From Gammaproteobacteria bacterium (GTDB taxonomy: Bacteria; Pseudomonadota; Gammaproteobacteria; Steroidobacterales; Steroidobacteraceae), in NCBI GenBank assembly GCA_947452065.1, contig CANGBB010000001.1:124001-188000 (forward strand): a DNA stretch of 64,000 nt, in the 5' to 3' direction. How positions within the stretch are numbered: the stretch's first letter is position 1; each line of letters starts with the position of its first letter. This document shows, piece by piece, positions 1 through 64,000 of this stretch. A program made the translations under genes and the position numbers. The notes beneath the pieces were generated by a model that was given only the letters and a program-made list of their open reading frames with translations, did no database searches and was not told the DNA's origin.

Positions 1-889
1 CTCCTTCAATGTCGGTCGCGCCACGCTGATGGAATCGCTCCCGGATTTGATGCGCTCTGGCGAGCAGCGCAGTCAGAGTGCGGCGGCGGGGCAGAATGAC
101 ATGTTCGGCCTGAGCGCGGCGCAGGCCAGTGAGGTGGCCATCACGCTGCGTGCGGTGCCGGACTGGAGCGAGGCGCAGCGTCTTGCAGGCGAGCGCTCCT
201 CACTGGGCCTGTACCTGACGGGGCATCCGATCAGGCGTTTCGAACGCGAGTTGCGCTCGGTCATCAGCGGCCGGATCGGCGACTACATGTCTGAGGAGCG
301 CCCCGGTGGCGACGGCGCGACGCGCTGGGCTGACCGGCGTGTGGTCACCGTGGCCGGCTTGATCCTGGAGATCAACAAGCGCGGCCCGCGCACCATCGTG
401 CTACTCGACGATCGCAGCGGGCGTATGGAGGTGGCTTTCGGCGAGGAAGCCGCTCAACAGTATCGCGATTGGCTGGTCGTGGATGCGTTGGTGATCATCC
501 GGGGCGGCTTGCGATTCGATGATTTCAGCGGCGCTTGGCGCATTGACGGCCGCGGCGTGCAGTCGATCGAGGCCGTGCGCGAGAGCCAGGCGCGCACTCT
601 GGTGCTCGATTTCGGCCAGGCTCCGGATGCCCGCAAGCGCGAGCAGCTGGCGCAGCTGCTGACACGCTTCCGAGGCGGCGAATGTGCCGTGGCCGTGCGG
701 GTCCGAGCAGCCGGGGCGCAGGGTCTAATGCTGCTGGACGCTGCGTGGAACGTGCGACCCACGCCGCAGCTTATGGACGATCTGGAACGTCTGTGCGGGA
801 GCGGCGCTGTGCGTGTCAGCTACACGCCTCCGCCGCGCGAGGCGGGCCCCGGCGAGCTCAGGCCTGCAAGTGTCGTCGCGGTTGTGTAG
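1..889 (+). CDS. dnaE: DNA polymerase III alpha subunit, C-terminal part (5' truncated by window edge)
   Basis: This is the last ~295 residues of the replicative polymerase DnaE, read from base 2; the gene begins upstream of the window. The first visible residues (S-F-N-V-G-R-A-T-L-M) lead into the segment before the C-terminal domain. The stretch SLGLYLTGHPI near residue 70 is characteristic of DnaE. It is followed by an OB-fold (VTVAGLILEINKRGPRT) and the C-terminal tau-binding region. The stop lies 12 bases before accA, an order seen in many gammaproteobacteria. In the holoenzyme the protein performs leading- and lagging-strand synthesis. The identification rests on motifs plus synteny and is secure. 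Confidence 0.95.
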   Translation, partial: SFNVGRATLMESLPDLMRSGEQRSQSAAAGQNDMFGLSAAQASEVAITLRAVPDWSEAQRLAGERSSLGLYLTGHPIRRFERELRSVISGRIGDYMSEERPGGDGATRWADRRVVTVAGLILEINKRGPRTIVLLDDRSGRMEVAFGEEAAQQYRDWLVVDALVIIRGGLRFDDFSGAWRIDGRGVQSIEAVRESQARTLVLDFGQAPDARKREQLAQLLTRFRGGECAVAVRVRAAGAQGLMLLDAAWNVRPTPQLMDDLERLCGSGAVRVSYTPPPREAGPGELRPASVVAVV

Positions 890-901
890 CATTCCGCTCC
901 T

Positions 902-1867
902 ATGGCCGTAAGTTTTCTGGATTTCGAACAGCCGATCGCCGAACTGGAAGCCAAGCTCGAGGAGCTGGCCCATGTTTCGAGCGATGGGCAAGTTAACCTC
1001 GAAGAAGAGATGGCGCGTCTGCGGGCCAAGAGCCAGCAGCTGACGCGCTCGATCTTCGCCAACCTCACCCCGTGGCAGATCACGCAGCTGGCCCGCCACC
1101 CGCAGCGTCCCTACACGCTCGACTACATCAACGCCATGTGCACGGAGTTCAACGAGCTCCATGGCGATCGCATGTATGCCGACGACATGGCGATCGTCGG
1201 CGGCCCCGCCCGTTTTGGCGATCGTATCGTGATGATCATCGGTCATCAGAAGGGCCGTGATACCAAGGAACGCGTACGTCGCAACTACGGCATGCCTAGG
1301 CCCGAGGGCTATCGCAAGGCGCTCCGGCTGATGCAGATGGCGGAGAAGTTCTCACTGCCGGTGATCACTTTGATCGACACCCCGGGCGCTTACCCGGGTG
1401 TTGGCTCCGAGGAGCGCAATCAGAGCGAAGCCATTGCCCGCAATCTTTTCGTGATGGCCACCCTGCGCACCCCGATCGTCAGCGTCGTGATCGGCGAGGG
1501 CGGCTCCGGTGGCGCGCTGGCCATTGGTGTCTGCGACCGACTGCTGATGCTTCAGTATTCCACCTACTCAGTGATTTCACCCGAAGGGTGTGCCTCGATT
1601 TTGTGGAAGAGTGCGGACAAGAAGGAAGTGGCTGCGGAGGCCATGAACGTCACTGCCGAAGGCCTGCGTGAGCTGGGTCTGGTGGATGTGGTCCTGCGTG
1701 AGCCGCTCGGTGGCGCACACCGCGATCCCGTGACGATGGCGTCCGATCTGAGCAAGGCGCTGGAGACCCAGCTTGCAGCGCTGGAAAAACTCAGCGTGGA
1801 AGAGCTCTTGCAGCAGCGCACGCGTCGTCTGTCGGGATTCGGCGTGTATTCCGAGGGCAAGAAGTAG
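902..1867 (+). CDS. accA: Acetyl-CoA carboxylase carboxyltransferase subunit alpha
   Basis: The 321-residue product matches the usual AccA length (E. coli 319). With AccD it transfers the carboxyl group from biotinylated AccB to acetyl-CoA, making malonyl-CoA for fatty acid synthesis in the cytoplasm. The N-terminus ([18 protein letters not shown]) is the family's helical start. The crotonase-type core has the family stretches [20 protein letters not shown] and [17 protein letters not shown], and [14 protein letters not shown] follows. The ATG lies 12 bases after dnaE and 6 bases before tilS, so the three genes are probably co-transcribed. Confidence 0.97.
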
Positions 1868-1873
1868 CCAGCG

Positions 1874-3244
1874 ATGGTAGTACCCGTCTTCGGTCCGGCC
1901 TGGCTGCAGCGCCAGCTGACCGATCTGGGAGTGCCGGCGCGTGGCGCGCAACTCTGCATTGCCTTTTCTGGCGGGCTTGATTCCAGTGCACTCCTGCACG
2001 CCTTGGCGCAGCTGCGCTCCGCCAAACCTGCGCGCTTCGCGTTGCGGGCACTGCACATCGATCATCAACTTCAGTCGGCCTCGGCGCAGTGGGCGGCACA
2101 GGCACGCGTGGTGGCTCGTCAGCAGCGCGTGCCGCTGGAGGTCATCACCGTGCGCGTCGACAGCCGCGGTCGCTCAGTGGAAGCGGCTGCGCGTGACGCT
2201 CGTTACGCCGCACTGACTGGCGCATTGCACGCCGGCGAGTTCCTGCTCACGGCACAGCATCTGGATGATCAGTTCGAGACTGTGCTGCTGCAGCTCCTGC
2301 GCGGCGCCGGTGTAGCGGGTCTCGCCGCCATGCCGGCGCGCGCGAATCTGGCCCGTGGTGTGTTGCTACGGCCGCTGTTGCCCGTGTCGCGGGCCGCGTT
2401 GCGTGCCTATGTCGAAGCGCAGCGGCTGACTTGGTGCGAAGACGACAGCAATGCCGATCCGCGCTTTGACCGGAATTTTCTCCGACTGCAGGTGTTGCCG
2501 TCGCTGCTGCAGCGCTGGCCGGCGGCGGCACAGACCGTGGCGCGCAGCGCAAGCCTGATGGCTGAGGCGCAGGAGCTGCTCACGGTGACAGCGGAGCGGG
2601 ACTGGCGTACCGCTGTGGATGGTGCGGCACTGCGTGTCAGCGCACTGCGTGCCCTGTCACCCGCTGCGCGGGCCAACCTGCTGCGTTACTGGCTGCGTCA
2701 GCGCGGCCTGCCGCTGCCCGACCAAGCACGGCTGCGCGAACTGGCCGGACCGCTGCTGGCGGCGCGCGGCGACTCGCAGCCGCACATCCGCTGGCCGGGC
2801 GCCGAGGTGCATCGTTTCGACGGTCGTCTCCATGCCTTTTCCGGTCTGATGCCCGCGCCCACCGGCAGTATCGACTGGTCCTGGCTGCGGCGACGAACGC
2901 TGATCGTCCCGGGCGCGGGAATTCTCCGGCTGCGTGAGGATCCGCACGGCACCCTGGACCTCAGTCGCCTCCCGCGACGGCTCCAGCTCGGCTTCCGCGG
3001 CGGGGGCGAGCGGCTGGCCGGGGCGAGGGGGCACCACACACTCAAGGAATGGCTGCGCACGCAGCGTTTGGCGCCGTGGGAGCGGACCCGTCTGCCGCTG
3101 ATCCATGCCGATGGCCGCCTGATTGCCGTCGCTGATCGCTGGTATTCGCCAGCGCTGGCCGCAACGGAGACCAGTCGGCGGCGTGCTCGACTGGAGTGGA
3201 TCTGGTCCTATGAGGCCCCGACGGTCACTGCGGAGACTCTCTAA
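1874..3244 (+). CDS. tilS: tRNA(Ile)-lysidine synthase
   Basis: TilS converts C34 of the CAU-anticodon tRNA(Ile) to lysidine using ATP and lysine, allowing AUA decoding. The N-terminal PP-loop ATPase motif SGGLDSS lies near residue 33. The N-type ATPase core continues with LRALHIDHQL and AARDARYAAL, and HLDDQFETVLLQLLRGAG is the family substrate-site segment. The C-terminal TilS domain ends in LPLIHADGRLIAVADRW. The length of 456 residues fits the bacterial family (E. coli 432). The ATG is 6 bases after accA. Divergence outside the PP-loop domain is normal for TilS. Confidence 0.93.
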   Translation: MVVPVFGPAWLQRQLTDLGVPARGAQLCIAFSGGLDSSALLHALAQLRSAKPARFALRALHIDHQLQSASAQWAAQARVVARQQRVPLEVITVRVDSRGRSVEAAARDARYAALTGALHAGEFLLTAQHLDDQFETVLLQLLRGAGVAGLAAMPARANLARGVLLRPLLPVSRAALRAYVEAQRLTWCEDDSNADPRFDRNFLRLQVLPSLLQRWPAAAQTVARSASLMAEAQELLTVTAERDWRTAVDGAALRVSALRALSPAARANLLRYWLRQRGLPLPDQARLRELAGPLLAARGDSQPHIRWPGAEVHRFDGRLHAFSGLMPAPTGSIDWSWLRRRTLIVPGAGILRLREDPHGTLDLSRLPRRLQLGFRGGGERLAGARGHHTLKEWLRTQRLAPWERTRLPLIHADGRLIAVADRWYSPALAATETSRRRARLEWIWSYEAPTVTAETL

Positions 3245-3259
3245 GGTGGTAATCGTCAA

Positions 3260-4968
<1,709 letters not shown>

Positions 4969-4987
4969 TGGCCGCGTTGGGATTGCC

Positions 4988-7107
<2,120 letters not shown>

Positions 7108-7163
7108 CCGCGCTGGCAAGCAGAGCACAGAGAACACAGCACTTAGATTCGAGAGGTGATCCC

Positions 7164-8057
7164 GTGAGCAGATTCGAACAGCAGAAGCAGAAGATCCGGG
7201 CCGAAGGCGGCTTCATTGCGGCGCTCGATCAGAGCGGTGGCTCCACGCCTAAGGCGCTGGGCCTCTATGGCGTCAAGCCCGACGCCTGGACTGACGAGGA
7301 GGGCATGTACCGCGTCGTCCACCAGATGCGCACACGCATCATCACCAGCCCGGCCTTCACTGGAAAGCGGCTGATCGGCGCGATTTTGTTCGAGAACACG
7401 ATGGATCGTGATATCGAGGGTCAGCCGACGGCTGACTACCTGTGGAACGTGAAAGGCGTCGTGCCATTCCTAAAGGTCGACAAGGGTCTTGAGGACGAGA
7501 AGGACGGCGTGCAGCTGATGAAGCCGATGCCGCAGCTCGATGCACTGCTGAAGAAGGCTGTGGCCAAGAACATCTTCGGCACCAAGATGCGTTCGGTGAT
7601 CAAGCTGGCCAACCCCGCCGCCATCAAGGCCGTGGTGAAGCAGCAGTTTGAGATCGGCAAGCAGATCATTGCCGCTGGTCTGGTGCCCATCATCGAGCCC
7701 GAGGTGGACATCAAGTCGCCGCAGAAGGCCGAAGCCGAGAAGCTGCTTAAGGCAGCCCTGCTGGAAGAGCTGAACCAGCTCAATCCGCAGCAGATCGTTA
7801 TGCTGAAACTGACGCTGCCCGAGGTCGATGACTTCTACAGCGATATGGTCGCTCACAAGAACGTGTTGAAGGTGGTTGCGCTGTCCGGTGGCTATCACCT
7901 GCCCGAGGCCAATGCGCGGCTCTCGCGCCAGCACGGCATGGTGGCAAGCTTCTCCCGTGCGCTGGCCGAGGGGCTGACTGCGCAGCAGAGCGACGCCGAT
8001 TTCAATGCCAAGCTGGATGCGACCATCGAGTCCATCTACCAGGCGTCAAAGACCTGA
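7164..8057 (+). CDS. fda: Class I fructose-bisphosphate aldolase (bacterial Fda type)
   Basis: The product is a 297-residue Schiff-base aldolase that cleaves or forms fructose 1,6-bisphosphate. The opening GGFIAALDQSGGSTPKALGLYGV is near-identical to the Staphylococcus aureus-type class I Fda family, and MLKLTLPEVDDFYSDMV and VVALSGGYHLPEAN follow. The start is GTG at 7164, preceded by GAGGTGA. It sits 56 bases after eno in the same direction, and a terminator follows. Class I Fda is less common in gammaproteobacteria than the metal-dependent class II enzyme, so the pairing with eno gives a small glycolytic/gluconeogenic unit. Confidence 0.93.
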   Translation: MSRFEQQKQKIRAEGGFIAALDQSGGSTPKALGLYGVKPDAWTDEEGMYRVVHQMRTRIITSPAFTGKRLIGAILFENTMDRDIEGQPTADYLWNVKGVVPFLKVDKGLEDEKDGVQLMKPMPQLDALLKKAVAKNIFGTKMRSVIKLANPAAIKAVVKQQFEIGKQIIAAGLVPIIEPEVDIKSPQKAEAEKLLKAALLEELNQLNPQQIVMLKLTLPEVDDFYSDMVAHKNVLKVVALSGGYHLPEANARLSRQHGMVASFSRALAEGLTAQQSDADFNAKLDATIESIYQASKT

Positions 8058-8116
8058 TTTGACGCCTGTTGGCCGGCTGGCACCCCGGAGGCATGGCGCT
8101 TCCGGGGCCCCCGGCA

Positions 8117-8140
8117 CCCCGGCCACCGCCCGGGGCTTTT
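8117..8140 (+). terminator. Intrinsic terminator after fda
   Basis: A GC stem CCCCGG/CCGGGG (8117-8122 with 8130-8135, 7-base loop) is followed by CTTTT. It marks the end of the left housekeeping block. The remainder of the 183-base gap to 8241 holds no gene. TTGACC at 8168-8173 and TGTGTA at 8191-8196 are 17 bases apart and could be a weak promoter for the next gene. Confidence 0.6.
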
Positions 8141-8240
8141 CCTTCCTTAACAACGCAGTTTCCTTCCTTGACCGAAGTCCTCCGGTCAGGTGTGTAGACT
8201 GCATCCCAAAGTCTGACCGTCCTCAGGGACAGGGGAATTT

Positions 8241-9875
8241 ATGTTGAAGCGTACAAAGATTGGCATCGTTGGTTCTTCGCTGCTGTTGGCCGGCTATCTG
8301 GGCGCCCAGAATGCAGGCGGGCAGGGCGGACAGGGCATGCAGGCTGGCGGCATGGGCGCCGCTTTGCAGTATGGTGAATCAGTCGACCCTTCGAAGGTGA
8401 CCCACCCGGCACCCTCCAACAGCGGCCTGGGTGATCACAAGCGTGGCACCAATGACCCGCTGTTCTTTGCGCAGGAATTGCTCGGTCGTCCGACCGACAA
8501 GTCCATCACGGTCAACGCCGGCTCCTACAAGCCGCTGGAGATCTACTACGAGTACGGCACCAAGTCCGGCACCTACACGGGCAAGACGGCCCCGGTGCAG
8601 TTGCCCGCCAACGAGCCGGTCGATGTGCTCATCGACGGCCTCAAGGGCAACACGCAGTACTTCTACCGCATGCGCTATCGTGAGCCGGGCGGCAAAGAGT
8701 TCACCGCACGTGCCGAACACTCGTTCTACACGCAGCGCGCTCCGGGCAGCACCTTTACCTTCACGGTGCAGTTCGATCCCCACATGGACGAGCGCTCGGA
8801 TGAAGAAGCCTATCGGATGAGCATGGAGAACATGCTGGCCGACAAGCCGGACTTCATGATTGACGTCGGCGACAACTTCTTCGTCGACAAGCTGCAGCAA
8901 AAGACTGCAGAAACTGTTGAGGGCCGCGTGCAACTGCTGCGCTCCTACTACGACATCCTCAATCACTCGGCCACGCTGTATCTCGGCATGGGCAACCATG
9001 AAGGTGAGAAGGGCCTGACTGGCGGTGGCGGCGCGGCTGGCGGTGGAATGGGTGCCGCGGCAGGCACGACCACTGTTCAGGGCATGAGCGGTGCCGGCGG
9101 TCCGGCGGCGGCGTCTGGCAACCAGCAGCCGCTGGGTGTGCTCGCGGCGCTGGCACGCAAGCGCTACATCCCGAACCCGTCGCCCGATGGTTTCTATACG
9201 GGCAGCAGCCGCGTGGAGCCCATCGTCGGCATCCGCGAGGCCAACTACGCGTGGACCTGGGGTGATGCCACTTTCATCATGCTCGATCCGTACTGGAACC
9301 ATCCGGTGGCTCCGGAAATGTCTGGCGATTGGGCGCTGACCCTCGGTCGCGAGCAGTATGAGTGGCTGAAGAAGACGCTCGAGACCAGCAAGGCGAAGTA
9401 CAAGTTCGTATTCCTGCACAACCTCATCGGCGGTCTCGACATGGACGGCGCCATGCGTGGCGGTGTTGAAGTCGCCAAGTATCTGGAGTGGGGTGGCTAC
9501 AACCTCGACAATACCTGGGGCTTCGACAAGGCCCGTCCGGGTTGGGCGAAGCCGATCCATCAGTTGCTCGTCGAGAATCACGCGACGATCATCTTCCACG
9601 GCCACGATCACACGTATGCCAAGCAGGATCTGGATGGCATCGTCTATCAGGCCGGCCCGCAGCCGAGTGCTAGCAGCACCGATCTGGGCGGACGTGACAA
9701 GCAGTACAACTATCTGCACGGCACGGTGCTGGGCGGTACGGGCTACATTCGTGTCCGTGTCTCGCCGACCGAAGTGAAGGCGGACTATGTACAGACTTGG
9801 GTGCCGTCCAAGCAGACCGCCGAGCATCGCAACGGCATGGTCGGTGACACCTACACCATCAAGGCCGCTAAGTAA
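8241..9875 (+). CDS. Secreted PhoD/purple-acid-type metallophosphatase, paralog 1
   Basis: This 544-residue exported protein has a signal peptide at residues 1-22 (cleavage near YLGAQ) and then a Gly/Gln/Met-rich linker (GGQGGQGMQAGGMGA). A fibronectin-III-like domain about residues 80-155 ends NTQYFYRMRYREPGG, as in purple acid phosphatases. A calcineurin-like phosphoesterase domain follows with QFDPHMD, IDVGDNF, MGNHEGE, FLHN and FHGHDHTYA, the expected two-metal ligands. A ~40-residue Gly/Met/Ala insertion comes directly after GNHE. The RBS AGGGGA precedes the ATG. Substrate is unknown; phosphomono- or diester hydrolysis is family inference. The next gene is its paralog. Confidence 0.85.
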   Translation: MLKRTKIGIVGSSLLLAGYLGAQNAGGQGGQGMQAGGMGAALQYGESVDPSKVTHPAPSNSGLGDHKRGTNDPLFFAQELLGRPTDKSITVNAGSYKPLEIYYEYGTKSGTYTGKTAPVQLPANEPVDVLIDGLKGNTQYFYRMRYREPGGKEFTARAEHSFYTQRAPGSTFTFTVQFDPHMDERSDEEAYRMSMENMLADKPDFMIDVGDNFFVDKLQQKTAETVEGRVQLLRSYYDILNHSATLYLGMGNHEGEKGLTGGGGAAGGGMGAAAGTTTVQGMSGAGGPAAASGNQQPLGVLAALARKRYIPNPSPDGFYTGSSRVEPIVGIREANYAWTWGDATFIMLDPYWNHPVAPEMSGDWALTLGREQYEWLKKTLETSKAKYKFVFLHNLIGGLDMDGAMRGGVEVAKYLEWGGYNLDNTWGFDKARPGWAKPIHQLLVENHATIIFHGHDHTYAKQDLDGIVYQAGPQPSASSTDLGGRDKQYNYLHGTVLGGTGYIRVRVSPTEVKADYVQTWVPSKQTAEHRNGMVGDTYTIKAAK

Positions 9876-9908
9876 TTGGCCGCCGCCGGCCCCAGAGGAG
9901 AGTTGAGT

Positions 9909-11507
9909 ATGCGTACCGAATCAATCTGGGTGGCCGGCGGTGTGGTGGCCACAGTCCTGTTGTCTCTGTCGACCGGCTTGTCATCCGCCCAGGTGGGGGA
10001 TGCAGCGTCGGCAGCCAGCGGCAACGGGATGGGTGGCGGGAAGGGCGCTGGCATGACAGCCGGTGCGGCAGCGGCCGGAGCCGGCATGGCGGCTGGGACT
10101 GGTAAAACCAGCGCCCCGGATACGGCATTCACCCAGATCTTGGGACGTCCGACAGATCATTCGATCGCAGTCAGTCTGTTGTCGCCCACCAATATCGAGG
10201 CGTATGTCGAGTACGGTGAGAGCGCCGGCAACTATTCGGGCCGCACGGCGGTCACCAGCATCCAGTCGGGCAAGCCCACCGAGATCACGGTGCAGGGCCT
10301 GAAGCCGAATCGCCAGTATTTCTATCGCATCCAGCAGCGTGCCGCCGGCGGCAGCGCATACACCGCTGGTGCCGAGCAGGATTTCTATACTCAGCGGGCG
10401 CCCGGTAGCACATTCAGCTTCGGTGTTCAGGGTGACTCGCATCCGGAACGTCTGGGCAGGATGTACAACCCTGAGTTGTATGTGCGCACCATGCAGCAGG
10501 TGCGTGCTGCGAACCCGGACTTCTACATCATGCTGGGCGACGACTTTAACGTCGATCCGCTCTACAACGCGGGCAATCTCAACACCGCGGGTATCGCCAG
10601 CCTGTATGCCAACCAGCGGCATTACTTGGGCCTGATGGCGAGCACGGTGCCGCTGTTCCACGTCAACGGCAATCACGAGCAGGCCGCCGCGCATTCGCTG
10701 GACGGCACGCCGAATAGTCCGGGTGTGTTGGCCGGAATCGGCCGTAATGCCTATCTGCCACTGCCTGCGCCCGATGATTTTTACAGCGGTGACAAACAGC
10801 CGGTGGAGTTCGTGGGCCTGCGTCGTGACTATTACGCGTGGACCTGGGGTGATGCGCTGTTCGTCACCATCGATCCTTACTGGCATTCTCCGGTTCAGGT
10901 GGATGCCGGAATCGGCGGTCAGGCTGGTCGTGCCGCTGAAGGTAAAGAAGGCAAGAACGCCATGGCCCGCGATGGCTGGGCCGCCAGCATGGGTGACGAG
11001 CAGTATCAGTGGCTCAAGACCACGCTGGAACAGAGCAAGGCGAAGTACAAGTTCGTCTTCGCCCATCACGTGTTGGGCACCGGACGTGGTGCCGTGGAAG
11101 TCGCCGACCTCTACGAGTGGGGTGGCAAGAACCAGCAGGGTGTGTGGGAGTTCGACAAGAAGCGCCCGGGCTGGGCCATGCCGGTGCACCAGCTCATGGT
11201 GAAGAATGGCGTGACCATCTTCTTCCAGGGCCACGATCACCTTTTCGCCCGACAGAGCAAGGATGGCCTCGTCTATCAGGAAGTGCCGAATCCTGCCGAC
11301 GACACCTATACCATCTTCAACAAGGATGCCTACAAGTCCGGTGACATTCTCGGCAATGCCGGTTACCTTCGAGTGACGGTGTCGCCTGAAAGCGCCAAGG
11401 TCGATTACGTCCGTTCGTGGCTACCCAAGGACGAGACCGCCGGACACAAGCAGGGCGAGGTGGCATTCTCTTACACGGTGTCGCCGACGGGGCTTGCCAA
11501 GAAGTAG
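9909..11507 (+). CDS. Secreted PhoD/purple-acid-type metallophosphatase, paralog 2
   Basis: This 532-residue paralog of the preceding gene begins at ATG 9909, behind the RBS GAGGAG. An upstream TTG in frame is less likely. The signal peptide (about residues 1-25, ending LSSAQ) is followed by a Gly/Met/Ala linker (GNGMGGGKGAGM). The Fn3-like domain contains NRQYFYRIQQRAAGG. The phosphoesterase domain has QGDSHPE, IMLGDDF, NGNHEQA, FAHHVLG and FQGHDHLFA. Compared with paralog 1 the Gly/Met insertion after GNHE is missing. The two proteins share closing phrases such as WGDA, KAKYKFVF and RPGWA, so this is a tandem duplication. Substrate unknown. Confidence 0.84.
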   Translation: MRTESIWVAGGVVATVLLSLSTGLSSAQVGDAASAASGNGMGGGKGAGMTAGAAAAGAGMAAGTGKTSAPDTAFTQILGRPTDHSIAVSLLSPTNIEAYVEYGESAGNYSGRTAVTSIQSGKPTEITVQGLKPNRQYFYRIQQRAAGGSAYTAGAEQDFYTQRAPGSTFSFGVQGDSHPERLGRMYNPELYVRTMQQVRAANPDFYIMLGDDFNVDPLYNAGNLNTAGIASLYANQRHYLGLMASTVPLFHVNGNHEQAAAHSLDGTPNSPGVLAGIGRNAYLPLPAPDDFYSGDKQPVEFVGLRRDYYAWTWGDALFVTIDPYWHSPVQVDAGIGGQAGRAAEGKEGKNAMARDGWAASMGDEQYQWLKTTLEQSKAKYKFVFAHHVLGTGRGAVEVADLYEWGGKNQQGVWEFDKKRPGWAMPVHQLMVKNGVTIFFQGHDHLFARQSKDGLVYQEVPNPADDTYTIFNKDAYKSGDILGNAGYLRVTVSPESAKVDYVRSWLPKDETAGHKQGEVAFSYTVSPTGLAKK

Positions 11508-11572
11508 CGCTGATCCCAGCCCTCCCGGTGGGTCGGGCAGCGGCGCGCCACATGGATGTTCAGGGGGTCGAT

Positions 11573-12340
11573 ATGAGCGGACACGGTTCCTTCTCAGCGC
11601 TGCGGCGTCTGGAATCTTTCATCGGTGCCGGCCTGTTGATGGTCGTCTGGTTGGCGTTCGTGCCTATGACCGCACAAGCAGCCAATATCGTTATCTACGG
11701 CGCCAGCGGCAACATCGGCTCCAAGATTGTTGCCGAGGCGCTGAATCGTGGTCACACCGTCATTGGCGTGTCGCGCAAACCTGAATCACTGACGATCCGG
11801 CACCCGCACTTCAAGGCGGTGCAGGGTGATGTGACGGACGTCGATTCAATGGTTCAAATCATCCGCGGCGCAGATGCGGTGATTCTCTCGGTGCGCGGCA
11901 ACGGTGCCGACAACTCGGCTGAAGAAGAAGTCGACAACAAGGCTTCACTGACCTACATCGCCGCGGCAGGCCGTCTGGGTGCCCAGGCCCCGCGCGTACT
12001 TCAGGTTGGTAATCAGGCGACCCTCTATCGCAACGGTGTGCAGGGTCTCAAGAGCGGCAAGTACGAGGAGGGCACGGCTTTTTATGGTCGTGTCAAAGCG
12101 CATCAGCTGGTGCTCGATAATTACAGTGCCGTGCCCGGGCTGAAATGGACCGTTCTTTCACCCTCCGGCAGCATTGCCGCCGGACAGCGCTCCGGTGAAT
12201 TTCGCATCGGTGGAGAGGATGTGCTCACCGACAGCGCCGGCAAGGAGTCCGGCATTTCGCAGGAAGACTTTGCAGTCGCCTTCATCGACGAGGTCGAGCA
12301 TCCTCGGGCGATTGGCAAGCGCATCGGTATAGCCTATTGA
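11573..12340 (+). CDS. Exported NmrA-like NAD(P)-binding Rossmann protein, paralog 1
   Basis: The 255-residue product belongs to the atypical short-chain dehydrogenase (NmrA/SDR_a5-like) group. The dinucleotide motif GASGNIG follows IVIYG, and GVSRKPES and GADAVILSVRG follow. Unusually, a hydrophobic segment and AQA cleavage site (residues ~15-39) precede the Rossmann fold, predicting export or membrane anchoring. The start was set at ATG 11573 because AGGGGGTC lies just upstream; ATG 11552 is possible. It lies 65 bases after the phosphatase pair. A close paralog lies at 40582-41325 and also has a signal peptide. No catalytic YxxxK is evident, so the function is unknown. Confidence 0.72.
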   Translation: MSGHGSFSALRRLESFIGAGLLMVVWLAFVPMTAQAANIVIYGASGNIGSKIVAEALNRGHTVIGVSRKPESLTIRHPHFKAVQGDVTDVDSMVQIIRGADAVILSVRGNGADNSAEEEVDNKASLTYIAAAGRLGAQAPRVLQVGNQATLYRNGVQGLKSGKYEEGTAFYGRVKAHQLVLDNYSAVPGLKWTVLSPSGSIAAGQRSGEFRIGGEDVLTDSAGKESGISQEDFAVAFIDEVEHPRAIGKRIGIAY

Positions 12341-12431
12341 ACCCGGCGCTCAAGACTCCCCGCAGCCACGGCGTTGCGGGTGAGAGAGCATCTCCGGACT
12401 TGTTGATATCGACGACTCGGCGTGGTGACAC

Positions 12432-15338
12432 TTGGTACTGATCTGCCTCTGTTTCTTTCTTAGCGGCGTCGCGGCGCTGATCTATCAAACGGCGTGGACG
12501 CGTCAGTTCGCGCTGGTCTTTGGCACCTCAGAGCTCGCGGTGGCTGCCGTGCTGGCCGCCTACATGGGCGGGTTGGCGCTGGGCGCCGCGCTGGTCGGGC
12601 GCTGGCTGAACCGTATTCGCAAGCCGCTGCGCACCTATGCTTGGCTGGAGCTCGGCATTGGCGCTGGCGCACTGCTGGTGCCTCTGCTGCTGGCCTTGGC
12701 CGGCAGGCTAGTCGTAGCGCTGTTCGGGCATCAGCCAACAGTGCCCTCCACCGGGTTCGGCGGACTGGTGATCTGGCAACTTATTTGTGCGTTCCTGGTG
12801 CTGCTGGTGCCGACGACTTTCATGGGCGCAACGCTGCCGATGCTCACGCGTTACACCGTCACGAGTCAGGCGCAGATCGGGCAGCGGGTTGGACTGCTCT
12901 ACGCCTGGAACACCGCCGGTGCCGTGCTGGGTGCACTGGGTGGTGCACTGTGGATACTCCCCGCTGTGGGTCTGGCCAGAACGGTCTGGATAGCGGTAGC
13001 GATCAATGTCTGTGTGGCCATCGTGGCGTTGCTGCTCTCGCGGCACAAGAAATTCCAGACCATTCCTGATGCGGCTCCCGTTGCCGCGGCCGCTACTCAC
13101 GCGCCTCTTACCGATACCGTGTCGCGCTTTCATTGGGTGCTCCCACTCATGCTCGTTTCCGGTGCGGTGTCATTCCTCCACGAAGTGTTGTGGATGCGAA
13201 TGCTGAGTCATGTGCTCAGCAGCAGCTTGTATGCCTTCGGCGTGATGGTGGCCAGCTTCCTAGCCGGCATCGCCGCCGGTGGCGCTGTGGGTGCTGCACT
13301 GGCTAAGCAGCGCGATACCGCCGCGCGCTGGCTGGCCATCAGCGAGCTTGCGGTGGCCGCCACAGCCATCATTGCTTGGCGCCTGCTGGTCAGCGTTCCG
13401 CTGAACAACAGTTCATTGACCACCCGTGTCCTGTACTCACTGGCGTTGCTATTCCCGATGGCCTGCGCAATTGGTGTGACCTATCCGCTGGCAGTCCGCG
13501 TGCTGGCCACTGACGTCGACTCCGCTGGTCGCAGCAGCGCCCGCGTCTACAGCTGGAACACCGTCGGCGCGATCCTCGGCTCGCTCGCCGCAGGTTTCTT
13601 CATCGTTCCGGCACTTCGCTACGAAGGCGCCGTGCAGCTGGCCGTGATCGCCAGCGCCATGCTTGCCGTGATCGCTGTGCTGTTGTGGCGTTCCGGATGG
13701 CGTGGACTCACCGCCGGTGCCGTAGTGGCAGCAGCACTGATTATTGCTGTTGTCTTCCGACCAGGCCCGCCGGAGTCACTGTTGCGCTACTCCACGCTGC
13801 GCGTCAACGGCGCAGGCGAGATTTTCCACTACGGTGTGGGCCGTAGTGCGGCCGTCGTGACCTTGCGTACGGGCTATGAATTCCTGCTGCGCGATAACGG
13901 TCTGCCCGAGGCATCAATCGATCTGGCAAGCAGCGTCCCCACGCGCTATGTCGAGGCCTGGATGACGCCGCTGGCGGCTCTTGCCAGACCCGCGGCCCGT
14001 GAACTCCTGGTGGTGGGACTGGGCGGCGGCCGCGTGATCGAGGAAGTGCCGGCATCCATCCGAAACATCGACGTGATCGAACTGGAACCGGAAGTGATCC
14101 GCGCCAACCAGAAGATGGCGCCGCTCCGCATCCGCGACCCGCTCGCTGATCCGCGTGTGAATCTCATCGTCAACGATGCGCGTGGCGCACTGGATCTGAC
14201 CGATCGCCGTTACGACATCATCGCCTCTCAGCCCTCGCATCCCTGGACCGCCGGTGCCTCGCATCTCTACACACGCCAGTTCATGCAGCAGGTGCGTCAG
14301 CACCTGAATCCGGGCGGCGTGATGGTGCAGTGGATGAACACTGATTTCCTCGATGAGCCTCTGTTGCGCTCATGGCTGGCCACCATTGCCAGCGTCTTCC
14401 CTGAGGTGCAGTTGTATCGTCCAGCGTCGGCCACATTGCTGGTGCTCGCCTCGGATCATCCGCTCGCTGCAGAGCTGGATCTGGCAGCAACCGGTGCCGC
14501 CATCGCTGCCGACCAGCGAACGTATGGTGCAGTGGGTATCAATGTTCCCGAGGATCTGCTCATTGCTCGTGTTGCCGACACAGCCGGTGTGCATGCCATC
14601 GTTGCCGACGCTACGCCCATCACCGACGACCGTAACCGCTTTGCGACGCAGAGCCTCTACGATGCGGGCGTCTATCGCAATACGTCACACATGGGCAAAA
14701 TCCTGATGGAGCAGGACCCGCTGCTTCGGCCCAACGATCCGGGAATTGCAGCGCTGCGTGAGCGCGGCACGATTGACTATGTAGTTCGGCATATTGGTCT
14801 GGCTGCGGGTCTGCAAAACGGTGGTCCGTGGCGTCTGGAGCAGTTGGCTGAACGGCTGGGCGACTCGCCCGAGCGTGTTTACGCCCAGTCACTGATGGCC
14901 GATAACGCGGGCGATGTGCAGCGCGCGTCGGCGGTGCGGCGTGGCGGACTGACCAAGTTCACCGGCTCAGCTCTACTGCGCGATGCCGTGCTCGAGCGCG
15001 ATGGTCGCGACAGTCAGATTTTGTCGCGGGCCACAGACACCGCGCGCCTCGTTGCCAGCGCCGGTGAGCTCGTCGCGAGTGAGCACTGGGCGGCATTCGA
15101 TGGATTGGAAGCGCGTCTGGCGCAGATACCGTGGACCTCCATCTGGTCGCGACGCGCCATCCAGCTGCGCGCGATCCGTCACGAGGCCGCAGCACTTTCG
15201 GCAACGGACACGGGCGCCAAGCAGAAGTCGCTGGCCGACGGTCTGGCCCTAATCAATCGCGCCTGCCTGTCAGTTCCCGAATGTGAGTTCTGGGAGTTGC
15301 GCCGCAGTCTGAACAATAGGCTGCAAGCATTCGATTGA
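12432..15338 (+). CDS. Polytopic membrane protein with fused spermidine-synthase-like SAM-binding domain
   Basis: This 968-residue protein starts at TTG 12432; an in-frame TGA six bases upstream excludes a longer form. Residues ~1-440 form about twelve or more hydrophobic helices in two halves, each with GALGG/GSLAAG-type turns (fused MFS/spermidine synthase architecture). Residues ~455-690 carry a SAM-binding fold (LLVVGLGGGRV, DVIELEPEVI, VNDARGAL). The catalytic Asp motif of true spermidine synthases is replaced by ASQPSHPW, a change typical of this fused group, so polyamine synthesis is not supported. A ~270-residue C-terminal region is unassigned. The substrate is unknown. Confidence 0.75.
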   Translation: MVLICLCFFLSGVAALIYQTAWTRQFALVFGTSELAVAAVLAAYMGGLALGAALVGRWLNRIRKPLRTYAWLELGIGAGALLVPLLLALAGRLVVALFGHQPTVPSTGFGGLVIWQLICAFLVLLVPTTFMGATLPMLTRYTVTSQAQIGQRVGLLYAWNTAGAVLGALGGALWILPAVGLARTVWIAVAINVCVAIVALLLSRHKKFQTIPDAAPVAAAATHAPLTDTVSRFHWVLPLMLVSGAVSFLHEVLWMRMLSHVLSSSLYAFGVMVASFLAGIAAGGAVGAALAKQRDTAARWLAISELAVAATAIIAWRLLVSVPLNNSSLTTRVLYSLALLFPMACAIGVTYPLAVRVLATDVDSAGRSSARVYSWNTVGAILGSLAAGFFIVPALRYEGAVQLAVIASAMLAVIAVLLWRSGWRGLTAGAVVAAALIIAVVFRPGPPESLLRYSTLRVNGAGEIFHYGVGRSAAVVTLRTGYEFLLRDNGLPEASIDLASSVPTRYVEAWMTPLAALARPAARELLVVGLGGGRVIEEVPASIRNIDVIELEPEVIRANQKMAPLRIRDPLADPRVNLIVNDARGALDLTDRRYDIIASQPSHPWTAGASHLYTRQFMQQVRQHLNPGGVMVQWMNTDFLDEPLLRSWLATIASVFPEVQLYRPASATLLVLASDHPLAAELDLAATGAAIAADQRTYGAVGINVPEDLLIARVADTAGVHAIVADATPITDDRNRFATQSLYDAGVYRNTSHMGKILMEQDPLLRPNDPGIAALRERGTIDYVVRHIGLAAGLQNGGPWRLEQLAERLGDSPERVYAQSLMADNAGDVQRASAVRRGGLTKFTGSALLRDAVLERDGRDSQILSRATDTARLVASAGELVASEHWAAFDGLEARLAQIPWTSIWSRRAIQLRAIRHEAAALSATDTGAKQKSLADGLALINRACLSVPECEFWELRRSLNNRLQAFD

Positions 15339-15414
15339 GACAAGAGACGGCCGAGAAAAAACCCGCTTGCACTTAAAAGTTTTACTGCGGGACGACGAGG
15401 GGATGGGGGAGTCA

Positions 15415-16152
15415 ATGAGAGTTCAAAAGATACTGTCGCTAACGGCTGCGCTGCTCGTCTTTGGGCAGCTGGCGCTGGCGGCGCAGAAGCCGATAACGGC
15501 CATTCCCGATATCACGGGCACCTGGGAGTCTGCTCGAGACCCCTCCGCGCCGCCGGCCCAACAGATTCAGCTCAAGCCTGAATACCTGCAACAGAAGCAG
15601 GCGCTGACGCAGGCCATCAGCGCTGCCACCGCACGCGGGGAGCCGCTGGCCACGACCACGCAGCGCTGCCTCGGCGATGGCATGCCCGGTATGATGGGCG
15701 GGCCTTTCCCGATGGAGATCCTGCAGAGCAAGGGGCAGGTGACCATCATCCAAGAGGCGTACACACAGGTTCGACGCATCTACCTGGACAAGCCGCAAAA
15801 ACCCGTCGATGAAGTCGAGCCGGGGTTTTTCGGCCGGTCCGTCGGCCATTGGGAGGGTGGGGTGCTGATGGTCGATACCATCGGCATCAAGGAAGATGTG
15901 CTGTATCGGAGTAACCCGCATTCCTCAGAAATGCGCATCAAAGAGAAAATCTACTATGCGCCCAGCGGTTTTCTGCGCGATGAGGTCACCATCGAGGACC
16001 CGGTTGTTCTTGAGAAGCCCTACACCTACACCGTGAGTTACCGGCGCCTGCCGGATTACGAGATGCTTGAATATGTCTGTGAAGACAACCGCTACTATGT
16101 GGATGAAAAGGGGCAGCAGAAATTGCATCTGGACGCGCCCGTACAGAAATAG
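15415..16152 (+). CDS. Exported protein of unknown function with a GxWEGxxLxVDT domain
   Basis: The 245-residue product starts at ATG 15415 with GGGGGAG just upstream. It has a clear signal peptide (MRVQKILSLTAALLVFGQLA, then LAAQ). The mature protein opens DITGTWES and contains CLGDGMPGMMGGPFPMEIL and then GHWEGGVLMVDTIGI. The latter is the same signature as GRWEGDTLVVDT in the protein at 33942-35264 and in many uncharacterised proteins of related bacteria, where it often neighbours DUF6152. The next gene, 13 bases downstream, is indeed DUF6152. No enzymatic function can be assigned. Confidence 0.72.
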   Translation: MRVQKILSLTAALLVFGQLALAAQKPITAIPDITGTWESARDPSAPPAQQIQLKPEYLQQKQALTQAISAATARGEPLATTTQRCLGDGMPGMMGGPFPMEILQSKGQVTIIQEAYTQVRRIYLDKPQKPVDEVEPGFFGRSVGHWEGGVLMVDTIGIKEDVLYRSNPHSSEMRIKEKIYYAPSGFLRDEVTIEDPVVLEKPYTYTVSYRRLPDYEMLEYVCEDNRYYVDEKGQQKLHLDAPVQK

Positions 16153-16165
16153 AGGAGATCAAATC

Positions 16166-16576
16166 ATGAAACCCAACAGACAATGGCGCCCGTCGGCGTG
16201 GATCCTGGCACTGGCGTTCGCGGCCCCGGCTCTCGCTCACCACTCGTTCGCCATGTACGACAATGAGCGTTCGATTACGGTCAAGGGCGTGGTCACCAAG
16301 TGGCAGTGGACCAATCCGCACGCCTATCTGGAGATCGATGCCAAGGATGCCTCAGGCGCAGTGAAGCACTATGTGCTGGAGGGCACCAGCATCAACATCA
16401 TGGTGCGTGGTGGCTGGCGCTCGAACATGATCAAGGTCGGTGATCAGGTGACTGCTGTCGCCGCACCCGCAAAGAGCGGCGATCCGGCGGGTCTGCTTCT
16501 GGAAGTCACTTTCGCCAACGGCGAGAAGAAAGACATGAGCATTCCGGCCGGGTATACATTCAAGCGCACCCCCTGA
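16166..16576 (+). CDS. DUF6152 family periplasmic protein (short form)
   Basis: This 136-residue protein has a signal peptide ending PALA, so the predicted mature N-terminus is His-His-Ser. The core KGVVTKWQWTNPHAYLEID carries the NPH motif shared with the two other DUF6152 proteins in this window (33942 and 43811). The fold is probably a small beta-barrel/OB-like domain. Start and RBS (GAGGAG) are clear, 13 bases after the previous gene, and a strong terminator follows. The function is unknown; metal binding through the exposed N-terminal His residues is a hypothesis. Confidence 0.8.
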   Translation: MKPNRQWRPSAWILALAFAAPALAHHSFAMYDNERSITVKGVVTKWQWTNPHAYLEIDAKDASGAVKHYVLEGTSINIMVRGGWRSNMIKVGDQVTAVAAPAKSGDPAGLLLEVTFANGEKKDMSIPAGYTFKRTP

Positions 16577-16587
16577 CTGAGTCGTCA

Positions 16588-16618
16588 GCGGGGTGCGCTT
16601 CGGGCGCGCCCCGCTTTT
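16588..16618 (+). terminator. Intrinsic terminator after the DUF6152 gene
   Basis: GCGGGG (16588-16593) pairs with CCCCGC (16609-16614), extended inward by GCGC/GCGC pairs, and is followed by TTTT. It separates the + strand genes from the convergent sulfatase-like gene, whose stop codon overlaps its end. Confidence 0.8.
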
Positions 16619-18059
16619 AGGGCGCCGCCGCGCCGCCGCCCATCCCGCCAGCCATTCCCCCGGCCATGCCGCCTGCAGCAGCGTCGGCGCCGCCCATGCC
16701 GCCTGCACCACCGCCACCCATGCCACCCGCTTCAGAGGCGGGGCCCGGGTTGGGGTTGACCGTTGTCATCTGCGCATTCACTGCCGTCAGATAATCGGTG
16801 AGCCGCTTGTCCAGTTCGGCCACCTTTTCCGGCATCTTGCTCGACAGATCGTTCTGTTCAGCCAGATCCTTGGACAGGTCGTAAAGCTTCCTGTCTCCGG
16901 TTTCGTAGACGCGGATCAGCTTGTAGTTGCCAAGGAAGATGGCCGACGCCGGGCTCTGCGGATCGTAGTGGGGCACATGCACCACAAACTCCTCGCGCGG
17001 GCGCTGCACGGTACCAACGCCACCATGCAGTAGCACCGGTGCAATGTTGCCGCCTTCAACTCCTGCGGGCAGCGCTGCCTTGACATTGGCCAGGGCTGAA
17101 ATCGTCGGGAACAAATCCAACTGCGACACGCGCACGTGCGAATAGGAGCCGGCTTTCACGCCCGGTCCGGCGATGAGGAACGGCACGCGGATGCCACCTT
17201 CCCAGACCAGACCCTTTGCGCCAGATAGCGGCTGGTTGTTCTTCGCGCCGATCGTGCCGTGGTCGGTGCTGTAGATCACATAGGTGTTCTCAGCCAGGCC
17301 CAGCTTCTTGATGGCATCCAGCACTTGGCCAATCGTCTTGTCGGTGAAGGCGGTGTCGCTATCGATTTCCGCATCGGTCTGCGGGCCTTGGTTCGGATAG
17401 TGCGACATCTGCAAATAGAAGGGCTTGTGGGCCTGCGACTGGCGCTGCATGAAGGCAATGCCCAGCTCCGTGATAGAAGTGGCCTGCGTCGGATTCGGCG
17501 AGCGACTGTTCTCCGGTCCGCCATTGTTGTTGGCGCCATCGGTTTCATCGAACCCATGAGATTTGGGGCTGACATTGCCCAGATGCCACTTGCCGAAATG
17601 GGCCGTGGCATAGCCTGCGGTCTTCAACTGCTCGGCAATGGTTGTTTCAGCTGCAGGCAGTTCCAGCACGATCTTCGGCGGAATCAGCTTGGTGCTGATG
17701 GCGCCGCTTTCCGTGCCATTGCTGACGAAAGTCATGTGCAGGGCAGCCGGACTGCGTCCGGTCAACAATCCTGCACGCGACGGCGTGCAACGCGGGGAGG
17801 GTGCATAGCCGTCCGAGAAGGTCATGCCCGAGGCGGCCAGACGTTCGATGTTGGGCGTCGCGACCCGGGTTCCTTTGGAGTTGGGGACGCGCTCATCCAT
17901 CTGCGCCGAGGAACTGGTCCAGCCCGAACCCTCGCCATAAATCACGACGAAGTTGGGCTGAGAAGGTGCGCCGGCCGCCTGTGCGTTCAGACTAGGACCG
18001 AATACGCTCAGCAGCGACACTGCCAGGCTCAAAACGGGAAGGCTTCTTTTCACAGTCAC
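16617..18059 (-). CDS. Exported sulfatase-like protein 1 with Gly/Met-rich tail
   Basis: The 480-residue product belongs to the alkaline phosphatase/sulfatase superfamily. A signal peptide (residues 1-27, NAQA) precedes PNFVVIYGEGSGW. Canonical sulfatases have two Asp metal ligands in this first strand (ADDLGW-like); here they are replaced by Gly-Glu. The formylglycine motif C-T-P-S-R followed by AGLLTGR is intact. The later metal motif reads STDHG instead of SDNG, and the GGIRVPF segment is normal. The last ~45 residues are GGMGGGGAGGMGG-like repeats. Loss of the first metal ligands makes ordinary sulfatase activity doubtful. Divergent from yceI across a 220-base gene-free gap. Confidence 0.85.
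   Translation of the reverse strand: MTVKRSLPVLSLAVSLLSVFGPSLNAQAAGAPSQPNFVVIYGEGSGWTSSSAQMDERVPNSKGTRVATPNIERLAASGMTFSDGYAPSPRCTPSRAGLLTGRSPAALHMTFVSNGTESGAISTKLIPPKIVLELPAAETTIAEQLKTAGYATAHFGKWHLGNVSPKSHGFDETDGANNNGGPENSRSPNPTQATSITELGIAFMQRQSQAHKPFYLQMSHYPNQGPQTDAEIDSDTAFTDKTIGQVLDAIKKLGLAENTYVIYSTDHGTIGAKNNQPLSGAKGLVWEGGIRVPFLIAGPGVKAGSYSHVRVSQLDLFPTISALANVKAALPAGVEGGNIAPVLLHGGVGTVQRPREEFVVHVPHYDPQSPASAIFLGNYKLIRVYETGDRKLYDLSKDLAEQNDLSSKMPEKVAELDKRLTDYLTAVNAQMTTVNPNPGPASEAGGMGGGGAGGMGGADAAAGGMAGGMAGGMGGGAAAP
16619..16740 (-). repeat. Gly/Met/Ala low-complexity tract (C-terminal tail of sulfatase-like protein 1)
   Basis: Imperfect repeats of a GGCATGGGCGGC-like unit (seen as GCCGCCCATGCC on the + strand) encode GGM, GGMGG and AGG steps up to the stop codon. 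The same unit occurs in eleven other genes of the island. Confidence 0.8.
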
Positions 18060-18279
18060 GGTTCACCTCGTCAGCGCGGTGGGATGCAAACGTTGCCCCA
18101 GAGAGGGCGGAGGATACTCCAGCCACTCCGCGCCGACCGTCAACGAATGCAAACCACCACACTTGCTGACAAGGCATTTGGTATTGGCCGGCAGCGCCGC
18201 GTGCCCGACCCCTTCACAGGCATCGGGTTCCGTGTCATAAACGCCGCCTGATCACTCCACTAACCTCCGGGAGCATCCT

Positions 18280-19023
18280 GTGAAATCTCGAGCCAAGAAA
18301 ATCGTCGCCTTTACGCTGTCCTCCGCTTGCGCCATCGGCGTTGGCTTGGCGCTCGCTCAAAGCCCGCCGCCGGACGGAATGGGACCGGGTGCTGAAGGCG
18401 GTATGGGCGCAGGCATGGGTGGCGGCGATGCCGCTGGCATGGGCGGCGGTGGCCCCCGCGTCATCGAGCCGCTGACCAGCAAACTGTCGGAAGTCCATTC
18501 CGGTGATTACGTCCTGGACCCCGATCATGGCCGTATCATCTGGAATGTCAGCCACCACGGCTTCTCGATTTTCTCGGCTGTGTTTTCGAAGATCGATGCC
18601 AAGCTGAAGTTCGATGCCGCTGACGTGACCCGCAGCCAGCTCGATGCCACCGTGAACATGAAGAGCGTGGGCTCGCTGATTCCTGAGTTCGACGTCAAGC
18701 TCAACAGCCCCGTCTGGCTCAATACGGACAAGTATCCGACCTCGCGTTTCAAGTCGACCAAGATTGAGGTCACGGGACCGAATAAGCTGCGCGTGACAGG
18801 CGATCTAAACTTCTACGGCACCACCAAGCCCGCCACGATGGATGTCACCTTCATCCAGGCCGGCAACGTGTCGCCGCCGGCTGGTGGTTATCGCGTGGGC
18901 TTCAATGGCGTCATGGTCATCAAGCGCAGCGAGTGGGGCATGGAAAAGTCCACCGTGGGCGATGAAGTGACTCTGAATCTGGAAGCAGAGTTCACGCTGC
19001 CGGGCGCTGCCGCGGCGCATTGA
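18280..19023 (+). CDS. YceI-family periplasmic protein with Gly/Met-rich N-terminal linker
   Basis: This 247-residue exported protein starts at GTG 18280 (CGGGAG upstream). The signal peptide ends about ALAQ and is followed by a ~30-residue linker with GGMGAGMGGGD and GMGGGG. The YceI lipocalin-like barrel follows: YVLDPDHGRIIWNVSHHGFS, FKSTKIEVTG, LNFYGTTKPATMDVTF and FNGVMVIKRSEWGM are typical. YceI proteins bind isoprenoid or other amphipathic molecules and are exported; the ligand here is not predictable. The Gly/Met segment is not part of the family. A strong bidirectional terminator follows. Confidence 0.9.
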   Translation: MKSRAKKIVAFTLSSACAIGVGLALAQSPPPDGMGPGAEGGMGAGMGGGDAAGMGGGGPRVIEPLTSKLSEVHSGDYVLDPDHGRIIWNVSHHGFSIFSAVFSKIDAKLKFDAADVTRSQLDATVNMKSVGSLIPEFDVKLNSPVWLNTDKYPTSRFKSTKIEVTGPNKLRVTGDLNFYGTTKPATMDVTFIQAGNVSPPAGGYRVGFNGVMVIKRSEWGMEKSTVGDEVTLNLEAEFTLPGAAAAH

Positions 19024-19051
19024 TCAGACGGCGACATTCAGTCGCCGCATG

Positions 19052-19083
19052 AAAAAGGGGGCGGGTTAATCCCGCCCCCTTTT
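19052..19083. terminator. Bidirectional intrinsic terminator
   Basis: A perfect 10-bp stem AGGGGGCGGG/CCCGCCCCCT (19056-19065 with 19071-19080) has a TTAAT loop. It is flanked by AAAAA on the left and TTT on the right. It serves the convergent yceI (+) and sulfatase-like 2 (-) genes. Confidence 0.9.
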
Positions 19084-19116
19084 GTTTGGCCAACCTTGAA
19101 ACTGGTCGGTGAGGCT

Positions 19117-20505
19117 TTACGGATTCCCCGCGGCACCCGCTTGAGCGGCTGCCATACCGCCGGCTGCCATGCCGCCACCCGCCATGCCGCCGGTGGTGCC
19201 ATCGCCTGCAGCCATGCCACCGCCCGCATCACCGCCTTTTCCGCTCTCAAGCTCGGCGAGTTTTGCCTCACCCATCGACTTGCGAACATGGTTCTTGATG
19301 TCGGCCAGCAGGCTGTTGGCGAGCGCCGGCTGTTGCGCAGCCAGATTGTTTGATTCGAGCACGTCCTTCTCGAGGTCGTACAGGAAGCTCTGCTTCGTAT
19401 CCCAGTAGTAGAGCAACTTGTAGTCGCCTTTGCGGATGGCCGTCTGCGGGTGAGGCACCTCAACATCGTGATGCCAGATCATGTAATCAATCGGGCGCGT
19501 CACCGAGCCCTTGCCCCCATTGAGCAGCACCGGCCTCCAGCTGCCGCCCTCAGCACCCTTTGGCAGCGCGAAGCCCGGAGAGGCCAGGTCCACCACCGTC
19601 GCGTAAATGTCATAGCCTGTCACCGGGGCATTGGCGTACGCCTTGGACTTGATGCCCGGGCCACTAACCACCAGCGGCACGCGCAGACCACCTTCGTCGA
19701 GCAGGGCCTTGGCACCCTTCAGAGCCGCCGTCTTCATACCGTTGTCAGACATGTAGATGACGTAGGTGTTGTTCGCGATACCGAGTTTCTCCAACTCCTT
19801 CATCACCACGCCCATGCAGGTATCCAGATCCTCAGTCATCGCCTGCTGCAAAGCGTTGGGACCACTGTACTTCTTCAGCGTGGCGGCCAGTGCCTGAGGC
19901 TTGGAGTGCACGGCGTAGTAAGAGAGCTGCAGATAGAAGGGATGTCCGTCCTTCACTTGCTGGTCCATGAAAGCCACGGCGCGGCGGGTGATCCCGAAGG
20001 ACTGCTTCGGATCATTCGGATCCGTGGTGTCACCATCCTCATTCAATGTGATGCCATCGCTGGCGTCATAACCCATCGACGCCGGTGTCTGCGGCCACTG
20101 CCACTTGCCAAAATGGGCTGCGCGATAGGCCGGGTTGGCACGCTTGAGTGTGTTGGCCAGTGAATCTGTCACTGGGGCACTCCAGTTCACATGCCACTTG
20201 TCGATTGAATTCAGCGTTAGCGTGCTGCGACCCATCTGGTAGGCGGCACGGGACCCTTCGCACTTTGGATGAGACGCGTAGGCCTGGGAGAAAATCACGC
20301 CTTTTGAGGCAATGCTTTCCAGCGTAGGCATCTTGTAGGTCGACGAATGGCTGAAGTCCTTGCCGGGGATCATCTCCACCGGAGTGCCGTCCAAGCCCTG
20401 ATCGTCAATGAAGAGGATGAGGAAGTTTGGGCTGGCTGTCGCCGCGGCCGACGCCGTCTTGGCCCCGAGCATCAAGAGCAATAGCCCATAGCGCAGTATT
20501 CTCAT
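19117..20505 (-). CDS. Exported sulfatase-like protein 2 with Gly/Met-rich tail
   Basis: The 462-residue product is a second sulfatase-superfamily protein. A signal peptide (residues 1-21) precedes PNFLILFIDDQGLD, which keeps the paired Asp metal ligands. The later MSDNG motif is also normal, as is GGLRVPLVVSGPG. The formylglycine site reads C-E-G-S-R rather than the consensus C-x-P/A-x-R, so recognition by a formylglycine-generating enzyme is uncertain. The C-terminal ~40 residues are GGDAGGGMAAG/GGMAGGGMAAGGM repeats. It is transcribed divergently from the first TonB receptor, suggesting shared regulation. No sulfatase-maturing enzyme lies in the window. Substrate unknown. Confidence 0.85.
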   Translation of the reverse strand: MRILRYGLLLLMLGAKTASAAATASPNFLILFIDDQGLDGTPVEMIPGKDFSHSSTYKMPTLESIASKGVIFSQAYASHPKCEGSRAAYQMGRSTLTLNSIDKWHVNWSAPVTDSLANTLKRANPAYRAAHFGKWQWPQTPASMGYDASDGITLNEDGDTTDPNDPKQSFGITRRAVAFMDQQVKDGHPFYLQLSYYAVHSKPQALAATLKKYSGPNALQQAMTEDLDTCMGVVMKELEKLGIANNTYVIYMSDNGMKTAALKGAKALLDEGGLRVPLVVSGPGIKSKAYANAPVTGYDIYATVVDLASPGFALPKGAEGGSWRPVLLNGGKGSVTRPIDYMIWHHDVEVPHPQTAIRKGDYKLLYYWDTKQSFLYDLEKDVLESNNLAAQQPALANSLLADIKNHVRKSMGEAKLAELESGKGGDAGGGMAAGDGTTGGMAGGGMAAGGMAAAQAGAAGNP

Positions 20506-20628
20506 GGTCTGTCATACCCCATTTTGAGAGGAAAATTTATCGTCACCCGATCTCGGGAAAACCTGTCACCAGCGGCCAAGTCGCTGATGTCACAACGTTT
20601 TTACCCCGCTGTCACGCAGATGACACCT

Positions 20629-20657
20629 TTGTCATCTAATGACCGATTAAGTACAAT
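20629..20657 (+). promoter_or_regulatory. Sigma70-type promoter of TonB receptor 1
   Basis: TTGTCA (20629-20634), exactly 17 bases, then TACAAT (20652-20657), gives a transcript start near 20664 and an ~85-base leader before the TTG start at 20749. The gap 20506-20748 also holds several TGTCAC/TGTCAT/TGACA hexamers (for example around 20610-20635), which may be operator half-sites. Confidence 0.6.
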
Positions 20658-20748
20658 AGTTTGCTGTGTCGTCAAGAAATGTCCGCGAGAAATTTTTTTT
20701 CACGGCGTTTTCTGGTCGGCTTGGGTCAATCTTTTGGGGGATTATATT

Positions 20749-23700
20749 TTGAAGAAGCTATCTGGCGTATCTGCTGGGCTCTCCGGCAGTCTGCTCGTCC
20801 TCGCTGTTTCCAACGCGCTCGCAGCGGCACCTGCCGCTGATGACGGCATGTCTTTGGAAGAAGTCACGGTCACCGCGGAGCGTGTGACTCAGGACCTGCA
20901 GAAGGTTCCGCAGTTCATTTCGGTCAAGTCCGGTGCTGAACTGAAGGCTGAGGGCAAGGTCCGCGTCGAGGACATCCTCGGCGGTGTGGTAGGTCTGACC
21001 CAGCAGGCGGACAACGCCGGTGCGGACAACATGATCTATATGCGCGGCATCAGCAGTGGTGCGGCCGGTGTATCGATCGTAGTCGACGGCGTGGCCCAGC
21101 AGATTGGCACGCAGTCATCAGCTTCTGTCTATCGCTTCTCCTCACTCGACGTCGGCCAGGTGGCCATCACGCGCGGCGTGCAGAACGGCGCCGGTGTCAG
21201 TGCGCTGTCGGGTACCGTCGGCCTCGTGACCAACAAGCCGGTGTTCGAGAACCAGGTCTCTGGTTCGGTCACTGTGGGCTCCTTCAAGACGCAGAACACC
21301 GAAGGTGTCATCAACGTGCCGCTGAGCTCGAACCAGGCTGTGCGTCTGGCGTTCTCGACCGAGCGCCGCGATTCGTACGCCTCCAGCGGTCTGGGTGAAG
21401 TCAACAACCGCGCGTTGCGCGCGCGTTATCGTTGGAAGCCCAGCGACTCGCTGGACATCAACGCCAGCTACCAGGAAACACGTATTGCTGGCATGTCCAA
21501 CAACGCCAGTGCCACGTTGTTCACCGGCCACTGGCAGAATGTGCCGGGCGGCGGGGTGTTCACTTGGACGAACCCGTATACCGGTCAGACGAGCACTTGG
21601 GGTCAGCAGATCCCGAACTACAACTTCTATTACTCGGGCAACGTTCCGGCCAGCTTCACGACAACTGGCGGCGGCTCGCCCTTCCTGAGCATCGTGGGTG
21701 TTAACGGCGTTGGTATCAACGCTACGAACACTGCGCTGCTCACTGGCAGTGCCCCCCTGACTACCAACCAGCAGAATCAGGTCAACAATCAGTACTACTA
21801 CCCGGCTCCTGCCTGCGTGGCGAACACCAAGTTTGCCAGCGCCGGTCCGGCGCCTGGTACCGTGTTTGCCAGCTACGCGGCCGCTACGGCCACGACTGGT
21901 AACACCTTGGGCACGATGGGTCCGGCTTACCAGATGTGGGGCTGCCCCTTCAATATGATGGCCATCCGTGATGGCATTGATTGGAATCAGCGTAGCAACC
22001 CGTGGGATGACGGCTTCCGTCCTGGCAACTTCGCCAACGTGCCGTCCTACAACGCCGTTAACCGTCAGGCCAGCGTGAGCATCGACTGGTCCACTCAGTA
22101 CGGCGCCTTCCAGGCCCAGCCGTCGGTGATCTATGCCTCCGCCTACACCGTGGAAGCTGAGCGCGGCACGAGCTGGATGGAAAACAACCTGCCGGGTACG
22201 TACTCGTACCGCTTCGACAGCTCTTTCACCTCGAAGATGGTGGGTTCCTTCCAGTACATCCTTGGCATGAACCTGAGCAAGACTCCTGCTCCGGAAGATG
22301 GCCAGATTCAGGGTGCCAGCTCCAAGGTCTTCAACGCCGCTCTGACCCCTTGGACCGCACAGCAGGTGGGTGGACCGCCGGCTAACCAGGGCCTGTCCAC
22401 GGCCACTTCAGCAGCGAGCCCAGCCGGCTCGATTCTGGCGGCTGCCGCCAACGGTGGCGTGGTTTCGACTGCCAACGCCAACTGCTATTTCGTGCTGCCG
22501 CAGATCACGGGTTATGACTCGAACGGCCAGCCGATCAGCAACTCCACCGGCAAGGGTGTGGTCAACAACAATTACTGCCAGAACGGTTCGTACTCGAACT
22601 TTGGCAACCAGCGCGCGATGGCCTTCTCCACAGCACTCCGTTACACGCTGTGGGACAAGCTGCACCTGGAAGCCACCGGTCGTTACGAGAACACGCTGCG
22701 CGAGCAGCGCAATGCGATGCCGGCGTTCAACGTCGATGCAGACGGCACTGCCTTCGTCTACGTGACTCCGCAGAGCACGCTGGCTACTGCCACCACTACC
22801 AACCCGAACTCGCTGTACTTGGTCCCGTACCGCATGAACCTGAGCCGCAATGACCTTGCCGCGCTGGCCAATGCGTTCCCGGCCTACTCGGCGAGCCTGG
22901 GTGCCAATTCCTTCACGCTGAACGCGCAGTACGACATCACCCCGTCGGTCATCACGTATGCCCGTCTGGCCACTGGCACGGCTGCTGCCATGGGCACCGA
23001 TGCGGCATTCCGTCCGGTCAACCAGTTCCTGGTCGACCTGCCGGATGCGAAGGTGCCGGTGTTCGGCGGCAACGCTACGCCGGGTGCAGTCGCCCGTTCG
23101 GGTCTGCCGTATCAGGTGCTGGTCAACGGCATCTACCCGGGCACCCGCCTGCTGAAGGGTGAGAGCACCCGTCAGGTGACCTACGGCTTCAAGACGCGCT
23201 GGTTCGACAACCGGTTGCAGGCCAACATCGAAGGCTTCTACAACCAGTTCACCAACCGTCCGCTGACCAGCATCATCGGTGCGTTCCCGTCGGACGTGAA
23301 CAGCAATACCAACCTCACCGCTGCCAAGGATTGCAGCACCGGCAGCACTGCGCCGTCGGCACAGGTGCCGTTCTCGATCGTCCTGGATCCCACCGGCACG
23401 CCGACCGTTCGTGGCCTGAGCTGCTTCAACTCGTTCGGCCTCTCTGTGGCCAACGGGCCGAATCCTGCCAACAGCCCGTACACTGGCGTGATGGTCACCA
23501 AGGGTTTCGATGCGGACCTGACCTTTGCTCCTACGACGGACGATCGTCTGGACGTGCAGGGTGAGTACCTGACGGCCCAGTTCGTACGTTCGCAGAACAT
23601 GCCGATCCTGACGGTGGACAACCTCAAGCCGTACGTCATCAGCGGTTCGAACGACACGCTGCTGCAGTACTACGCTGACATGATTAACAACTTCGTCAAC

Positions 23701-24168
23701 ACTGGTAAGGGCTATCAGCTGGCCAATGCGCCGAAGATGACCATCAATACCACCTACCAGCACCGCTTCCGTCTGGACAGCGGCTGGACGGTGACTCCGC
23801 GCCTGCAGATGAACTACACCACCGCGAAGTACATTGCTTCGGGCGGCGGTGGTGATCCGGCCACGGATGCCAGCGTCATCCTCGACAGCAACTGGGCGAT
23901 CGACAATCATCGCGCGCTGCCGACGGTGGTCCCGACGAACCGCATCTTCAATGCGTTCGTTACCATTCAGCCGGCCAATGCCAAGTGGTTCGTCAACGCT
24001 TACGTGAACAACATCCGCAACACCGCGGTGTTGAACTCCACGTTCAGCGCGCAGTACTACCAGATTGGCACGCGTCAGACGAATGACCTGCAGCGCATCG
24101 TCACCGGTGGCAATGCCACGCTGGGTGCGCCGCGCGTCGTCGGTCTGACGATCTCGGCTCAGCTCTGA
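20749..24168 (+). CDS. TonB-dependent outer membrane receptor, paralog 1
   Basis: The product is 1139 residues if translation starts at TTG 20749. The frame is open upstream to 20524, but only the TTG has a ribosome site (TTTTGGGGG, 8 bases upstream), gives a signal peptide (LKKLSGVSAGLSGSLLVLAV, cleaving after ALA), and matches the starts of the two paralogs. The TonB-box-like region LEEVTVTAERV leads into the plug domain (VPQFISVKSGAEL, VRVEDILGGVVGLTQQ, YMRGI). A ~950-residue beta-barrel follows. Six cysteines in three close pairs are conserved in all three paralogs. The C-terminus is ...ISAQL, lacking the usual final aromatic. The ligand is unknown; import of a large or hydrophobic solute is family inference. 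Confidence 0.9.
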   Translation: MKKLSGVSAGLSGSLLVLAVSNALAAAPAADDGMSLEEVTVTAERVTQDLQKVPQFISVKSGAELKAEGKVRVEDILGGVVGLTQQADNAGADNMIYMRGISSGAAGVSIVVDGVAQQIGTQSSASVYRFSSLDVGQVAITRGVQNGAGVSALSGTVGLVTNKPVFENQVSGSVTVGSFKTQNTEGVINVPLSSNQAVRLAFSTERRDSYASSGLGEVNNRALRARYRWKPSDSLDINASYQETRIAGMSNNASATLFTGHWQNVPGGGVFTWTNPYTGQTSTWGQQIPNYNFYYSGNVPASFTTTGGGSPFLSIVGVNGVGINATNTALLTGSAPLTTNQQNQVNNQYYYPAPACVANTKFASAGPAPGTVFASYAAATATTGNTLGTMGPAYQMWGCPFNMMAIRDGIDWNQRSNPWDDGFRPGNFANVPSYNAVNRQASVSIDWSTQYGAFQAQPSVIYASAYTVEAERGTSWMENNLPGTYSYRFDSSFTSKMVGSFQYILGMNLSKTPAPEDGQIQGASSKVFNAALTPWTAQQVGGPPANQGLSTATSAASPAGSILAAAANGGVVSTANANCYFVLPQITGYDSNGQPISNSTGKGVVNNNYCQNGSYSNFGNQRAMAFSTALRYTLWDKLHLEATGRYENTLREQRNAMPAFNVDADGTAFVYVTPQSTLATATTTNPNSLYLVPYRMNLSRNDLAALANAFPAYSASLGANSFTLNAQYDITPSVITYARLATGTAAAMGTDAAFRPVNQFLVDLPDAKVPVFGGNATPGAVARSGLPYQVLVNGIYPGTRLLKGESTRQVTYGFKTRWFDNRLQANIEGFYNQFTNRPLTSIIGAFPSDVNSNTNLTAAKDCSTGSTAPSAQVPFSIVLDPTGTPTVRGLSCFNSFGLSVANGPNPANSPYTGVMVTKGFDADLTFAPTTDDRLDVQGEYLTAQFVRSQNMPILTVDNLKPYVISGSNDTLLQYYADMINNFVNTGKGYQLANAPKMTINTTYQHRFRLDSGWTVTPRLQMNYTTAKYIASGGGGDPATDASVILDSNWAIDNHRALPTVVPTNRIFNAFVTIQPANAKWFVNAYVNNIRNTAVLNSTFSAQYYQIGTRQTNDLQRIVTGGNATLGAPRVVGLTISAQL

Positions 24169-24190
24169 TAGGACTGTGAGTCTTCTTCCG

Positions 24191-24218
24191 CCGCCGGGGC
24201 GCGCTAGCGCCCCGGCGG
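24191..24218. other. Perfect 12-bp GC hairpin after TonB receptor 1
   Basis: CCGCCGGGGCGC (24191-24202) pairs perfectly with 24207-24218 around GCTA. It lies just upstream of a separate U-tract terminator. It probably protects the 3' end of the receptor mRNA or assists termination. Confidence 0.6.
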
Positions 24219-24238
24219 CCGGAAGGTGTTCAGTGATA

Positions 24239-24264
24239 CGCCTGCGTTTCGCAGGCGTTTTTTT
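24239..24264 (+). terminator. Intrinsic terminator after TonB receptor 1
   Basis: CGCCTGCG (24239-24246), loop TTT, CGCAGGCG (24250-24257), then seven T. This is a textbook terminator, so the FG-GAP gene downstream needs its own promoter. Confidence 0.9.
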
Positions 24265-24339
24265 CTCGGCGGGTCGCCGGGGCGCCCCGCCAAAAGCAAC
24301 AGCTCGTGTTGCAGTCAACAACAATGGGGTGGGTTAATC

Positions 24340-25842
24340 ATGCGCCTTAAATCAAACGGTCTCGCGTTACTGCCGGTGGGGCTCAGTGCTCTCATCGGAT
24401 TTGGTGTGTTGCAGGTTTCGGCGCAGAACGCGCCAGCGGCTCCGGCCGGTGAGGGTATGGCGGCTGCTCCAGCCGGCATGGGTGGCGGAGGCGGGCAGGC
24501 CACGGGTCCGATGACCCCGTGTCCGGGAGCAATCACGAATACGCGGGCCTACACCGATGTGTTCAAGGCCGAGTTCGCCACTCTCAAAGGCACGCAGAAC
24601 AATGGCGCCTATGGCGAATCCGTGGGAGGCGGAGACTTCGATCGCGACGGCTACACCGACATTGCGGTCGGTGCTACAGGCGAGGAGAAGGTTTATATCT
24701 ACCGCGGTACCAAGGACGGCATTTCAAGCACACCCGCAGTAGTGTTGAGCGGTGAAAAGGAAAAGAGTGAGTTTGGTCGCTCGATGACGGTTGGCGATGT
24801 CAACGGTGACGGTTACGCCGACGTGATCGTGGGCGCTCACAGCTTCGATGGTGGACTCGGCGCGCATCAGGGAAAGTTGTATGTCTTCCTCGGTGGCCCG
24901 AAAGGGGTCAGCGACAAGCCTGCGCAGGGCATCGTCGGTGAGCATAAGGGCGACGAATTCGCGCGCACCTTTTTCGTGGCCGATATGGATGGAGATGGCA
25001 TCAACGATCTGCTGACCGGCGCCTCCGGTTACAACGGTGATCAGACTTACCAGGGCAAGGCGTATGTCTATCGCGGCACCAAGCAGGGTTTGGAGACCAA
25101 GCCCTGGTTCACGGCTGTCGGCGAGCACAGCGATGATGAGTTCGCGCGTTCAGTGACGGCTGCCGATCTCAATCACGATGGGCACACGGATCTGATCGTC
25201 GGTCAGCCTGGTCTGACAGGTGGTGGTCGGGCAGCCGGGGTCACTATTCCGGGCACGATGCATGTGTTCTATGGATCGGCCAAGGGATTGTCGCCGACAG
25301 CCGCATTCAAGGCGCCGGGCGAGATGGTCAAGGGTCACCTTGGCGAGGGACTGTCGGCGGTCGGTGACGTCAACCGCGATGGCTTTGCGGATGTTGCCAT
25401 CGGTGCCCGCGATTTCTCATGTGGAGACGGTGCGCCCGGAAAGATTTACCTGTACTTGGGTGGCCCTCAAGGTCTGTCGGCTGACCGGATGTGGCCGCTG
25501 CCTGGTAAAGGCGGTTCGGGCGTTGGGCGCACCATGGCCGCAGCCGGTGACTTGGATGGCGACGGCTTTGCCGACTTCCTCTCTGCTGCTCCGATGGGCA
25601 CCAGCGAGCGCGGCGCGGGCGTCTATATCTTCTTCGGTGGTGCCAAGACCTGGGGCAAAGATCCGGTGGTCATTACATCGGAGGAATCCAACAGTGGTAT
25701 TGGTTTTGGCGTCTCCGCAGCGGGTGACATCAACAAAGATGGAGCGCCTGATATTGTGATCGGTGCGCCAACGGGTGGTGGTAACCGGCAGGGCTGGGTA
25801 CGCGTCTATTATGGCAAGGCTGCAACTTCAGGCCGTAAGTAA
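24340..25842 (+). CDS. Exported FG-GAP/integrin-alpha-like beta-propeller protein
   Basis: This 500-residue protein starts at ATG 24340. The signal peptide (MRLKSNGLALLPVGLSALIG, cleavage near VSAQ) is followed by a Pro/Ala/Gly/Met linker (GEGMAAAPAGMGGGGG). Seven FG-GAP blades follow, each with a calcium-binding D-x-D/N-x-D-G loop, for example DFDRDGYTD, DVNGDGYAD, DMDGDGIND, DLNHDGHTD, DVNRDGFAD, DLDGDGFAD and DINKDGAPD. Such propellers act as extracellular adhesion or ligand-binding scaffolds. It lies between TonB receptors 1 and 2, suggesting a surface partner, but the target is unknown. Confidence 0.85.
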   Translation: MRLKSNGLALLPVGLSALIGFGVLQVSAQNAPAAPAGEGMAAAPAGMGGGGGQATGPMTPCPGAITNTRAYTDVFKAEFATLKGTQNNGAYGESVGGGDFDRDGYTDIAVGATGEEKVYIYRGTKDGISSTPAVVLSGEKEKSEFGRSMTVGDVNGDGYADVIVGAHSFDGGLGAHQGKLYVFLGGPKGVSDKPAQGIVGEHKGDEFARTFFVADMDGDGINDLLTGASGYNGDQTYQGKAYVYRGTKQGLETKPWFTAVGEHSDDEFARSVTAADLNHDGHTDLIVGQPGLTGGGRAAGVTIPGTMHVFYGSAKGLSPTAAFKAPGEMVKGHLGEGLSAVGDVNRDGFADVAIGARDFSCGDGAPGKIYLYLGGPQGLSADRMWPLPGKGGSGVGRTMAAAGDLDGDGFADFLSAAPMGTSERGAGVYIFFGGAKTWGKDPVVITSEESNSGIGFGVSAAGDINKDGAPDIVIGAPTGGGNRQGWVRVYYGKAATSGRK

Positions 25843-25907
25843 GGTCGCATCCATTCATCCGCTACGTTAAGCAAGACTGACGAAATAAACATTTGAGGAA
25901 CATCTTC

Positions 25908-26612
25908 ATGAATTCACGGATCAGGACATTGACCATTGCGCTTCTGACAACAGCGATGTTGTCGGCTGCCGGACAGGCGCTGGCGCAGCGCGGCTCCGCA
26001 CCCGGACCGGTGCGATTCCGCCTGAAGAGCCCGGTGGTCAACAACAACGGCGGTGCGCTGCCGGTGAAGTACACCTGCGACGGCGAAAGCGTCTCGCCGC
26101 CACTGGTTTGGACGAATCCGCCCGCAGGTACGCAGTCCTATGCACTGACCATGCATCACGTCCCGCCAGGGGATGAGGCTGAGCATGTCTACATGGTGCT
26201 CTTCAACATTCCGCCCTCCGTCAATTCTCTGCCTGAGAACGTCAAGGACATTGGTACTTGGGGTGCGCACACCATGCGTGGTCTCGCCGCTGGATATACG
26301 CCGCCTTGCTCGGGTGGTGGTGGCGCCAAGATTTATACGGTTACGCTCTATGCGTTGTCGGTTCCCCAGCTGAAGATCGATGCGCCCAACGGGCTGGTCA
26401 CGATGCAGCAGCTGCGTGACGCTATTCGCGGCAAGGTGCTGGACTCGACCTACCTCGATGTCACCTACCTGCGTGCCAACTCCAATGAAGCCAGCTCGGC
26501 CGGCATGGGCGCTGGCGGAGGCACTGGCGGAACGGGTGCGCGCAGCGGTGGTGCACCGGCAGAGGGTGCGGCGCGGCAGGGCGGCCGCGGCATGCAGGCC
26601 GGCACGCCTTAA
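25908..26612 (+). CDS. Exported YbhB/YbcL (PEBP, Raf-kinase-inhibitor-like) protein with Gly-rich tail
   Basis: The 234-residue product starts at ATG 25908 with GAGGAA upstream; a TTG 15 bases earlier is less likely. The signal peptide ends GQALA. The phosphatidylethanolamine-binding fold shows LPVKYTCDGESVSPPLVW, YALTMHHV (normally D-P-D, here with H) and GWxGP-like YTPPCSGGGGAKIY. The final ~40 residues are SAGMGAGGGTGGTGARSGG and similar, outside the family. Bacterial YbhB proteins have no firm function; ligand binding is family inference. The gap after the gene (26613-26786) contains the leader of TonB receptor 2. Confidence 0.85.
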   Translation: MNSRIRTLTIALLTTAMLSAAGQALAQRGSAPGPVRFRLKSPVVNNNGGALPVKYTCDGESVSPPLVWTNPPAGTQSYALTMHHVPPGDEAEHVYMVLFNIPPSVNSLPENVKDIGTWGAHTMRGLAAGYTPPCSGGGGAKIYTVTLYALSVPQLKIDAPNGLVTMQQLRDAIRGKVLDSTYLDVTYLRANSNEASSAGMGAGGGTGGTGARSGGAPAEGAARQGGRGMQAGTP

Positions 26613-26705
26613 ATCCGGGCGTTTCTTAGGTTAACAACTGGCGCCGTAGCCTCTGGCTGCGGCGCCAGGCCCCCCTGTTGTTTACAGGCGACTAGAAGTG
26701 TCAAG

Positions 26706-26716
26706 AAGTTTTTGCT
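26706..26716 (+). promoter_or_regulatory. Shared upstream element AAGTTTTTGCT of TonB receptors 2 and 3 (copy 1)
   Basis: The 11-mer AAGTTTTTGCT lies 70 bases before the start of receptor 2 and recurs at 30326-30336, 101 bases before receptor 3. At the second copy it overlaps a plausible -35. Here no convincing -10 was found, so the role is uncertain. Confidence 0.35.
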
Positions 26717-26786
26717 GTAATGGGTCGGCTGATTGCTGACCTCATGACAAAAAGAAATTTCATGGACGATCTATTTGGGGGGCGAC

Positions 26787-29700
26787 ATGTTCAAGACAAC
26801 TGGCGTTGTGGCTGGTGTTTCATCAGCTTTTCTGGTGGTTTGTTGCGCACAGGCCATGGCGGCTGCACCCGCTGCAACGGATGACTCGCTAACTCTGGAA
26901 GAGGTCACGGTTACCGCGGAGCGTGTGACCCAAGACCTGCAAAAAGTCCCGCAGTTCATCTCCGTCAAATCCGGTGCTGAACTTAAAGCTGAAGGCAAAG
27001 TGCGCGTCGAGGACATCCTTGGCGGCGTCGTTGGCCTGACGCAGCAGACCGACAACGCCGGTCAGGACAACATGATCTTCATGCGCGGCATCACGAACGG
27101 TGCGGCGGGCGTGTCGATCGTCATCGACGGCGTCGCTCAGCAAATCGGCACCCAGTCCACAGCGGCCGTGTATCGATTTACCTCTCTGGATGTGGGGCAG
27201 GTGGCCATCACCCGCGGTGTGCAGAACGGTGCCGGCGTATCGGCGCTGTCGGGCACGGTTGGACTGGTGACCAACAAGCCGGTATTCGAGAACCAGGTGG
27301 CGGGTTCGGTCACTGCCGGATCATTTAAGACGCTCAACACCGAGGGCGTGATCAATCTGCCGCTCAGCTCGACGCAGGCTGTACGTATCGCGGCTTCCAC
27401 CGAACGTCGTGACTCCTACGCCTCCAGTGGCCTGGGCGAGGTCAACAATCGCACCGTCCGTTTCCGCTATCGCTGGAAACCCAGCGACAAGCTGGATATC
27501 AACGCCAGTTACCAAGAGGGTCGCATCGCGGGCACCTCCAATAATGCCGCCTCGACGTTGTTCACCGGGCATTGGCAGACATTGCCGGGTGGCGGCACGT
27601 TGACCTGGACGAATCCCTACACCGGTGTGACGACCACCTGGGGCCAGCAATTTGGCCCTCCCAGTTCGCCCAGCCGCGCCTTCTATCTCACCGGTAACGT
27701 CGGCGTCACCTTCGCCAACAACGCCGCGAACATCGTGGGTGTGACCAACGGTCTGAGCTACAACTCCACGAACGCCAGCCTGATGACGGCTGCTGCGCCC
27801 GCCAACGGCACGACCGTCTTTCAGCTGAACAATTCCTACTACTATCCCGCACCGGCCTGCGTGCCCAACAATCAGTTCCAAGGCAACGCCCCCGGCGCTG
27901 GCAACCCAGGCAGCACCACCAACCCGTACGCCAGCTACACCGCCGCACTGGCGGGCGCCCTCGGCACAATGGCTCCGGCCTCATCAATGTGGGGCTGCCC
28001 GTTCAACATGGTGGCGCTGCGCGATGGTGTCGACTGGAACCAGCGATCCAATCCATGGGATGACGGTTTCCGGCCGGGTAATTTCTTCAACGTGCCGTCC
28101 TATACCGCTGTCAGCCGTCAGGCCAGCGTCACCATCGACTGGTCCACGCAGTTCGGCAATGTCCAGATGCAGCCGTCGATGATCTATGCCAACAGTGTGC
28201 TCGTCGAGGCTGCTCGCGGCACCAGCTGGATGGAGACATGGAACCCGGCAGTTACTTCTTACCGGCTCGACAGCTCATTTACTTCGAAGATGGTCGGTGC
28301 GCTGCAGTACATCGTCGGCTTGAATGCGGCTCTGACTCCGGCCTATCCGGACGGTCAGCCTAATGGTGGTAGTGCCAAGTCATGGCTCCCGGGTTTGACA
28401 CCCTGGACCGCCGGCACTGCAGCGGGCGACATCAAAGGCCTCACACCGGGCGCGAATGCGCTACTCGCCGCACAGCCTAATGGCGGCGCTGTCTCGGCGT
28501 GGAATGCCAATTGCTACTTCGTGTTGCCGCAGATCAGTGGCTTCGATGCCAACGGTCAGCCGATCACCAATGCCACCGGCAAAGGCGTGGTCAATAACAA
28601 CTTCTGCCAAAACAGCTCCTACTCGAGCAACGGCGATACGCGCAATCTCGCCGCGTCGCTCAACCTGCGCTACACGCTGTGGGACAAGCTGCATCTGGAA
28701 GGCACGGGTCGTTACGAATACACCATGCGCCAGCAGCGCAGCGGCGTACCTGCTTTCAACGTCGACCCGGACGGTTCTACGTTTGTCTATGTGTTGCCAC
28801 AGACGACGGCGGCTGCGAACTCCACCACCAACCCGAACGCAGCGTATGCAGTGCCGTATCGCATGAACCTGAGCGCCCGAGACCTTGCAGCTCTGGCTAA
28901 CGCCTACAAGTCGTTCAGTGCGCAGATGGGTGCCAATGCCTTTACCTTCAACGTGCAATACGACGTTACCCCTTCGGTCATCACCTACGCCCGTCTGGCA
29001 ACCGGCATCTCCGCCAGCATGAACTCCAACAATTCACTGCTGACGCCCGCGCCGTTTGTGCTGCAACTGCCCGATGCCAAGGTGCCGCTGTTCAGTGGCA
29101 ATGCCTCGGCGAATGCTGTGGCGCGTTCGGGTATGCCGTATGAGGTGACGGTCAACGCCATCAACCCATCGACCCGTCTGCTGGCCGGTGAGAAGACTCG
29201 CCAGTTCACTTACGGTCTGAAGACCCGTTGGTTCGACAATCGGGTCCAGTTCAACGTCGAGGGCTTCTACAACCAGTTCACGAATCGCGCTCTGACGAGC
29301 ATCGTGGGTGCATTCCCCAGCGAGGTGAACAGTGCCACGAACACTGCACCCAACACCCAATGCAGCCAGGGTAGCCTCACCCCGACAGCGACTACGCCGT
29401 TCTCCATCTATCTGGACCCCGCGGGTACGGCCCTGAATCGCGGTTCAAGCTGCTTCGCGGTGTACGGAACCACGGTTGCGGGCGGGCAGAACGCGCAGAA
29501 CAGTCCCTATACCGGCGTCATGGTGACCAAGGGTGTCGATGTCGACCTGACCTGGACTCCGACCAACAACGACCGGCTGGATATCCAGGCGGAAGCGCTG
29601 CGGACTGGCTTCGTCCGCTCCGAGAATCTGCCGGTGCTGAGTGTTGATTTCCTGAAGAGCATGTCGGATTCGGGGCAGGCGGTCATCACGGGCACCAACG

Positions 29701-30215
29701 ACGCGGTCCTGCAGTTCTATTCCGATATGTTCAACAACTTCCTGAGCGGTGTTAAGGGTTACCAGCTGGCGAACGCGCCGAAGTTCACGGTCAACTCCAC
29801 CTACCAGCATCGCTTCAGGCTGGAGAGTGGCTGGACCGTCACCCCGCGGCTGCAGTTGAACTACACCTCGGCGAAGTACTTCACTTCTGGCAGCGGTGGT
29901 GATCCGGCCACGGATGCGAACACCATCTTGGACAACAACTGGGCCATCGATAACGGACGTTCGCTGCCGACGGTGGTGGGTGCGACCCGGATCTGGAATA
30001 CCTTCCTCTCGATCCAACCGCCGAATGCGAAGTGGACTATCAATGCGTACGTCAACAACGTGCGCAACACGGCGGTCCTGAACTCAGCCTTCGGCGTGCC
30101 GATCGTGCAGATCGGTTCCCGGTCCACCAACGACCTGCAGCGCATCGCGGTGGGCGGCAATGCCACCCTCGGTGCGCCCCGTGTCATCGGGCTGACGCTC
30201 TCAGCCCAGCTCTGA
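26787..30215 (+). CDS. TonB-dependent outer membrane receptor, paralog 2
   Basis: The 1142-residue product starts at ATG 26787 behind TTTGGGGGG. The signal peptide (MFKTTGVVAGVSSAFLVVCC, then AQAMAA) and the segment LEEVTVTAERVTQDLQKVPQ are followed by a plug that is nearly identical to paralog 1 (VRVEDILGGVVGLTQQ). The barrel shows the paralogous landmarks PAPACV, WGCPFNM, NQRSNPWDDGFRPGN, NANCYFVLPQI, NNNFCQN and SSCFAVYG. The end is ...LTLSAQL. The plug and early barrel of paralogs 1 and 2 diverge much less than their loops, consistent with duplication and loop diversification. The ligand is unknown. Confidence 0.9.
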   Translation: MFKTTGVVAGVSSAFLVVCCAQAMAAAPAATDDSLTLEEVTVTAERVTQDLQKVPQFISVKSGAELKAEGKVRVEDILGGVVGLTQQTDNAGQDNMIFMRGITNGAAGVSIVIDGVAQQIGTQSTAAVYRFTSLDVGQVAITRGVQNGAGVSALSGTVGLVTNKPVFENQVAGSVTAGSFKTLNTEGVINLPLSSTQAVRIAASTERRDSYASSGLGEVNNRTVRFRYRWKPSDKLDINASYQEGRIAGTSNNAASTLFTGHWQTLPGGGTLTWTNPYTGVTTTWGQQFGPPSSPSRAFYLTGNVGVTFANNAANIVGVTNGLSYNSTNASLMTAAAPANGTTVFQLNNSYYYPAPACVPNNQFQGNAPGAGNPGSTTNPYASYTAALAGALGTMAPASSMWGCPFNMVALRDGVDWNQRSNPWDDGFRPGNFFNVPSYTAVSRQASVTIDWSTQFGNVQMQPSMIYANSVLVEAARGTSWMETWNPAVTSYRLDSSFTSKMVGALQYIVGLNAALTPAYPDGQPNGGSAKSWLPGLTPWTAGTAAGDIKGLTPGANALLAAQPNGGAVSAWNANCYFVLPQISGFDANGQPITNATGKGVVNNNFCQNSSYSSNGDTRNLAASLNLRYTLWDKLHLEGTGRYEYTMRQQRSGVPAFNVDPDGSTFVYVLPQTTAAANSTTNPNAAYAVPYRMNLSARDLAALANAYKSFSAQMGANAFTFNVQYDVTPSVITYARLATGISASMNSNNSLLTPAPFVLQLPDAKVPLFSGNASANAVARSGMPYEVTVNAINPSTRLLAGEKTRQFTYGLKTRWFDNRVQFNVEGFYNQFTNRALTSIVGAFPSEVNSATNTAPNTQCSQGSLTPTATTPFSIYLDPAGTALNRGSSCFAVYGTTVAGGQNAQNSPYTGVMVTKGVDVDLTWTPTNNDRLDIQAEALRTGFVRSENLPVLSVDFLKSMSDSGQAVITGTNDAVLQFYSDMFNNFLSGVKGYQLANAPKFTVNSTYQHRFRLESGWTVTPRLQLNYTSAKYFTSGSGGDPATDANTILDNNWAIDNGRSLPTVVGATRIWNTFLSIQPPNAKWTINAYVNNVRNTAVLNSAFGVPIVQIGSRSTNDLQRIAVGGNATLGAPRVIGLTLSAQL

Positions 30216-30236
30216 GCCTAGCTCCAAGGCACCCAG

Positions 30237-30271
30237 CTACCGCGGGGGCGCGCTGAGCGCCCTCGCGGTAG
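30237..30271. other. 15-bp hairpin after TonB receptor 2
   Basis: Bases 30237-30251 pair with 30257-30271 (one G-T wobble) around a GCTGA loop. There is no T-tract, so this is a 3'-end stabiliser or a weak terminator in the 222-base gap before receptor 3. Confidence 0.5.
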
Positions 30272-30331
30272 GGGTTCCCGGGGCTCTGGCCGCCGCCCCG
30301 CGATACCCCCATCGGGAGTTTTGTTAAGTTT

Positions 30332-30360
30332 TTGCTTCATGTCGCACGGTTAGGTATCGT
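30332..30360 (+). promoter_or_regulatory. Candidate promoter of TonB receptor 3
   Basis: TTGCTT (30332-30337), 17-base spacer, TATCGT (30355-30360). The -35 overlaps the AAGTTTTTGCT element at 30326-30336. The predicted leader is ~70 bases. Confidence 0.4.
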
Positions 30361-30437
30361 GACACATGAGCGCAAAGCCCGTTGCAGTCGGGCTCTGGCG
30401 TTTTTCCTACGAACAAAATCTGCCTTGGGGGCATCTT

Positions 30438-33400
30438 ATGAACGGTAAATCCGGAGTTTTCTCTGGTGTATCCGGCTGCTTGCTGGTGCTTGCGTCGGCC
30501 AATGTATTTGCGGCGCAAGGCGCGGCGGTTGCCGATGAAGGACTAACGCTCGAAGAGGTGACCGTCACCGCCGAGCGTGTCGAGCGAGATATTCAGAAAC
30601 AGCCTCAGTTCATTACGGTCAAGACCGGAGCGGAACTCAAGGAAGAGGGCAAGATCCGCGTCGAGGACGTGCTGCAGGGTGTGGCCGGCCTGACGGTCGA
30701 GCCCACCTCCAACGGTCAGGACACCATGATTTACTTCCGTGGTGTCAGTAACGCAGCGGCGGGCGTGTCGATTGTTGTCGACGGCGTTTCGCAGGCTGTT
30801 GGCACTCAGTCCCGAGGCAACGTTTACCGTGCCACCACGCTTGACGTGTCGCAGGTCGCGATTACCCGCGGCGTGCAGAACGGCGCGGGCACCACGGCAC
30901 TGGGTGGCTCTGTCAGCCTCGTGACCAACAAGCCGGTGTTTGAAAACCAGGTTGCCGGTTCAGTGACCACGGGTTCTTTCAAGACGCAGAACACCGAGGG
31001 CATGGTCAACCTCGCTATTAGCAGCAACCAGGCGGTGCGTCTGGCCTTCAACACCGAGCGCCGTGATGCGTATGCCTCCAGCGGTCTCGGTGAGGTCAAC
31101 AACCGTGCAGCTCGCTTCCGCTATCGCTGGAAGCCCACCGATTCAGTGGACGTCAACGCTACCTTCGAAGAGTCGCGTATCACCGGTGCCAGCAACTCGG
31201 CCAGTTCCAACCTGTATACGGGTCAGTGGATGACGGTCCCCGGTGGCGGCGTGTTCAACTACACCAACCCCTATTCGGGTGTGACCACTGCCTGGGGTCA
31301 GCAGATTTCCGGCAAGCAGTTCTATTACACCGGTAACGTGCTGGCGAGTTTCGCTGCGAACAACAGCGCGACTACCACGGTCGGCTCCGGCACTCTGACC
31401 GCGAGTGCCACACTGAAGGGCCCGGATGGTAATCCGCTGACGAGCACCAACCAGTACTTCTATCCGGCCCCGGCTTGCGTAGCCAACACGTCTTTCCTGC
31501 CGGTTGCAGGTACGCAGGCGCAGATCTTCTCAACCTCTCCTTCAGCCGCCAACCCGGCCCAGACGGTCTACGCCAGTCTGGATGCCGCCAAGGCCGCAGC
31601 GATGACCGCCCTAGGGAACATGGGTCCGGCTTCCTTTATGTTTGGCTGCCCGTTCAACATGATGGCCATCCGCAACGGCGTTGATTGGTACAACCGGAGC
31701 AATCCGTGGGATGACGGACTGACCTACGGCAGCATGCTGAACCAGCCCAACAACCAGGCTCTGGTCCGCCAGGGCAACATCAGCATCCAGTGGTCGACCA
31801 GCCAGGGTGATGTGACGGTGCAGCCGTCATTCATCTACAACACGGGCCGCATGGTCCTCTCGCCGGTCGCTGGCATGGGTGGCACGGGCTACACGGCCAA
31901 CAATCAGTCCGGGACGACGGCCTACAAGTTGGACGCCTCGTTCACCTCCAAGATGCTGGGCAAGTTCCAGTACATTCTGGGCCTGAACGGTGCCATGGTG
32001 CCGGCGCAGCCTGATGGCGGTGTCGGCGGTCCGAGCAGCTACGTCAATACGGCTCCGGTGACGGCGTGGGCGACCAAGAACGATGCCCTTTCCACCGCTC
32101 CGGTGGCACCAGCGGTTGCTGTGACCGGTGTCGCTGCGAACGGCGGCCTCATGACGCCCTGGAACACGACTTGCTACTTCGCCCTGCCGGCTGTCAATGC
32201 CTCGGGTGTTGTGCAGGCGACTTCGCGCGGCGTGACCAATAACAACGCCTGCATCGGTTCGGTTTACAACGCCGGTACAACCAACAACAGCATGGCTCTG
32301 ACGACTCAGCTTAGCTACACGCTGGGCGACAAGCTGCACATGAGCGGCACCGCCCGCTATGAGCGCTTCTCCAACCAGACGCGTAACTCCGGCATCCTGT
32401 TCCTGACGGACACGGATGGCACGAGCTATGTAAATGTGGTGCCGAAGAGCACGCTGGCCACAGCCACGGCCACCAATCCGAACTCACCCTATGCCCTGCC
32501 GTATCGCATGAATCTGACTGCGAATGACATGCAGGCGCTGGTGGATGCATACCCGACGCTGGATACGTCGTTCGGTGCAGCGACCTGGACCTTGAACCTG
32601 CAGTACGACGTGACTCCGGCCATGATTGCCTACGCCCGCATGGGCACAGGTGTCAGCGCCGCGATGACCGACGATTCGTCCCTGCGTCCGCAGACTCAGG
32701 TCATTGTGTCCCTGCCGGATGCCAAGGTTCCGACCTTCGGTGGCAATGCTGATCCGGCGGCAATCGCGCTCGCCGGCACGCCTTATCAAGTCTCGGTGCT
32801 GGCTCCCAGCCGAGATAGCCAGCTGCGTCGCGGCGACCAGACTCGTCAGATTGCCTATGGTCTGAAGTCACGCTGGTTCGACAACCGGCTGCAGGTCAAC
32901 GTGGAAGGCTTCTACAACCTCTACACCAACCGCTCGGTGTCGTTCATCACGGGTCTCTTCCCGACGGACATCTACAATGCGCAGAGCAACCCGCTGGCCA
33001 GCCAGCTGTGCACGCAGAATGCGCCGACAGCGGCTAATCCGTTCGTGATTGCCCTCGACTCGGCGGGCACGGCTTCGGCTCGCGGTGGCAGCTGCTTCAA
33101 CATCTACCAGCCGACGACGTCGGGTGGCACGGGTGCTCCGTGGACCGGTCGGATGGTGAGCCGTGGTGCCGACCTCGACATCACCTGGACTCCGACGACC
33201 AATGATCGCTTGGACATTGCGACCGAGGTGCTGAATACGGTCTATATGGGATCGGAAGCGCTGCCAACGGTGTCGGTTGATTCCCTGCGCCCGTATGTGA
33301 TCGGTACCGGTGTCAATGACGCCGTGCTGAACTACTACGCGCAGATTTTCAATGCGTTCACAGTGGGCGTGCCGGGCAAGCAGCTCGCCAATGCGCCGAA

Positions 33401-33833
33401 GCTGACGGCCAATGCCACCTATCAGCACCGCTTCGCGCTGGAGAACGGCTGGCGCATCACCCCGCGTGTGCAGATGAACTACACCTCAGCGAAGTTCATC
33501 TCGTCCGGTGGTGGTGGCGTGCCGCAGACCGACGGCAGCAGCATCCTCGACAGCAACTGGGCCATCGACAATGGCCGCCGCCTGCCGACAGTGGTGCCGA
33601 CGAACCGCATCTGGAATGCCTCGATCAACTTCCAGGCACCGAACAGCAAGTGGTCCGTCAATGCCTTCATCAACAACGTGCGTAATCAGGCCGTCATGGC
33701 CTTTGCCTCCGGCCTGACGTCGATCGACTACGGCAGCCGTCAGACTGGCGATCTGCAGAAGGTCGTGACCGGCGGCAACCTGACGCTGAATGCGCCCCGC
33801 GTGGTGGGTGTGACGGTATCCGCGCAGCTCTGA
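30438..33833 (+). CDS. TonB-dependent outer membrane receptor, paralog 3
   Basis: The 1131-residue product starts at ATG 30438 behind TTGGGGG. The signal peptide is MNGKSGVFSGVSGCLLVLAS (cleavage after VFA). LEEVTVTAERVERDIQKQPQ and the plug VRVEDVLQGVAGLTVEPTSN differ more from paralogs 1 and 2 than those do from each other. The six cysteines are kept (PAPACV, FGCPFN, TTCYFALP, NNACIG, SQLCTQ, GSCFNI), as are NRSNPWDDG and the terminal VSAQL. It is likely the most diverged member, with a different ligand or loop specificity. A perfect 12-bp terminator follows. Confidence 0.9.
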   Translation: MNGKSGVFSGVSGCLLVLASANVFAAQGAAVADEGLTLEEVTVTAERVERDIQKQPQFITVKTGAELKEEGKIRVEDVLQGVAGLTVEPTSNGQDTMIYFRGVSNAAAGVSIVVDGVSQAVGTQSRGNVYRATTLDVSQVAITRGVQNGAGTTALGGSVSLVTNKPVFENQVAGSVTTGSFKTQNTEGMVNLAISSNQAVRLAFNTERRDAYASSGLGEVNNRAARFRYRWKPTDSVDVNATFEESRITGASNSASSNLYTGQWMTVPGGGVFNYTNPYSGVTTAWGQQISGKQFYYTGNVLASFAANNSATTTVGSGTLTASATLKGPDGNPLTSTNQYFYPAPACVANTSFLPVAGTQAQIFSTSPSAANPAQTVYASLDAAKAAAMTALGNMGPASFMFGCPFNMMAIRNGVDWYNRSNPWDDGLTYGSMLNQPNNQALVRQGNISIQWSTSQGDVTVQPSFIYNTGRMVLSPVAGMGGTGYTANNQSGTTAYKLDASFTSKMLGKFQYILGLNGAMVPAQPDGGVGGPSSYVNTAPVTAWATKNDALSTAPVAPAVAVTGVAANGGLMTPWNTTCYFALPAVNASGVVQATSRGVTNNNACIGSVYNAGTTNNSMALTTQLSYTLGDKLHMSGTARYERFSNQTRNSGILFLTDTDGTSYVNVVPKSTLATATATNPNSPYALPYRMNLTANDMQALVDAYPTLDTSFGAATWTLNLQYDVTPAMIAYARMGTGVSAAMTDDSSLRPQTQVIVSLPDAKVPTFGGNADPAAIALAGTPYQVSVLAPSRDSQLRRGDQTRQIAYGLKSRWFDNRLQVNVEGFYNLYTNRSVSFITGLFPTDIYNAQSNPLASQLCTQNAPTAANPFVIALDSAGTASARGGSCFNIYQPTTSGGTGAPWTGRMVSRGADLDITWTPTTNDRLDIATEVLNTVYMGSEALPTVSVDSLRPYVIGTGVNDAVLNYYAQIFNAFTVGVPGKQLANAPKLTANATYQHRFALENGWRITPRVQMNYTSAKFISSGGGGVPQTDGSSILDSNWAIDNGRRLPTVVPTNRIWNASINFQAPNSKWSVNAFINNVRNQAVMAFASGLTSIDYGSRQTGDLQKVVTGGNLTLNAPRVVGVTVSAQL

Positions 33834-33867
33834 TAGGGCGCGCGGCTTCAGTCAGAAGCTGAAACCA

Positions 33868-33903
33868 GGGCGATGGCGGGGAAACCGCCATCGCCCTTTT
33901 TTT
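33868..33903 (+). terminator. Intrinsic terminator after TonB receptor 3
   Basis: GGGCGATGGCGG (33868-33879), loop GGAAA, perfect complement 33885-33896, then seven T. Confidence 0.93.
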
Positions 33904-33941
33904 ATCCGCGGCTCATCCGCGTCGAGACATCGAACTGCGTC

Positions 33942-35264
33942 TTACGAGACCGGGCTGTAGGTCAGGTCGGTGCAGTTGTAGGCCTCGTAAGGCGTCTGAG
34001 AGATCTCGACCGTATCCTGACCACTGAATGACTCAGTCAGGTACAGCGGATCTTCACCGGTCCAGCTGCGGGTCAGGGTCTTGCCATCGCTGCTCATGGT
34101 GAATCGTTCCACGAGGTGATAGCGATCGCTGTGCATGACGCCATTGCCGATCGGACCGGGGAGGAAGTTGGCGGTGTCGACCACCAGTGTGTCGCCCTCC
34201 CACCGGCCGATGGAGTGGCCCCACTTGCTGGGCTTGGCATCCTTCGGATGGGCTGCCATGTTCAGGTACACGGCGCGAGAGATGTCCATGTACCCGTATT
34301 CGATCTTAAGGCTGTCTTTGGTCTGCTGGATCCGGTTCACGTGCTGGTCCATTGTCCAGTCGGTGAACATGTTTGTTGTGGCGCAGGTCTTGCCAGCAGC
34401 AGCCCCGCCGCGGGCGTTGGCGGTGTTGGCTGCGGCATAGGCCGCTGCTGCCGCCACGCCGGCTGCCGAGGGCTTATAGAGCCCGTAGCGGCCACTGGAG
34501 TTGACCGTCTCACCGGGGACGCCCATGCCCGCTGCGGGGGCGACAGCCCCGCTAGAGGGGCCTGACGCGCGTGGAGCGCCGGCCGTCGAAGCGCCGGTGC
34601 CCATGCCGCCACCGCGCTCGGCTGCGGCATTCGGCGCCTCATGCGGGGTGGTCGCGGCGAAGCTGGCCGGCGCCTTGGAGAAGTCACCGAAATTGACGAC
34701 GGTGGTGGCGGCCAGCTTGGTGGCTGGCGGTGGAGCGCGTCCGGCCGCTACCGCTGCGATGACCGCGGCCGTGTTGGTGCCGTTGTTCACCGCATTCAGC
34801 TTTTGCGGGGCGCCCCAATTGCCGGCCAGATTCGGTTTGCCATCTGTGGTCCGCAAGGGACGCTTGACCTCGCCCTTATCGGCGGTCGCGAGCTGTTCAT
34901 AGCGCTCGATGATGCGACCGTCCTGGAAGGTGACGGTCTCGACGTAGCACTTGTGGGGATCATCACGGTGCGGCGCGGCGACGATGTACAGCTGCGTGCC
35001 GGGAGAGAACATCGCCTCAGTCCAGCCGGAGCGTTTGAGCAGTGCACCGGCGCGCATTTCGCAGGCCCAGGTGTCTTCACCGCCCGAATTGTTCTTAACC
35101 ACCAGCGTTACCCATGAGTGCGGGTTGACTAGGTGCATTTGCTTCACCACGCCGGAGATTTTGATGGTCTTAGACTCATCAAAAGTACCTGCTACGCCGT
35201 GGTGCGCGGCTGCGGGGCCAGCCATCGCGATGGCCGATACAAGGAAAATCGCTGGTCTTGACAT
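33942..35264 (-). CDS. Two-domain exported protein: DUF6152 plus GRWEGDTLVVDT domain
   Basis: This 440-residue protein has a signal peptide ending PAAA, so the predicted mature protein begins His-His-Gly. Residues ~22-125 are DUF6152 (KISGVVKQMHLVNPHSWVTL, with the NPH motif). A linker then contains PNLAGNWG and a Gly/Met/Ala stretch (AERGGGMGTGAS, APAAGMGVPG). The C-terminal ~150 residues contain HSIGRWEGDTLVVDTANFLPG and TRSWTGEDPLYLTESFSG. This second domain is related to the stand-alone protein at 15415-16152, so here two genes that are neighbours elsewhere in the island are fused. No known enzyme activity. The start has GGAG upstream. Confidence 0.78.
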   Translation of the reverse strand: MSRPAIFLVSAIAMAGPAAAHHGVAGTFDESKTIKISGVVKQMHLVNPHSWVTLVVKNNSGGEDTWACEMRAGALLKRSGWTEAMFSPGTQLYIVAAPHRDDPHKCYVETVTFQDGRIIERYEQLATADKGEVKRPLRTTDGKPNLAGNWGAPQKLNAVNNGTNTAAVIAAVAAGRAPPPATKLAATTVVNFGDFSKAPASFAATTPHEAPNAAAERGGGMGTGASTAGAPRASGPSSGAVAPAAGMGVPGETVNSSGRYGLYKPSAAGVAAAAAYAAANTANARGGAAAGKTCATTNMFTDWTMDQHVNRIQQTKDSLKIEYGYMDISRAVYLNMAAHPKDAKPSKWGHSIGRWEGDTLVVDTANFLPGPIGNGVMHSDRYHLVERFTMSSDGKTLTRSWTGEDPLYLTESFSGQDTVEISQTPYEAYNCTDLTYSPVS

Positions 35265-35432
35265 GGCTTCGACTCCAGCCCGCCTTGCGGGCGTCAGGGG
35301 ACCGACGGCATCGTCGGATGACTACACGATGCAAAACCTTAGAGGGCGATCGTGCAGCAATTGTTGACGGAGCGTCGTCGTCGCCTAGACTCTGGGTTCC
35401 AGTCCCCTGTTACGAAAAGTGGATCCCAAATC

Positions 35433-35756
35433 ATGAAGCCAAACGGTCGCCGTCAATTCCTCGGAAAAGCCCTGCTGGGTACGTTGGGACTGCCGCTCCT
35501 GTCAGAGCCGGCACAGGCGCTGGTGAGCAAGCTCAATCCGGCGGACCCGGCAGCCGCAGCGGTCGGCTATGTCGAGGATGCGACTAAGGTGGATGTCAGC
35601 AAATTCCCCACCTACAAGCGTGGGCAGAGCTGTGCCAACTGCACGCTGCTGCGGCCGCAATACATTGGCCCTTATCGGCCCTGCAAGCTGTTCCCCAAGA
35701 ATGTAATCAGCGTCAAGGGTTGGTGTAACGCTTGGGTGAAGAACCCGCAGCTCTAG
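35433..35756 (+). CDS. High-potential iron-sulfur protein (HiPIP), Tat-exported
   Basis: The 107-residue product starts at ATG 35433. A twin-arginine signal (RRQFLGKALLGTLGLPLL) is followed by a small mature protein with the four cysteines of HiPIP: GQSCANCTLL, YRPCKLF and GWCNAWV, binding one [4Fe-4S] cluster. HiPIPs are periplasmic one-electron carriers. The GWC ending is diagnostic. It stands alone as a + strand gene between minus-strand genes. An exported molybdenum hydroxylase at 49906-52074 and periplasmic redox-like proteins are in the same island, but a direct electron-transfer partnership is only inferred. Confidence 0.92.
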   Translation: MKPNGRRQFLGKALLGTLGLPLLSEPAQALVSKLNPADPAAAAVGYVEDATKVDVSKFPTYKRGQSCANCTLLRPQYIGPYRPCKLFPKNVISVKGWCNAWVKNPQL

Positions 35757-35767
35757 GGTCAAAGAAA

Positions 35768-35793
35768 AGCCCCGCAATGCGGGGCTGAAAAAC
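35768..35793. terminator. Hairpin terminator between the HiPIP and EF-hand genes
   Basis: AGCCCCGC (35768-35775), AAT, GCGGGGCT (35779-35786). The A-rich flank on the left gives TTTCTTT on the minus strand, so it mainly serves the EF-hand gene; A-rich sequence also follows on the right. Confidence 0.75.
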
Positions 35794-35873
35794 GGGCAAT
35801 CTTTCTTGTTCGTTTCGGTCGGGGGCTTGGCCGGCCAAGGCGACCGTCAGTCGCCTTGACTGGCGTGGGCGAA

Positions 35874-36266
35874 TCAGCCGCCGCCCATGCCACCGCCCAT
35901 ACCGCCACCGCCACCACCCATGCCGCCGCCCATGCCGCCTTCGGCCGCGGGAGCTGCTGCAGCACTGGAGCTTGAGCTGGAGCTGGCGGCGCCTTCGGTG
36001 GCGTCACGTCCAGCCTTGTACTCGGCGAAGTTCAGCTTGCCGTCGCTGTTGGTGTCGTACTTTTCGAAGTTGCCTTCGGTGCGAGTGGTCTTGACTTCAT
36101 CCTTGCTCAGGAAGCCGTCGTTGTTGGCATCGTGCTGTTTGAACCACTCTTCGGCAGTCGTAGCAGTCGGTGCCATGCCGGCGCCGGCCGGCTGACCGGC
36201 TGCAGGTGCTTGAGCAATGGCGTTGGCGGCCAGCAGCATGCCGGCAGTCGCAATGATCATCTTCAT
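35874..36266 (-). CDS. Small exported EF-hand protein with Ser/Ala and Gly/Met-rich tail
   Basis: This 130-residue protein begins at ATG 36266 (MKMIIATAGMLLAANAIAQA, a signal peptide). Two EF-hand loops follow: DANNDGFLSKDE and DTNSDGKLNFAE, each with the spacing for Ca2+ binding. The tail is a run of Ser and Ala, then GGMGGGMGGGGGGMGGGMGG to the stop, one of the purest copies of the tract found across the island. It is probably a periplasmic or surface calcium-binding protein. The exact role is unknown. The gap behind it (36267-36410 lies downstream of 36411's stop) has no gene. Confidence 0.82.
   Translation of the reverse strand: MKMIIATAGMLLAANAIAQAPAAGQPAGAGMAPTATTAEEWFKQHDANNDGFLSKDEVKTTRTEGNFEKYDTNSDGKLNFAEYKAGRDATEGAASSSSSSSAAAAPAAEGGMGGGMGGGGGGMGGGMGGG
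35877..35940 (-). repeat. Gly/Met low-complexity tract (tail of the EF-hand protein)
   Basis: About 20 codons composed only of Gly and Met, with Met spaced three or more Gly apart. The DNA repeats a GGCATGGGCGGC-like unit. Confidence 0.85.
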
Positions 36267-36410
36267 CAAAATTCTCCACTGAAAATGGAAGCGGATGCTT
36301 CCCCCCGGACCAGAGTATACGCAGGGGAGGGAGGAGCGTCGTGACGGGCCGGAGGTGAAGTTTCGTACAGGCCCCGCGGTCTGGATCGGGGCGTATCCCG
36401 GCCTAGAGGC

Positions 36411-37013
36411 TTAGTGGCCCCGGGCGGTGGTCTGGGGTGCCAATACCGGGAAGGCCACCCGTTCGCCCGCGGTGGCCAGCCGGGTCGATGGTTGGACGAA
36501 TGTGTAACGCACCGCGCCGGCTTCCTTGGGCAGGGTGACAGTTAGCTCGTGTGCGCCCGTTACAGGCTTCAGTGCTTCAAGCCGGATCACTACCGGCTCG
36601 CGTCGCGTCCGCGGGTTGGCGGCGGCATAGCCTGAGAGATTTCGAATGTCAGCCGGGGTCGGAAACCCGGTCACCAGCAAGGGTGAGGTGGCTCCGTTGA
36701 CGATCAGCTGACTACCTTTCTGCAGCAGGTCTTTGGTGACCTGCGTGGCCTGCATGAGGCCGGATTCATCGGCCCGGGTGAGTGCCGTGACATCTCCGAG
36801 CTTTGGATTGAGCTGGGTCATCAGACCCAGCAGGTCGAGTTCGACGAGAACCTCAATGTGATCGTCACGAAGCGTGATCCGTGCGGCACTGGACTCGAGG
36901 GCCTGAGCGCTAGGCACGACTCCAAGCTGTAAAGCCAGGAGTAGCGCGCCTAGCGCAAGAGCGCTGCGTACAGCCGCATTTACTGTGCGGCTACGAGCCG
37001 TCAGGTCAGGCAC
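36411..37013 (-). CDS. Exported protein of unknown function, paired with the YHYH protein
   Basis: The 200-residue product is read from GTG 37013, six bases after the stop of the YHYH gene, so the two are almost certainly co-transcribed. A signal peptide covers residues ~1-38 (ALALGALLLALQLG, cleaved after AQA). The mature part is predicted to be mixed alpha/beta, with ITLRDDHIEVLVELDLLGLM at the start and HELTVTLPKEAGAVRYTFVQ near the end, resembling a beta-sandwich. There is no transmembrane helix after the signal and no cysteine. I do not recognise the family. Confidence 0.68.
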   Translation of the reverse strand: MPDLTARSRTVNAAVRSALALGALLLALQLGVVPSAQALESSAARITLRDDHIEVLVELDLLGLMTQLNPKLGDVTALTRADESGLMQATQVTKDLLQKGSQLIVNGATSPLLVTGFPTPADIRNLSGYAAANPRTRREPVVIRLEALKPVTGAHELTVTLPKEAGAVRYTFVQPSTRLATAGERVAFPVLAPQTTARGH

Positions 37014-37019
37014 GTTGGG

Positions 37020-38165
37020 TCAGGGAGGGCCCATGCCGTCGCCGCCACCCATGCCGCCGCCACCGGCGCCCATGCCGTCGCCGCCGCCCATACCGCCGCC
37101 GCCCATGCCGCCACCCGGCGGGCCACCCTGGAAGCTGCCCGTGCGGCAGTAGACCGTGTTGACCATTTCGCCGTTGGTGGTGAAGGACTGCTCGGCAAAG
37201 TCCCAGCAATTGGCCTGGGCCGCTGGCTTGTACTTGAAGGAGTAGGTCTTACCCTGCCAGACGTATGTCATCAGGCGGGTACCGTCTTTCGCGGTGACCA
37301 GCTTGAGATCCTTAACGCCGCCACCCGGCTTGCGGCCGGTGATCTTGCCACCGCCACCGCCTTCCTTGGTTAGCGGCGGGACATGCGCCGCGAGGCTCAT
37401 GTCGAAGTTTCCGTCGAGGCACTGAATGATGTACGGGGGCGTTACAGAGGTGTGGTAGCGCCAGCCGTAGAGGCTGTCTGCCTGACCATTGCAGGCATCC
37501 AGCTTGCCCTTGGCGATGGCCGAGCCGTCCGGATTACTGTTGCCGTAGATCGGATAGCCGTCGAAGGCCCAGCCAATGATCGCGGCCGGATCCTTCTTGT
37601 TCTTCATCATGTCGATCATGCAATTCGGTGCGACGTGGTAGTGGTAGTCGTCGCCACGGCCCGAGTGGCCGCCGCAGATGTCCAGTTCGCCCGTCAGCAG
37701 CGTGTCCGCCTTCGGGTCGTAGTGGTACAGATCGTCATCACCCTGCGAGGTGTAATCGTAAATCGGCACACCATTCACGGCGACGCCCAGCGCTGCATCG
37801 ATCGAAATCGGCTTGCTGTTACGGCTCGGCGAGAGCGTGATCGGGGAGTTGTAACCCGGTGCCGGGATGGGTACCTGATCGTTGGTGCCCGTGATGCCAT
37901 CCATCAGAGGATGATCCGGATAGGTATCGCCAAAGAGGCGACCGTACTTCGGGTCATCACAGTTCACCGTCACCTTGTCGGCGAAGCCGGCATCGACGAC
38001 AGACTTCTTGATGGACGCGCAGCGGGCAGCCGGAGCGATGGTGCCGGCGCCTTCAACGGCGGGAGTGGTTGCCGACATTGTCAGTGCGGCCACTGACAGG
38101 CCCGCCACGGTCATGGCGACGAGACCGACTGCACGTGAAGCAGGAGCAGAAAGGAAGTTAAGCAT
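37020..38165 (-). CDS. Exported YHYH-domain protein with Gly/Met-rich tail
   Basis: This 381-residue protein has a signal peptide or anchor at residues ~10-35. The YHYH domain is recognised by DDLYHYDPKADTLLTGELDI, CGGHSGRGDDYHYHVAPNC, IIGWAFDGYPIYG and LYGWRYHTSVTPPYIIQC. These are rich in His, Tyr and Cys and probably bind metal or form disulfides. The domain is widespread but has no established function. The C-terminal ~35 residues are GGGMGGGGMGGGDGMGAGGG-like. The final TGA is 6 bases from the next gene (36411-37013). Confidence 0.83.
   Translation of the reverse strand: MLNFLSAPASRAVGLVAMTVAGLSVAALTMSATTPAVEGAGTIAPAARCASIKKSVVDAGFADKVTVNCDDPKYGRLFGDTYPDHPLMDGITGTNDQVPIPAPGYNSPITLSPSRNSKPISIDAALGVAVNGVPIYDYTSQGDDDLYHYDPKADTLLTGELDICGGHSGRGDDYHYHVAPNCMIDMMKNKKDPAAIIGWAFDGYPIYGNSNPDGSAIAKGKLDACNGQADSLYGWRYHTSVTPPYIIQCLDGNFDMSLAAHVPPLTKEGGGGGKITGRKPGGGVKDLKLVTAKDGTRLMTYVWQGKTYSFKYKPAAQANCWDFAEQSFTTNGEMVNTVYCRTGSFQGGPPGGGMGGGGMGGGDGMGAGGGGMGGGDGMGPP
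37023..37125 (-). repeat. Gly/Met low-complexity tract (tail of the YHYH protein)
   Basis: Repeated GGMGGGDGM and GGGMGG steps precede the stop. Four Met residues are flanked by Asp-Gly or Gly, similar to the EF-hand and Sel1 tails. Confidence 0.8.
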
Positions 38166-38225
38166 AACTAGGAAATATCAGCCTCTTGAAGTTGAGTGCT
38201 TGAATGGAAGTTGGTGGATCGCTGT

Positions 38226-38714
38226 TCAGCCCGCACCCCAAACCGGGATGAGGCGACCGAACCAGATCACCAGGCACCAAAGGGCCACTGAACTGAAGCC
38301 AACGATCTTGGCGCCCACCTCGGTGTTGGCGTCATCGGGCAGCTTATCGAGCTGCCGGCGGATGACGAACCAGAAGACCAGGAAGTTCAAGCCGGCCAGC
38401 AAGATGGCCAGGATTTTGAGCTGGAAATCCGGGTTAATGACGTAGTTTTCCGCATCGCGGGTGATGAAGGCGATGCCCGTGAGGAGGTTCAGTACGAAGC
38501 CCACGATGGCGAAGGGCGTCAGAGCGTGCACTGCGTGCAGTGAGATCGTCTTGCGGAAGAAGCCCATCAGCCGAGCGTCCATCACGATGACGGCGCCGCA
38601 GAGCATGCACAGACCGACGAAGTGAATGGTCTCGCAAATGGCCCAAGCAAATCGAACATCGCGCATGATGTGAGCGATCCAGGTGCCAGCCATCCATGCA
38701 ATGAAATTATCCAT
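38226..38714 (-). CDS. Four-helix membrane protein of unknown function, copy A (DUF6644-like)
   Basis: The 162-residue product has four predicted transmembrane helices: ICETIHFVGLCMLCGAVIV, LTPFAIVGFVLNLLTGIAF, ILAILLAGLNFLVFWFVI and SVALWCLVIWFGRLIP. Conserved His residues (TIHFVGL, and LHAVHAL after DARLMGFFRK) and the phrase GFxLNxxTG resemble the neighbouring gene at 38775-39269, pointing to an old duplication. Such small membrane proteins occur beside DUF6152 genes in related genomes (recall, not checked). Heme or quinone binding by the His residues is possible but unproven. Confidence 0.65.
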   Translation of the reverse strand: MDNFIAWMAGTWIAHIMRDVRFAWAICETIHFVGLCMLCGAVIVMDARLMGFFRKTISLHAVHALTPFAIVGFVLNLLTGIAFITRDAENYVINPDFQLKILAILLAGLNFLVFWFVIRRQLDKLPDDANTEVGAKIVGFSSVALWCLVIWFGRLIPVWGAG

Positions 38715-38774
38715 GTGTCAGTTCCCTAAATATTTAAGTGAGCGTGTTGAGTCGTCCGGCTTGACGTTCGGACG

Positions 38775-39269
38775 TCACTCGAGCACTTCGATCTGCCCGA
38801 TGTAGGCGATCCAGCGACCCGCGCAGATCACGGCCACCCAGATGAGCATATTCAGCACCGCCTGCAGCTTGGCGCTTTGGCTGTTTGCGACGCCGGGATT
38901 TCCAGCTGCCGCAGGCTTCAGGACTGAGCGTGTGAGGATGTAAGTCAGCACCATGCCAATCGCTACGAACAGGATCTTGAAGCGGAAGGACCAGTTGTAG
39001 AACATCTTGCTCGCTTCACCGATGAACAGCATCACTCCCGAGGCGAAGTTCAGCCAGAAACCCACCCAGCTGAATCGGGCCAGCTTCGGCAGCGCTTCCA
39101 AGGAGATCTTCGGTGCAACTCCTAACAGGCGCATGCTGATGACCATCATGATGCCAACGACCATTGCCATGCCTGTGGAATGAACCGCCAGCAGGATGTA
39201 AAAGCCGGCCGGCGACTGGGCAACCCAGGTTCCGATGGCGGAGTTTTCGAGTGTCTGAAGAATGCTCAT
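38775..39269 (-). CDS. Four-helix membrane protein of unknown function, copy B (DUF6644-like)
   Basis: The 164-residue product has four hydrophobic helices: FYILLAVHSTGMAMVVGIMM, FSWVGFWLNFASGVMLFIGE, FKILFVAIGMVLTYILT and LNMLIWVAVICAGRWIAYIG. It shares the order and key residues (His in helix 1, RLLGVAPKISLEAL, GFWLNFASG, the final GRW/GRL) with copy A, 60 bases downstream. The pair may form a heterodimer in the inner membrane. Transcription is in the same direction as the YHYH operon. The function is unknown. The 148 bases upstream (39270-39417) hold no gene but contain inverted-repeat sequence around 39306-39345. Confidence 0.65.
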   Translation of the reverse strand: MSILQTLENSAIGTWVAQSPAGFYILLAVHSTGMAMVVGIMMVISMRLLGVAPKISLEALPKLARFSWVGFWLNFASGVMLFIGEASKMFYNWSFRFKILFVAIGMVLTYILTRSVLKPAAAGNPGVANSQSAKLQAVLNMLIWVAVICAGRWIAYIGQIEVLE

Positions 39270-39417
39270 TGATGAAGTCCTGTGTATCTGATTCTTGGTG
39301 ATTCTGCTAAGCGAGCACTTGAAGGCTCGCCTAGCAGAATCGGTGTCAGCCTAATGGCCGGAAAGCGGTAGGGGAGTCAGTAGAAACCCGTATCCGCTTC
39401 CGGTCATGATTCTGATC

Positions 39418-40491
39418 TCAGGGGGCAGTGGCCGGTCCGACCAGATAGTCCAGCGCTTCCTTGTTGCCGATCGTCAGCAGGAAGCCCAGCTCGTCGCCCA
39501 TGTACCACGCCTTGTCCCACTTGTCGCCGTCGAACTCGGCGAAGCCGATTTCCCAGTCATGCAGGTCGTGGCCAGAAGCCGGAATGCCATACAGCGGCCC
39601 GGTGTTCTTGGCAGTCAGACGGAACTGGAACATGCCCTGATTGCCTTCCGAAATGGCGGTGCCCAGCATGTCCTGCCGGCCGCTCATCGACTGGCCGTGG
39701 CTGCCCTGAACGTTGAGCTCCTTGCCGCGCTCAACGATGTTGTCGGCGCCGCCGCGCAGCAGGTTGGCATACGGTCGGCCGTTGAAGGCCTTCAGCGTGT
39801 CGACCAGATCAGCAGGCTTGTTCTTGGCCTTGTAAGCCAGCAGCAGCTTGACGTGGCGATATTCAGGGGTGTCCAGCGGCTTGGCGATCATCTCCTGAAG
39901 AGCGTCGTCGAAGGAGCGGGTGTCGTTGTAGACCGGCGGAGGATTGAGCTTGCCATCCTGACGGGCCGGCAGGCGTGCGCTGAGCTGACGCAGCAGCTTG
40001 GCTTCCTCAGCCATCATCCAGCCCTCGGTGATCTTGCCGTTCTTCAGCTTGAAGACCGCAGCCCCTTCGATTTCGATCGGCTTGCCGGTGGCCGGAATGC
40101 CATACAGGTTGCCCTTGTGCGTGCCCTTGATGCGGATCGTGGCGGCGACCGTGTCGCCCTGGCCGAGGATTCGCGTGATGGTGTTGCTGCGATCAGCGAT
40201 GGCTACCGCGTCCGGCTGCATGGCTTTGGACAGCTTGGGATCGTCGGCGTTGAACTTCAGGTTCTCAAATTCATGGCGCAGCAGCTTGTAGTCCGCGGCC
40301 TGTGTTTGCTTGGCCACGTCCGCAAACTTCGACGTGCCGAGCGCTTCGAGATAACGCTGGACAACGGCTTTGTTGGCTGCGACAGCCGATGCATCCGCAG
40401 CGGCGGCAGCTGGCAATGAGTGCCCGACAAGCAGGGCGGCTGCAGCGCAGACCCCCAGGGAGCGAATCAGGACAGAACGGCGAGTGGACAT
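39418..40491 (-). CDS. Exported SnoaL-like / NTF2-fold protein
   Basis: The 357-residue product starts at ATG 40491 (GGAGAAGAGG upstream); a longer frame to 40536 lacks support. The N-terminus MSTRRSVLIRSLGVCAAAAL is a signal, possibly Tat-like, cleaved after AAA. Residues ~35-165 are a SnoaL-like fold (VVQRYLEALGTSKFADVA, then GIPATGKPIEIEGAAVFKLK), known from polyketide cyclases and related hydrolase/isomerases. A second, weaker NTF2-like half contains GPLYGIPASGHDLHDWEIGF, suggesting a duplicated domain. The substrate is unknown. Confidence 0.72.
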   Translation of the reverse strand: MSTRRSVLIRSLGVCAAAALLVGHSLPAAAAADASAVAANKAVVQRYLEALGTSKFADVAKQTQAADYKLLRHEFENLKFNADDPKLSKAMQPDAVAIADRSNTITRILGQGDTVAATIRIKGTHKGNLYGIPATGKPIEIEGAAVFKLKNGKITEGWMMAEEAKLLRQLSARLPARQDGKLNPPPVYNDTRSFDDALQEMIAKPLDTPEYRHVKLLLAYKAKNKPADLVDTLKAFNGRPYANLLRGGADNIVERGKELNVQGSHGQSMSGRQDMLGTAISEGNQGMFQFRLTAKNTGPLYGIPASGHDLHDWEIGFAEFDGDKWDKAWYMGDELGFLLTIGNKEALDYLVGPATAP

Positions 40492-40581
40492 GACCTCTTC
40501 TCCATAGTTGTTGTAGGAAGCCGGACTTACCAGCAATCCATCGATATTAGACGAAAGCCGCCGATGAAAAACGAAGTAATG

Positions 40582-41325
40582 TTAATAGCCGACCGTCATG
40601 CGGCGACCTATGGACTTGGGGTGTTCGATCTCATCGATGACTGCGGCCGCCATGTCCCGCTGGGAGATGCCGGCGGGGCGACCGTCCTTGTCCGTCAGAA
40701 CCTCGTCCCAGCCAGTGCGGTACTTGCCGGTACGGGGGCCGTCGTTTTCATAGCCGCCGGAGGGGCAGAACACGGTCCACTTCACTGAGGTGGTGGCGCG
40801 ATAGTTCTGCAGGGCCAGCCAGTGACCCCACACCAGTCCGTGCTGGGCGGTGCCTTCGGTACTGGGCCGTGCATCCAAACCCAGTACGCCTTTGGTATAG
40901 AGGGTGGATCCGCCACCTAGATGGAGGACGCGCGGAGCATCCTTGCCCAGCCGCCTGGAGGCGGCAATGAAGACCTTCGACGCCACCGCGTCCAGAGATT
41001 CTTCCGGGAAGTTGTTGGGCCCCGAGCCGCGTACCGAGAGAATCACCGCGTCTGCGCCCTTGATGATGCTGAGCATCGAATCGAGGTTGCTGGCATCGCC
41101 TGCTACGATCGAGAAGTTCGGTTTGGTGGTGGGGACTTTCTCTGGCGTCCGGCTGACGCCGATGACCTTGTGCCCGCGGGCCAGTGCCTCATCGACGATG
41201 AGTGAACCGATTTTGCCGGTGGCTCCATAGACCACGATGGTGGCGGCGTGCGCGGGTGTGAATGTGGCCACTGCGAATGAGAATGCGACGCAGCGCAGCA
41301 GCGCCGGGAGCAGCTTTGCCTTCAT
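40582..41325 (-). CDS. Exported NmrA-like NAD(P)-binding Rossmann protein, paralog 2
   Basis: The 247-residue product starts at ATG 41325; GGAGG lies 6-10 bases upstream, which decides against the ATG at 41340. A signal peptide (MKAKLLPALLRCVAFSFAVA, cleaved after AHA) precedes the Rossmann motif IVVYGATGKIG, then GVSRTPEK and IIKGADAVILSVRGSG. It is clearly a paralog of 11573-12340, which shares GADAVILSVRG and a similarly placed ISQxDxAxAxIDEIEHP end. Nucleotide cofactors are normally cytoplasmic, so export of two such proteins is odd. It is divergent from the two-component system (182-base gap). Confidence 0.72.
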   Translation of the reverse strand: MKAKLLPALLRCVAFSFAVATFTPAHAATIVVYGATGKIGSLIVDEALARGHKVIGVSRTPEKVPTTKPNFSIVAGDASNLDSMLSIIKGADAVILSVRGSGPNNFPEESLDAVASKVFIAASRRLGKDAPRVLHLGGGSTLYTKGVLGLDARPSTEGTAQHGLVWGHWLALQNYRATTSVKWTVFCPSGGYENDGPRTGKYRTGWDEVLTDKDGRPAGISQRDMAAAVIDEIEHPKSIGRRMTVGY

Positions 41326-41507
41326 CAGTCGTGCCTCCATTGAATCCTTAGGAAAGCGCCAATTCAGGCACTGATCAGCCGGGAAGACTAGCCATGGCAC
41401 CCTGTGCTCAAATGACAATCACGTCATCTGTAAGAGTGGTCATTGGGAGAGTATTTGCGGGCTGCGTGATGGGCTCTCGTAGCAGCCTGATTTCCAGGAC
41501 GGATACC

Positions 41508-42215
41508 GTGATCACCAGTAACGAAAAATTGCCGCTCAAGGTGCTGCTCGTCGAGGACGAGCAGAAGATCGCCGAATTCGTCTGCTCGGGTCTGCAGCAG
41601 CGTGGCTTCGTTGTGGAGCATTGTCAGAACGGGCACCGCGGCCTGGAACTGGCTGAGCGCGGCGGGCATGACTTGATCGTTCTGGACATCATGCTGCCGG
41701 GGCGCGACGGCTTGTCGATACTCAAGGCGCTGCGATCCCGGCACATCATGACGCCGGTCATATTGCTGACGGCGCGCACTGAGTTGGGTGATCGTCTCGC
41801 CGGCCTGGAGTTGGGTGCCGATGACTATCTGGCCAAGCCATTCTTCGTCGAAGAGTTGGCGGCGCGTCTGCACGCGCTGCGGCGCCGGGCACTGGGTACT
41901 TCTCACGACGTGATGCAGTTTGGGAAGCTGTGCCTAGATCTGGTCAGCCGCGAACTGCGTCATGGACAGCAGACCGTGGAACTGACGGCTCGTGAATTCA
42001 CGTTGCTGGAGTACCTGATGCGCTCGGCCGGTCAGGTCTTCACGCGCAGCCAGATTCTCGAGCATGTGTGGGGCTATGACTTTGATCCCACCACCAACGT
42101 GGTCGACGTTTGTATCAAGCGCATCCGCGCCAAGCTAGCTTCTCTGGCAGGCGGTCAGGATTTGTCGGCGCATATCGAGTCCGTGCGCGGTATCGGTTAT
42201 CGGTTCCAGCCATGA
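41508..42215 (+). CDS. OmpR/PhoB-type response regulator
   Basis: The 235-residue product is read from GTG 41508 with AGGACGGA upstream; ATG starts 39 or more bases earlier are possible. The receiver domain (LKVLLVEDEQK, phospho-acceptor D60 in LIVLDIMLPGRDG, then PVILLTAR and DDYLAKPF) is followed by a winged-helix DNA-binding domain (LTAREFTLLEYLMRSAGQVF, VWGYDFDPTTNVVDVCIKRI, IESVRGIGYRFQP). It overlaps the kinase gene by 4 bases (ATGA). It sits centrally in the island and may control it. ATGAC/GTCAT at 41412-41427 upstream is a possible operator. Confidence 0.93.
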   Translation: MITSNEKLPLKVLLVEDEQKIAEFVCSGLQQRGFVVEHCQNGHRGLELAERGGHDLIVLDIMLPGRDGLSILKALRSRHIMTPVILLTARTELGDRLAGLELGADDYLAKPFFVEELAARLHALRRRALGTSHDVMQFGKLCLDLVSRELRHGQQTVELTAREFTLLEYLMRSAGQVFTRSQILEHVWGYDFDPTTNVVDVCIKRIRAKLASLAGGQDLSAHIESVRGIGYRFQP

Positions 42216-43594
42216 ACAGACGGCTGTCTTTTCGTCTCAGGATTTTGCTGGTGGCCTCGCTCGTGGTTGGCGCGGTACTGGCCATCGTCATCGGGCTGAG
42301 CTGGTCCGGCAGCATGCAGCGGCAGGTCGAGCAGCTAGATCAATGGCTGTGTGTCGAAGCGTGGCGCGTTGCCGAGCAGGGCAGGCCCGACCCCGGGCTG
42401 GAGAGTGATATTCGCGACAAACTGCAGCTGGCGTCGACGGATCAGCTCCTGGTCGCGGCCGACTACGGTCAGCAGGGCACTTGGCGTTCCGCGCATTGGC
42501 CCGAGTCGCTGCGTCTCAATGGCCTGTCGTGGATCCTGGCGCCCCCTCTGCGCAATGCTCGACGCACCACCGCCTGTGATCTGGCCAGCTTTGAGCTGGC
42601 CGACAGTCAGTGGCACGCGGCGCGGGCGGCCGCCGGCGGCGCCAGTGGATTCGTAGCGGCCAATCTGGCGGCCGTGCGCGCCGAACTGGCGCAGGTCTTG
42701 CGACGCACGCTGCTGATCATGGTGCCGCTGGCCCTCACGCTGACAGCGTTGAGCGGTTGGTTGCTGGCTGCTTTTGCAACCCGGCCGCTCAATCACTTGC
42801 GCGAGGCGATGAAGCAGATGACGCCGCACTCGCTCGATCAGCGCCTGCCGGAACGCGGTGCTGATCAAGAATTCCGCGAGCTGATCAGTGCCTACAACAC
42901 CATGCTTGAGCGACTGGAGAGCAGCTTCAATCAGGCCTCGCGTTTTTCAGCCAATGCCGCTCATGAGCTCAAGACTCCGCTGACCATTCTGCAGGGTCGT
43001 ATTGAACATGCCATGCGTGAGTCCGACCAGCCGCAACACCAACAACTGCTCAGCGGTCTACTGGAGGAGGTGAGCCATCTGTCGGCCATCACCCGCAAGC
43101 TCCTGCTGCTGGCTCAGGCCGATGCGGGGCGGCTGGCACTCAATGTTCAGCAGATCGATTGGTCGGACCTCCTGATGACGCTGCTCGCCGATGCGCAGCT
43201 GTTGGTTGAGAGGCAGCAACTGACCAGCCAGATCGATTCCGGGCTGCGCTGCTTGGGCGACGCGCTGCTGCTGCGCCAGTTGTGCAACAACCTGATCAGC
43301 AATGCGGTCCGCTATTCGACGCCAAACGGATGGATCAAAGTGAGCGCGCGTGCCATTCCCGGTGGCATCGAGACATTGATCAGCAATGACTGTCTGCCGG
43401 TTTCGCCGGTGCAGCGGCAGCGCTTTTTCGATCGCTTCTACCGCGGCGACAGTGTTCGGCAGCAGGGGATCGAGGGCAGCGGTCTGGGTTTGAGTCTGGC
43501 GCGCGAAATAGCGCGTGCGCATGGTGGGGACCTAAGCCTCCTTCCCAGTGGTCCTGAGGTGGTCCGTTTGAGGCTCTGGTTGCCTACGGGCTGA
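42212..43594 (+). CDS. Sensor histidine kinase partner of the response regulator
   Basis: The 460-residue product starts at ATG 42212, overlapping the regulator's stop. The first membrane helix (LRILLVASLVVGAVLAIVIG) is followed by a ~130-residue periplasmic sensor region. A second helix (MVPLALTLTALSGWLLAAFA), a HAMP domain and the dimerisation domain follow with H251 in AAHELKTPLTIL. The N box is NNLISNAVRYS, and the late G box is GSGLGLSLAREIARAHGG. The usual D-x-G-x-G (G1) box reads ISNDCLPVSP, which is degenerate, so kinase activity may be weak. The signal is unknown; a metal or envelope cue would fit the neighbours. Confidence 0.9.
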   Translation: MNRRLSFRLRILLVASLVVGAVLAIVIGLSWSGSMQRQVEQLDQWLCVEAWRVAEQGRPDPGLESDIRDKLQLASTDQLLVAADYGQQGTWRSAHWPESLRLNGLSWILAPPLRNARRTTACDLASFELADSQWHAARAAAGGASGFVAANLAAVRAELAQVLRRTLLIMVPLALTLTALSGWLLAAFATRPLNHLREAMKQMTPHSLDQRLPERGADQEFRELISAYNTMLERLESSFNQASRFSANAAHELKTPLTILQGRIEHAMRESDQPQHQQLLSGLLEEVSHLSAITRKLLLLAQADAGRLALNVQQIDWSDLLMTLLADAQLLVERQQLTSQIDSGLRCLGDALLLRQLCNNLISNAVRYSTPNGWIKVSARAIPGGIETLISNDCLPVSPVQRQRFFDRFYRGDSVRQQGIEGSGLGLSLAREIARAHGGDLSLLPSGPEVVRLRLWLPTG

Positions 43595-43678
43595 CCCCTC
43601 CGGCGAGGCTCAAATTTCGTTGGCGGCGGGCCATCCGGGGCGTTTTCCCGGTCCAACTGCAACTTTGCGGTAATGCGT

Positions 43679-43767
43679 TATAATTACAAATAAGTCATTC
43701 GATTTATGGGGTTTGGTCGCATACTTCGCACCTAAGAGAATTAGGTTTGGTGCGCGAGTTGCGCACC
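43679..43767 (+). promoter_or_regulatory. Leader region of the DUF6152 gene: TATAAT box and hairpin
   Basis: TATAAT at 43679-43684 is a perfect -10, though the -35 (ACTGCA, 43656-43661) is poor. Downstream, ACCTAA/TTAGGT (43730-43735 with 43741-43746) and a perfect GGTGCGC/GCGCACC (43749-43755 with 43761-43767) hairpin lie ~45 bases before the start codon. They could be an operator or an RNA element. Confidence 0.45.
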
Positions 43768-43810
43768 CAAATCAGGGCAACATCACCTGTTCTAGAGAGT
43801 GGTAAATCAC

Positions 43811-44851
43811 ATGAAGATCATCAGTTCTGTAGTTGGCTCATTGCTGTTGGTCGGTGCAATGCCGGCCGCCTATGCGCACCATGGTTGGGGCGGTCAGTAC
43901 GACACCACCAAGGAAGTCGAACTCTCCGGCGTTATCAAGTCAGTGCAGTGGACCAACCCGCACGTGACCTTCAAGCTGCTGGTCGACGGCGGTAAGCCGA
44001 CTGAGAAGCTCTGGACAATCGAGAGCAACTCCGTCAGCGCGCTGGTCCGGATGGGCATCGAAAAGACCAACATCCCAGTTGGCAGCACCGTGAAGGTGTC
44101 GGGCTTCGGTCCGGTGTCGGGTGCCAACTTCGGCCTGTTCATGAACCACATGCTGCTGCCCACTGGCAAGGAAGTGGTCTTCCTGCGTGGCGCCGCGCCG
44201 CGCTGGTCGGATGAGACCATCGGCAACGATGACCGCCTGCACGGCAAGGTCGTCGAGGCTGACATCAACAAGCGTCCGTCCACGGTCTTCTCAGTCTGGA
44301 CGACGGTCTACAACGACAACAATAGCCACGGTATGCACCTGATCAGCGGCCCGGCTGCGGCTGGCATGGGTGGTGGCGGTGCCGGCATGGCTCCAGCAGC
44401 AGCTCCTGCGGGAAATGCTCCGGCTAAGGCCGACGACACAATTGTCGTTTGCACTCCGAAGGCTATGACGCAGGTGATGGGTTCGCCGTACCCGATCCAG
44501 CTGATCGAGGATGCGAAGAACAAGAAGGTCATCCTCAAGGTCGAGGAAAACGACACGGTGCGAGAAATCAACATCACCAGTGCGCCTCATAAGGCCGTCG
44601 GTGCACCGAGCCTGGTTGGCTACTCGACGGGTGTCCTGGACGCCAGCAAGAAGAAGCTGACCGTGACGACCTCGAACCTGGTGGGTTCGCCGGACATCGT
44701 CTACACGGAAACCTTCGAGCTGTCGGATGACCGCAATCGTCTGAACTACACGACGAAGGCGAGCAACAGCGAGACGGTCATGGGTCGTTACTGGCAGTAC
44801 CAGCCGGGCGCCTTCGTTGGACCGTACGGCTGCACCAACGCCAAGAAGTAA
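43811..44851 (+). CDS. DUF6152 family exported protein (long form) with Gly/Met segment
   Basis: The 346-residue product starts at ATG 43811 (a GTG 12 bases earlier has poorer spacing to AGAGAGTGG). The signal peptide ends AYA, so the predicted mature protein begins His-His-Gly. The DUF6152 core LSGVIKSVQWTNPHVTFKLL has the NPH motif. The middle contains AAGMGGGGAGMAPAAAPAGN. The C-terminal half includes a domain of unknown fold (IVYTETFELSDDRNRLNYTT, ending GPYGC) and two cysteines. It is the third DUF6152 protein of the island. No catalytic motif is evident; metal binding is a hypothesis. Confidence 0.78.
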   Translation: MKIISSVVGSLLLVGAMPAAYAHHGWGGQYDTTKEVELSGVIKSVQWTNPHVTFKLLVDGGKPTEKLWTIESNSVSALVRMGIEKTNIPVGSTVKVSGFGPVSGANFGLFMNHMLLPTGKEVVFLRGAAPRWSDETIGNDDRLHGKVVEADINKRPSTVFSVWTTVYNDNNSHGMHLISGPAAAGMGGGGAGMAPAAAPAGNAPAKADDTIVVCTPKAMTQVMGSPYPIQLIEDAKNKKVILKVEENDTVREINITSAPHKAVGAPSLVGYSTGVLDASKKKLTVTTSNLVGSPDIVYTETFELSDDRNRLNYTTKASNSETVMGRYWQYQPGAFVGPYGCTNAKK

Positions 44852-44856
44852 CGGAT

Positions 44857-44886
44857 CGCGACTTCAATCAGTCGCGGTTTGTGTTT
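44857..44886 (+). terminator. Hairpin terminator after the DUF6152 gene
   Basis: CGCGACT (44857-44863) pairs with AGTCGCG (44870-44876) and is followed by GTTTGTGTTT. A second hairpin, GGCCGGGG with CCCCGGCC (44897-44904 with 44917-44924) and a GCAA tetraloop, follows at once. Confidence 0.7.
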
Positions 44887-45002
44887 GATCAATATTGGCC
44901 GGGGTGCCGCAAGGTGCCCCGGCCATTTACCCGAAGTTGGTACATGCCTGCGTTGTGCGGCGGGATGTTGACCGCTTATTTGGTTAATTAGGAGAACTCA
45001 AT

Positions 45003-45794
45003 ATGACCAAGTCTTTCTTCAAGCCAGTGGCTGCAGTCTCTGCGGTGCTGGCGTGCGCCTCGATCGGACTGATCGCCCAGGCGGCGACTGCTCCGGCCGA
45101 TAGCTCGGCCCTGAAGACCACCGGCATCTACATCACCTATGACGGTCGTAAGGGCGTCGTGCAGGATGGTGGCAAGGCGGCTGACTGGCTGGTTGCAGCG
45201 GGTCAGGGGGACGCCGTTGCGGCCTATAACTTAGGCGTGCGCGCCGACATCGGCGATGGCATTCCTGCGGACAAGGCTGAAGCAGCCAAGTGGTATCGTC
45301 AGGCTGCTGACAAGGGCCATGACTATGCGCAGTCGAACCTCGGCATGCTCTACGACAAGGGTCAGGGCGTGGCCAAGGATTCGGTCGAGGCTGTGAAGCT
45401 GTATCGCCTGGCCGCCGATGCGGGCGTGGCGCCGGCACAGACCAACCTCGGTGCGCACTACGGCAACGGTGATGGCATTGCTCGCGATGACGTGCAGGCC
45501 TACCTCTGGCTGAGCCTGGCGACCGCTCAGGGCAACGTGACTGCTTCGCGTGGTCTGGAGACCGTGACCAAGCGTCTTACTCCGGCTCAGTTGGCCGAAG
45601 GCAAGAAGCTGGTTGCTGAGTGGAAGCCGAAGTCAGCAGCGGCCGCAGCACCTGCGGCAGCTCCTGCTGCGCCTGCAGCCGATGCTGAAGCCGGCATGGG
45701 CGGCGGCATGGGCGGCGGTGGTGGCGGCGGCATGGGCGGCGGTGGCGGCGGCATGGGCGGCGGTGATGCCGGCATGGGCGGCGGCGCTCCCTAA
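45003..45794 (+). CDS. Exported Sel1-repeat protein with Gly/Met-rich tail
   Basis: The 263-residue product has a signal peptide (MTKSFFKPVAAVSAVLACAS, cleavage near AQA). Sel1-type TPR-like repeats follow, e.g. DAVAAYNLGVRADIGDGIPA, EAAKWYRQAADKGHDYAQSN and VKLYRLAADAGVAPAQTN, each with the A-x-x-LG and G-x-G-V-A phrases. The last ~45 residues are Ala/Pro-rich, then GMGGGMGGGGGGGMGGGGGG and so on to the stop. Sel1 proteins are scaffolds for protein complexes. In this island the partners may be the other tailed proteins. Confidence 0.85.
   Translation: MTKSFFKPVAAVSAVLACASIGLIAQAATAPADSSALKTTGIYITYDGRKGVVQDGGKAADWLVAAGQGDAVAAYNLGVRADIGDGIPADKAEAAKWYRQAADKGHDYAQSNLGMLYDKGQGVAKDSVEAVKLYRLAADAGVAPAQTNLGAHYGNGDGIARDDVQAYLWLSLATAQGNVTASRGLETVTKRLTPAQLAEGKKLVAEWKPKSAAAAAPAAAPAAPAADAEAGMGGGMGGGGGGGMGGGGGGMGGGDAGMGGGAP
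45697..45791 (+). repeat. Gly/Met low-complexity tract (tail of the Sel1 protein)
   Basis: The tandem DNA unit GGCATGGGCGGC(GGT) is repeated about five times with slip-like length changes, coding for GMGG and GGG runs. It is the longest copy on the + strand. Confidence 0.85.
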
Positions 45795-45814
45795 TCCCAG
45801 TCCTTTCCGATCGG

Positions 45815-45837
45815 GGCCCGGCCGTCATGGCCGGGCC
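45815..45837. terminator. Hairpin after the Sel1 gene
   Basis: GGCCCGGCC (45815-45823), loop GTCAT, GGCCGGGCC (45829-45837), then TCTCT. A strong stem with a poor U-tract. Confidence 0.55.
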
Positions 45838-45972
45838 TCTCTGGGGTTCCTTCCTAGACCCCAAGTGCAGTGACGACATCTGTTCTGGTCGCCTGCAAAG
45901 TTTTCTGAACAGCTCTCCGTTTGCATCGCTCTTGGCGTATCGTCCTCTGGGTCAAGTCCAGCGGAGATAGGC

Positions 45973-46812
45973 ATGTCGCGCATTCCAGCAGCCTTGCGCC
46001 GATGGCCGCGTCGTGCGGTGCTGTGTCTCTGCGGGCTGCTGCTTGCCAGTGCGGTGGTCTACGCGCAGCGGCCATTCCGCGAGTACCCCGGCGTTGAAGG
46101 GGATGCTACGGCTCAATTACCTGCCGACTACAACGCTCCGGCCGAATTCGTTCTCGGCCGGCTGATGTTCCCCGCTCAGGGTCGTTGGGGTAATCCCAAC
46201 TGGAATCAGGGCTATTCAGCGTGGACGGTGGATTACCCCCTCGGTGATCGAAACTATCTGCGGCACCTGCGTCGTTTGATTAATACGCCGGTGCGCTCGG
46301 TGGAGCAGCCCGTCGATCTGGACGATGGTGATGATGTTTTCAACTGGCCATTCCTGCTGGCGAGTTTTGTCGGCGGGTGGAATCTGAACAATGCACAGGC
46401 CGCGAAGCTGCGTGAATATCTGCTGCGCGGCGGATTCCTGTTATGTGACAGTTTCTTTGGCAGCGCGGAGTGGCAGGGCTTCCAGACCACCATGCAGCGC
46501 GTCTTTCCCGACCGTCCCATCGTCGAGCTTTCCGACGACAACCCGATCTTTCACACGGTCTATGACCTCGACAAACGTCGTCAGGTCCGCAACGGACGAT
46601 CGCTTGTCAGGGGAGGCTATCGGCTCGACGGTATCGATCCGCACTGGCGCGGCGTGCTCGATGACGATGGTCGGGTGATGGTAATGATCTCGTTCAATAA
46701 CGATCTGGGTGACTCTTGGCAGTATGCCGACGTTGCGGCATATCCTCAGGAGGACACCAATCTCGGCATCCGCCTCGGTGTGAACTTCGCCGTCTACGCA
46801 ATGACGCACTAG
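45973..46812 (+). CDS. Exported DUF4159-domain protein
   Basis: The 279-residue product has a hydrophobic signal (residues ~13-30, LCLCGLLLASAVVYAQ). The mature part contains PAEFVLGRLMFP, WTVDYPLGDRNYLRHLRRL, WPFLLASFVGGWNLNNAQA, LREYLLRGGFLLCDSFFG and LGIRLGVNFAVYAMTH, all typical of DUF4159, which resembles a glutamine-amidotransferase-like fold in other proteins. No function has been established for the domain. It ends 57 bases before the convergent GlcG-like gene, with a small hairpin (46830-46855) between. Confidence 0.8.
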   Translation: MSRIPAALRRWPRRAVLCLCGLLLASAVVYAQRPFREYPGVEGDATAQLPADYNAPAEFVLGRLMFPAQGRWGNPNWNQGYSAWTVDYPLGDRNYLRHLRRLINTPVRSVEQPVDLDDGDDVFNWPFLLASFVGGWNLNNAQAAKLREYLLRGGFLLCDSFFGSAEWQGFQTTMQRVFPDRPIVELSDDNPIFHTVYDLDKRRQVRNGRSLVRGGYRLDGIDPHWRGVLDDDGRVMVMISFNNDLGDSWQYADVAAYPQEDTNLGIRLGVNFAVYAMTH

Positions 46813-46869
46813 ACGGCGCGAGGCGGTGCGAGTGGCCCGTGCGCCACTCGCGCTCTCTCTGGGTCGTGG

Positions 46870-48102
46870 CTACTTACCGTTCCGACCCTGAGTTGAATAC
46901 TGCGGCAGCAGCGCGTGGGCACCGAATGCCGCAGTCAGTCCGGCGATGGCGCACTTCTCGTCCAGCGTGCTGTCGGCAGCGCTAACACCCACTGAGCCAA
47001 TCATCTGCCCATCCACGACCACCGGTATGCCGCCGATGCCGAGGTAGAAATTGAACATGTTGGGCGCAACATTGCGGGGCGGGACATAGCCGGCGTTTTT
47101 CATCGGGGCGCCGCGCATCGATGTGGGCTCCCGCAATCGCAGGGCTGTCTGCGCTTTCAGCAGAGCGGTGCGGGCATCAGCCGGCAATTCGCCGTCCATC
47201 CGCTCCATGTGGACCATCTCACCCGCGTTATCCAGCACATACAGACTCATCGTGGTGCCGTTGGATGCCGCGAACTGACGACAGCCGCTGGCCAGTTTCT
47301 TGGCGGCAGCCAGAGATATCTGATTGCCCTCCAGCACATGCGCGGCTGCAGCGCCTGAGACCACCCATTCCGGCTGCAGACTGGTCGGCGGCGCTTTGGT
47401 GGAACCCCAGGTGGGCACCGGCAGTCGCTCACCGCCCGCCGAGCCGTGCTCGGACGATTCCGGGATGTCTTCAAGTAGTGGTGGAACCGTGGGTCCGAGC
47501 ACTTCGATCATTGCTCGATGCACACAGATCTCATCGCTCCAGACCGGCGGATTGGGCCGATAGCCACCAGCGCCGACGAAGCCAATGGTCTGGTTGCCCA
47601 CGATGATCGGTAGACCTCCAGCGACCGGGTAGAGGCCAAGCTGCACCTCATACGCTTCCTGGTTCGGATTGCGGGCCACGCGATTCATGGTGGCCTTGCT
47701 CGGTGCGCGCGTCAGCAGTGCGGTACGCGCCTTCATCTCAGCAGTCACAACATTGGTGTAGCCCTGGCCGTCCATCCGGTCGAAGTAGACGTGATTGCCG
47801 TCATTGTCGAGCACGATGATGGTGTGTTGCGGTGCTTCGCCGTTGATCTGGATGGGATACACGGGATTGCCATCTCGGTCGCGCTCAACGCTGCGCTTCT
47901 CGCCTCGGGCGGCGACCAGCGATTCACAGGTTTCGGCAATCTTCTGCGCTGTGGCGAGATTGATGGTGGTGTGATCCTTGATCGTGACGGCCGCCTTGCC
48001 GCTGACAACAAACTGCTCGGGCACACTCTGCGCCATGGCCATTCCGCTGAGCAGTATGCCTGCGCCGATCGTCAGTCCTGATTTCACGCTGCGCTCTCTC
48101 AT
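46870..48102 (-). CDS. Exported protein with two GlcG/HbpS-type heme-binding domains
   Basis: The 410-residue product has a signal peptide (MRERSVKSGLTIGAGILLSG, cleaved near MAQ). Two copies of the GlcG/HbpS (DUF336) domain follow: one about residues 35-195 with LATAQKIAETCESLVAARGE, IIVLDNDGNHVYFDRMDG and GGLPIIVGNQTIGFVGAGG; the second about residues 245-400 with LAAAKKLASGCRQFAASNG, LYVLDNAGEMVHMERMDG and GGIPVVVDGQMIGSVGVSAA. Family members bind heme or sense redox state (HbpS of Streptomyces). A tandem fusion is unusual. It is followed downstream by no gene on the same strand for 57 bases. Confidence 0.85.
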   Translation of the reverse strand: MRERSVKSGLTIGAGILLSGMAMAQSVPEQFVVSGKAAVTIKDHTTINLATAQKIAETCESLVAARGEKRSVERDRDGNPVYPIQINGEAPQHTIIVLDNDGNHVYFDRMDGQGYTNVVTAEMKARTALLTRAPSKATMNRVARNPNQEAYEVQLGLYPVAGGLPIIVGNQTIGFVGAGGYRPNPPVWSDEICVHRAMIEVLGPTVPPLLEDIPESSEHGSAGGERLPVPTWGSTKAPPTSLQPEWVVSGAAAAHVLEGNQISLAAAKKLASGCRQFAASNGTTMSLYVLDNAGEMVHMERMDGELPADARTALLKAQTALRLREPTSMRGAPMKNAGYVPPRNVAPNMFNFYLGIGGIPVVVDGQMIGSVGVSAADSTLDEKCAIAGLTAAFGAHALLPQYSTQGRNGK

Positions 48103-48168
48103 ACGACACAGTCCTCCGGATCCGCCAGCCGCGGGGCGGCCGGGGTTTTATTAAAGGGATCGTTCCGG

Positions 48169-49368
48169 CTAAGGGTTCTTCAACAGAAATTTCTGAATGC
48201 GTTTGCCGTCTTCGACTTCGCCAGTGTAGACGTTTCCTTTGGAGTCGGTGCCGATCGTGTCGATCCAATGAAGATTGCCCGCATAGCGGCCATTACCGCC
48301 GAATGAGCCGAGCAGGGCGCCGTCCTTGCGCTCATGGATCCACACGCGGTTGTTTGTGCCGTCAGCGATCAGCAGATACTTCTGTGCCGGATCAGCTGAG
48401 AACGCCATGTTGAAAGTGGTGCCGCACGGTGCGCTGGTACCAAAGGGCGGGCCGCAGTTGGGGCCGCGAGCCTGAGTGGAGGGGTGTACGGAAAAACTCA
48501 TGACCCACTTGCCCTCGCGTGTGAACACCTGCATACGGTCATTGCCGCGCTCGCAGACATACACCAGGCCATCGTGCGAGACATGGATACAGTGCAGCGC
48601 GGGCACGAACTGCTGCAGTTCCGGCGGCGGCCCGGAGATGTCGTAGTCCGGTACCGGATCATTATCGATGGCGTTCAATGGCGTGCCATGGCCGCCCCAG
48701 CCGCGCTTGAAGGCACCGGTCTTCATGTCGAAGACGAGCACGCGCTTGTTGCGCGCGCCGTCCGCGATGTAGATCTCCTCCGCATCATCATCAAGTCCGA
48801 AATCCTCGATGCCTGGCAGGAATTCGATCTGCTGATTGTTCTCCGTGAAGGCGCGACCCTTCGGCCAGCGGTGGCCGAAGTCCCATAACAGGCGGCCGTC
48901 GGGTGAGAACTTCTGGATGCTGTCGCCTAGGTCGGTGCCGGAGATCCAGACATTCCCTTCGCGATCCACCGCCATGCTCTGCAGGTGCGTGGGCCAGCCC
49001 GGAACATAGTCCTTGCCGCCCCAGCCCCTGACTACGCGGCCCTCGGGGTCGAGTTCGATGATCTCCGGCCCGAGTACGCAGCACTCTGAGCGCGCTGGCT
49101 GTGTCGAGGCGGACAACTCGTCGGGGCGCGCATCACCGGCGCGATTGATCATCCAGATGTGATCGTTGTGCCGGTCGATGAACAGGTCGACAACCTGTTG
49201 CATGCTCCACTTGTTTGGCAGCGGTTGCGGCCAGAAAGGATCGACCTGATAGGTGGGAACCTGACTGGCTGAGGTATTTTTCTCAGCGGCCGTTGTGTTC
49301 CAAGTTGTCAGTAGCAGTCCGCTGCACACCAGCCACGCCAATCGCCCGAACGATAGATTAGGCAGCAT
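48169..49368 (-). CDS. Exported NHL/6-bladed beta-propeller protein
   Basis: The 399-residue product has a signal (MLPNLSFGRLAWLVCSGLLL). The mature start YQVDPFWPQPLPNKWSMQQV is typical of a group of proteins annotated as peptidylglycine monooxygenase-like or NHL-repeat. Propeller phrases include DRHNDHIWMINRAG, GNVWISGTDLGDSIQKFSPD, EEIYIADGARNKRVLVFDMK and DGLVYVCERGNDRMQVFTRE. The copper-monooxygenase domain of true peptidylglycine enzymes is absent. Probably a periplasmic binding or scaffold protein; the function is unknown. It is 66 bases before the GlcG-like gene on the same strand and may be co-transcribed. Confidence 0.75.
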   Translation of the reverse strand: MLPNLSFGRLAWLVCSGLLLTTWNTTAAEKNTSASQVPTYQVDPFWPQPLPNKWSMQQVVDLFIDRHNDHIWMINRAGDARPDELSASTQPARSECCVLGPEIIELDPEGRVVRGWGGKDYVPGWPTHLQSMAVDREGNVWISGTDLGDSIQKFSPDGRLLWDFGHRWPKGRAFTENNQQIEFLPGIEDFGLDDDAEEIYIADGARNKRVLVFDMKTGAFKRGWGGHGTPLNAIDNDPVPDYDISGPPPELQQFVPALHCIHVSHDGLVYVCERGNDRMQVFTREGKWVMSFSVHPSTQARGPNCGPPFGTSAPCGTTFNMAFSADPAQKYLLIADGTNNRVWIHERKDGALLGSFGGNGRYAGNLHWIDTIGTDSKGNVYTGEVEDGKRIQKFLLKNP

Positions 49369-49447
49369 CCTTACTTCTCCATACCGAAGGGGCGGACGCG
49401 CAGCGCAGTGACGCAGTCGCCGCGAGTTGGCGCGAGACTTTTTGAAT

Positions 49448-49903
49448 TCAAGTCTTATCGTTGCCGGCGGCCCGGTGAATGGCTTTGCGGACCTTGCTGT
49501 AAGTGCCGCAGCGGCAGATGTTGGTCATGCCCGCATCGATGTCTGCATCCGTGGGCTGAGGCTTTTTCTTAAGTAGTGCAACCGCAGAAAGGATCATGCC
49601 CGACTGGCAATAGCCGCACTGCGGAACATTCTCCGCAATCCAGGCCTGCTGCACCGGATGGCTCCGATCCTTGGACAAGCCCTCGATGGTGGTAATGGCT
49701 TTGCTGCCCACTGCACTGACAGGCAGGGCACAGGAGCGCATCGGTTCGCCGTCGAGAAGAACGGTGCATGCGCCGCACAGGCCCATGCCGCAGCCGAATT
49801 TCGTGCCGGTGAGACCCACGTTGTCACGCAGTACCCACAATAGTGGTGTGTCTGCTTCGACATCGACTTGCTGTTTCTTGCCGTTGATCGTCAGGGTGAT
49901 CAT
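49448..49903 (-). CDS. [2Fe-2S] subunit of an isoquinoline 1-oxidoreductase-type molybdenum hydroxylase
   Basis: The 151-residue product starts at ATG 49903, two bases after the stop of the large subunit; a longer frame to 50242 overlaps that gene and was rejected. Residues 1-75 form a plant-type ferredoxin fold ([18 protein letters not shown], Cys ligands). The second cluster domain has [19 protein letters not shown] and [20 protein letters not shown]. With the large subunit it passes electrons from the molybdenum site. There is no signal sequence; export as a complex with the Tat-bearing large subunit is likely. Confidence 0.93.
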
Positions 49904-49905
49904 GC

Positions 49906-52074
49906 TCAGGCCCTCGCGACGGAGAGTTCGATATTGTGACGGGAGAGTGGCAGCGAGCGCAGTCGCTTGCCGGTGGCCGCAAAGATCGCATTGGCGACCG
50001 CCGGCATCACTGAGCCGGTGCCCGGTTCGCCAACGCCGCCGGGCGGTTCCTTGCTTGGAACGATATGGCCTTCGAACACCGGTGCCTGCGACATTATCAA
50101 GATCGGGTAATCGTGGAAGTTGCTCTGCTGGACGGCGCCGTTGTTCAGGGTGATTTCGCCGCTGGCCATGGCCGTCAGCGCGTACATCGTGCCGCCTTCG
50201 GTCTGCGCCAGCACGTTGGCCGGATGCACGGCAATGCCGCAATCGATGGCCGTGACGATGCGATGGATGATGATGTTGTCGCCGCGCGCCGAAATCTCGG
50301 CCACCGAGGCGACGATACTGCCGAAGCCTTCGGTGACAGCGATGCCCTGAAAGCGTCCCGCCGGTGCCTTGCCCCAGCCGGCTTTTTGCGCAGCAAGATC
50401 CAGCACGGCGCGTTGCCGTAGGCCCTGCTCATGCTGCAGCAGCGAGCGTCGGAACTGGTAGGGATCCTGCTTGTTCAGAACCGCCAACTCGTCGATGAAG
50501 CCCTCGAACATGAAGGGATTGTGCGAAAGATTGACGGAGCGCCAGAAGCCGAAGCGCAGACCCACGTCTTTGTTCACTCCGGTCACACGGAAATTCGGGA
50601 ACTGATAGCGACAGTCCGACATGCCACCGGTGTAGGAGGGTGGCCGGTTCGCGCCAAAGTTCGGTTCCGAAGCCGTGACCACGCGGCATTCCAGAGCTTC
50701 GACGGTATTGTCTGCAGCCACACTGGCGCGGAAGCGGATGGCCGCGGCCGGACGGTAGTAGTCGTGCTGCATGTCTTCTTCGCGGCTCCAGAGTAGCTTC
50801 ACCGGGCGGCCCGCTGCTTTGGCTGCGCGGACGGCCTGGCCCACATAATCGGATTCGCCACGACGGCCGAAGCCACCACCCAGATACAGGGTATGCACTT
50901 TGACCCGTTCAGCCGGATGCCCCGATGCCTCAGCAGCGGCAGCCTGTGCGTCCTGAGGCGCCTGGGTGCCGCACCACACTTCGCATCCCTCACTGGTGAC
51001 CTGCGCTGTGCAATTCATCGGCTCCATGCAGGCATGGGCGAGGTAGGGCACTTCGTAGTCGGACTCGATGACATGGCCGGCTGCAGCCAGAACACGTTCG
51101 GCAGCGCCGTTGTTCAATGTGGTAGTGCCAGCCTCAGTGAAGCCTGCGCGCAGCAGGCTCGAGACTTTGGCGCTGTCCACGCCACCCAGACGACCGGGAT
51201 CGAACTCAGTCTTGACCTTTTCGAGAGCCTTCTTAGCCTGCCACCAGGACGAGGCCAGTACGATCACGGCATTATCGAGCGCGACTGTTGAGTGAAAACC
51301 CTTTATTGCGCGAGCAGCCGTGTCATCGAAAGACTTGAGCTTGCCAGTGACTGCGGGTGCTAAGCGAATGGCTCCGTACAGCATGTTGGGCAGACGCTTG
51401 TCGATGCCGTATTGCGCGCTGCCATCCACCTTGTTTGGCACATCGACTCTGGCTGGACTGGTGCCGATGACCTTGAAGTCTTCAGGCTTCTTCAGGGCTG
51501 GCTGCTGTGGGACAGGAAGTAGGGCCGCAGCGGCTGCAACGCTACCGTAGCTGGTGGTGCGCCCGCTGGGCGTGTGGGTGATGACACTGTTGGCAGCGGT
51601 GCACTCGCTGGCTGCAACGCCCCAGTTCTGCGCCGCTGCGGCAACCAGCATCTCGCGTGCTGCGGCCGACATCCGACGCAGCTCGTTGTACCAGCCGCGC
51701 ACGGCAAAGCTTCCAACCGTCGTCTGGCGGTTGTTGAGCGGGTTGTTGTAAACGCGATCGGCGGGCGCATCAGCCACTTGCAGCTTGCGCCAGTCGCCAC
51801 CGAGCTCTTCCATCATGATCATGGGCAGGCTGGTATGGCCGCCTTGACCCATTTCAACGGCAGGGGTGGTGATGGAGATGGTGCCATCGGGCGCGATGCG
51901 GATGAACGCTTCGGGCGGGCGTGTTGGTTGCGCAGCTCCCGGCCGCTGACCAGCGCCGGCCTGCTGTGCATTCAGTCGCAGCCCCAGCGCAAGACCGCTG
52001 CCCAGTGTTGCTGCGGTGTAGAGAAAATCGCGACGAGAAACAGCCGGAGTATCGGCCGATGGACTGTGGCCCAT
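49906..52074 (-). CDS. Molybdopterin-binding large subunit, isoquinoline 1-oxidoreductase (IorB)-type, Tat-exported
   Basis: The 722-residue product begins with a twin-arginine signal ([20 protein letters not shown]). Xanthine-dehydrogenase-family motifs include [65 protein letters not shown] and the catalytic-Glu loop [12 protein letters not shown]. There is no separate FAD subunit gene, as in IorAB, so electrons likely go to a cytochrome, quinone or the HiPIP at 35433. It probably hydroxylates an N-heteroaromatic or aldehyde in the periplasm; the substrate is not predictable from sequence. It marks the right edge of the accessory block, back to back with ftsB. Confidence 0.9.
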
Positions 52075-52130
52075 TTGAAAACCCCCTCGAGATCTATTCT
52101 TGCCGCCATTCTAGCGGAACGACTGGTGCT

Positions 52131-52159
52131 CTGTGACGTCCGCCGCTTTCTGGTACATT
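52131..52159 (+). promoter_or_regulatory. Candidate extended -10 promoter of ftsB
   Basis: CTGTGA (52131-52136), 17-base spacer, TACATT (52154-52159) preceded by TGG (extended -10). The predicted start, about 52166, is 2 bases before the ATG and no Shine-Dalgarno sequence is visible, so the mRNA could be leaderless. Confidence 0.35.
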
Positions 52160-52167
52160 TCCGAATC

Positions 52168-52503
52168 ATGAAATGGTTTGCCGCCGTGCTGGGACTTGCG
52201 CTGGTACTGTTGCAGTACCGGTTGTGGCTCTCTGAGGACGGGGTTCGCGGCGTCATCCAGATGCGGGCAGCCGTTGCTGCGCAGCGCGCACAGAACGATC
52301 GCCTCGCCGAACGTAATCTGCAGCTTGCCGCCGAAGTGCGCGATCTCAAGCAGGGCGACGAGGCTCTGGAGGAGCGTGCCCGCAACGATCTGGGCATGAT
52401 CGCCACCGGCGAGACCTTCATTCAAGTGTTGCAGGACAGGAACAGTCCGTCGGTCAGCGGCGCTACGCCTGCCGCCCCGCCAACCCGCTCCGACGCCCAC
52501 TAG
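52168..52503 (+). CDS. ftsB: Cell division protein FtsB
   Basis: This 111-residue bitopic membrane protein starts at ATG 52168; the open frame extends much further upstream but overlaps the opposite-strand hydroxylase gene. A short cytoplasmic tail and transmembrane helix (WFAAVLGLALVLLQYRLWL) precede a periplasmic coiled coil (QNDRLAERNLQLAAEVRDLK) and the FtsB ending ARNDLGMIATGETFIQVL. FtsB joins FtsL and FtsQ in the divisome. ispD follows 12 bases later, the conserved order. Confidence 0.95.
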   Translation: MKWFAAVLGLALVLLQYRLWLSEDGVRGVIQMRAAVAAQRAQNDRLAERNLQLAAEVRDLKQGDEALEERARNDLGMIATGETFIQVLQDRNSPSVSGATPAAPPTRSDAH

Positions 52504-52515
52504 GCTCTTTGACTG

Positions 52516-53229
52516 ATGTCTTCGTTGACGCCCTATTGGCTGCTGATGCCGGCCGCAGGCACCGGCTCGCGATTCGGCGGACCCATCCCCAAGCAGCACC
52601 TGCCGCTGGCTGATGCCACGGTGCTCGAGTACTCCCTCCGGCCCTTCCTCACGGATTCGCTTTGCCGCGGGGTCGTGCTCGCGATGGCTGAGGGTGATGA
52701 GCGCCGCTCCGCCTTGCGCGCAACCCTGCCGCCGTCGGTTTGTTTTGTCGATGGTGGTGCCGAGCGCGTCGATTCGGTCCTTGCGGCTCTGGATGCGCTG
52801 AAGGGCCTGGCGGCCGATGAGGAATGGGTGCTGGTGCACGATGCGGTTCGCCCCTGTTTGGCAGCCAGCGACCTGAAGCGACTGCTGCAAGCTGGTCAGA
52901 CGTCGGCCGACGGGGCGTTGCTGGCGGCGCCGGTGGCTGACACGCTGAAGCGCGGCGGCGACGACGGGTCGGTGGCCTCCACTGTGCCGCGAGCAGGTCT
53001 GTGGCGTGCGCTCACTCCGCAGATGTTTCGTATCGGCGCGCTGCGCCGGGCGCTGCTCTTAGCCCGACAGGGCGGACGTGTGCCCACGGACGAAGCCGAG
53101 GCGATGGAATGGCAGGGTGCCCGGCCGCTGCTGGTGGCAGCGGGACAAAGCAATATCAAGATCACCACGGTTGACGACTTGCCGCTGGCCGCGGCGATAC
53201 TGATCGCACGCACAGGAGGGGCACCATGA
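52516..53229 (+). CDS. ispD: 2-C-methyl-D-erythritol 4-phosphate cytidylyltransferase
   Basis: The 237-residue product makes CDP-methylerythritol in the MEP isoprenoid pathway. The nucleotide-binding loop AAGTGSRFGGPIPKQHLPL, the segment VLVHDAVRPCLAASDL and TPQMFRIGALRRALL are typical. The end ITTVDDLPLAAAIL is the family C-terminus. The start is ATG 52516. It overlaps ispF by 4 bases (ATGA), so translation is coupled to the enzyme acting two steps later. Confidence 0.96.
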   Translation: MSSLTPYWLLMPAAGTGSRFGGPIPKQHLPLADATVLEYSLRPFLTDSLCRGVVLAMAEGDERRSALRATLPPSVCFVDGGAERVDSVLAALDALKGLAADEEWVLVHDAVRPCLAASDLKRLLQAGQTSADGALLAAPVADTLKRGGDDGSVASTVPRAGLWRALTPQMFRIGALRRALLLARQGGRVPTDEAEAMEWQGARPLLVAAGQSNIKITTVDDLPLAAAILIARTGGAP

Positions 53230-53726
53230 TCCGGGTGGGAAGCGGTTACGACGTCCATGCCTTCGGGCCCGGCGATCACGTCATGCTCGGCGGCGTGCGT
53301 GTTGAGCATAGCAGTGGGGTGAGGGCCCATTCCGACGGCGATGTGTTGTTGCATGCGCTGGTGGATGCCTTGCTTGGCGCAGCCGCTCTGGGTGATATCG
53401 GTCAGCACTTTCCGGACACCGATCCGCAATGGCGTGGTGCCGCCAGTCGAAGTTTCGTGCTCGCTGTCCTGCAGAAGCTGGAGCAGCAGCATTGGCGCGT
53501 CGTGAATGTTGATCTCACGCTGCTGGCGCAAGCGCCGCGCATTGCGCCTCATCGGGAGACCATCCGGGTGCAGGTGGCGACGCTGCTTGGCGTGCCGACC
53601 AGCTGCGTGAACCTCAAGGCCACCACGCCCGAGCATCTCGGCGCGTTCGGCCGCGGTGAGGGTCTGGCCGCCATGGCAACGGTTTTGATCGAAAGCGTGC
53701 CCGCGCGTCCGGTCAACGGCGTTTGA
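53226..53726 (+). CDS. ispF: 2-C-methyl-D-erythritol 2,4-cyclodiphosphate synthase
   Basis: The 166-residue trimeric zinc enzyme cyclises CDP-methylerythritol 2-phosphate. The metal ligands are in GSGYDVHAFGPGDHV (Asp, His) and AHSDGDVLLHALVDALLGAA (His). DIGQHFPDTDPQWRGA and the C-terminal TTPEHLGAFGRGEGLAAMA are diagnostic. It overlaps ispD and ends 17 bases before the convergent Smr gene. truD, often next in gammaproteobacteria, is missing here. Confidence 0.97.
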   Translation: MIRVGSGYDVHAFGPGDHVMLGGVRVEHSSGVRAHSDGDVLLHALVDALLGAAALGDIGQHFPDTDPQWRGAASRSFVLAVLQKLEQQHWRVVNVDLTLLAQAPRIAPHRETIRVQVATLLGVPTSCVNLKATTPEHLGAFGRGEGLAAMATVLIESVPARPVNGV

Positions 53727-53743
53727 GGAACGCGGGCGCTGTT

Positions 53744-54277
53744 TTAGCGCCGCGTAGAGAGCAATACCAGTGTTGCGCCTGTGCCGCCGTCGCGCGGGCG
53801 GGCCGAGGTGAAAGCCAATACCGCATTGGCCCGGCGCAGCAGCGTGTTCACCGTCTGCTTCAGAATCGGGCCGCCGGGTCCGGAGCGCATGCCTTTGCCG
53901 TGAATGACGCGTACGCAGCGCAGGCCGCGGGTGCAGGCTGAACCAAGGAAGGCGACCAACTGCACATGAGCCTCGCGTCCGGTACAGCCATGCAGGTCCA
54001 GTTCATCCTCGATGCGATAGTCGCCGCGGCGCAGCTTCTGCAGGACGGTGTTAGCGATGCCATCGCGACGGTAATGCAGTTCATCTAAAGGCTGCGTCTC
54101 GATGAACGGCCCGGGCCGCTCAAGGCTCTCGGCGAGCACGGCTGCACGCTCCGCACGGGCGAAGCGCGCACGCGCTGTACGACGCCGTGCCGGCGCCATA
54201 ACGCGGTCATGAGCCTTGAGGGGCCGCACATCCTGCACGGCTGAACGGAACAGCTTCTTGTCATGCTCGTCTGTCAT
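53744..54277 (-). CDS. Smr-domain protein (SmrA-like)
   Basis: The 177-residue product has a basic, charged N-terminal half (MAPARRRTARARFARAER) and a C-terminal Smr domain with the motifs LDLHGCTGREAH, VRVIHGKGMRSGPG and the conserved GGTGATLVLL ending. Smr domains bind or nick nucleic acids; E. coli SmrA has DNA endonuclease activity, and others act on collided ribosomes. It is inserted on the opposite strand between ispF and surE, where truD usually lies. The symbol is left blank because SmrA and SmrB cannot be separated here. Confidence 0.88.
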   Translation of the reverse strand: MTDEHDKKLFRSAVQDVRPLKAHDRVMAPARRRTARARFARAERAAVLAESLERPGPFIETQPLDELHYRRDGIANTVLQKLRRGDYRIEDELDLHGCTGREAHVQLVAFLGSACTRGLRCVRVIHGKGMRSGPGGPILKQTVNTLLRRANAVLAFTSARPRDGGTGATLVLLSTRR

Positions 54278-54337
54278 GCGCAGAAATCCGACCGCACCCT
54301 TTGCCGATGAGTGCGCCCATCAGTATATTGGCACGCG

Positions 54338-55093
54338 TTGAAAATACTCATCAGCAATGACGACGGCTACCGCTCGCGCGGGATCACGGCCCTGCGCACC
54401 GCGCTGGCCGGTCTCGCGGATCTCACGACCGTGGCGCCCGACCGCAACCGCAGTGGTGCGAGCAACTCCCTGACGCTCGAGGTGCCCCTGCGCGTCCTCA
54501 ATATTGAGCCTGGCCTGTACGCCGTCATGGGCACGCCCACCGACTGCGTGCATCTGAGTATCTCGGGGCTGTTCGAGACGCACTTCGACATGGTCGTGAG
54601 CGGTATTAATGAGGGCGCCAACCTCGGCGACGACGTGCTGTATTCGGGTACCGTTGCCGCGGCCATCGAGGGTCGGTTCCTAGGCTTGCCCACGGTGGCC
54701 ATCTCGCTGTGTACGGCGCTGGGCTCGGGCCAGCATTTCGATACGGCAGCGCGGGTTGCGCAGCGCATTGTCTCCGGGCTGCTGCGCCAGCCGTTGGAGA
54801 GCGAGCTGGTGCTGAATGTGAACGTGCCGGACGTGCCCTGGGATGAGCTGCGCGGCTTCGTCGCCACGCGACTGGGGCGGCGCCACGAGTCGGAGCCGGT
54901 GATCGCGGCCAGCGATCCCCGCGGGCGCCCGGTGTACTGGATCGGGCCGGCGGGTGAGGGCAGTGACGTGGAGCCGGGTACGGATTTTCATGCCATCGCG
55001 CATCACCAAGTCTCGATTACGCCGCTGACGGTCGACATGACACGTCATGCGGCACTGCCCGCGCTGAACAGCTGGCTGTCGGCCCTGCAGTGA
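54338..55093 (+). CDS. surE: 5'/3'-nucleotidase SurE
   Basis: The 251-residue product is read from TTG 54338, which gives the family start MKILISNDDGYRSRGI (the metal-binding Asp-Asp pair directly behind the start). A GTG 27 bases upstream is in frame but would add residues not seen in the family. SurE is a metal-dependent survival phosphatase acting on nucleoside monophosphates. The other ligands are RNRSGASNSLTL and VSGINEGANLGDDVLYSGTV. No clear Shine-Dalgarno precedes the TTG. It overlaps pcm by 4 bases. Confidence 0.94.
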   Translation: MKILISNDDGYRSRGITALRTALAGLADLTTVAPDRNRSGASNSLTLEVPLRVLNIEPGLYAVMGTPTDCVHLSISGLFETHFDMVVSGINEGANLGDDVLYSGTVAAAIEGRFLGLPTVAISLCTALGSGQHFDTAARVAQRIVSGLLRQPLESELVLNVNVPDVPWDELRGFVATRLGRRHESEPVIAASDPRGRPVYWIGPAGEGSDVEPGTDFHAIAHHQVSITPLTVDMTRHAALPALNSWLSALQ

Positions 55094-55755
55094 ACGAGTC
55101 GCGGCTGACAGGGATTGGCATGACCTCGGCGCGCACGCGTGACCGTTTGGTCGAGCGGCTGCGGGCGCAGGGCATCCGCGATGAGCGTGTGCTGGATCGA
55201 ATCCGCAGTGTGCCGCGCCACATCTTCGTTGATGAGGCCCTAGCCAGTCGCGCCTACGAAGACACGGCGCTGCCCATCGGCTTTAGCCAAACCATCAGTC
55301 AGCCTTACATCGTGGCGCGCATGACCGAAGCCCTGCTCGTCGGCGGGCCGTTAAAGAAAGTCCTCGAGGTGGGTACCGGATGCGGCTATCAGACCGCGGT
55401 GCTGGCGCCCTTTGCCGGCAAGATCTACTCCATTGAGCGTGTGGCCGGACTGCATTTGCGCGCCAAGCGTCATCTCAAGGAACTGCAGATTGGTAACGTG
55501 CTGCTGAAGCACGGCGACGGCTTTGGAGGCTGGAAATCACAGGCGCCATTCGATGCCATCATCGTGGCGGCGGCACCGCTTTCAGTGCCTGAGGCGCTGC
55601 TCAGTCAATTGGCCAAGCATGGGCGCCTAGTGGTTCCTGTGGGCCCGGAACGTCGGCAGGAACTCATCCTCTACCGTCGCAGCGACAAGGATGGATTTGA
55701 ACGTCGTTCACTGGGTCCGGTGAGCTTCGTCCCATTGCTTGGCGGGACTATTTGA
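55090..55755 (+). CDS. pcm: Protein-L-isoaspartate O-methyltransferase
   Basis: The 221-residue product repairs isoaspartyl residues in aged proteins using SAM. The start is GTG 55090, overlapping surE's TGA; ATG 55120 is an alternative. The family substrate loop ALPIGFSQTISQPYIVARMT and the SAM motif VLEVGTGCGYQTAVLA are clear. KHGRLVVPVGPERRQELILY is the C-terminal strand. surE-pcm is the conserved pair; nlpD-rpoS, the usual next genes, are absent. An AT-rich spacer with inverted repeats follows. Confidence 0.96.
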   Translation: MNESRLTGIGMTSARTRDRLVERLRAQGIRDERVLDRIRSVPRHIFVDEALASRAYEDTALPIGFSQTISQPYIVARMTEALLVGGPLKKVLEVGTGCGYQTAVLAPFAGKIYSIERVAGLHLRAKRHLKELQIGNVLLKHGDGFGGWKSQAPFDAIIVAAAPLSVPEALLSQLAKHGRLVVPVGPERRQELILYRRSDKDGFERRSLGPVSFVPLLGGTI

Positions 55756-55763
55756 GCTGACAG

Positions 55764-55792
55764 ATTGGTTTATATAAAAATTATAAACCAAT
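55764..55792. other. Perfect 11-bp AT-rich inverted repeat after pcm
   Basis: ATTGGTTTATA (55764-55774), 7-base spacer, TATAAACCAAT (55782-55792), starting 8 bases after the pcm stop. The stem is AT-rich and has no T-run, so it is either a weak terminator or an operator-like site. Confidence 0.55.
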
Positions 55793-55882
55793 GAAATAAA
55801 AGACAATAAATAATTCTTGTCAGTCTGTCGGTGCTGCGGCTATTATGAAATTGTTGTCATTTTTGGTGACGACCTCCAGAGA

Positions 55883-56052
55883 GAGGCGCACCGGATGAAG
55901 ACACAGGCACGACGGCTGCTCACAGAGTTCAGAACAAAAGCAAAAACCACTTCGGACAATAATAAAAACTGTCAGTTATTCGATTCTGTCAGCTTCGGAT
56001 ATCTGGTTTGTAGAGTAGTCAGATCGTCCTGTGTCTTCTTCCGGTGCGCTTC
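55883..56052. repeat. AT-rich spacer flanked by 25-bp imperfect inverted repeats
   Basis: The arm at 55883-55907 matches the reverse complement of 56028-56052 at 23 of 25 positions and encloses ~120 bases of AT-rich sequence, unlike the GC-rich surroundings. A 10-bp inverted pair AGCTGACAGA/TCTGTCAGCT (55755-55764 with 55985-55994) interleaves with it. No transposase and no clear target duplication is seen. The 295 bases between pcm (ends 55755) and the Mth938-like gene (ends 56051) otherwise contain no supported gene. Confidence 0.6.
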
Positions 56053-56425
56053 ACCGGGCCAGTATTAACCCGGCCACCACCTCGCGTCCTTCTTGGCTCA
56101 GCAGGTTGTAGGTCCGGCAGGCGGCTCCCAGTTCCATGCATTCCAACGCCACGCCCAATGCTTCCATTTCGCGTCGCAGGCCGGAAGGCGGATGCGCCGG
56201 CGGGCCGCTTTGGCCGATCAGCACAATGCGCGGCCGGAGTTCCAGCAAGGGTTCGAGCTGAGCGCGATCCAATGAGGCGATGCCGCTGACGGTCCAGCCA
56301 GTGCGCAGCTGACCCATCCCGAGGATGCAGGACTCGCGTACGCACTGGTCTTCGATCCACAGCTCCGTGGACGTATAGCGTCGTACCCGCAGTGCGGTGG
56401 ACTGATTGTCCAGTGTCAGCAGCAT
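56051..56425 (-). CDS. Mth938-domain protein (Xcc1710/NDUFAF3-like)
   Basis: The 124-residue product starts at ATG 56425 (MLLTLDNQSTALRVRRYTST). It has the small alpha/beta Mth938 (DUF498) fold: LRPRIVLIGQSGPPAHPPSG, then the conserved ending TYNLLSQEGREVVAGLIL. Family members include the complex I assembly factor NDUFAF3, but the bacterial role is unclear. The gene is divergent from 56447 (21-base gap), so promoters must overlap. The frame is open well upstream, but that overlaps the divergent gene and is rejected. Confidence 0.85.
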   Translation of the reverse strand: MLLTLDNQSTALRVRRYTSTELWIEDQCVRESCILGMGQLRTGWTVSGIASLDRAQLEPLLELRPRIVLIGQSGPPAHPPSGLRREMEALGVALECMELGAACRTYNLLSQEGREVVAGLILAR

Positions 56426-56446
56426 GGCGCGGTACGATACGCCATC

Positions 56447-57427
56447 ATGACGCGCGCTGTCGTTGTCCTCGCTGATCTTTATCCCGAATCCGGTCACATG
56501 CCGGCGCTGGAGTCCGTTCCGCGCCTGGCCGTGCTGGAGCGGTGTCTGGCGCGCGCGGAGCGCGAGCCGCTGGCCACGGGTGGTTGGCGCTCCTGGCTCG
56601 CTGGCCAGCTGGGTGCGCCTGCTGCCGATGCGATGGCTTCCACGGGCTGCTGGTTTGCCACGCCGGTGCACTATGTGGCCGGACTGGACACGCTGCGGCT
56701 GCATCCCGACGGCTTGCTGCGCCTGTCCCTGCAGACGCAGCAGCAACTGGCTGCAGACTTCGCCAAGGTCTTTGCCGATACCGGTTGGCGATTGCTCCCC
56801 ACGGATGCGCGTGACCTGTTGCTACAGGGGCCGGCTTTGGATGCCGAAGCGCCGGATCCGGCGTTGTTTCGCGGTCAGAGTGCGCGCGATGCGGCGCCAC
56901 GCGGTGGCGGCAGTGCCCCGTTGCGACAGCTGCAGAGCGAAATTGAAATGTGGCTGCACGAGTCCGGTGTTTACGGTACGACGCAGTCGCCACCGCTAAA
57001 GATCAACGGACTGTGGCTGTGGGGGCGTTGGCTGGCACCACAGCTATTTAGTGCCGCCAGTGCCGCCGCGGACGGATCGCGCACCGTCAGTGAAAGTCGC
57101 GCTCAGGTGTACGCCGATGATCTGGGTGCGCGGGCCAGTGCTGCGGCCGCTGGCGTGGCGCATTTTGGTCTGCCGGAGCGGTGGCCCGTGGACGAGCGTC
57201 CAGGTGACCGGTACGTGGTCATCACGGTGCAGGGGATGAATGTGTCGCAGCAAATGGCTGAGCTCGAGCAGCGCTGGCTGCAGCCCGCGTTGGCTGCGCT
57301 GTCGGCCGGGCAGATCACGACGCTGGAGCTGGTCTGCGGTCTGCGCCATTGGCGACTCAATGCCGGCGAGCGCTGGCGTTTCTGGCGGCGGCGCAGCCAC
57401 TGGCTGCCGGAGCTGCTGGCGTGCTGA
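56447..57427 (+). CDS. Conserved phosphoglycerate-mutase-like protein upstream of recJ
   Basis: The 326-residue cytoplasmic product starts MTRAVVVLADLYPESGHMPA. It belongs to a family that sits before recJ in Xanthomonas-like genomes and has been labelled cofactor-independent phosphoglycerate mutase; this rests on recall. Recognisable segments are WLHESGVYGTTQSPPLKING (with LWLWGRW after it) and LRHWRLNAGERWRFWRRRSH. The metal ligands of true phosphoglycerate mutases were not identified, so the activity is doubtful. It overlaps recJ by 7 bases, implying coupled translation. Confidence 0.65.
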   Translation: MTRAVVVLADLYPESGHMPALESVPRLAVLERCLARAEREPLATGGWRSWLAGQLGAPAADAMASTGCWFATPVHYVAGLDTLRLHPDGLLRLSLQTQQQLAADFAKVFADTGWRLLPTDARDLLLQGPALDAEAPDPALFRGQSARDAAPRGGGSAPLRQLQSEIEMWLHESGVYGTTQSPPLKINGLWLWGRWLAPQLFSAASAAADGSRTVSESRAQVYADDLGARASAAAAGVAHFGLPERWPVDERPGDRYVVITVQGMNVSQQMAELEQRWLQPALAALSAGQITTLELVCGLRHWRLNAGERWRFWRRRSHWLPELLAC

Positions 57428-59166
57428 CGCTATCGCGCCGTGCGCTCTTGGCAGATCCGGACTCACTGGATCCGACACTCCATCCGGTACTGCGTCGCGC
57501 GTACGCCGCGCGCGGGATTCAGGCAATGTCCGAGCTCGCGCACTCGCTCGACACGCTGTTGCCGGTCGGGACATTGACCGGGGTTCAGGCCGCAGCGGAG
57601 TTGCTGCTCGCGCATCGTGCCCAGCGCATCACGGTGGTGGGTGACTTCGACGCTGATGGTGCCACCAGCACGGCCCTGGTCCTGCGCGCGCTGCGCAGCT
57701 GGGGATTTACGGATACCGATCATCTGGTGCCCAACCGCTTCGAGTTCGGCTACGGCCTGACGCCGGAAATCGTGCAGCTGGCCATCGAGCGCGGTTCACG
57801 TCTGATCGTGACTGTGGACAATGGTGTGGCCAGCAACGCGGGCGTGGCGGTGGCGCGGGCCGCAGGGATTGATGTGCTGGTCACCGATCACCACCTGCCC
57901 GGCGATACGCTGCCGCCGGCCAGCGTCATTGTGAATCCCAATCTGCCTGGCAGTGACTTTGGCAGCCGCGCGCTGGCCGGAGTTGGCGTCGCCTTCTATG
58001 TGCTGGCGGCGCTGCGTCGCCGGCTCGATGCAGACGGGCTGCTGCCGCCGGGTGCTCCGCCGGTCACGCAATGGCTGGATCTGGTGGCGCTGGGGACGGT
58101 GGCCGATGTGGTGCCACTGGATCACAACAATCGCGTACTGGTCGCGCAGGGCGTGGCGCGCATTCGCGCCGGTCGTTGTGTGCCGGGGATCAGTGCGCTG
58201 TTCGGTGTCGCGAATCGTGATCCGTCGCAACTCGTGGCCGGTGATCTGGGATTTGTTGTCGGCCCGCGCATCAACGCCGCGGGGCGCCTGAGCGATATGT
58301 CGCTCGGTATCCGCTGTTTGTTGAGTGACGATGCAACCGAGGCCCGACAGCTTGCCGAAGAGCTGAACACACTGAACCTCAAGCGGCGCGAGATCGAGGC
58401 CGACATGCAGTCTCAGGCGCTGGCGGCGGTGCGTAGTCTGCGTTCCGAATCGAGCTCAGGCGTGGCGTCGGTTGCTCAGGCTCGCAGTCAGCGCGCGGGC
58501 GTGGTGCTCTTCGATGCCTCGTGGCATCAGGGTGTCGTCGGGCTGGTGGCCAGTCGTATCAAGGAACAACTGCGTCGACCGGTCATTGCGTTCGCGCCGG
58601 TGGAAGGCGGGCAGCTGCGTGGTTCAGCCCGTTCGGTGGCCGGGGTGCATATCCGTGATGTGCTGGCCAGTATCGATGCGCGGCATCCCGGCATGCTTGG
58701 GCGTTTTGGTGGTCATGCGATGGCCGCCGGCCTCTCGCTGGAGCTGCCGCAGCTGGATCGCTTTGCCCGCGAGTTCGATGCGGAGGTCGCCACTTGGCTG
58801 GCCGCGCAGGGATCGCCTGACGTGATCGAGACCGACGGGGAGCTGGAAGAGCGTGACATCGCGTTGCCGACAGCAGTTTCATTGCGCGCCGGCGGGCCTT
58901 GGGGCTCGGCTTTCCCTGAGCCGCTGTTCGATGGCCTGTTCGAGATCCGCGACTCGCGTGTCGTGGGCGAGCGGCATCTGAAGATGCAGGTGGCTGCGCC
59001 GGAGGGGCGGGGCGTCTTTGAGGCCATCGCATTCAACTGCATCGATCCCGCCGCGCCGCGGCCCGCGCCGGTTGGCCGGCAGCGGCTGGTCTACCGGCTT
59101 GGAACCAATGAGTATCGCGGTGAGCTGCGCCTGCAGTTGGTCGTCGAGCATTGGCTGCCCGCCTGA
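57421..59166 (+). CDS. recJ: Single-stranded-DNA-specific exonuclease RecJ
   Basis: The 581-residue product is read from GTG 57421, inside the end of the preceding gene. RecJ degrades ssDNA 5'-3' in recombination and mismatch repair. DHH-family motifs are VVGDFDADGATST, VTVDNGVAS and VLVTDHHLPGD. The DHHA1 domain shows FGGHAMAAGLSLELPQLDRF. The final OB-fold part ends VYRLGTNEYRGELRLQLVVE. The length equals E. coli RecJ (577). It precedes prfB and lysS as in E. coli and Xanthomonas. Confidence 0.96.
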   Translation: MLTLSRRALLADPDSLDPTLHPVLRRAYAARGIQAMSELAHSLDTLLPVGTLTGVQAAAELLLAHRAQRITVVGDFDADGATSTALVLRALRSWGFTDTDHLVPNRFEFGYGLTPEIVQLAIERGSRLIVTVDNGVASNAGVAVARAAGIDVLVTDHHLPGDTLPPASVIVNPNLPGSDFGSRALAGVGVAFYVLAALRRRLDADGLLPPGAPPVTQWLDLVALGTVADVVPLDHNNRVLVAQGVARIRAGRCVPGISALFGVANRDPSQLVAGDLGFVVGPRINAAGRLSDMSLGIRCLLSDDATEARQLAEELNTLNLKRREIEADMQSQALAAVRSLRSESSSGVASVAQARSQRAGVVLFDASWHQGVVGLVASRIKEQLRRPVIAFAPVEGGQLRGSARSVAGVHIRDVLASIDARHPGMLGRFGGHAMAAGLSLELPQLDRFAREFDAEVATWLAAQGSPDVIETDGELEERDIALPTAVSLRAGGPWGSAFPEPLFDGLFEIRDSRVVGERHLKMQVAAPEGRGVFEAIAFNCIDPAAPRPAPVGRQRLVYRLGTNEYRGELRLQLVVEHWLPA

Positions 59167-59213
59167 AGCCGCACTGCGCTAAACTGCACGCCTCTCCGCA
59201 AGCTGGATGAATC

Positions 59214-60309
59214 GTGGAAGTCACGCAACTAAAGCGCACGCTGAAAGATCTCGAGGAGCGCGTCAGCTCCTTGAGGGGGTTTCTTTGAGTACGACAGCAA
59301 GAAAGAGCGACTCGAGGAAGTCTCGCGTGAGCTGGAAGACCCCGCCATCTGGAGCACGCCCGATCGGGCCCAGGAACTAGGCCGCGAACGCAGCCGGCTG
59401 AGCGCAGATCTCGAAGTCATGGATCGCACCGGTAATGCGATCCGCGACAGTGGCGAGCTGCTCGAACTCTCCGAGCATGACAACGATGCGGCGGCGCTGG
59501 CCGAAATCGAGAATGACGTGCTGCGCATCGATCAGGATGTGCGCAAGCTCGAGTTCAAGCGCATGTTCAGCGGTGAGATGGACTCGCATAACTGCTTCCT
59601 AGATATTCAGGCCGGTGCCGGTGGTACCGAGGCCCAGGATTGGGCGCAGATGCTGATGCGTATGTACATCAAGTGGGCGGGCAGTCATGGTTTCGCCTGC
59701 GAGGTCATGGATTCAAGTCCGGGCGAAGTGGCCGGTATGAAGTCCTGTACGCTCGAGATTCGAGGTGACTACGCCTATGGCTGGCTGCGGACCGAGATTG
59801 GCGTTCACCGTCTGGTGCGCAAGTCACCCTTTGATTCGGGCAACCGCCGGCATACCTCTTTCGCCTCCGTTTTCGTGTCGCCTGAGATCGATGACGACAT
59901 TAAGGTCGATCTCAATCCGGCCGACATCACGATGGATGTGTATCGCAGCAGCGGCGCGGGTGGGCAGCACGTCAACAAGACCGAGTCGGCGGTGCGACTG
60001 ACGCACGGGCCCACCGGCATCGTCGTCGCCTGCCAGAACGAGCGCAGCCAGCACAAGAACCGCGCCACGGCGATGAAGATGCTGAAGGCCAAGCTGTACG
60101 AACTGGAAGTCAACAAGCGTAACGCCGCCGCACGCGTGCTTGAGGAATCCAAGTCGGATGTGAGCTGGGGTCATCAGATCCGCTCCTATGTACTCGACCA
60201 GTCGCGCATCAAGGATTTGCGCACGGGCGTCGAGGTTGGTGCGACGGACAAGGTGTTGGACGGTGATCTGGATCCGTTCCTGGAAGCGAGCCTCAAGGCT
60301 GGTCTGTAG
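59214..60309 (+). CDS. prfB: Peptide chain release factor 2, with programmed +1 frameshift
   Basis: Release factor 2 reads UGA and UAA stops. Translation starts at GTG 59214 and 24 codons lead to CTT-TGA. The internal Shine-Dalgarno AGGGGG (59274-59279), then TTTCTTTGA (TGA at 59286-59288), is the classical autoregulatory shift signal. Skipping T59286 continues as [16 protein letters not shown] to the stop at 60309, about 364 residues (E. coli 365). The GGQ motif ([14 protein letters not shown]) and the stop-recognition SPF motif ([13 protein letters not shown]) are intact. This CDS is a join of 59214-59285 and 59287-60309, not a broken gene. Confidence 0.97.
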
Positions 60310-60320
60310 AAGGACATGAT

Positions 60321-61802
60321 GTGAGCGAGGAAGAAAACAAGCTGATCACCGAACGGCGCGCCAAGCTGCATGCCGTCCGTCGCGAAGGCGTGGCCTTCCC
60401 GAATGACTTCCGGCGCAATGCGCTGGCCGCCGAAGTGCTGGCCAACCATGCCGAGCACGACAACGCGTGGCTGGAGGCTAACCCGGTGCGGGTGCAGGTC
60501 GGTGGCCGCATGATGTTCAAGCGCGTCATGGGCAAGGCCAGCTTCGCGAAGATTGCCGATCGCAGCGGCCAAGTGCAGTTGTTCCTTCAGGAAGCGACGC
60601 TGGGCGAGAGCTATGAGGCCTTCAAGGGCTGGGATGTCGGCGACATTCTCGGTGCGGAGGGCGTGCTGTTTCGCACGCGTACCGGTGAGCTATCGGTGCG
60701 TGTCGAGACCCTGCGTCTGCTCACCAAGTCATTGCGGCCGTTGCCGGATAAATGGCACGGCCTGACGGATACCGATACCCGCTATCGTCAGCGCTATGTC
60801 GATCTGATCGTCAACGATGAGAGCCGAGCGGTGTTCCGCAAGCGCACGCGCATCGTCCGTCTGGTGCGTGATTTCCTGGATACCATGGACTTCACCGAGG
60901 TCGAGACGCCGATGATGCAGCCGCTGGCCGGCGGCGCCGCCGCGCGGCCCTTCGTGACGCACCACAATGCGCTCGACATGCAGATGTTTCTGCGCATCGC
61001 GCCGGAGCTTTATCTCAAGCGTCTGATCGTCGGTGGTCTGGAGCGTGTCTACGAGATCAACCGGAATTTCCGTAACGAAGGTCTCTCGACGCAGCACAAT
61101 CCCGAGTTCACCATGCTCGAGTTGTACTGGGCATTCCGGGACTTCCGCGATCTGATGGACCTGCTGGAGCGTCTGCTGCGCTCGCTGGCCGAAGCGGTGG
61201 CTGGTGGGTTGCAGGTCAGTTATCAGGGGCGTGTGTACGACCTCGCGGTGCCGTTCCGGCGCGTCAGCGTTGCCGACCTCGTGCTCGAGCACAATCCGGG
61301 CATCGACGCGGCGCGGTTGCGTGACGTTCCTTATCTGCGCGCCTGGTGCGAGAAGCTTGGCATTCCGTTCAAGCCCGGCGACGGCGCCGGCAAGCTGCAG
61401 ATCGAGATTTTCGAGAAGACGGCCGAGCACACGTTGCAGGATCCAACCTTCGTCACCGGTTATCCGGCCGAGGTCTCGCCGCTGTCGCGCGCGAATGATG
61501 CGGATCCGTTCCTGACCGATCGCTTCGAGTTCTTCATTGCCGGCCGTGAGCTGGCCAATGGGTTCTCGGAGCTGAATGATCCCGAGGATCAGGCCGAGCG
61601 CTTCCATCAGCAGGTGGCGCGCAAGGAAGCCGGCGATGATGAGGCCATGCATTACGACGCCGACTACATCCGCGCGCTGGAATACGGCATGCCGCCCACC
61701 GCGGGTCTGGGCATTGGTATCGACCGGTTGGTGATGTTCCTGACGGATGCGCCGTCCATCCGCGACGTGCTGCTGTTCCCGCATCTGCGGCCGGAGTCCT
61801 GA
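60321..61802 (+). CDS. lysS: Lysyl-tRNA synthetase, class II
   Basis: The 493-residue product is read from GTG 60321, 11 bases after prfB. The N-terminal OB-fold (anticodon binding) has [20 protein letters not shown]. The class II core shows [20 protein letters not shown] (motif 1 region), [20 protein letters not shown] and [20 protein letters not shown] (motif 2), and [20 protein letters not shown] (motif 3). It charges tRNA(Lys). Length is close to E. coli LysS (505). The prfB-lysS pairing is conserved in gammaproteobacteria. Confidence 0.97.
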
Positions 61803-61806
61803 GCCA

Positions 61807-62631
61807 ATGCTGAATGCCGCCGCGCCTATTGGGGTATTCGACTCCGGTGTCGGCGGACTGACAGTGCTGCGCGCGTTGCGAACCGAGTTGCCGCACGAGA
61901 GTTTCATCTACCTCGGCGATACAGCGCGACTGCCGTACGGCACCAAGAGCCCGGAAACCGTTGTGCGCTATGCGCAGCAGGCGGCCGAGGCGCTGGTCGC
62001 GCGTGGCATCAAGGCGCTGGTGGTGGCCTGCAACACAGCCTCCGCCACAGCGCTCCCGGCCTTGCAGCTGCGCTTTGACGACCTGCCGGTGATTGGTGTG
62101 GTCGAGCCGGGTGCGCGGGCGGCAGTGGCCGCCAGTCGCAGCGGGCGCATTGCGGTGCTGGCTACGGAGGGCACGGTGCGTGGCGGTGCCTATCAGCAGT
62201 CGATCCTGACACTACGGCCGGAGGCGCAGGTGCAGGCCGTGGCCTGCCAGCTGTTCGTCGCGTTGGCTGAGGAGGGCTGGGTCGATGGCGCAGTGGCCGA
62301 GGCTGCGGCGCGCCGTTATCTCGAGCCGCTGCTTTCCGCACCGCCTGATCAGCGTCCTGATGTCATTGTGCTTGGCTGCACGCATTTTCCGGTCTTGCGA
62401 CCGGTGATCACGGCACTGGCTGGCAACGCTGTGCAGATCGTGGATTCGGCCGCCACCACGGCGCGCTGCGTCAGCGAACTGCTGCAGCAGCGTGGTTTGT
62501 TGAATACGTCGTCGGCACCGGGCGAGGTGCGCTTCCTCGCCACCGATGGTCTGCTGCGCTTCACGACGGTTGGTGTCCGTTTTCTGGGCACCGCCATTTC
62601 GGCTGCCGACGTCGAACTGATCGATCTGTAG
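61807..62631 (+). CDS. murI: Glutamate racemase
   Basis: The 274-residue product makes D-glutamate for peptidoglycan. The start ATG 61807 gives MLNAAAPIGVFDSGVGGLTV, 4 bases after lysS. The two catalytic cysteines lie in VVACNTASATALPAL and VLGCTHFPVLRPVI. The family phrase FIYLGDTARLPYGTKSPETV is present. It is followed by a 9-bp hairpin and the convergent metY. Confidence 0.96.
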   Translation: MLNAAAPIGVFDSGVGGLTVLRALRTELPHESFIYLGDTARLPYGTKSPETVVRYAQQAAEALVARGIKALVVACNTASATALPALQLRFDDLPVIGVVEPGARAAVAASRSGRIAVLATEGTVRGGAYQQSILTLRPEAQVQAVACQLFVALAEEGWVDGAVAEAAARRYLEPLLSAPPDQRPDVIVLGCTHFPVLRPVITALAGNAVQIVDSAATTARCVSELLQQRGLLNTSSAPGEVRFLATDGLLRFTTVGVRFLGTAISAADVELIDL

Positions 62632-62652
62632 CGCCTGCGCAGCCGCAGGCGC
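62631..62652. terminator. Hairpin between murI and metY
   Basis: GCGCCTGCG (62631-62639) pairs perfectly with CGCAGGCGC (62644-62652) around CAGC. There is no T-run; it sits between convergent genes. Confidence 0.5.
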
Positions 62653-62669
62653 ACCAAGACCTCTGTCGC

Positions 62670-63962
62670 TTAAACCGCCGCCAGCGCTGCCTGCAGGTCA
62701 GCCTTCAGGTCGTCGATGTGCTCAATGCCGACGCACAAGCGGACGGTTTCTTCGCTGACGCCGGCGGTCTTGAGTTCCTCCGCCGACAACTGACGGTGCG
62801 TCGTCGAGGCCGGATGAGTGGCCAATGACTTGCAGTCGCCGATGTTCACAAGGCGAGTGAACAACTGCAGGGCGTCGAGGAAACGTTCGCCACCCGCACG
62901 GCCGCCCTTCACGCCGAAGGTGAGCAGGCCGGAGGCGCGTCCACCCATCAGTCGACGGACCAGCGCGTGGTCGGGATGGTCCTCGAGGCCCGCATAGTTC
63001 ACCCAGGTCACTGCCGGATGCGCCTTGAGGAACTGCGCCACGGCGAGGGTGTTGCTGCAGATGCGATCCATGCGCAGCGCCAGCGTTTCGATGCCCTGCA
63101 GAATCTGCCAGGCATTGAACGGCGAGATGGCGGCGCCCATGTTGCGCAGGGGTACCACACGCGCACGTCCGATGTAGGCCGCCGGTCCGAGTGCTTCGGT
63201 GTAGACCACACCGTGGTAGCTGACATCGGGCTCGTTCAGGCGCTTGAAGCGGGCCTTGTGCTCCGCCCAGGGGAACTTGCCGGAATCAACGATTGCGCCA
63301 CCCACTGAAGTGCCGTGGCCGCCGAGGTACTTGGTCAGTGAGTGCACCACAATGTCCGCACCGTGTTCGATGGGGCGGCACAGATAGGGCGAGGGCACCG
63401 TGTTGTCGACGATGAGCGGAATGCCATGACGATGGGCGATGGCAGCCATCGCTGCGATGTCGGTGATGTTGCCCTGCGGATTGCCCAGCGATTCGACATA
63501 CAGCGCCTTGGTGCGCGCGTCGATCAGCGGTTCGAAGCTGGCGGGCTTGCGATAGTCGGCAAAGCGCACTTCGATGCCGAACTGCGGCAGGGTGTGAGCA
63601 AAGAGGTTGTACGTGCCACCATACAGCGCGCTGCTGGAGACGATGTTGTCACCGGACTCGGCGATGGTCTGGATGGCGTAGGTGATGGCCGCTTGACCCG
63701 ATGCCAGTGCGAGCGAAGCCAGTCCACCCTCGAGCGCTGCGAGTCGCTCTTCGAGCACCGCCTGCGTCGGGTTCATGATGCGGGTGTAGATGTTGCCGGC
63801 GACTTTCAGGTCGAACAGATCCGCACCATGCTGGGCGCTGTCGAAGGAGTAGGCCACGGTCTGGTACAGCGGCACGGCCACCGAGTGGGTGGTCGGTTCA
63901 GGTACATAGCCTGCGTGCACGGACTTGGTTTCAAATCGCCACTGGCTGATATCGCGTGTCAC
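62670..63962 (-). CDS. metY: O-acetylhomoserine sulfhydrylase (aminocarboxypropyltransferase)
   Basis: The 430-residue PLP enzyme of the Cys/Met metabolism family converts O-acetylhomoserine and sulfide to homocysteine. The start [20 protein letters not shown] is the MetY-type N-terminus. [40 protein letters not shown] and the PLP-lysine site [20 protein letters not shown] are clear. The length (~430) fits MetY better than MetB or MetZ (about 390-400). The promoter lies near the window edge; only 38 bases upstream are visible, so any SAM riboswitch cannot be judged. Confidence 0.94.
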
Positions 63963-64000
63963 GGTGTGCTCCTGGAATGTTCCGGTTCGAGGGGCGCTAG

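What the first reader, a model, noticed from the sequence alone, without database searches (positions are those of the whole stretch)
8241..45794. Twelve unrelated exported proteins share a Gly/Met-rich GMGGG-like segment
Seen in sequence: both phosphatases (8310-8370 and 9017-9126; 9999-10110), sulfatase-like 1 and 2 tails (16619-16740, 19120-19235), YceI linker (18370-18460), FG-GAP linker (24430-24520), PEBP tail (26500-26609), the 440-residue DUF6152 fusion (34515-34640), EF-hand tail (35877-35940), YHYH tail (37023-37125), 346-residue DUF6152 protein (44362-44430) and Sel1 tail (45690-45791). The families are unrelated and none normally has this segment. It is absent from the three TonB receptors and from the housekeeping genes. 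Its position varies (after the signal, internal, or at the end), so it is not a classical sorting signal such as PEP-CTERM. Inference: a shared module for metal (Cu(I) via Met) binding, for assembly of a surface complex, or a mobile coding repeat (GGCATGGGCGGC unit) spreading between genes.
Basis: partly seen in the sequence, partly recalled or inferred. Interest (0 to 1): 0.8.

Follow-up and report, generated by a model that had tools for sequence, protein, structure and literature searches.

The report
Shared glycine-methionine arms on exported proteins
About a dozen unrelated, mostly exported proteins of one uncultured bacterium carry the same kind of floppy glycine-methionine arm, which selection has kept as protein and a few related genomes share, so it looks like a common part whose job is still untested.

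Summary
Of the 12 proteins named, 11 carry a Gly/Met arm; the PEBP tail is Gly-rich with one GMG. Arms with two or more G/A-flanked Met occur in 11 of 27 island genes, 0 of 24 other window genes and 2 of 365 control genes, neither Gly-rich.

In the one family tested broadly, YHYH, 4 of 80 relatives have the arm. Arms share no more DNA than synonymous shuffles, so no mobile repeat. Three genomes of another genus carry arms on the same families, usually at the same position, on scattered contigs; close orthologs were not found in congeners. Aligned arms keep 77% identity within families, 64% between, at equal codon divergence. So the arm is maintained as protein.

Canonical copper motifs are absent: 0 of 125 Met spacings under four. 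Best reading: a disordered, weakly sticky or elastic tether, like GroEL tails or abductin in composition. Function is inferred. Gly-Met stretches also occur in other gammaproteobacteria, on other proteins.

The parts
8313..8363 (+). N-terminal Gly-Met arm just after the signal peptide of metallophosphatase A (gene 8241-9875)
   Evidence: full arms at the same place in homologs of G029 and G166, none in a G165 copy, one GMGG in another G166 copy
9012..9119 (+). second Gly-Met insertion inside the phosphatase domain of metallophosphatase A, after GNHE
   Evidence: absent from the two aligned g16 homologs and from the paralog, so found only in this copy so far
10017..10103 (+). N-terminal Gly-Met arm of metallophosphatase B (gene 9909-11507)
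16620..16733 (-). C-terminal Gly-Met arm of sulfatase-like 1 (gene 16617-18059)
   Evidence: own-genome paralogs at C5 and C7 and g16 homologs also armed
18373..18453 (+). N-terminal Gly-Met arm of the YceI protein (gene 18280-19023)
   Evidence: armed in the three g16 orthologs, 76-77% identical in the domain
19120..19245 (-). C-terminal Gly-Met arm of sulfatase-like 2 (gene 19117-20505)
24448..24507 (+). N-terminal Gly-Met linker of the FG-GAP protein (gene 24226-25842, start perhaps 24340)
26496..26609 (+). Gly-rich C-terminal tail of the PEBP protein (gene 25893-26612), weak in Met
   Evidence: the G166 ortholog has a short Ser/Gly tail without the Gly-Met pattern
34521..34619 (-). Internal Gly-Met linker of the DUF6152 fusion protein (gene 33942-35264)
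   Evidence: internal Gly-Met linkers in g16 homologs
35877..35942 (-). C-terminal Gly-Met arm of the EF-hand protein (gene 35874-36269)
   Evidence: same position in G029, G165 and G166
37023..37127 (-). C-terminal Gly-Met arm of the YHYH protein (gene 37020-38165)
   Evidence: 4 of 80 relatives have it; residues 350-381 have pLDDT below 50
44360..44398 (+). Internal Gly-Met linker of the second DUF6152 protein (gene 43799-44851)
45687..45791 (+). C-terminal Gly-Met arm of the Sel1-repeat protein (gene 45003-45794)
   Evidence: same position in G029 and G165 and in G166; a neighbouring Sel1 gene in G166 lacks it
39418..40491 (-). SnoaL-like exported protein: no arm in this copy, but its homologs in G029 and G166 end in a Gly-Met arm

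Best explanation
A Gly-Met arm is a short disordered segment (about 13-42 residues; collected arms average 55-62% Gly and 15% Met, rest mainly Ala, Asp, Glu, Pro) added to the N-terminus, C-terminus or a domain junction of a set of unrelated, mostly exported proteins. Shown: presence, enrichment, sharing by the same families in a second genus, absence from most relatives of one family, and protein-level conservation. Inferred: it works as a flexible sticker-and-spacer tether. Met, the only common side chain in it besides Ala and the acidic ones, gives weak, spaced, multivalent contacts (arm to arm, or to hydrophobic patches of a common partner), which hold these enzymes and binding proteins together or at the cell surface; oxidation of Met could weaken the contacts.
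For: Enrichment: 11 of 27 island genes, 0 of 24 other window genes, 2 of 365 control genes. Same families armed at scattered places in three genomes of another genus: 9 of 9 armed proteins in 20-kb stretches chosen by the strict pattern and 16 of 22 in further loci chosen by a looser pattern (2 of the 16 match the arm-less SnoaL protein) match island proteins. Arms sit at termini or junctions: after the signal peptide (phosphatases, YceI, FG-GAP, cytochrome c'), at the end (sulfatases, YHYH, Sel1, EF-hand, SnoaL) or between domains (DUF6152). In the YHYH model residues 281-340 average pLDDT 94-96 and the arm falls below 50 (whole model 71.6). Met makes up 22% (island) and 34% (g16) of non-Gly residues in segments chosen for Gly alone, against 3% in controls and 8% in a tiny congener sample. 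0 of 125 Met-Met spacings are below four; 500 shuffles gave a mean of 52.7 and a minimum of 38. Arms of one family keep 77% identity, against 64% between families, at equal codon divergence (0.583 and 0.584). Precedents: Gly-Met chaperonin tails, flexible with part polyproline II content, Met contacts to a client suggested by simulation (PMC12571646, passages); abductin consensus GGFGGMGGGX, random-coil elastomer (PMC13052691, passages); Met-rich Pbp1 region that self-associates and is dissolved by Met oxidation (PMC8394241, passages).
Against: No partner, complex or localisation is shown; no common upstream motif appeared in a simple screen. Arms come and go: one G165 phosphatase copy has none and a G166 copy has one GMGG; the G166 PEBP tail lacks it; the SnoaL copies of this genome lack what G029 and G166 have. 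Eleven of 20 predicted exported island proteins have no arm. Columns with Met matched in 66% of cases within families and 53% between, so single Met positions are loosely kept. No aromatic residues, which many sticker domains use. The same review reports that Met-to-Ser mutants of Pbp1 still formed droplets in vitro (PMC8394241, passages). The minimum spacing of four could be a relic of a four-codon founder unit. Export is predicted by a crude rule only: it of 11 armed island genes, 6 of 8 armed genes elsewhere in the genome and 18 of 31 in g16; at least three of the misses start at a Met in or beside the arm (L212, L217, L230).
Confidence: 0.4

Rival explanations
1. Oxidant sink: the exposed Met residues are sacrificial scavengers that protect exported enzymes and are repaired by a periplasmic methionine sulfoxide reductase, like the periplasmic peptide MrpX but fused to many proteins.
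For: Met-rich, disordered, mostly exported. Molybdopterin oxidoreductase family PF00174, to which MsrP belongs (membership recalled), is found in G000, G029 and G166. MrpX and BcrX are periplasmic Met-rich scavengers linked to MsrPQ-type genes (PMC8315932, passages).
Against: PF00174 is equally present in congeners without the tandem pattern (5 of 6 tested) and was not found in G165, which has arms and is 96% complete. A sink need not keep family-specific arm sequence or a minimum Met spacing. The hits were not checked to be MsrP.
Confidence: 0.17
2. Soft-metal binding: Met thioethers chelate Cu(I) or Ag(I) for storage or for metallation of the enzymes.
For: Several Met in a flexible chain can bind Cu(I) (general knowledge); many carriers are metal- or heme-dependent families (phosphatase, sulfatase, EF-hand, cytochrome c').
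Against: No His or Cys in 1,075 arm residues (the extension rule admitted only ten residue types, so this is partly built in). No M-x-M or M-x-x-M: 0 of 125 spacings below four. A multicopper-oxidase-like outgroup protein looks quite different, with His and dense Met (L261; identity read from the sequence). In peptide M6G9 the spaced GGGM methionines were not the ones needed for gold binding (PMC13323719, passages).
Confidence: 0.12
3. Sorting or attachment tag: the arm is read by a dedicated secretion, retention or cross-linking machine.
For: Gly precedes 162 of 165 Met (partly built into the definition); most carriers in this genome are predicted exported, and the set is shared by few genomes of the family.
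Against: Position varies (N, internal, C) and there is no transmembrane helix plus basic tail as in PEP-CTERM or GlyGly-CTERM (features recalled; arm sequences). No candidate machine was found or searched for.
Confidence: 0.13
4. Near-neutral low-complexity drift: Gly-rich spacers that happen to tolerate Met in these lineages.
For: Arms vary in length and are gained and lost. Gly-Met stretches of other kinds are scattered through the class.
Against: Met is 22-34% of non-Gly residues in Gly-selected segments against 3% in controls; carriers are largely predicted exported proteins of a recurring set of families; within-family arm identity exceeds the between-family null at equal codon divergence.
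Confidence: 0.12
5. Mobile coding repeat: a DNA unit such as GGCATGGGCGGC copies itself between genes.
For: The clustering in this genome. Own-genome arm pairs with 18 or more shared bases: 15, shuffles 10.6 on average, up to 17; repeated in-frame 12-mers within arms 23, shuffles 10-29: slightly high, inside the range.
Against: Longest shared DNA between arms: mean 13.8 observed, 13.6 in synonymous shuffles (own genome); 12.7 and 12.5 (g16). Codon divergence within families equals that between families. Armed orthologs are scattered in g16.
Confidence: 0.03

Closest known systems
Gly-Met C-terminal tail of GroEL / mitochondrial Hsp60
   Same: Composition and length; the mHsp60 peptide AMGGMGGGMGGGMF (PMC12571646, passages) is very similar; disordered with part polyproline II content.
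   Different: A chaperonin tail, in GroEL with Met every third residue; here the arms sit on many unrelated, mostly exported proteins, at either end or inside, with Met never closer than four residues. 13 of the 30 class-level loci that one search returned are GroEL tails by my reading of the sequences.
Abductin (bivalve hinge elastomer)
   Same: Gly/Met-rich random coil with GGMGGG units (PMC13052691, passages).
   Different: An animal bulk elastomer with Phe and cross-links; here short arms without aromatic residues.
PEP-CTERM and GlyGly-CTERM sorting signals
   Same: One short module shared by many unrelated exported proteins of one genome (PMC1569441 and PMC3237569, abstract openings seen in a search listing; rest recalled).
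   Different: Those are C-terminal processing signals; these arms have no membrane helix and no fixed position.
MrpX / BcrX Met-rich periplasmic peptides
   Same: Exported and Met-rich (PMC8315932, passages).
   Different: Stand-alone peptide (BcrX: MXKDX repeats) in an operon with MsrPQ-type genes; here Gly-based arms on enzymes.
Met-rich low-complexity region of yeast Pbp1 (ataxin-2)
   Same: Met as the adhesive side chain in a low-complexity region (PMC8394241, passages).
   Different: RNA-binding protein of yeast; no sequence relation tested.
Gly-Met stretches in multiheme-cytochrome-like proteins of other Gammaproteobacteria (G339, G302)
   Same: GMGGG-type stretches on several proteins of one genome: three in G339, each with many CxxCH motifs.
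   Different: One kind of carrier, some with Met every third residue and Cys nearby, not the phosphatase/sulfatase/YHYH/Sel1 set.

Membership tests
GroEL-type Gly-Met tail | C-terminal tail of a chaperonin subunit | tested here: not met
   Carriers are phosphatase, sulfatase, YceI, PEBP, FG-GAP, DUF6152, EF-hand, YHYH, Sel1 and others by Pfam
GroEL-type Gly-Met tail | GGM repeat with Met every third residue | tested here: not met
   0 of 125 Met-Met spacings are below four
PEP-CTERM / GlyGly-CTERM type sorting signal | fixed C-terminal position with transmembrane helix and basic tail (recalled) | tested here: not met
   Arms are N-terminal, internal or C-terminal and contain no hydrophobic helix, by inspection
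PEP-CTERM / GlyGly-CTERM type sorting signal | dedicated processing enzyme in the same genomes | not tested
   No such search was made
Copper-binding Mets motif | M-x-M, M-x-x-M or Met-His clusters (recalled) | tested here: not met
   0 of 125 spacings below four; no His or Cys in collected arms, partly built into the extension rule
Copper-binding Mets motif | measured Cu(I) or Ag(I) binding | not testable with these tools
   needs peptide titration
MrpX-like oxidant sink | genetic linkage to MsrP/MsrQ | tested here: inconclusive
   PF00174 in 3 of 4 armed genomes but also in 5 of 6 tested congeners; linkage not examined, hits not checked to be MsrP
Mobile coding repeat | shared DNA between arms beyond protein composition | tested here: not met
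   within the range of synonymous shuffles
Sticker-and-spacer disordered domain | intrinsic disorder | tested here: met
   YHYH arm pLDDT below 50 beside a confident C-terminal part; one protein only. The phosphatase model failed overall, mean pLDDT 35.9
Sticker-and-spacer disordered domain | self-association or common partner | not testable with these tools
   needs experiment

The most novel reading that the evidence does not exclude
A previously undescribed envelope-assembly code: bacteria that fit many unrelated exported proteins with interchangeable Gly-Met arms, so that they co-assemble into a redox-tunable, elastic periplasmic or surface matrix of enzymes, and pass the armed gene set between genera.
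Probability: 0.25. Interest if true: 0.88.

Novelty: new variant of a known kind. Interest (0 to 1): 0.68.

Why it matters
If the inference holds, bacteria have a simple way to gather unrelated exported enzymes without scaffolding domains: add a floppy Gly-Met arm. It would give a natural periplasmic or surface counterpart of Gly-Met chaperonin tails and of Met-based, oxidation-sensitive condensates, and a ready-made tag for engineering. Even without the mechanism, one arm type added to about a dozen proteins of unrelated families and maintained by protein-level selection in two genera is unusual. I found no description of it in the paper searches aimed at it; one search returned nothing, one search was too broad to help, and searches returned mainly chaperonin and unrelated papers. 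The library is open-access only.

Tried and rejected
Mobile DNA repeat: rejected. Arms ancestral to their families: rejected for YHYH. For the phosphatases, homologs outside g16 that I could read (G645, G041, g12 genomes) have no N-terminal arm, but two B-type ones have a small internal GMG patch (L342, L360). For YceI only four distant relatives could be read, without arm: weak. General feature of exported proteins of the genome: rejected on the sample. Common regulation: a screen of paired 4-mers in 220 bases upstream of 19 genes (PEBP included) against 345 controls found none shared by 6 or more. Link to MsrP: inconclusive. Structure of phosphatase A with its insert: failed, mean pLDDT 35.9, so the place of the second insert relative to the metal site is unknown. 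YHYH fold: no PDB match at E <= 0.001 and no PDB sequence match, so its fold gave no clue. No tRNA in the window. Multi-family arms elsewhere in the class: 20 stretches from 11 genomes with pattern sites show multiheme-cytochrome-like proteins, very short Gly-Met ORFs, GroEL and other single proteins, not this set; the remaining sites were not read. HGT of the armed set into this genome is a lead, not a result: for three genes of one locus the congeners are 77-88% identical and G029 67-75%, while 8 of 10 armed G029 proteins are 69-85% identical and the other two 48% and 63%; the sample is small and not random.
Full report
WHAT WAS CHECKED. The window is G000:C1:124001-188000 of a 2.17-Mb, 10-contig, 96%-complete genome. 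I listed the ORFs and translated the candidate genes, named carriers by Pfam and scored Gly-Met arms as Met residues flanked on both sides by Gly or Ala (at least one Gly), counted per 40 residues. Eleven of the 12 named proteins score 2 or more; PEBP scores 1.

CHANCE. Genes were called with a home-made codon-usage caller and signal peptides with a crude rule, so counts are approximate. Island (8-46 kb): 11 of 27 genes armed, 9 of 20 among predicted exported ones. Rest of the window: 0 of 24. Twenty control stretches of the same genome: 2 of 365 (1 of 82 exported), both not Gly-rich; at 3 or more, 6 of 27 against 0 of 365. The island was chosen because it is rich, so the Fisher values overstate significance; the low background and the genome-wide pattern count (39 sites, 19 in 1.7% of the genome; reversed control pattern 1 site) do not depend on that choice. 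An arm-blind version, choosing segments for Gly content only, gives Met as 22% of non-Gly residues in the island, 34% in g16 stretches, 3% in controls and 8% in a congener sample of only 24 residues.

ELSEWHERE IN THE GENOME. At all own pattern sites outside the island I read the surrounding gene; eight are armed: PepSY membrane protein, second YHYH (75% identical), three sulfatases, a phosphatase, a second EF-hand protein, and a poly-Gly protein at a contig end. The others are single GMGGG occurrences.

RELATIVES. The tandem pattern GGNATGGGNGGNGGNATGGGN occurs in 13 of 217 genomes of the family, own genome included, and in 0 of 14 congeners. Three of the 13 belong to one other genus (g16: G029, G165, G166) and hold armed versions of the same proteins: EF-hand, Sel1, phosphatase, YHYH, YceI, sulfatase, DUF6152 and SnoaL, plus cytochrome c' and the poly-Gly protein; not each family was seen in each genome. 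G164, also g16, lacks the strict pattern and its best YceI match is 38% identical. In the 20-kb g16 stretches, chosen by the strict pattern, all 9 armed proteins match island proteins; in further loci chosen by the looser pattern 16 of 22 do, 2 of them matching the arm-less SnoaL protein, and that gene caller missed further poly-Gly proteins seen. Of 19 looser-pattern sites in four congeners I fetched 9; no protein there scores 2. Orthologs of comparable identity were not found in congeners for YHYH (0 of 14), sulfatase (partial matches, best-scoring one 39%), Sel1 (partial matches), YceI (38% at best) and phosphatase (0 of at least 12 sampled).

AGAINST A NARROW DISTRIBUTION. Other family members that match the pattern do so in GroEL, secretin-like and other single proteins, but some of these look exported: an EF-hand-like protein of G167 (L067), a Met-rich protein of G178 (L061) and a lipoprotein-like protein of G199 (L062) (read by eye). 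In the class 36 of 369 genomes match; of the 30 loci returned 13 are GroEL tails, and stretches from 11 genomes show three multiheme-cytochrome-like proteins in G339, very short Gly-Met ORFs and single proteins. So Gly-Met stretches are not rare; what I did not see elsewhere is this set of unrelated enzymes sharing them. Unread sites remain.

ORIGIN OF THE ARM. YHYH is the cleanest case: of the 80 best relatives kept from 498, 76 have no arm; most end at or just after a conserved CR, some run on into another domain, and one (L130) showed no tail. The 4 with an arm come from the three g16 MAGs. For the phosphatase the series runs from none (G165 copy, G645) through one GMGG (G166 copy) to a full arm (G029, G166), all just after the signal peptide. 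The insert at 9012-9119 was seen in this copy alone.

SELECTION. Arms of different genes share no more DNA than synonymous shuffles; two of the counts are slightly high but inside the shuffle range. Gly codons are mixed: GGC 69%, GGT 22% here; GGT 46%, GGC 45% in g16; background GGC 54%, GGT 25%. Within-family arm pairs (49) have 76.6% identity and a sample of 250 between-family pairs 63.7%, with the same codon difference at conserved Gly/Ala (0.583 and 0.584). An earlier comparison without this null gave 0.76 for arms and 0.79 for domains; low-complexity alignment inflates the former, which is why the null was run. Pairs are not independent. Met-Met spacing is never below four in 125 cases. 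Arm collection required flanked Met and extended only through ten residue types, so flank and composition figures are partly built in; the spacing minimum is not, apart from spacing one.

MECHANISM. Disorder is supported for one arm. The closest characterised peptides are chaperonin Gly-Met tails (PMC12571646, passages; PMC11978752, abstract) and abductin (PMC13052691, passages); Met-based association has a precedent in Pbp1 (PMC8394241, passages). From these I infer a weak multivalent tether. Oxidant sink, metal site, sorting tag and drift remain open, with the stated probabilities.

VERDICT. I file it under no known family: the GroEL, sorting-signal, copper-motif and mobile-repeat tests each failed on a defining feature, and the oxidant-sink test was inconclusive. 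It resembles known Gly-Met low-complexity segments in composition, in a new setting.

Noticed in passing
window 20524-24168, 26775-30215, 30366-33833: Three large TonB-dependent receptor genes with similar N-termini on one strand within 14 kb; none carries an arm.
   Followed up: no
L229:2805-4031 (-), L199, L215, L186 (end of contig G000:C2): A protein with repeated Cys-containing stretches separated by very long poly-Gly runs and Gly-Met linkers, found in all four armed genomes; a candidate scaffold. No Pfam match for the G166 copy.
   Followed up: partly
window 37020-38165 (-): YHYH family: partly confident model but no PDB structural or sequence match; relatives in Myxococcales, Rhodobacteraceae and marine Gammaproteobacteria lack the arm.
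   Followed up: partly
L376, L378, L379 (G339); L265, L268: Proteins with many CxxCH motifs in other gammaproteobacterial genomes also carry Gly-Met stretches (read by eye).
   Followed up: partly
L377, L380, L381, L383, L384, L390: Very short ORFs (33-74 residues stop to stop) made largely of MGGGMGGG-like repeats in other Gammaproteobacteria.
   Followed up: no
window 8-46 kb against congeners G001-G014: The armed gene set looks absent from congeners but shared with genus g16 at high identity: possible horizontal transfer.
   Followed up: partly
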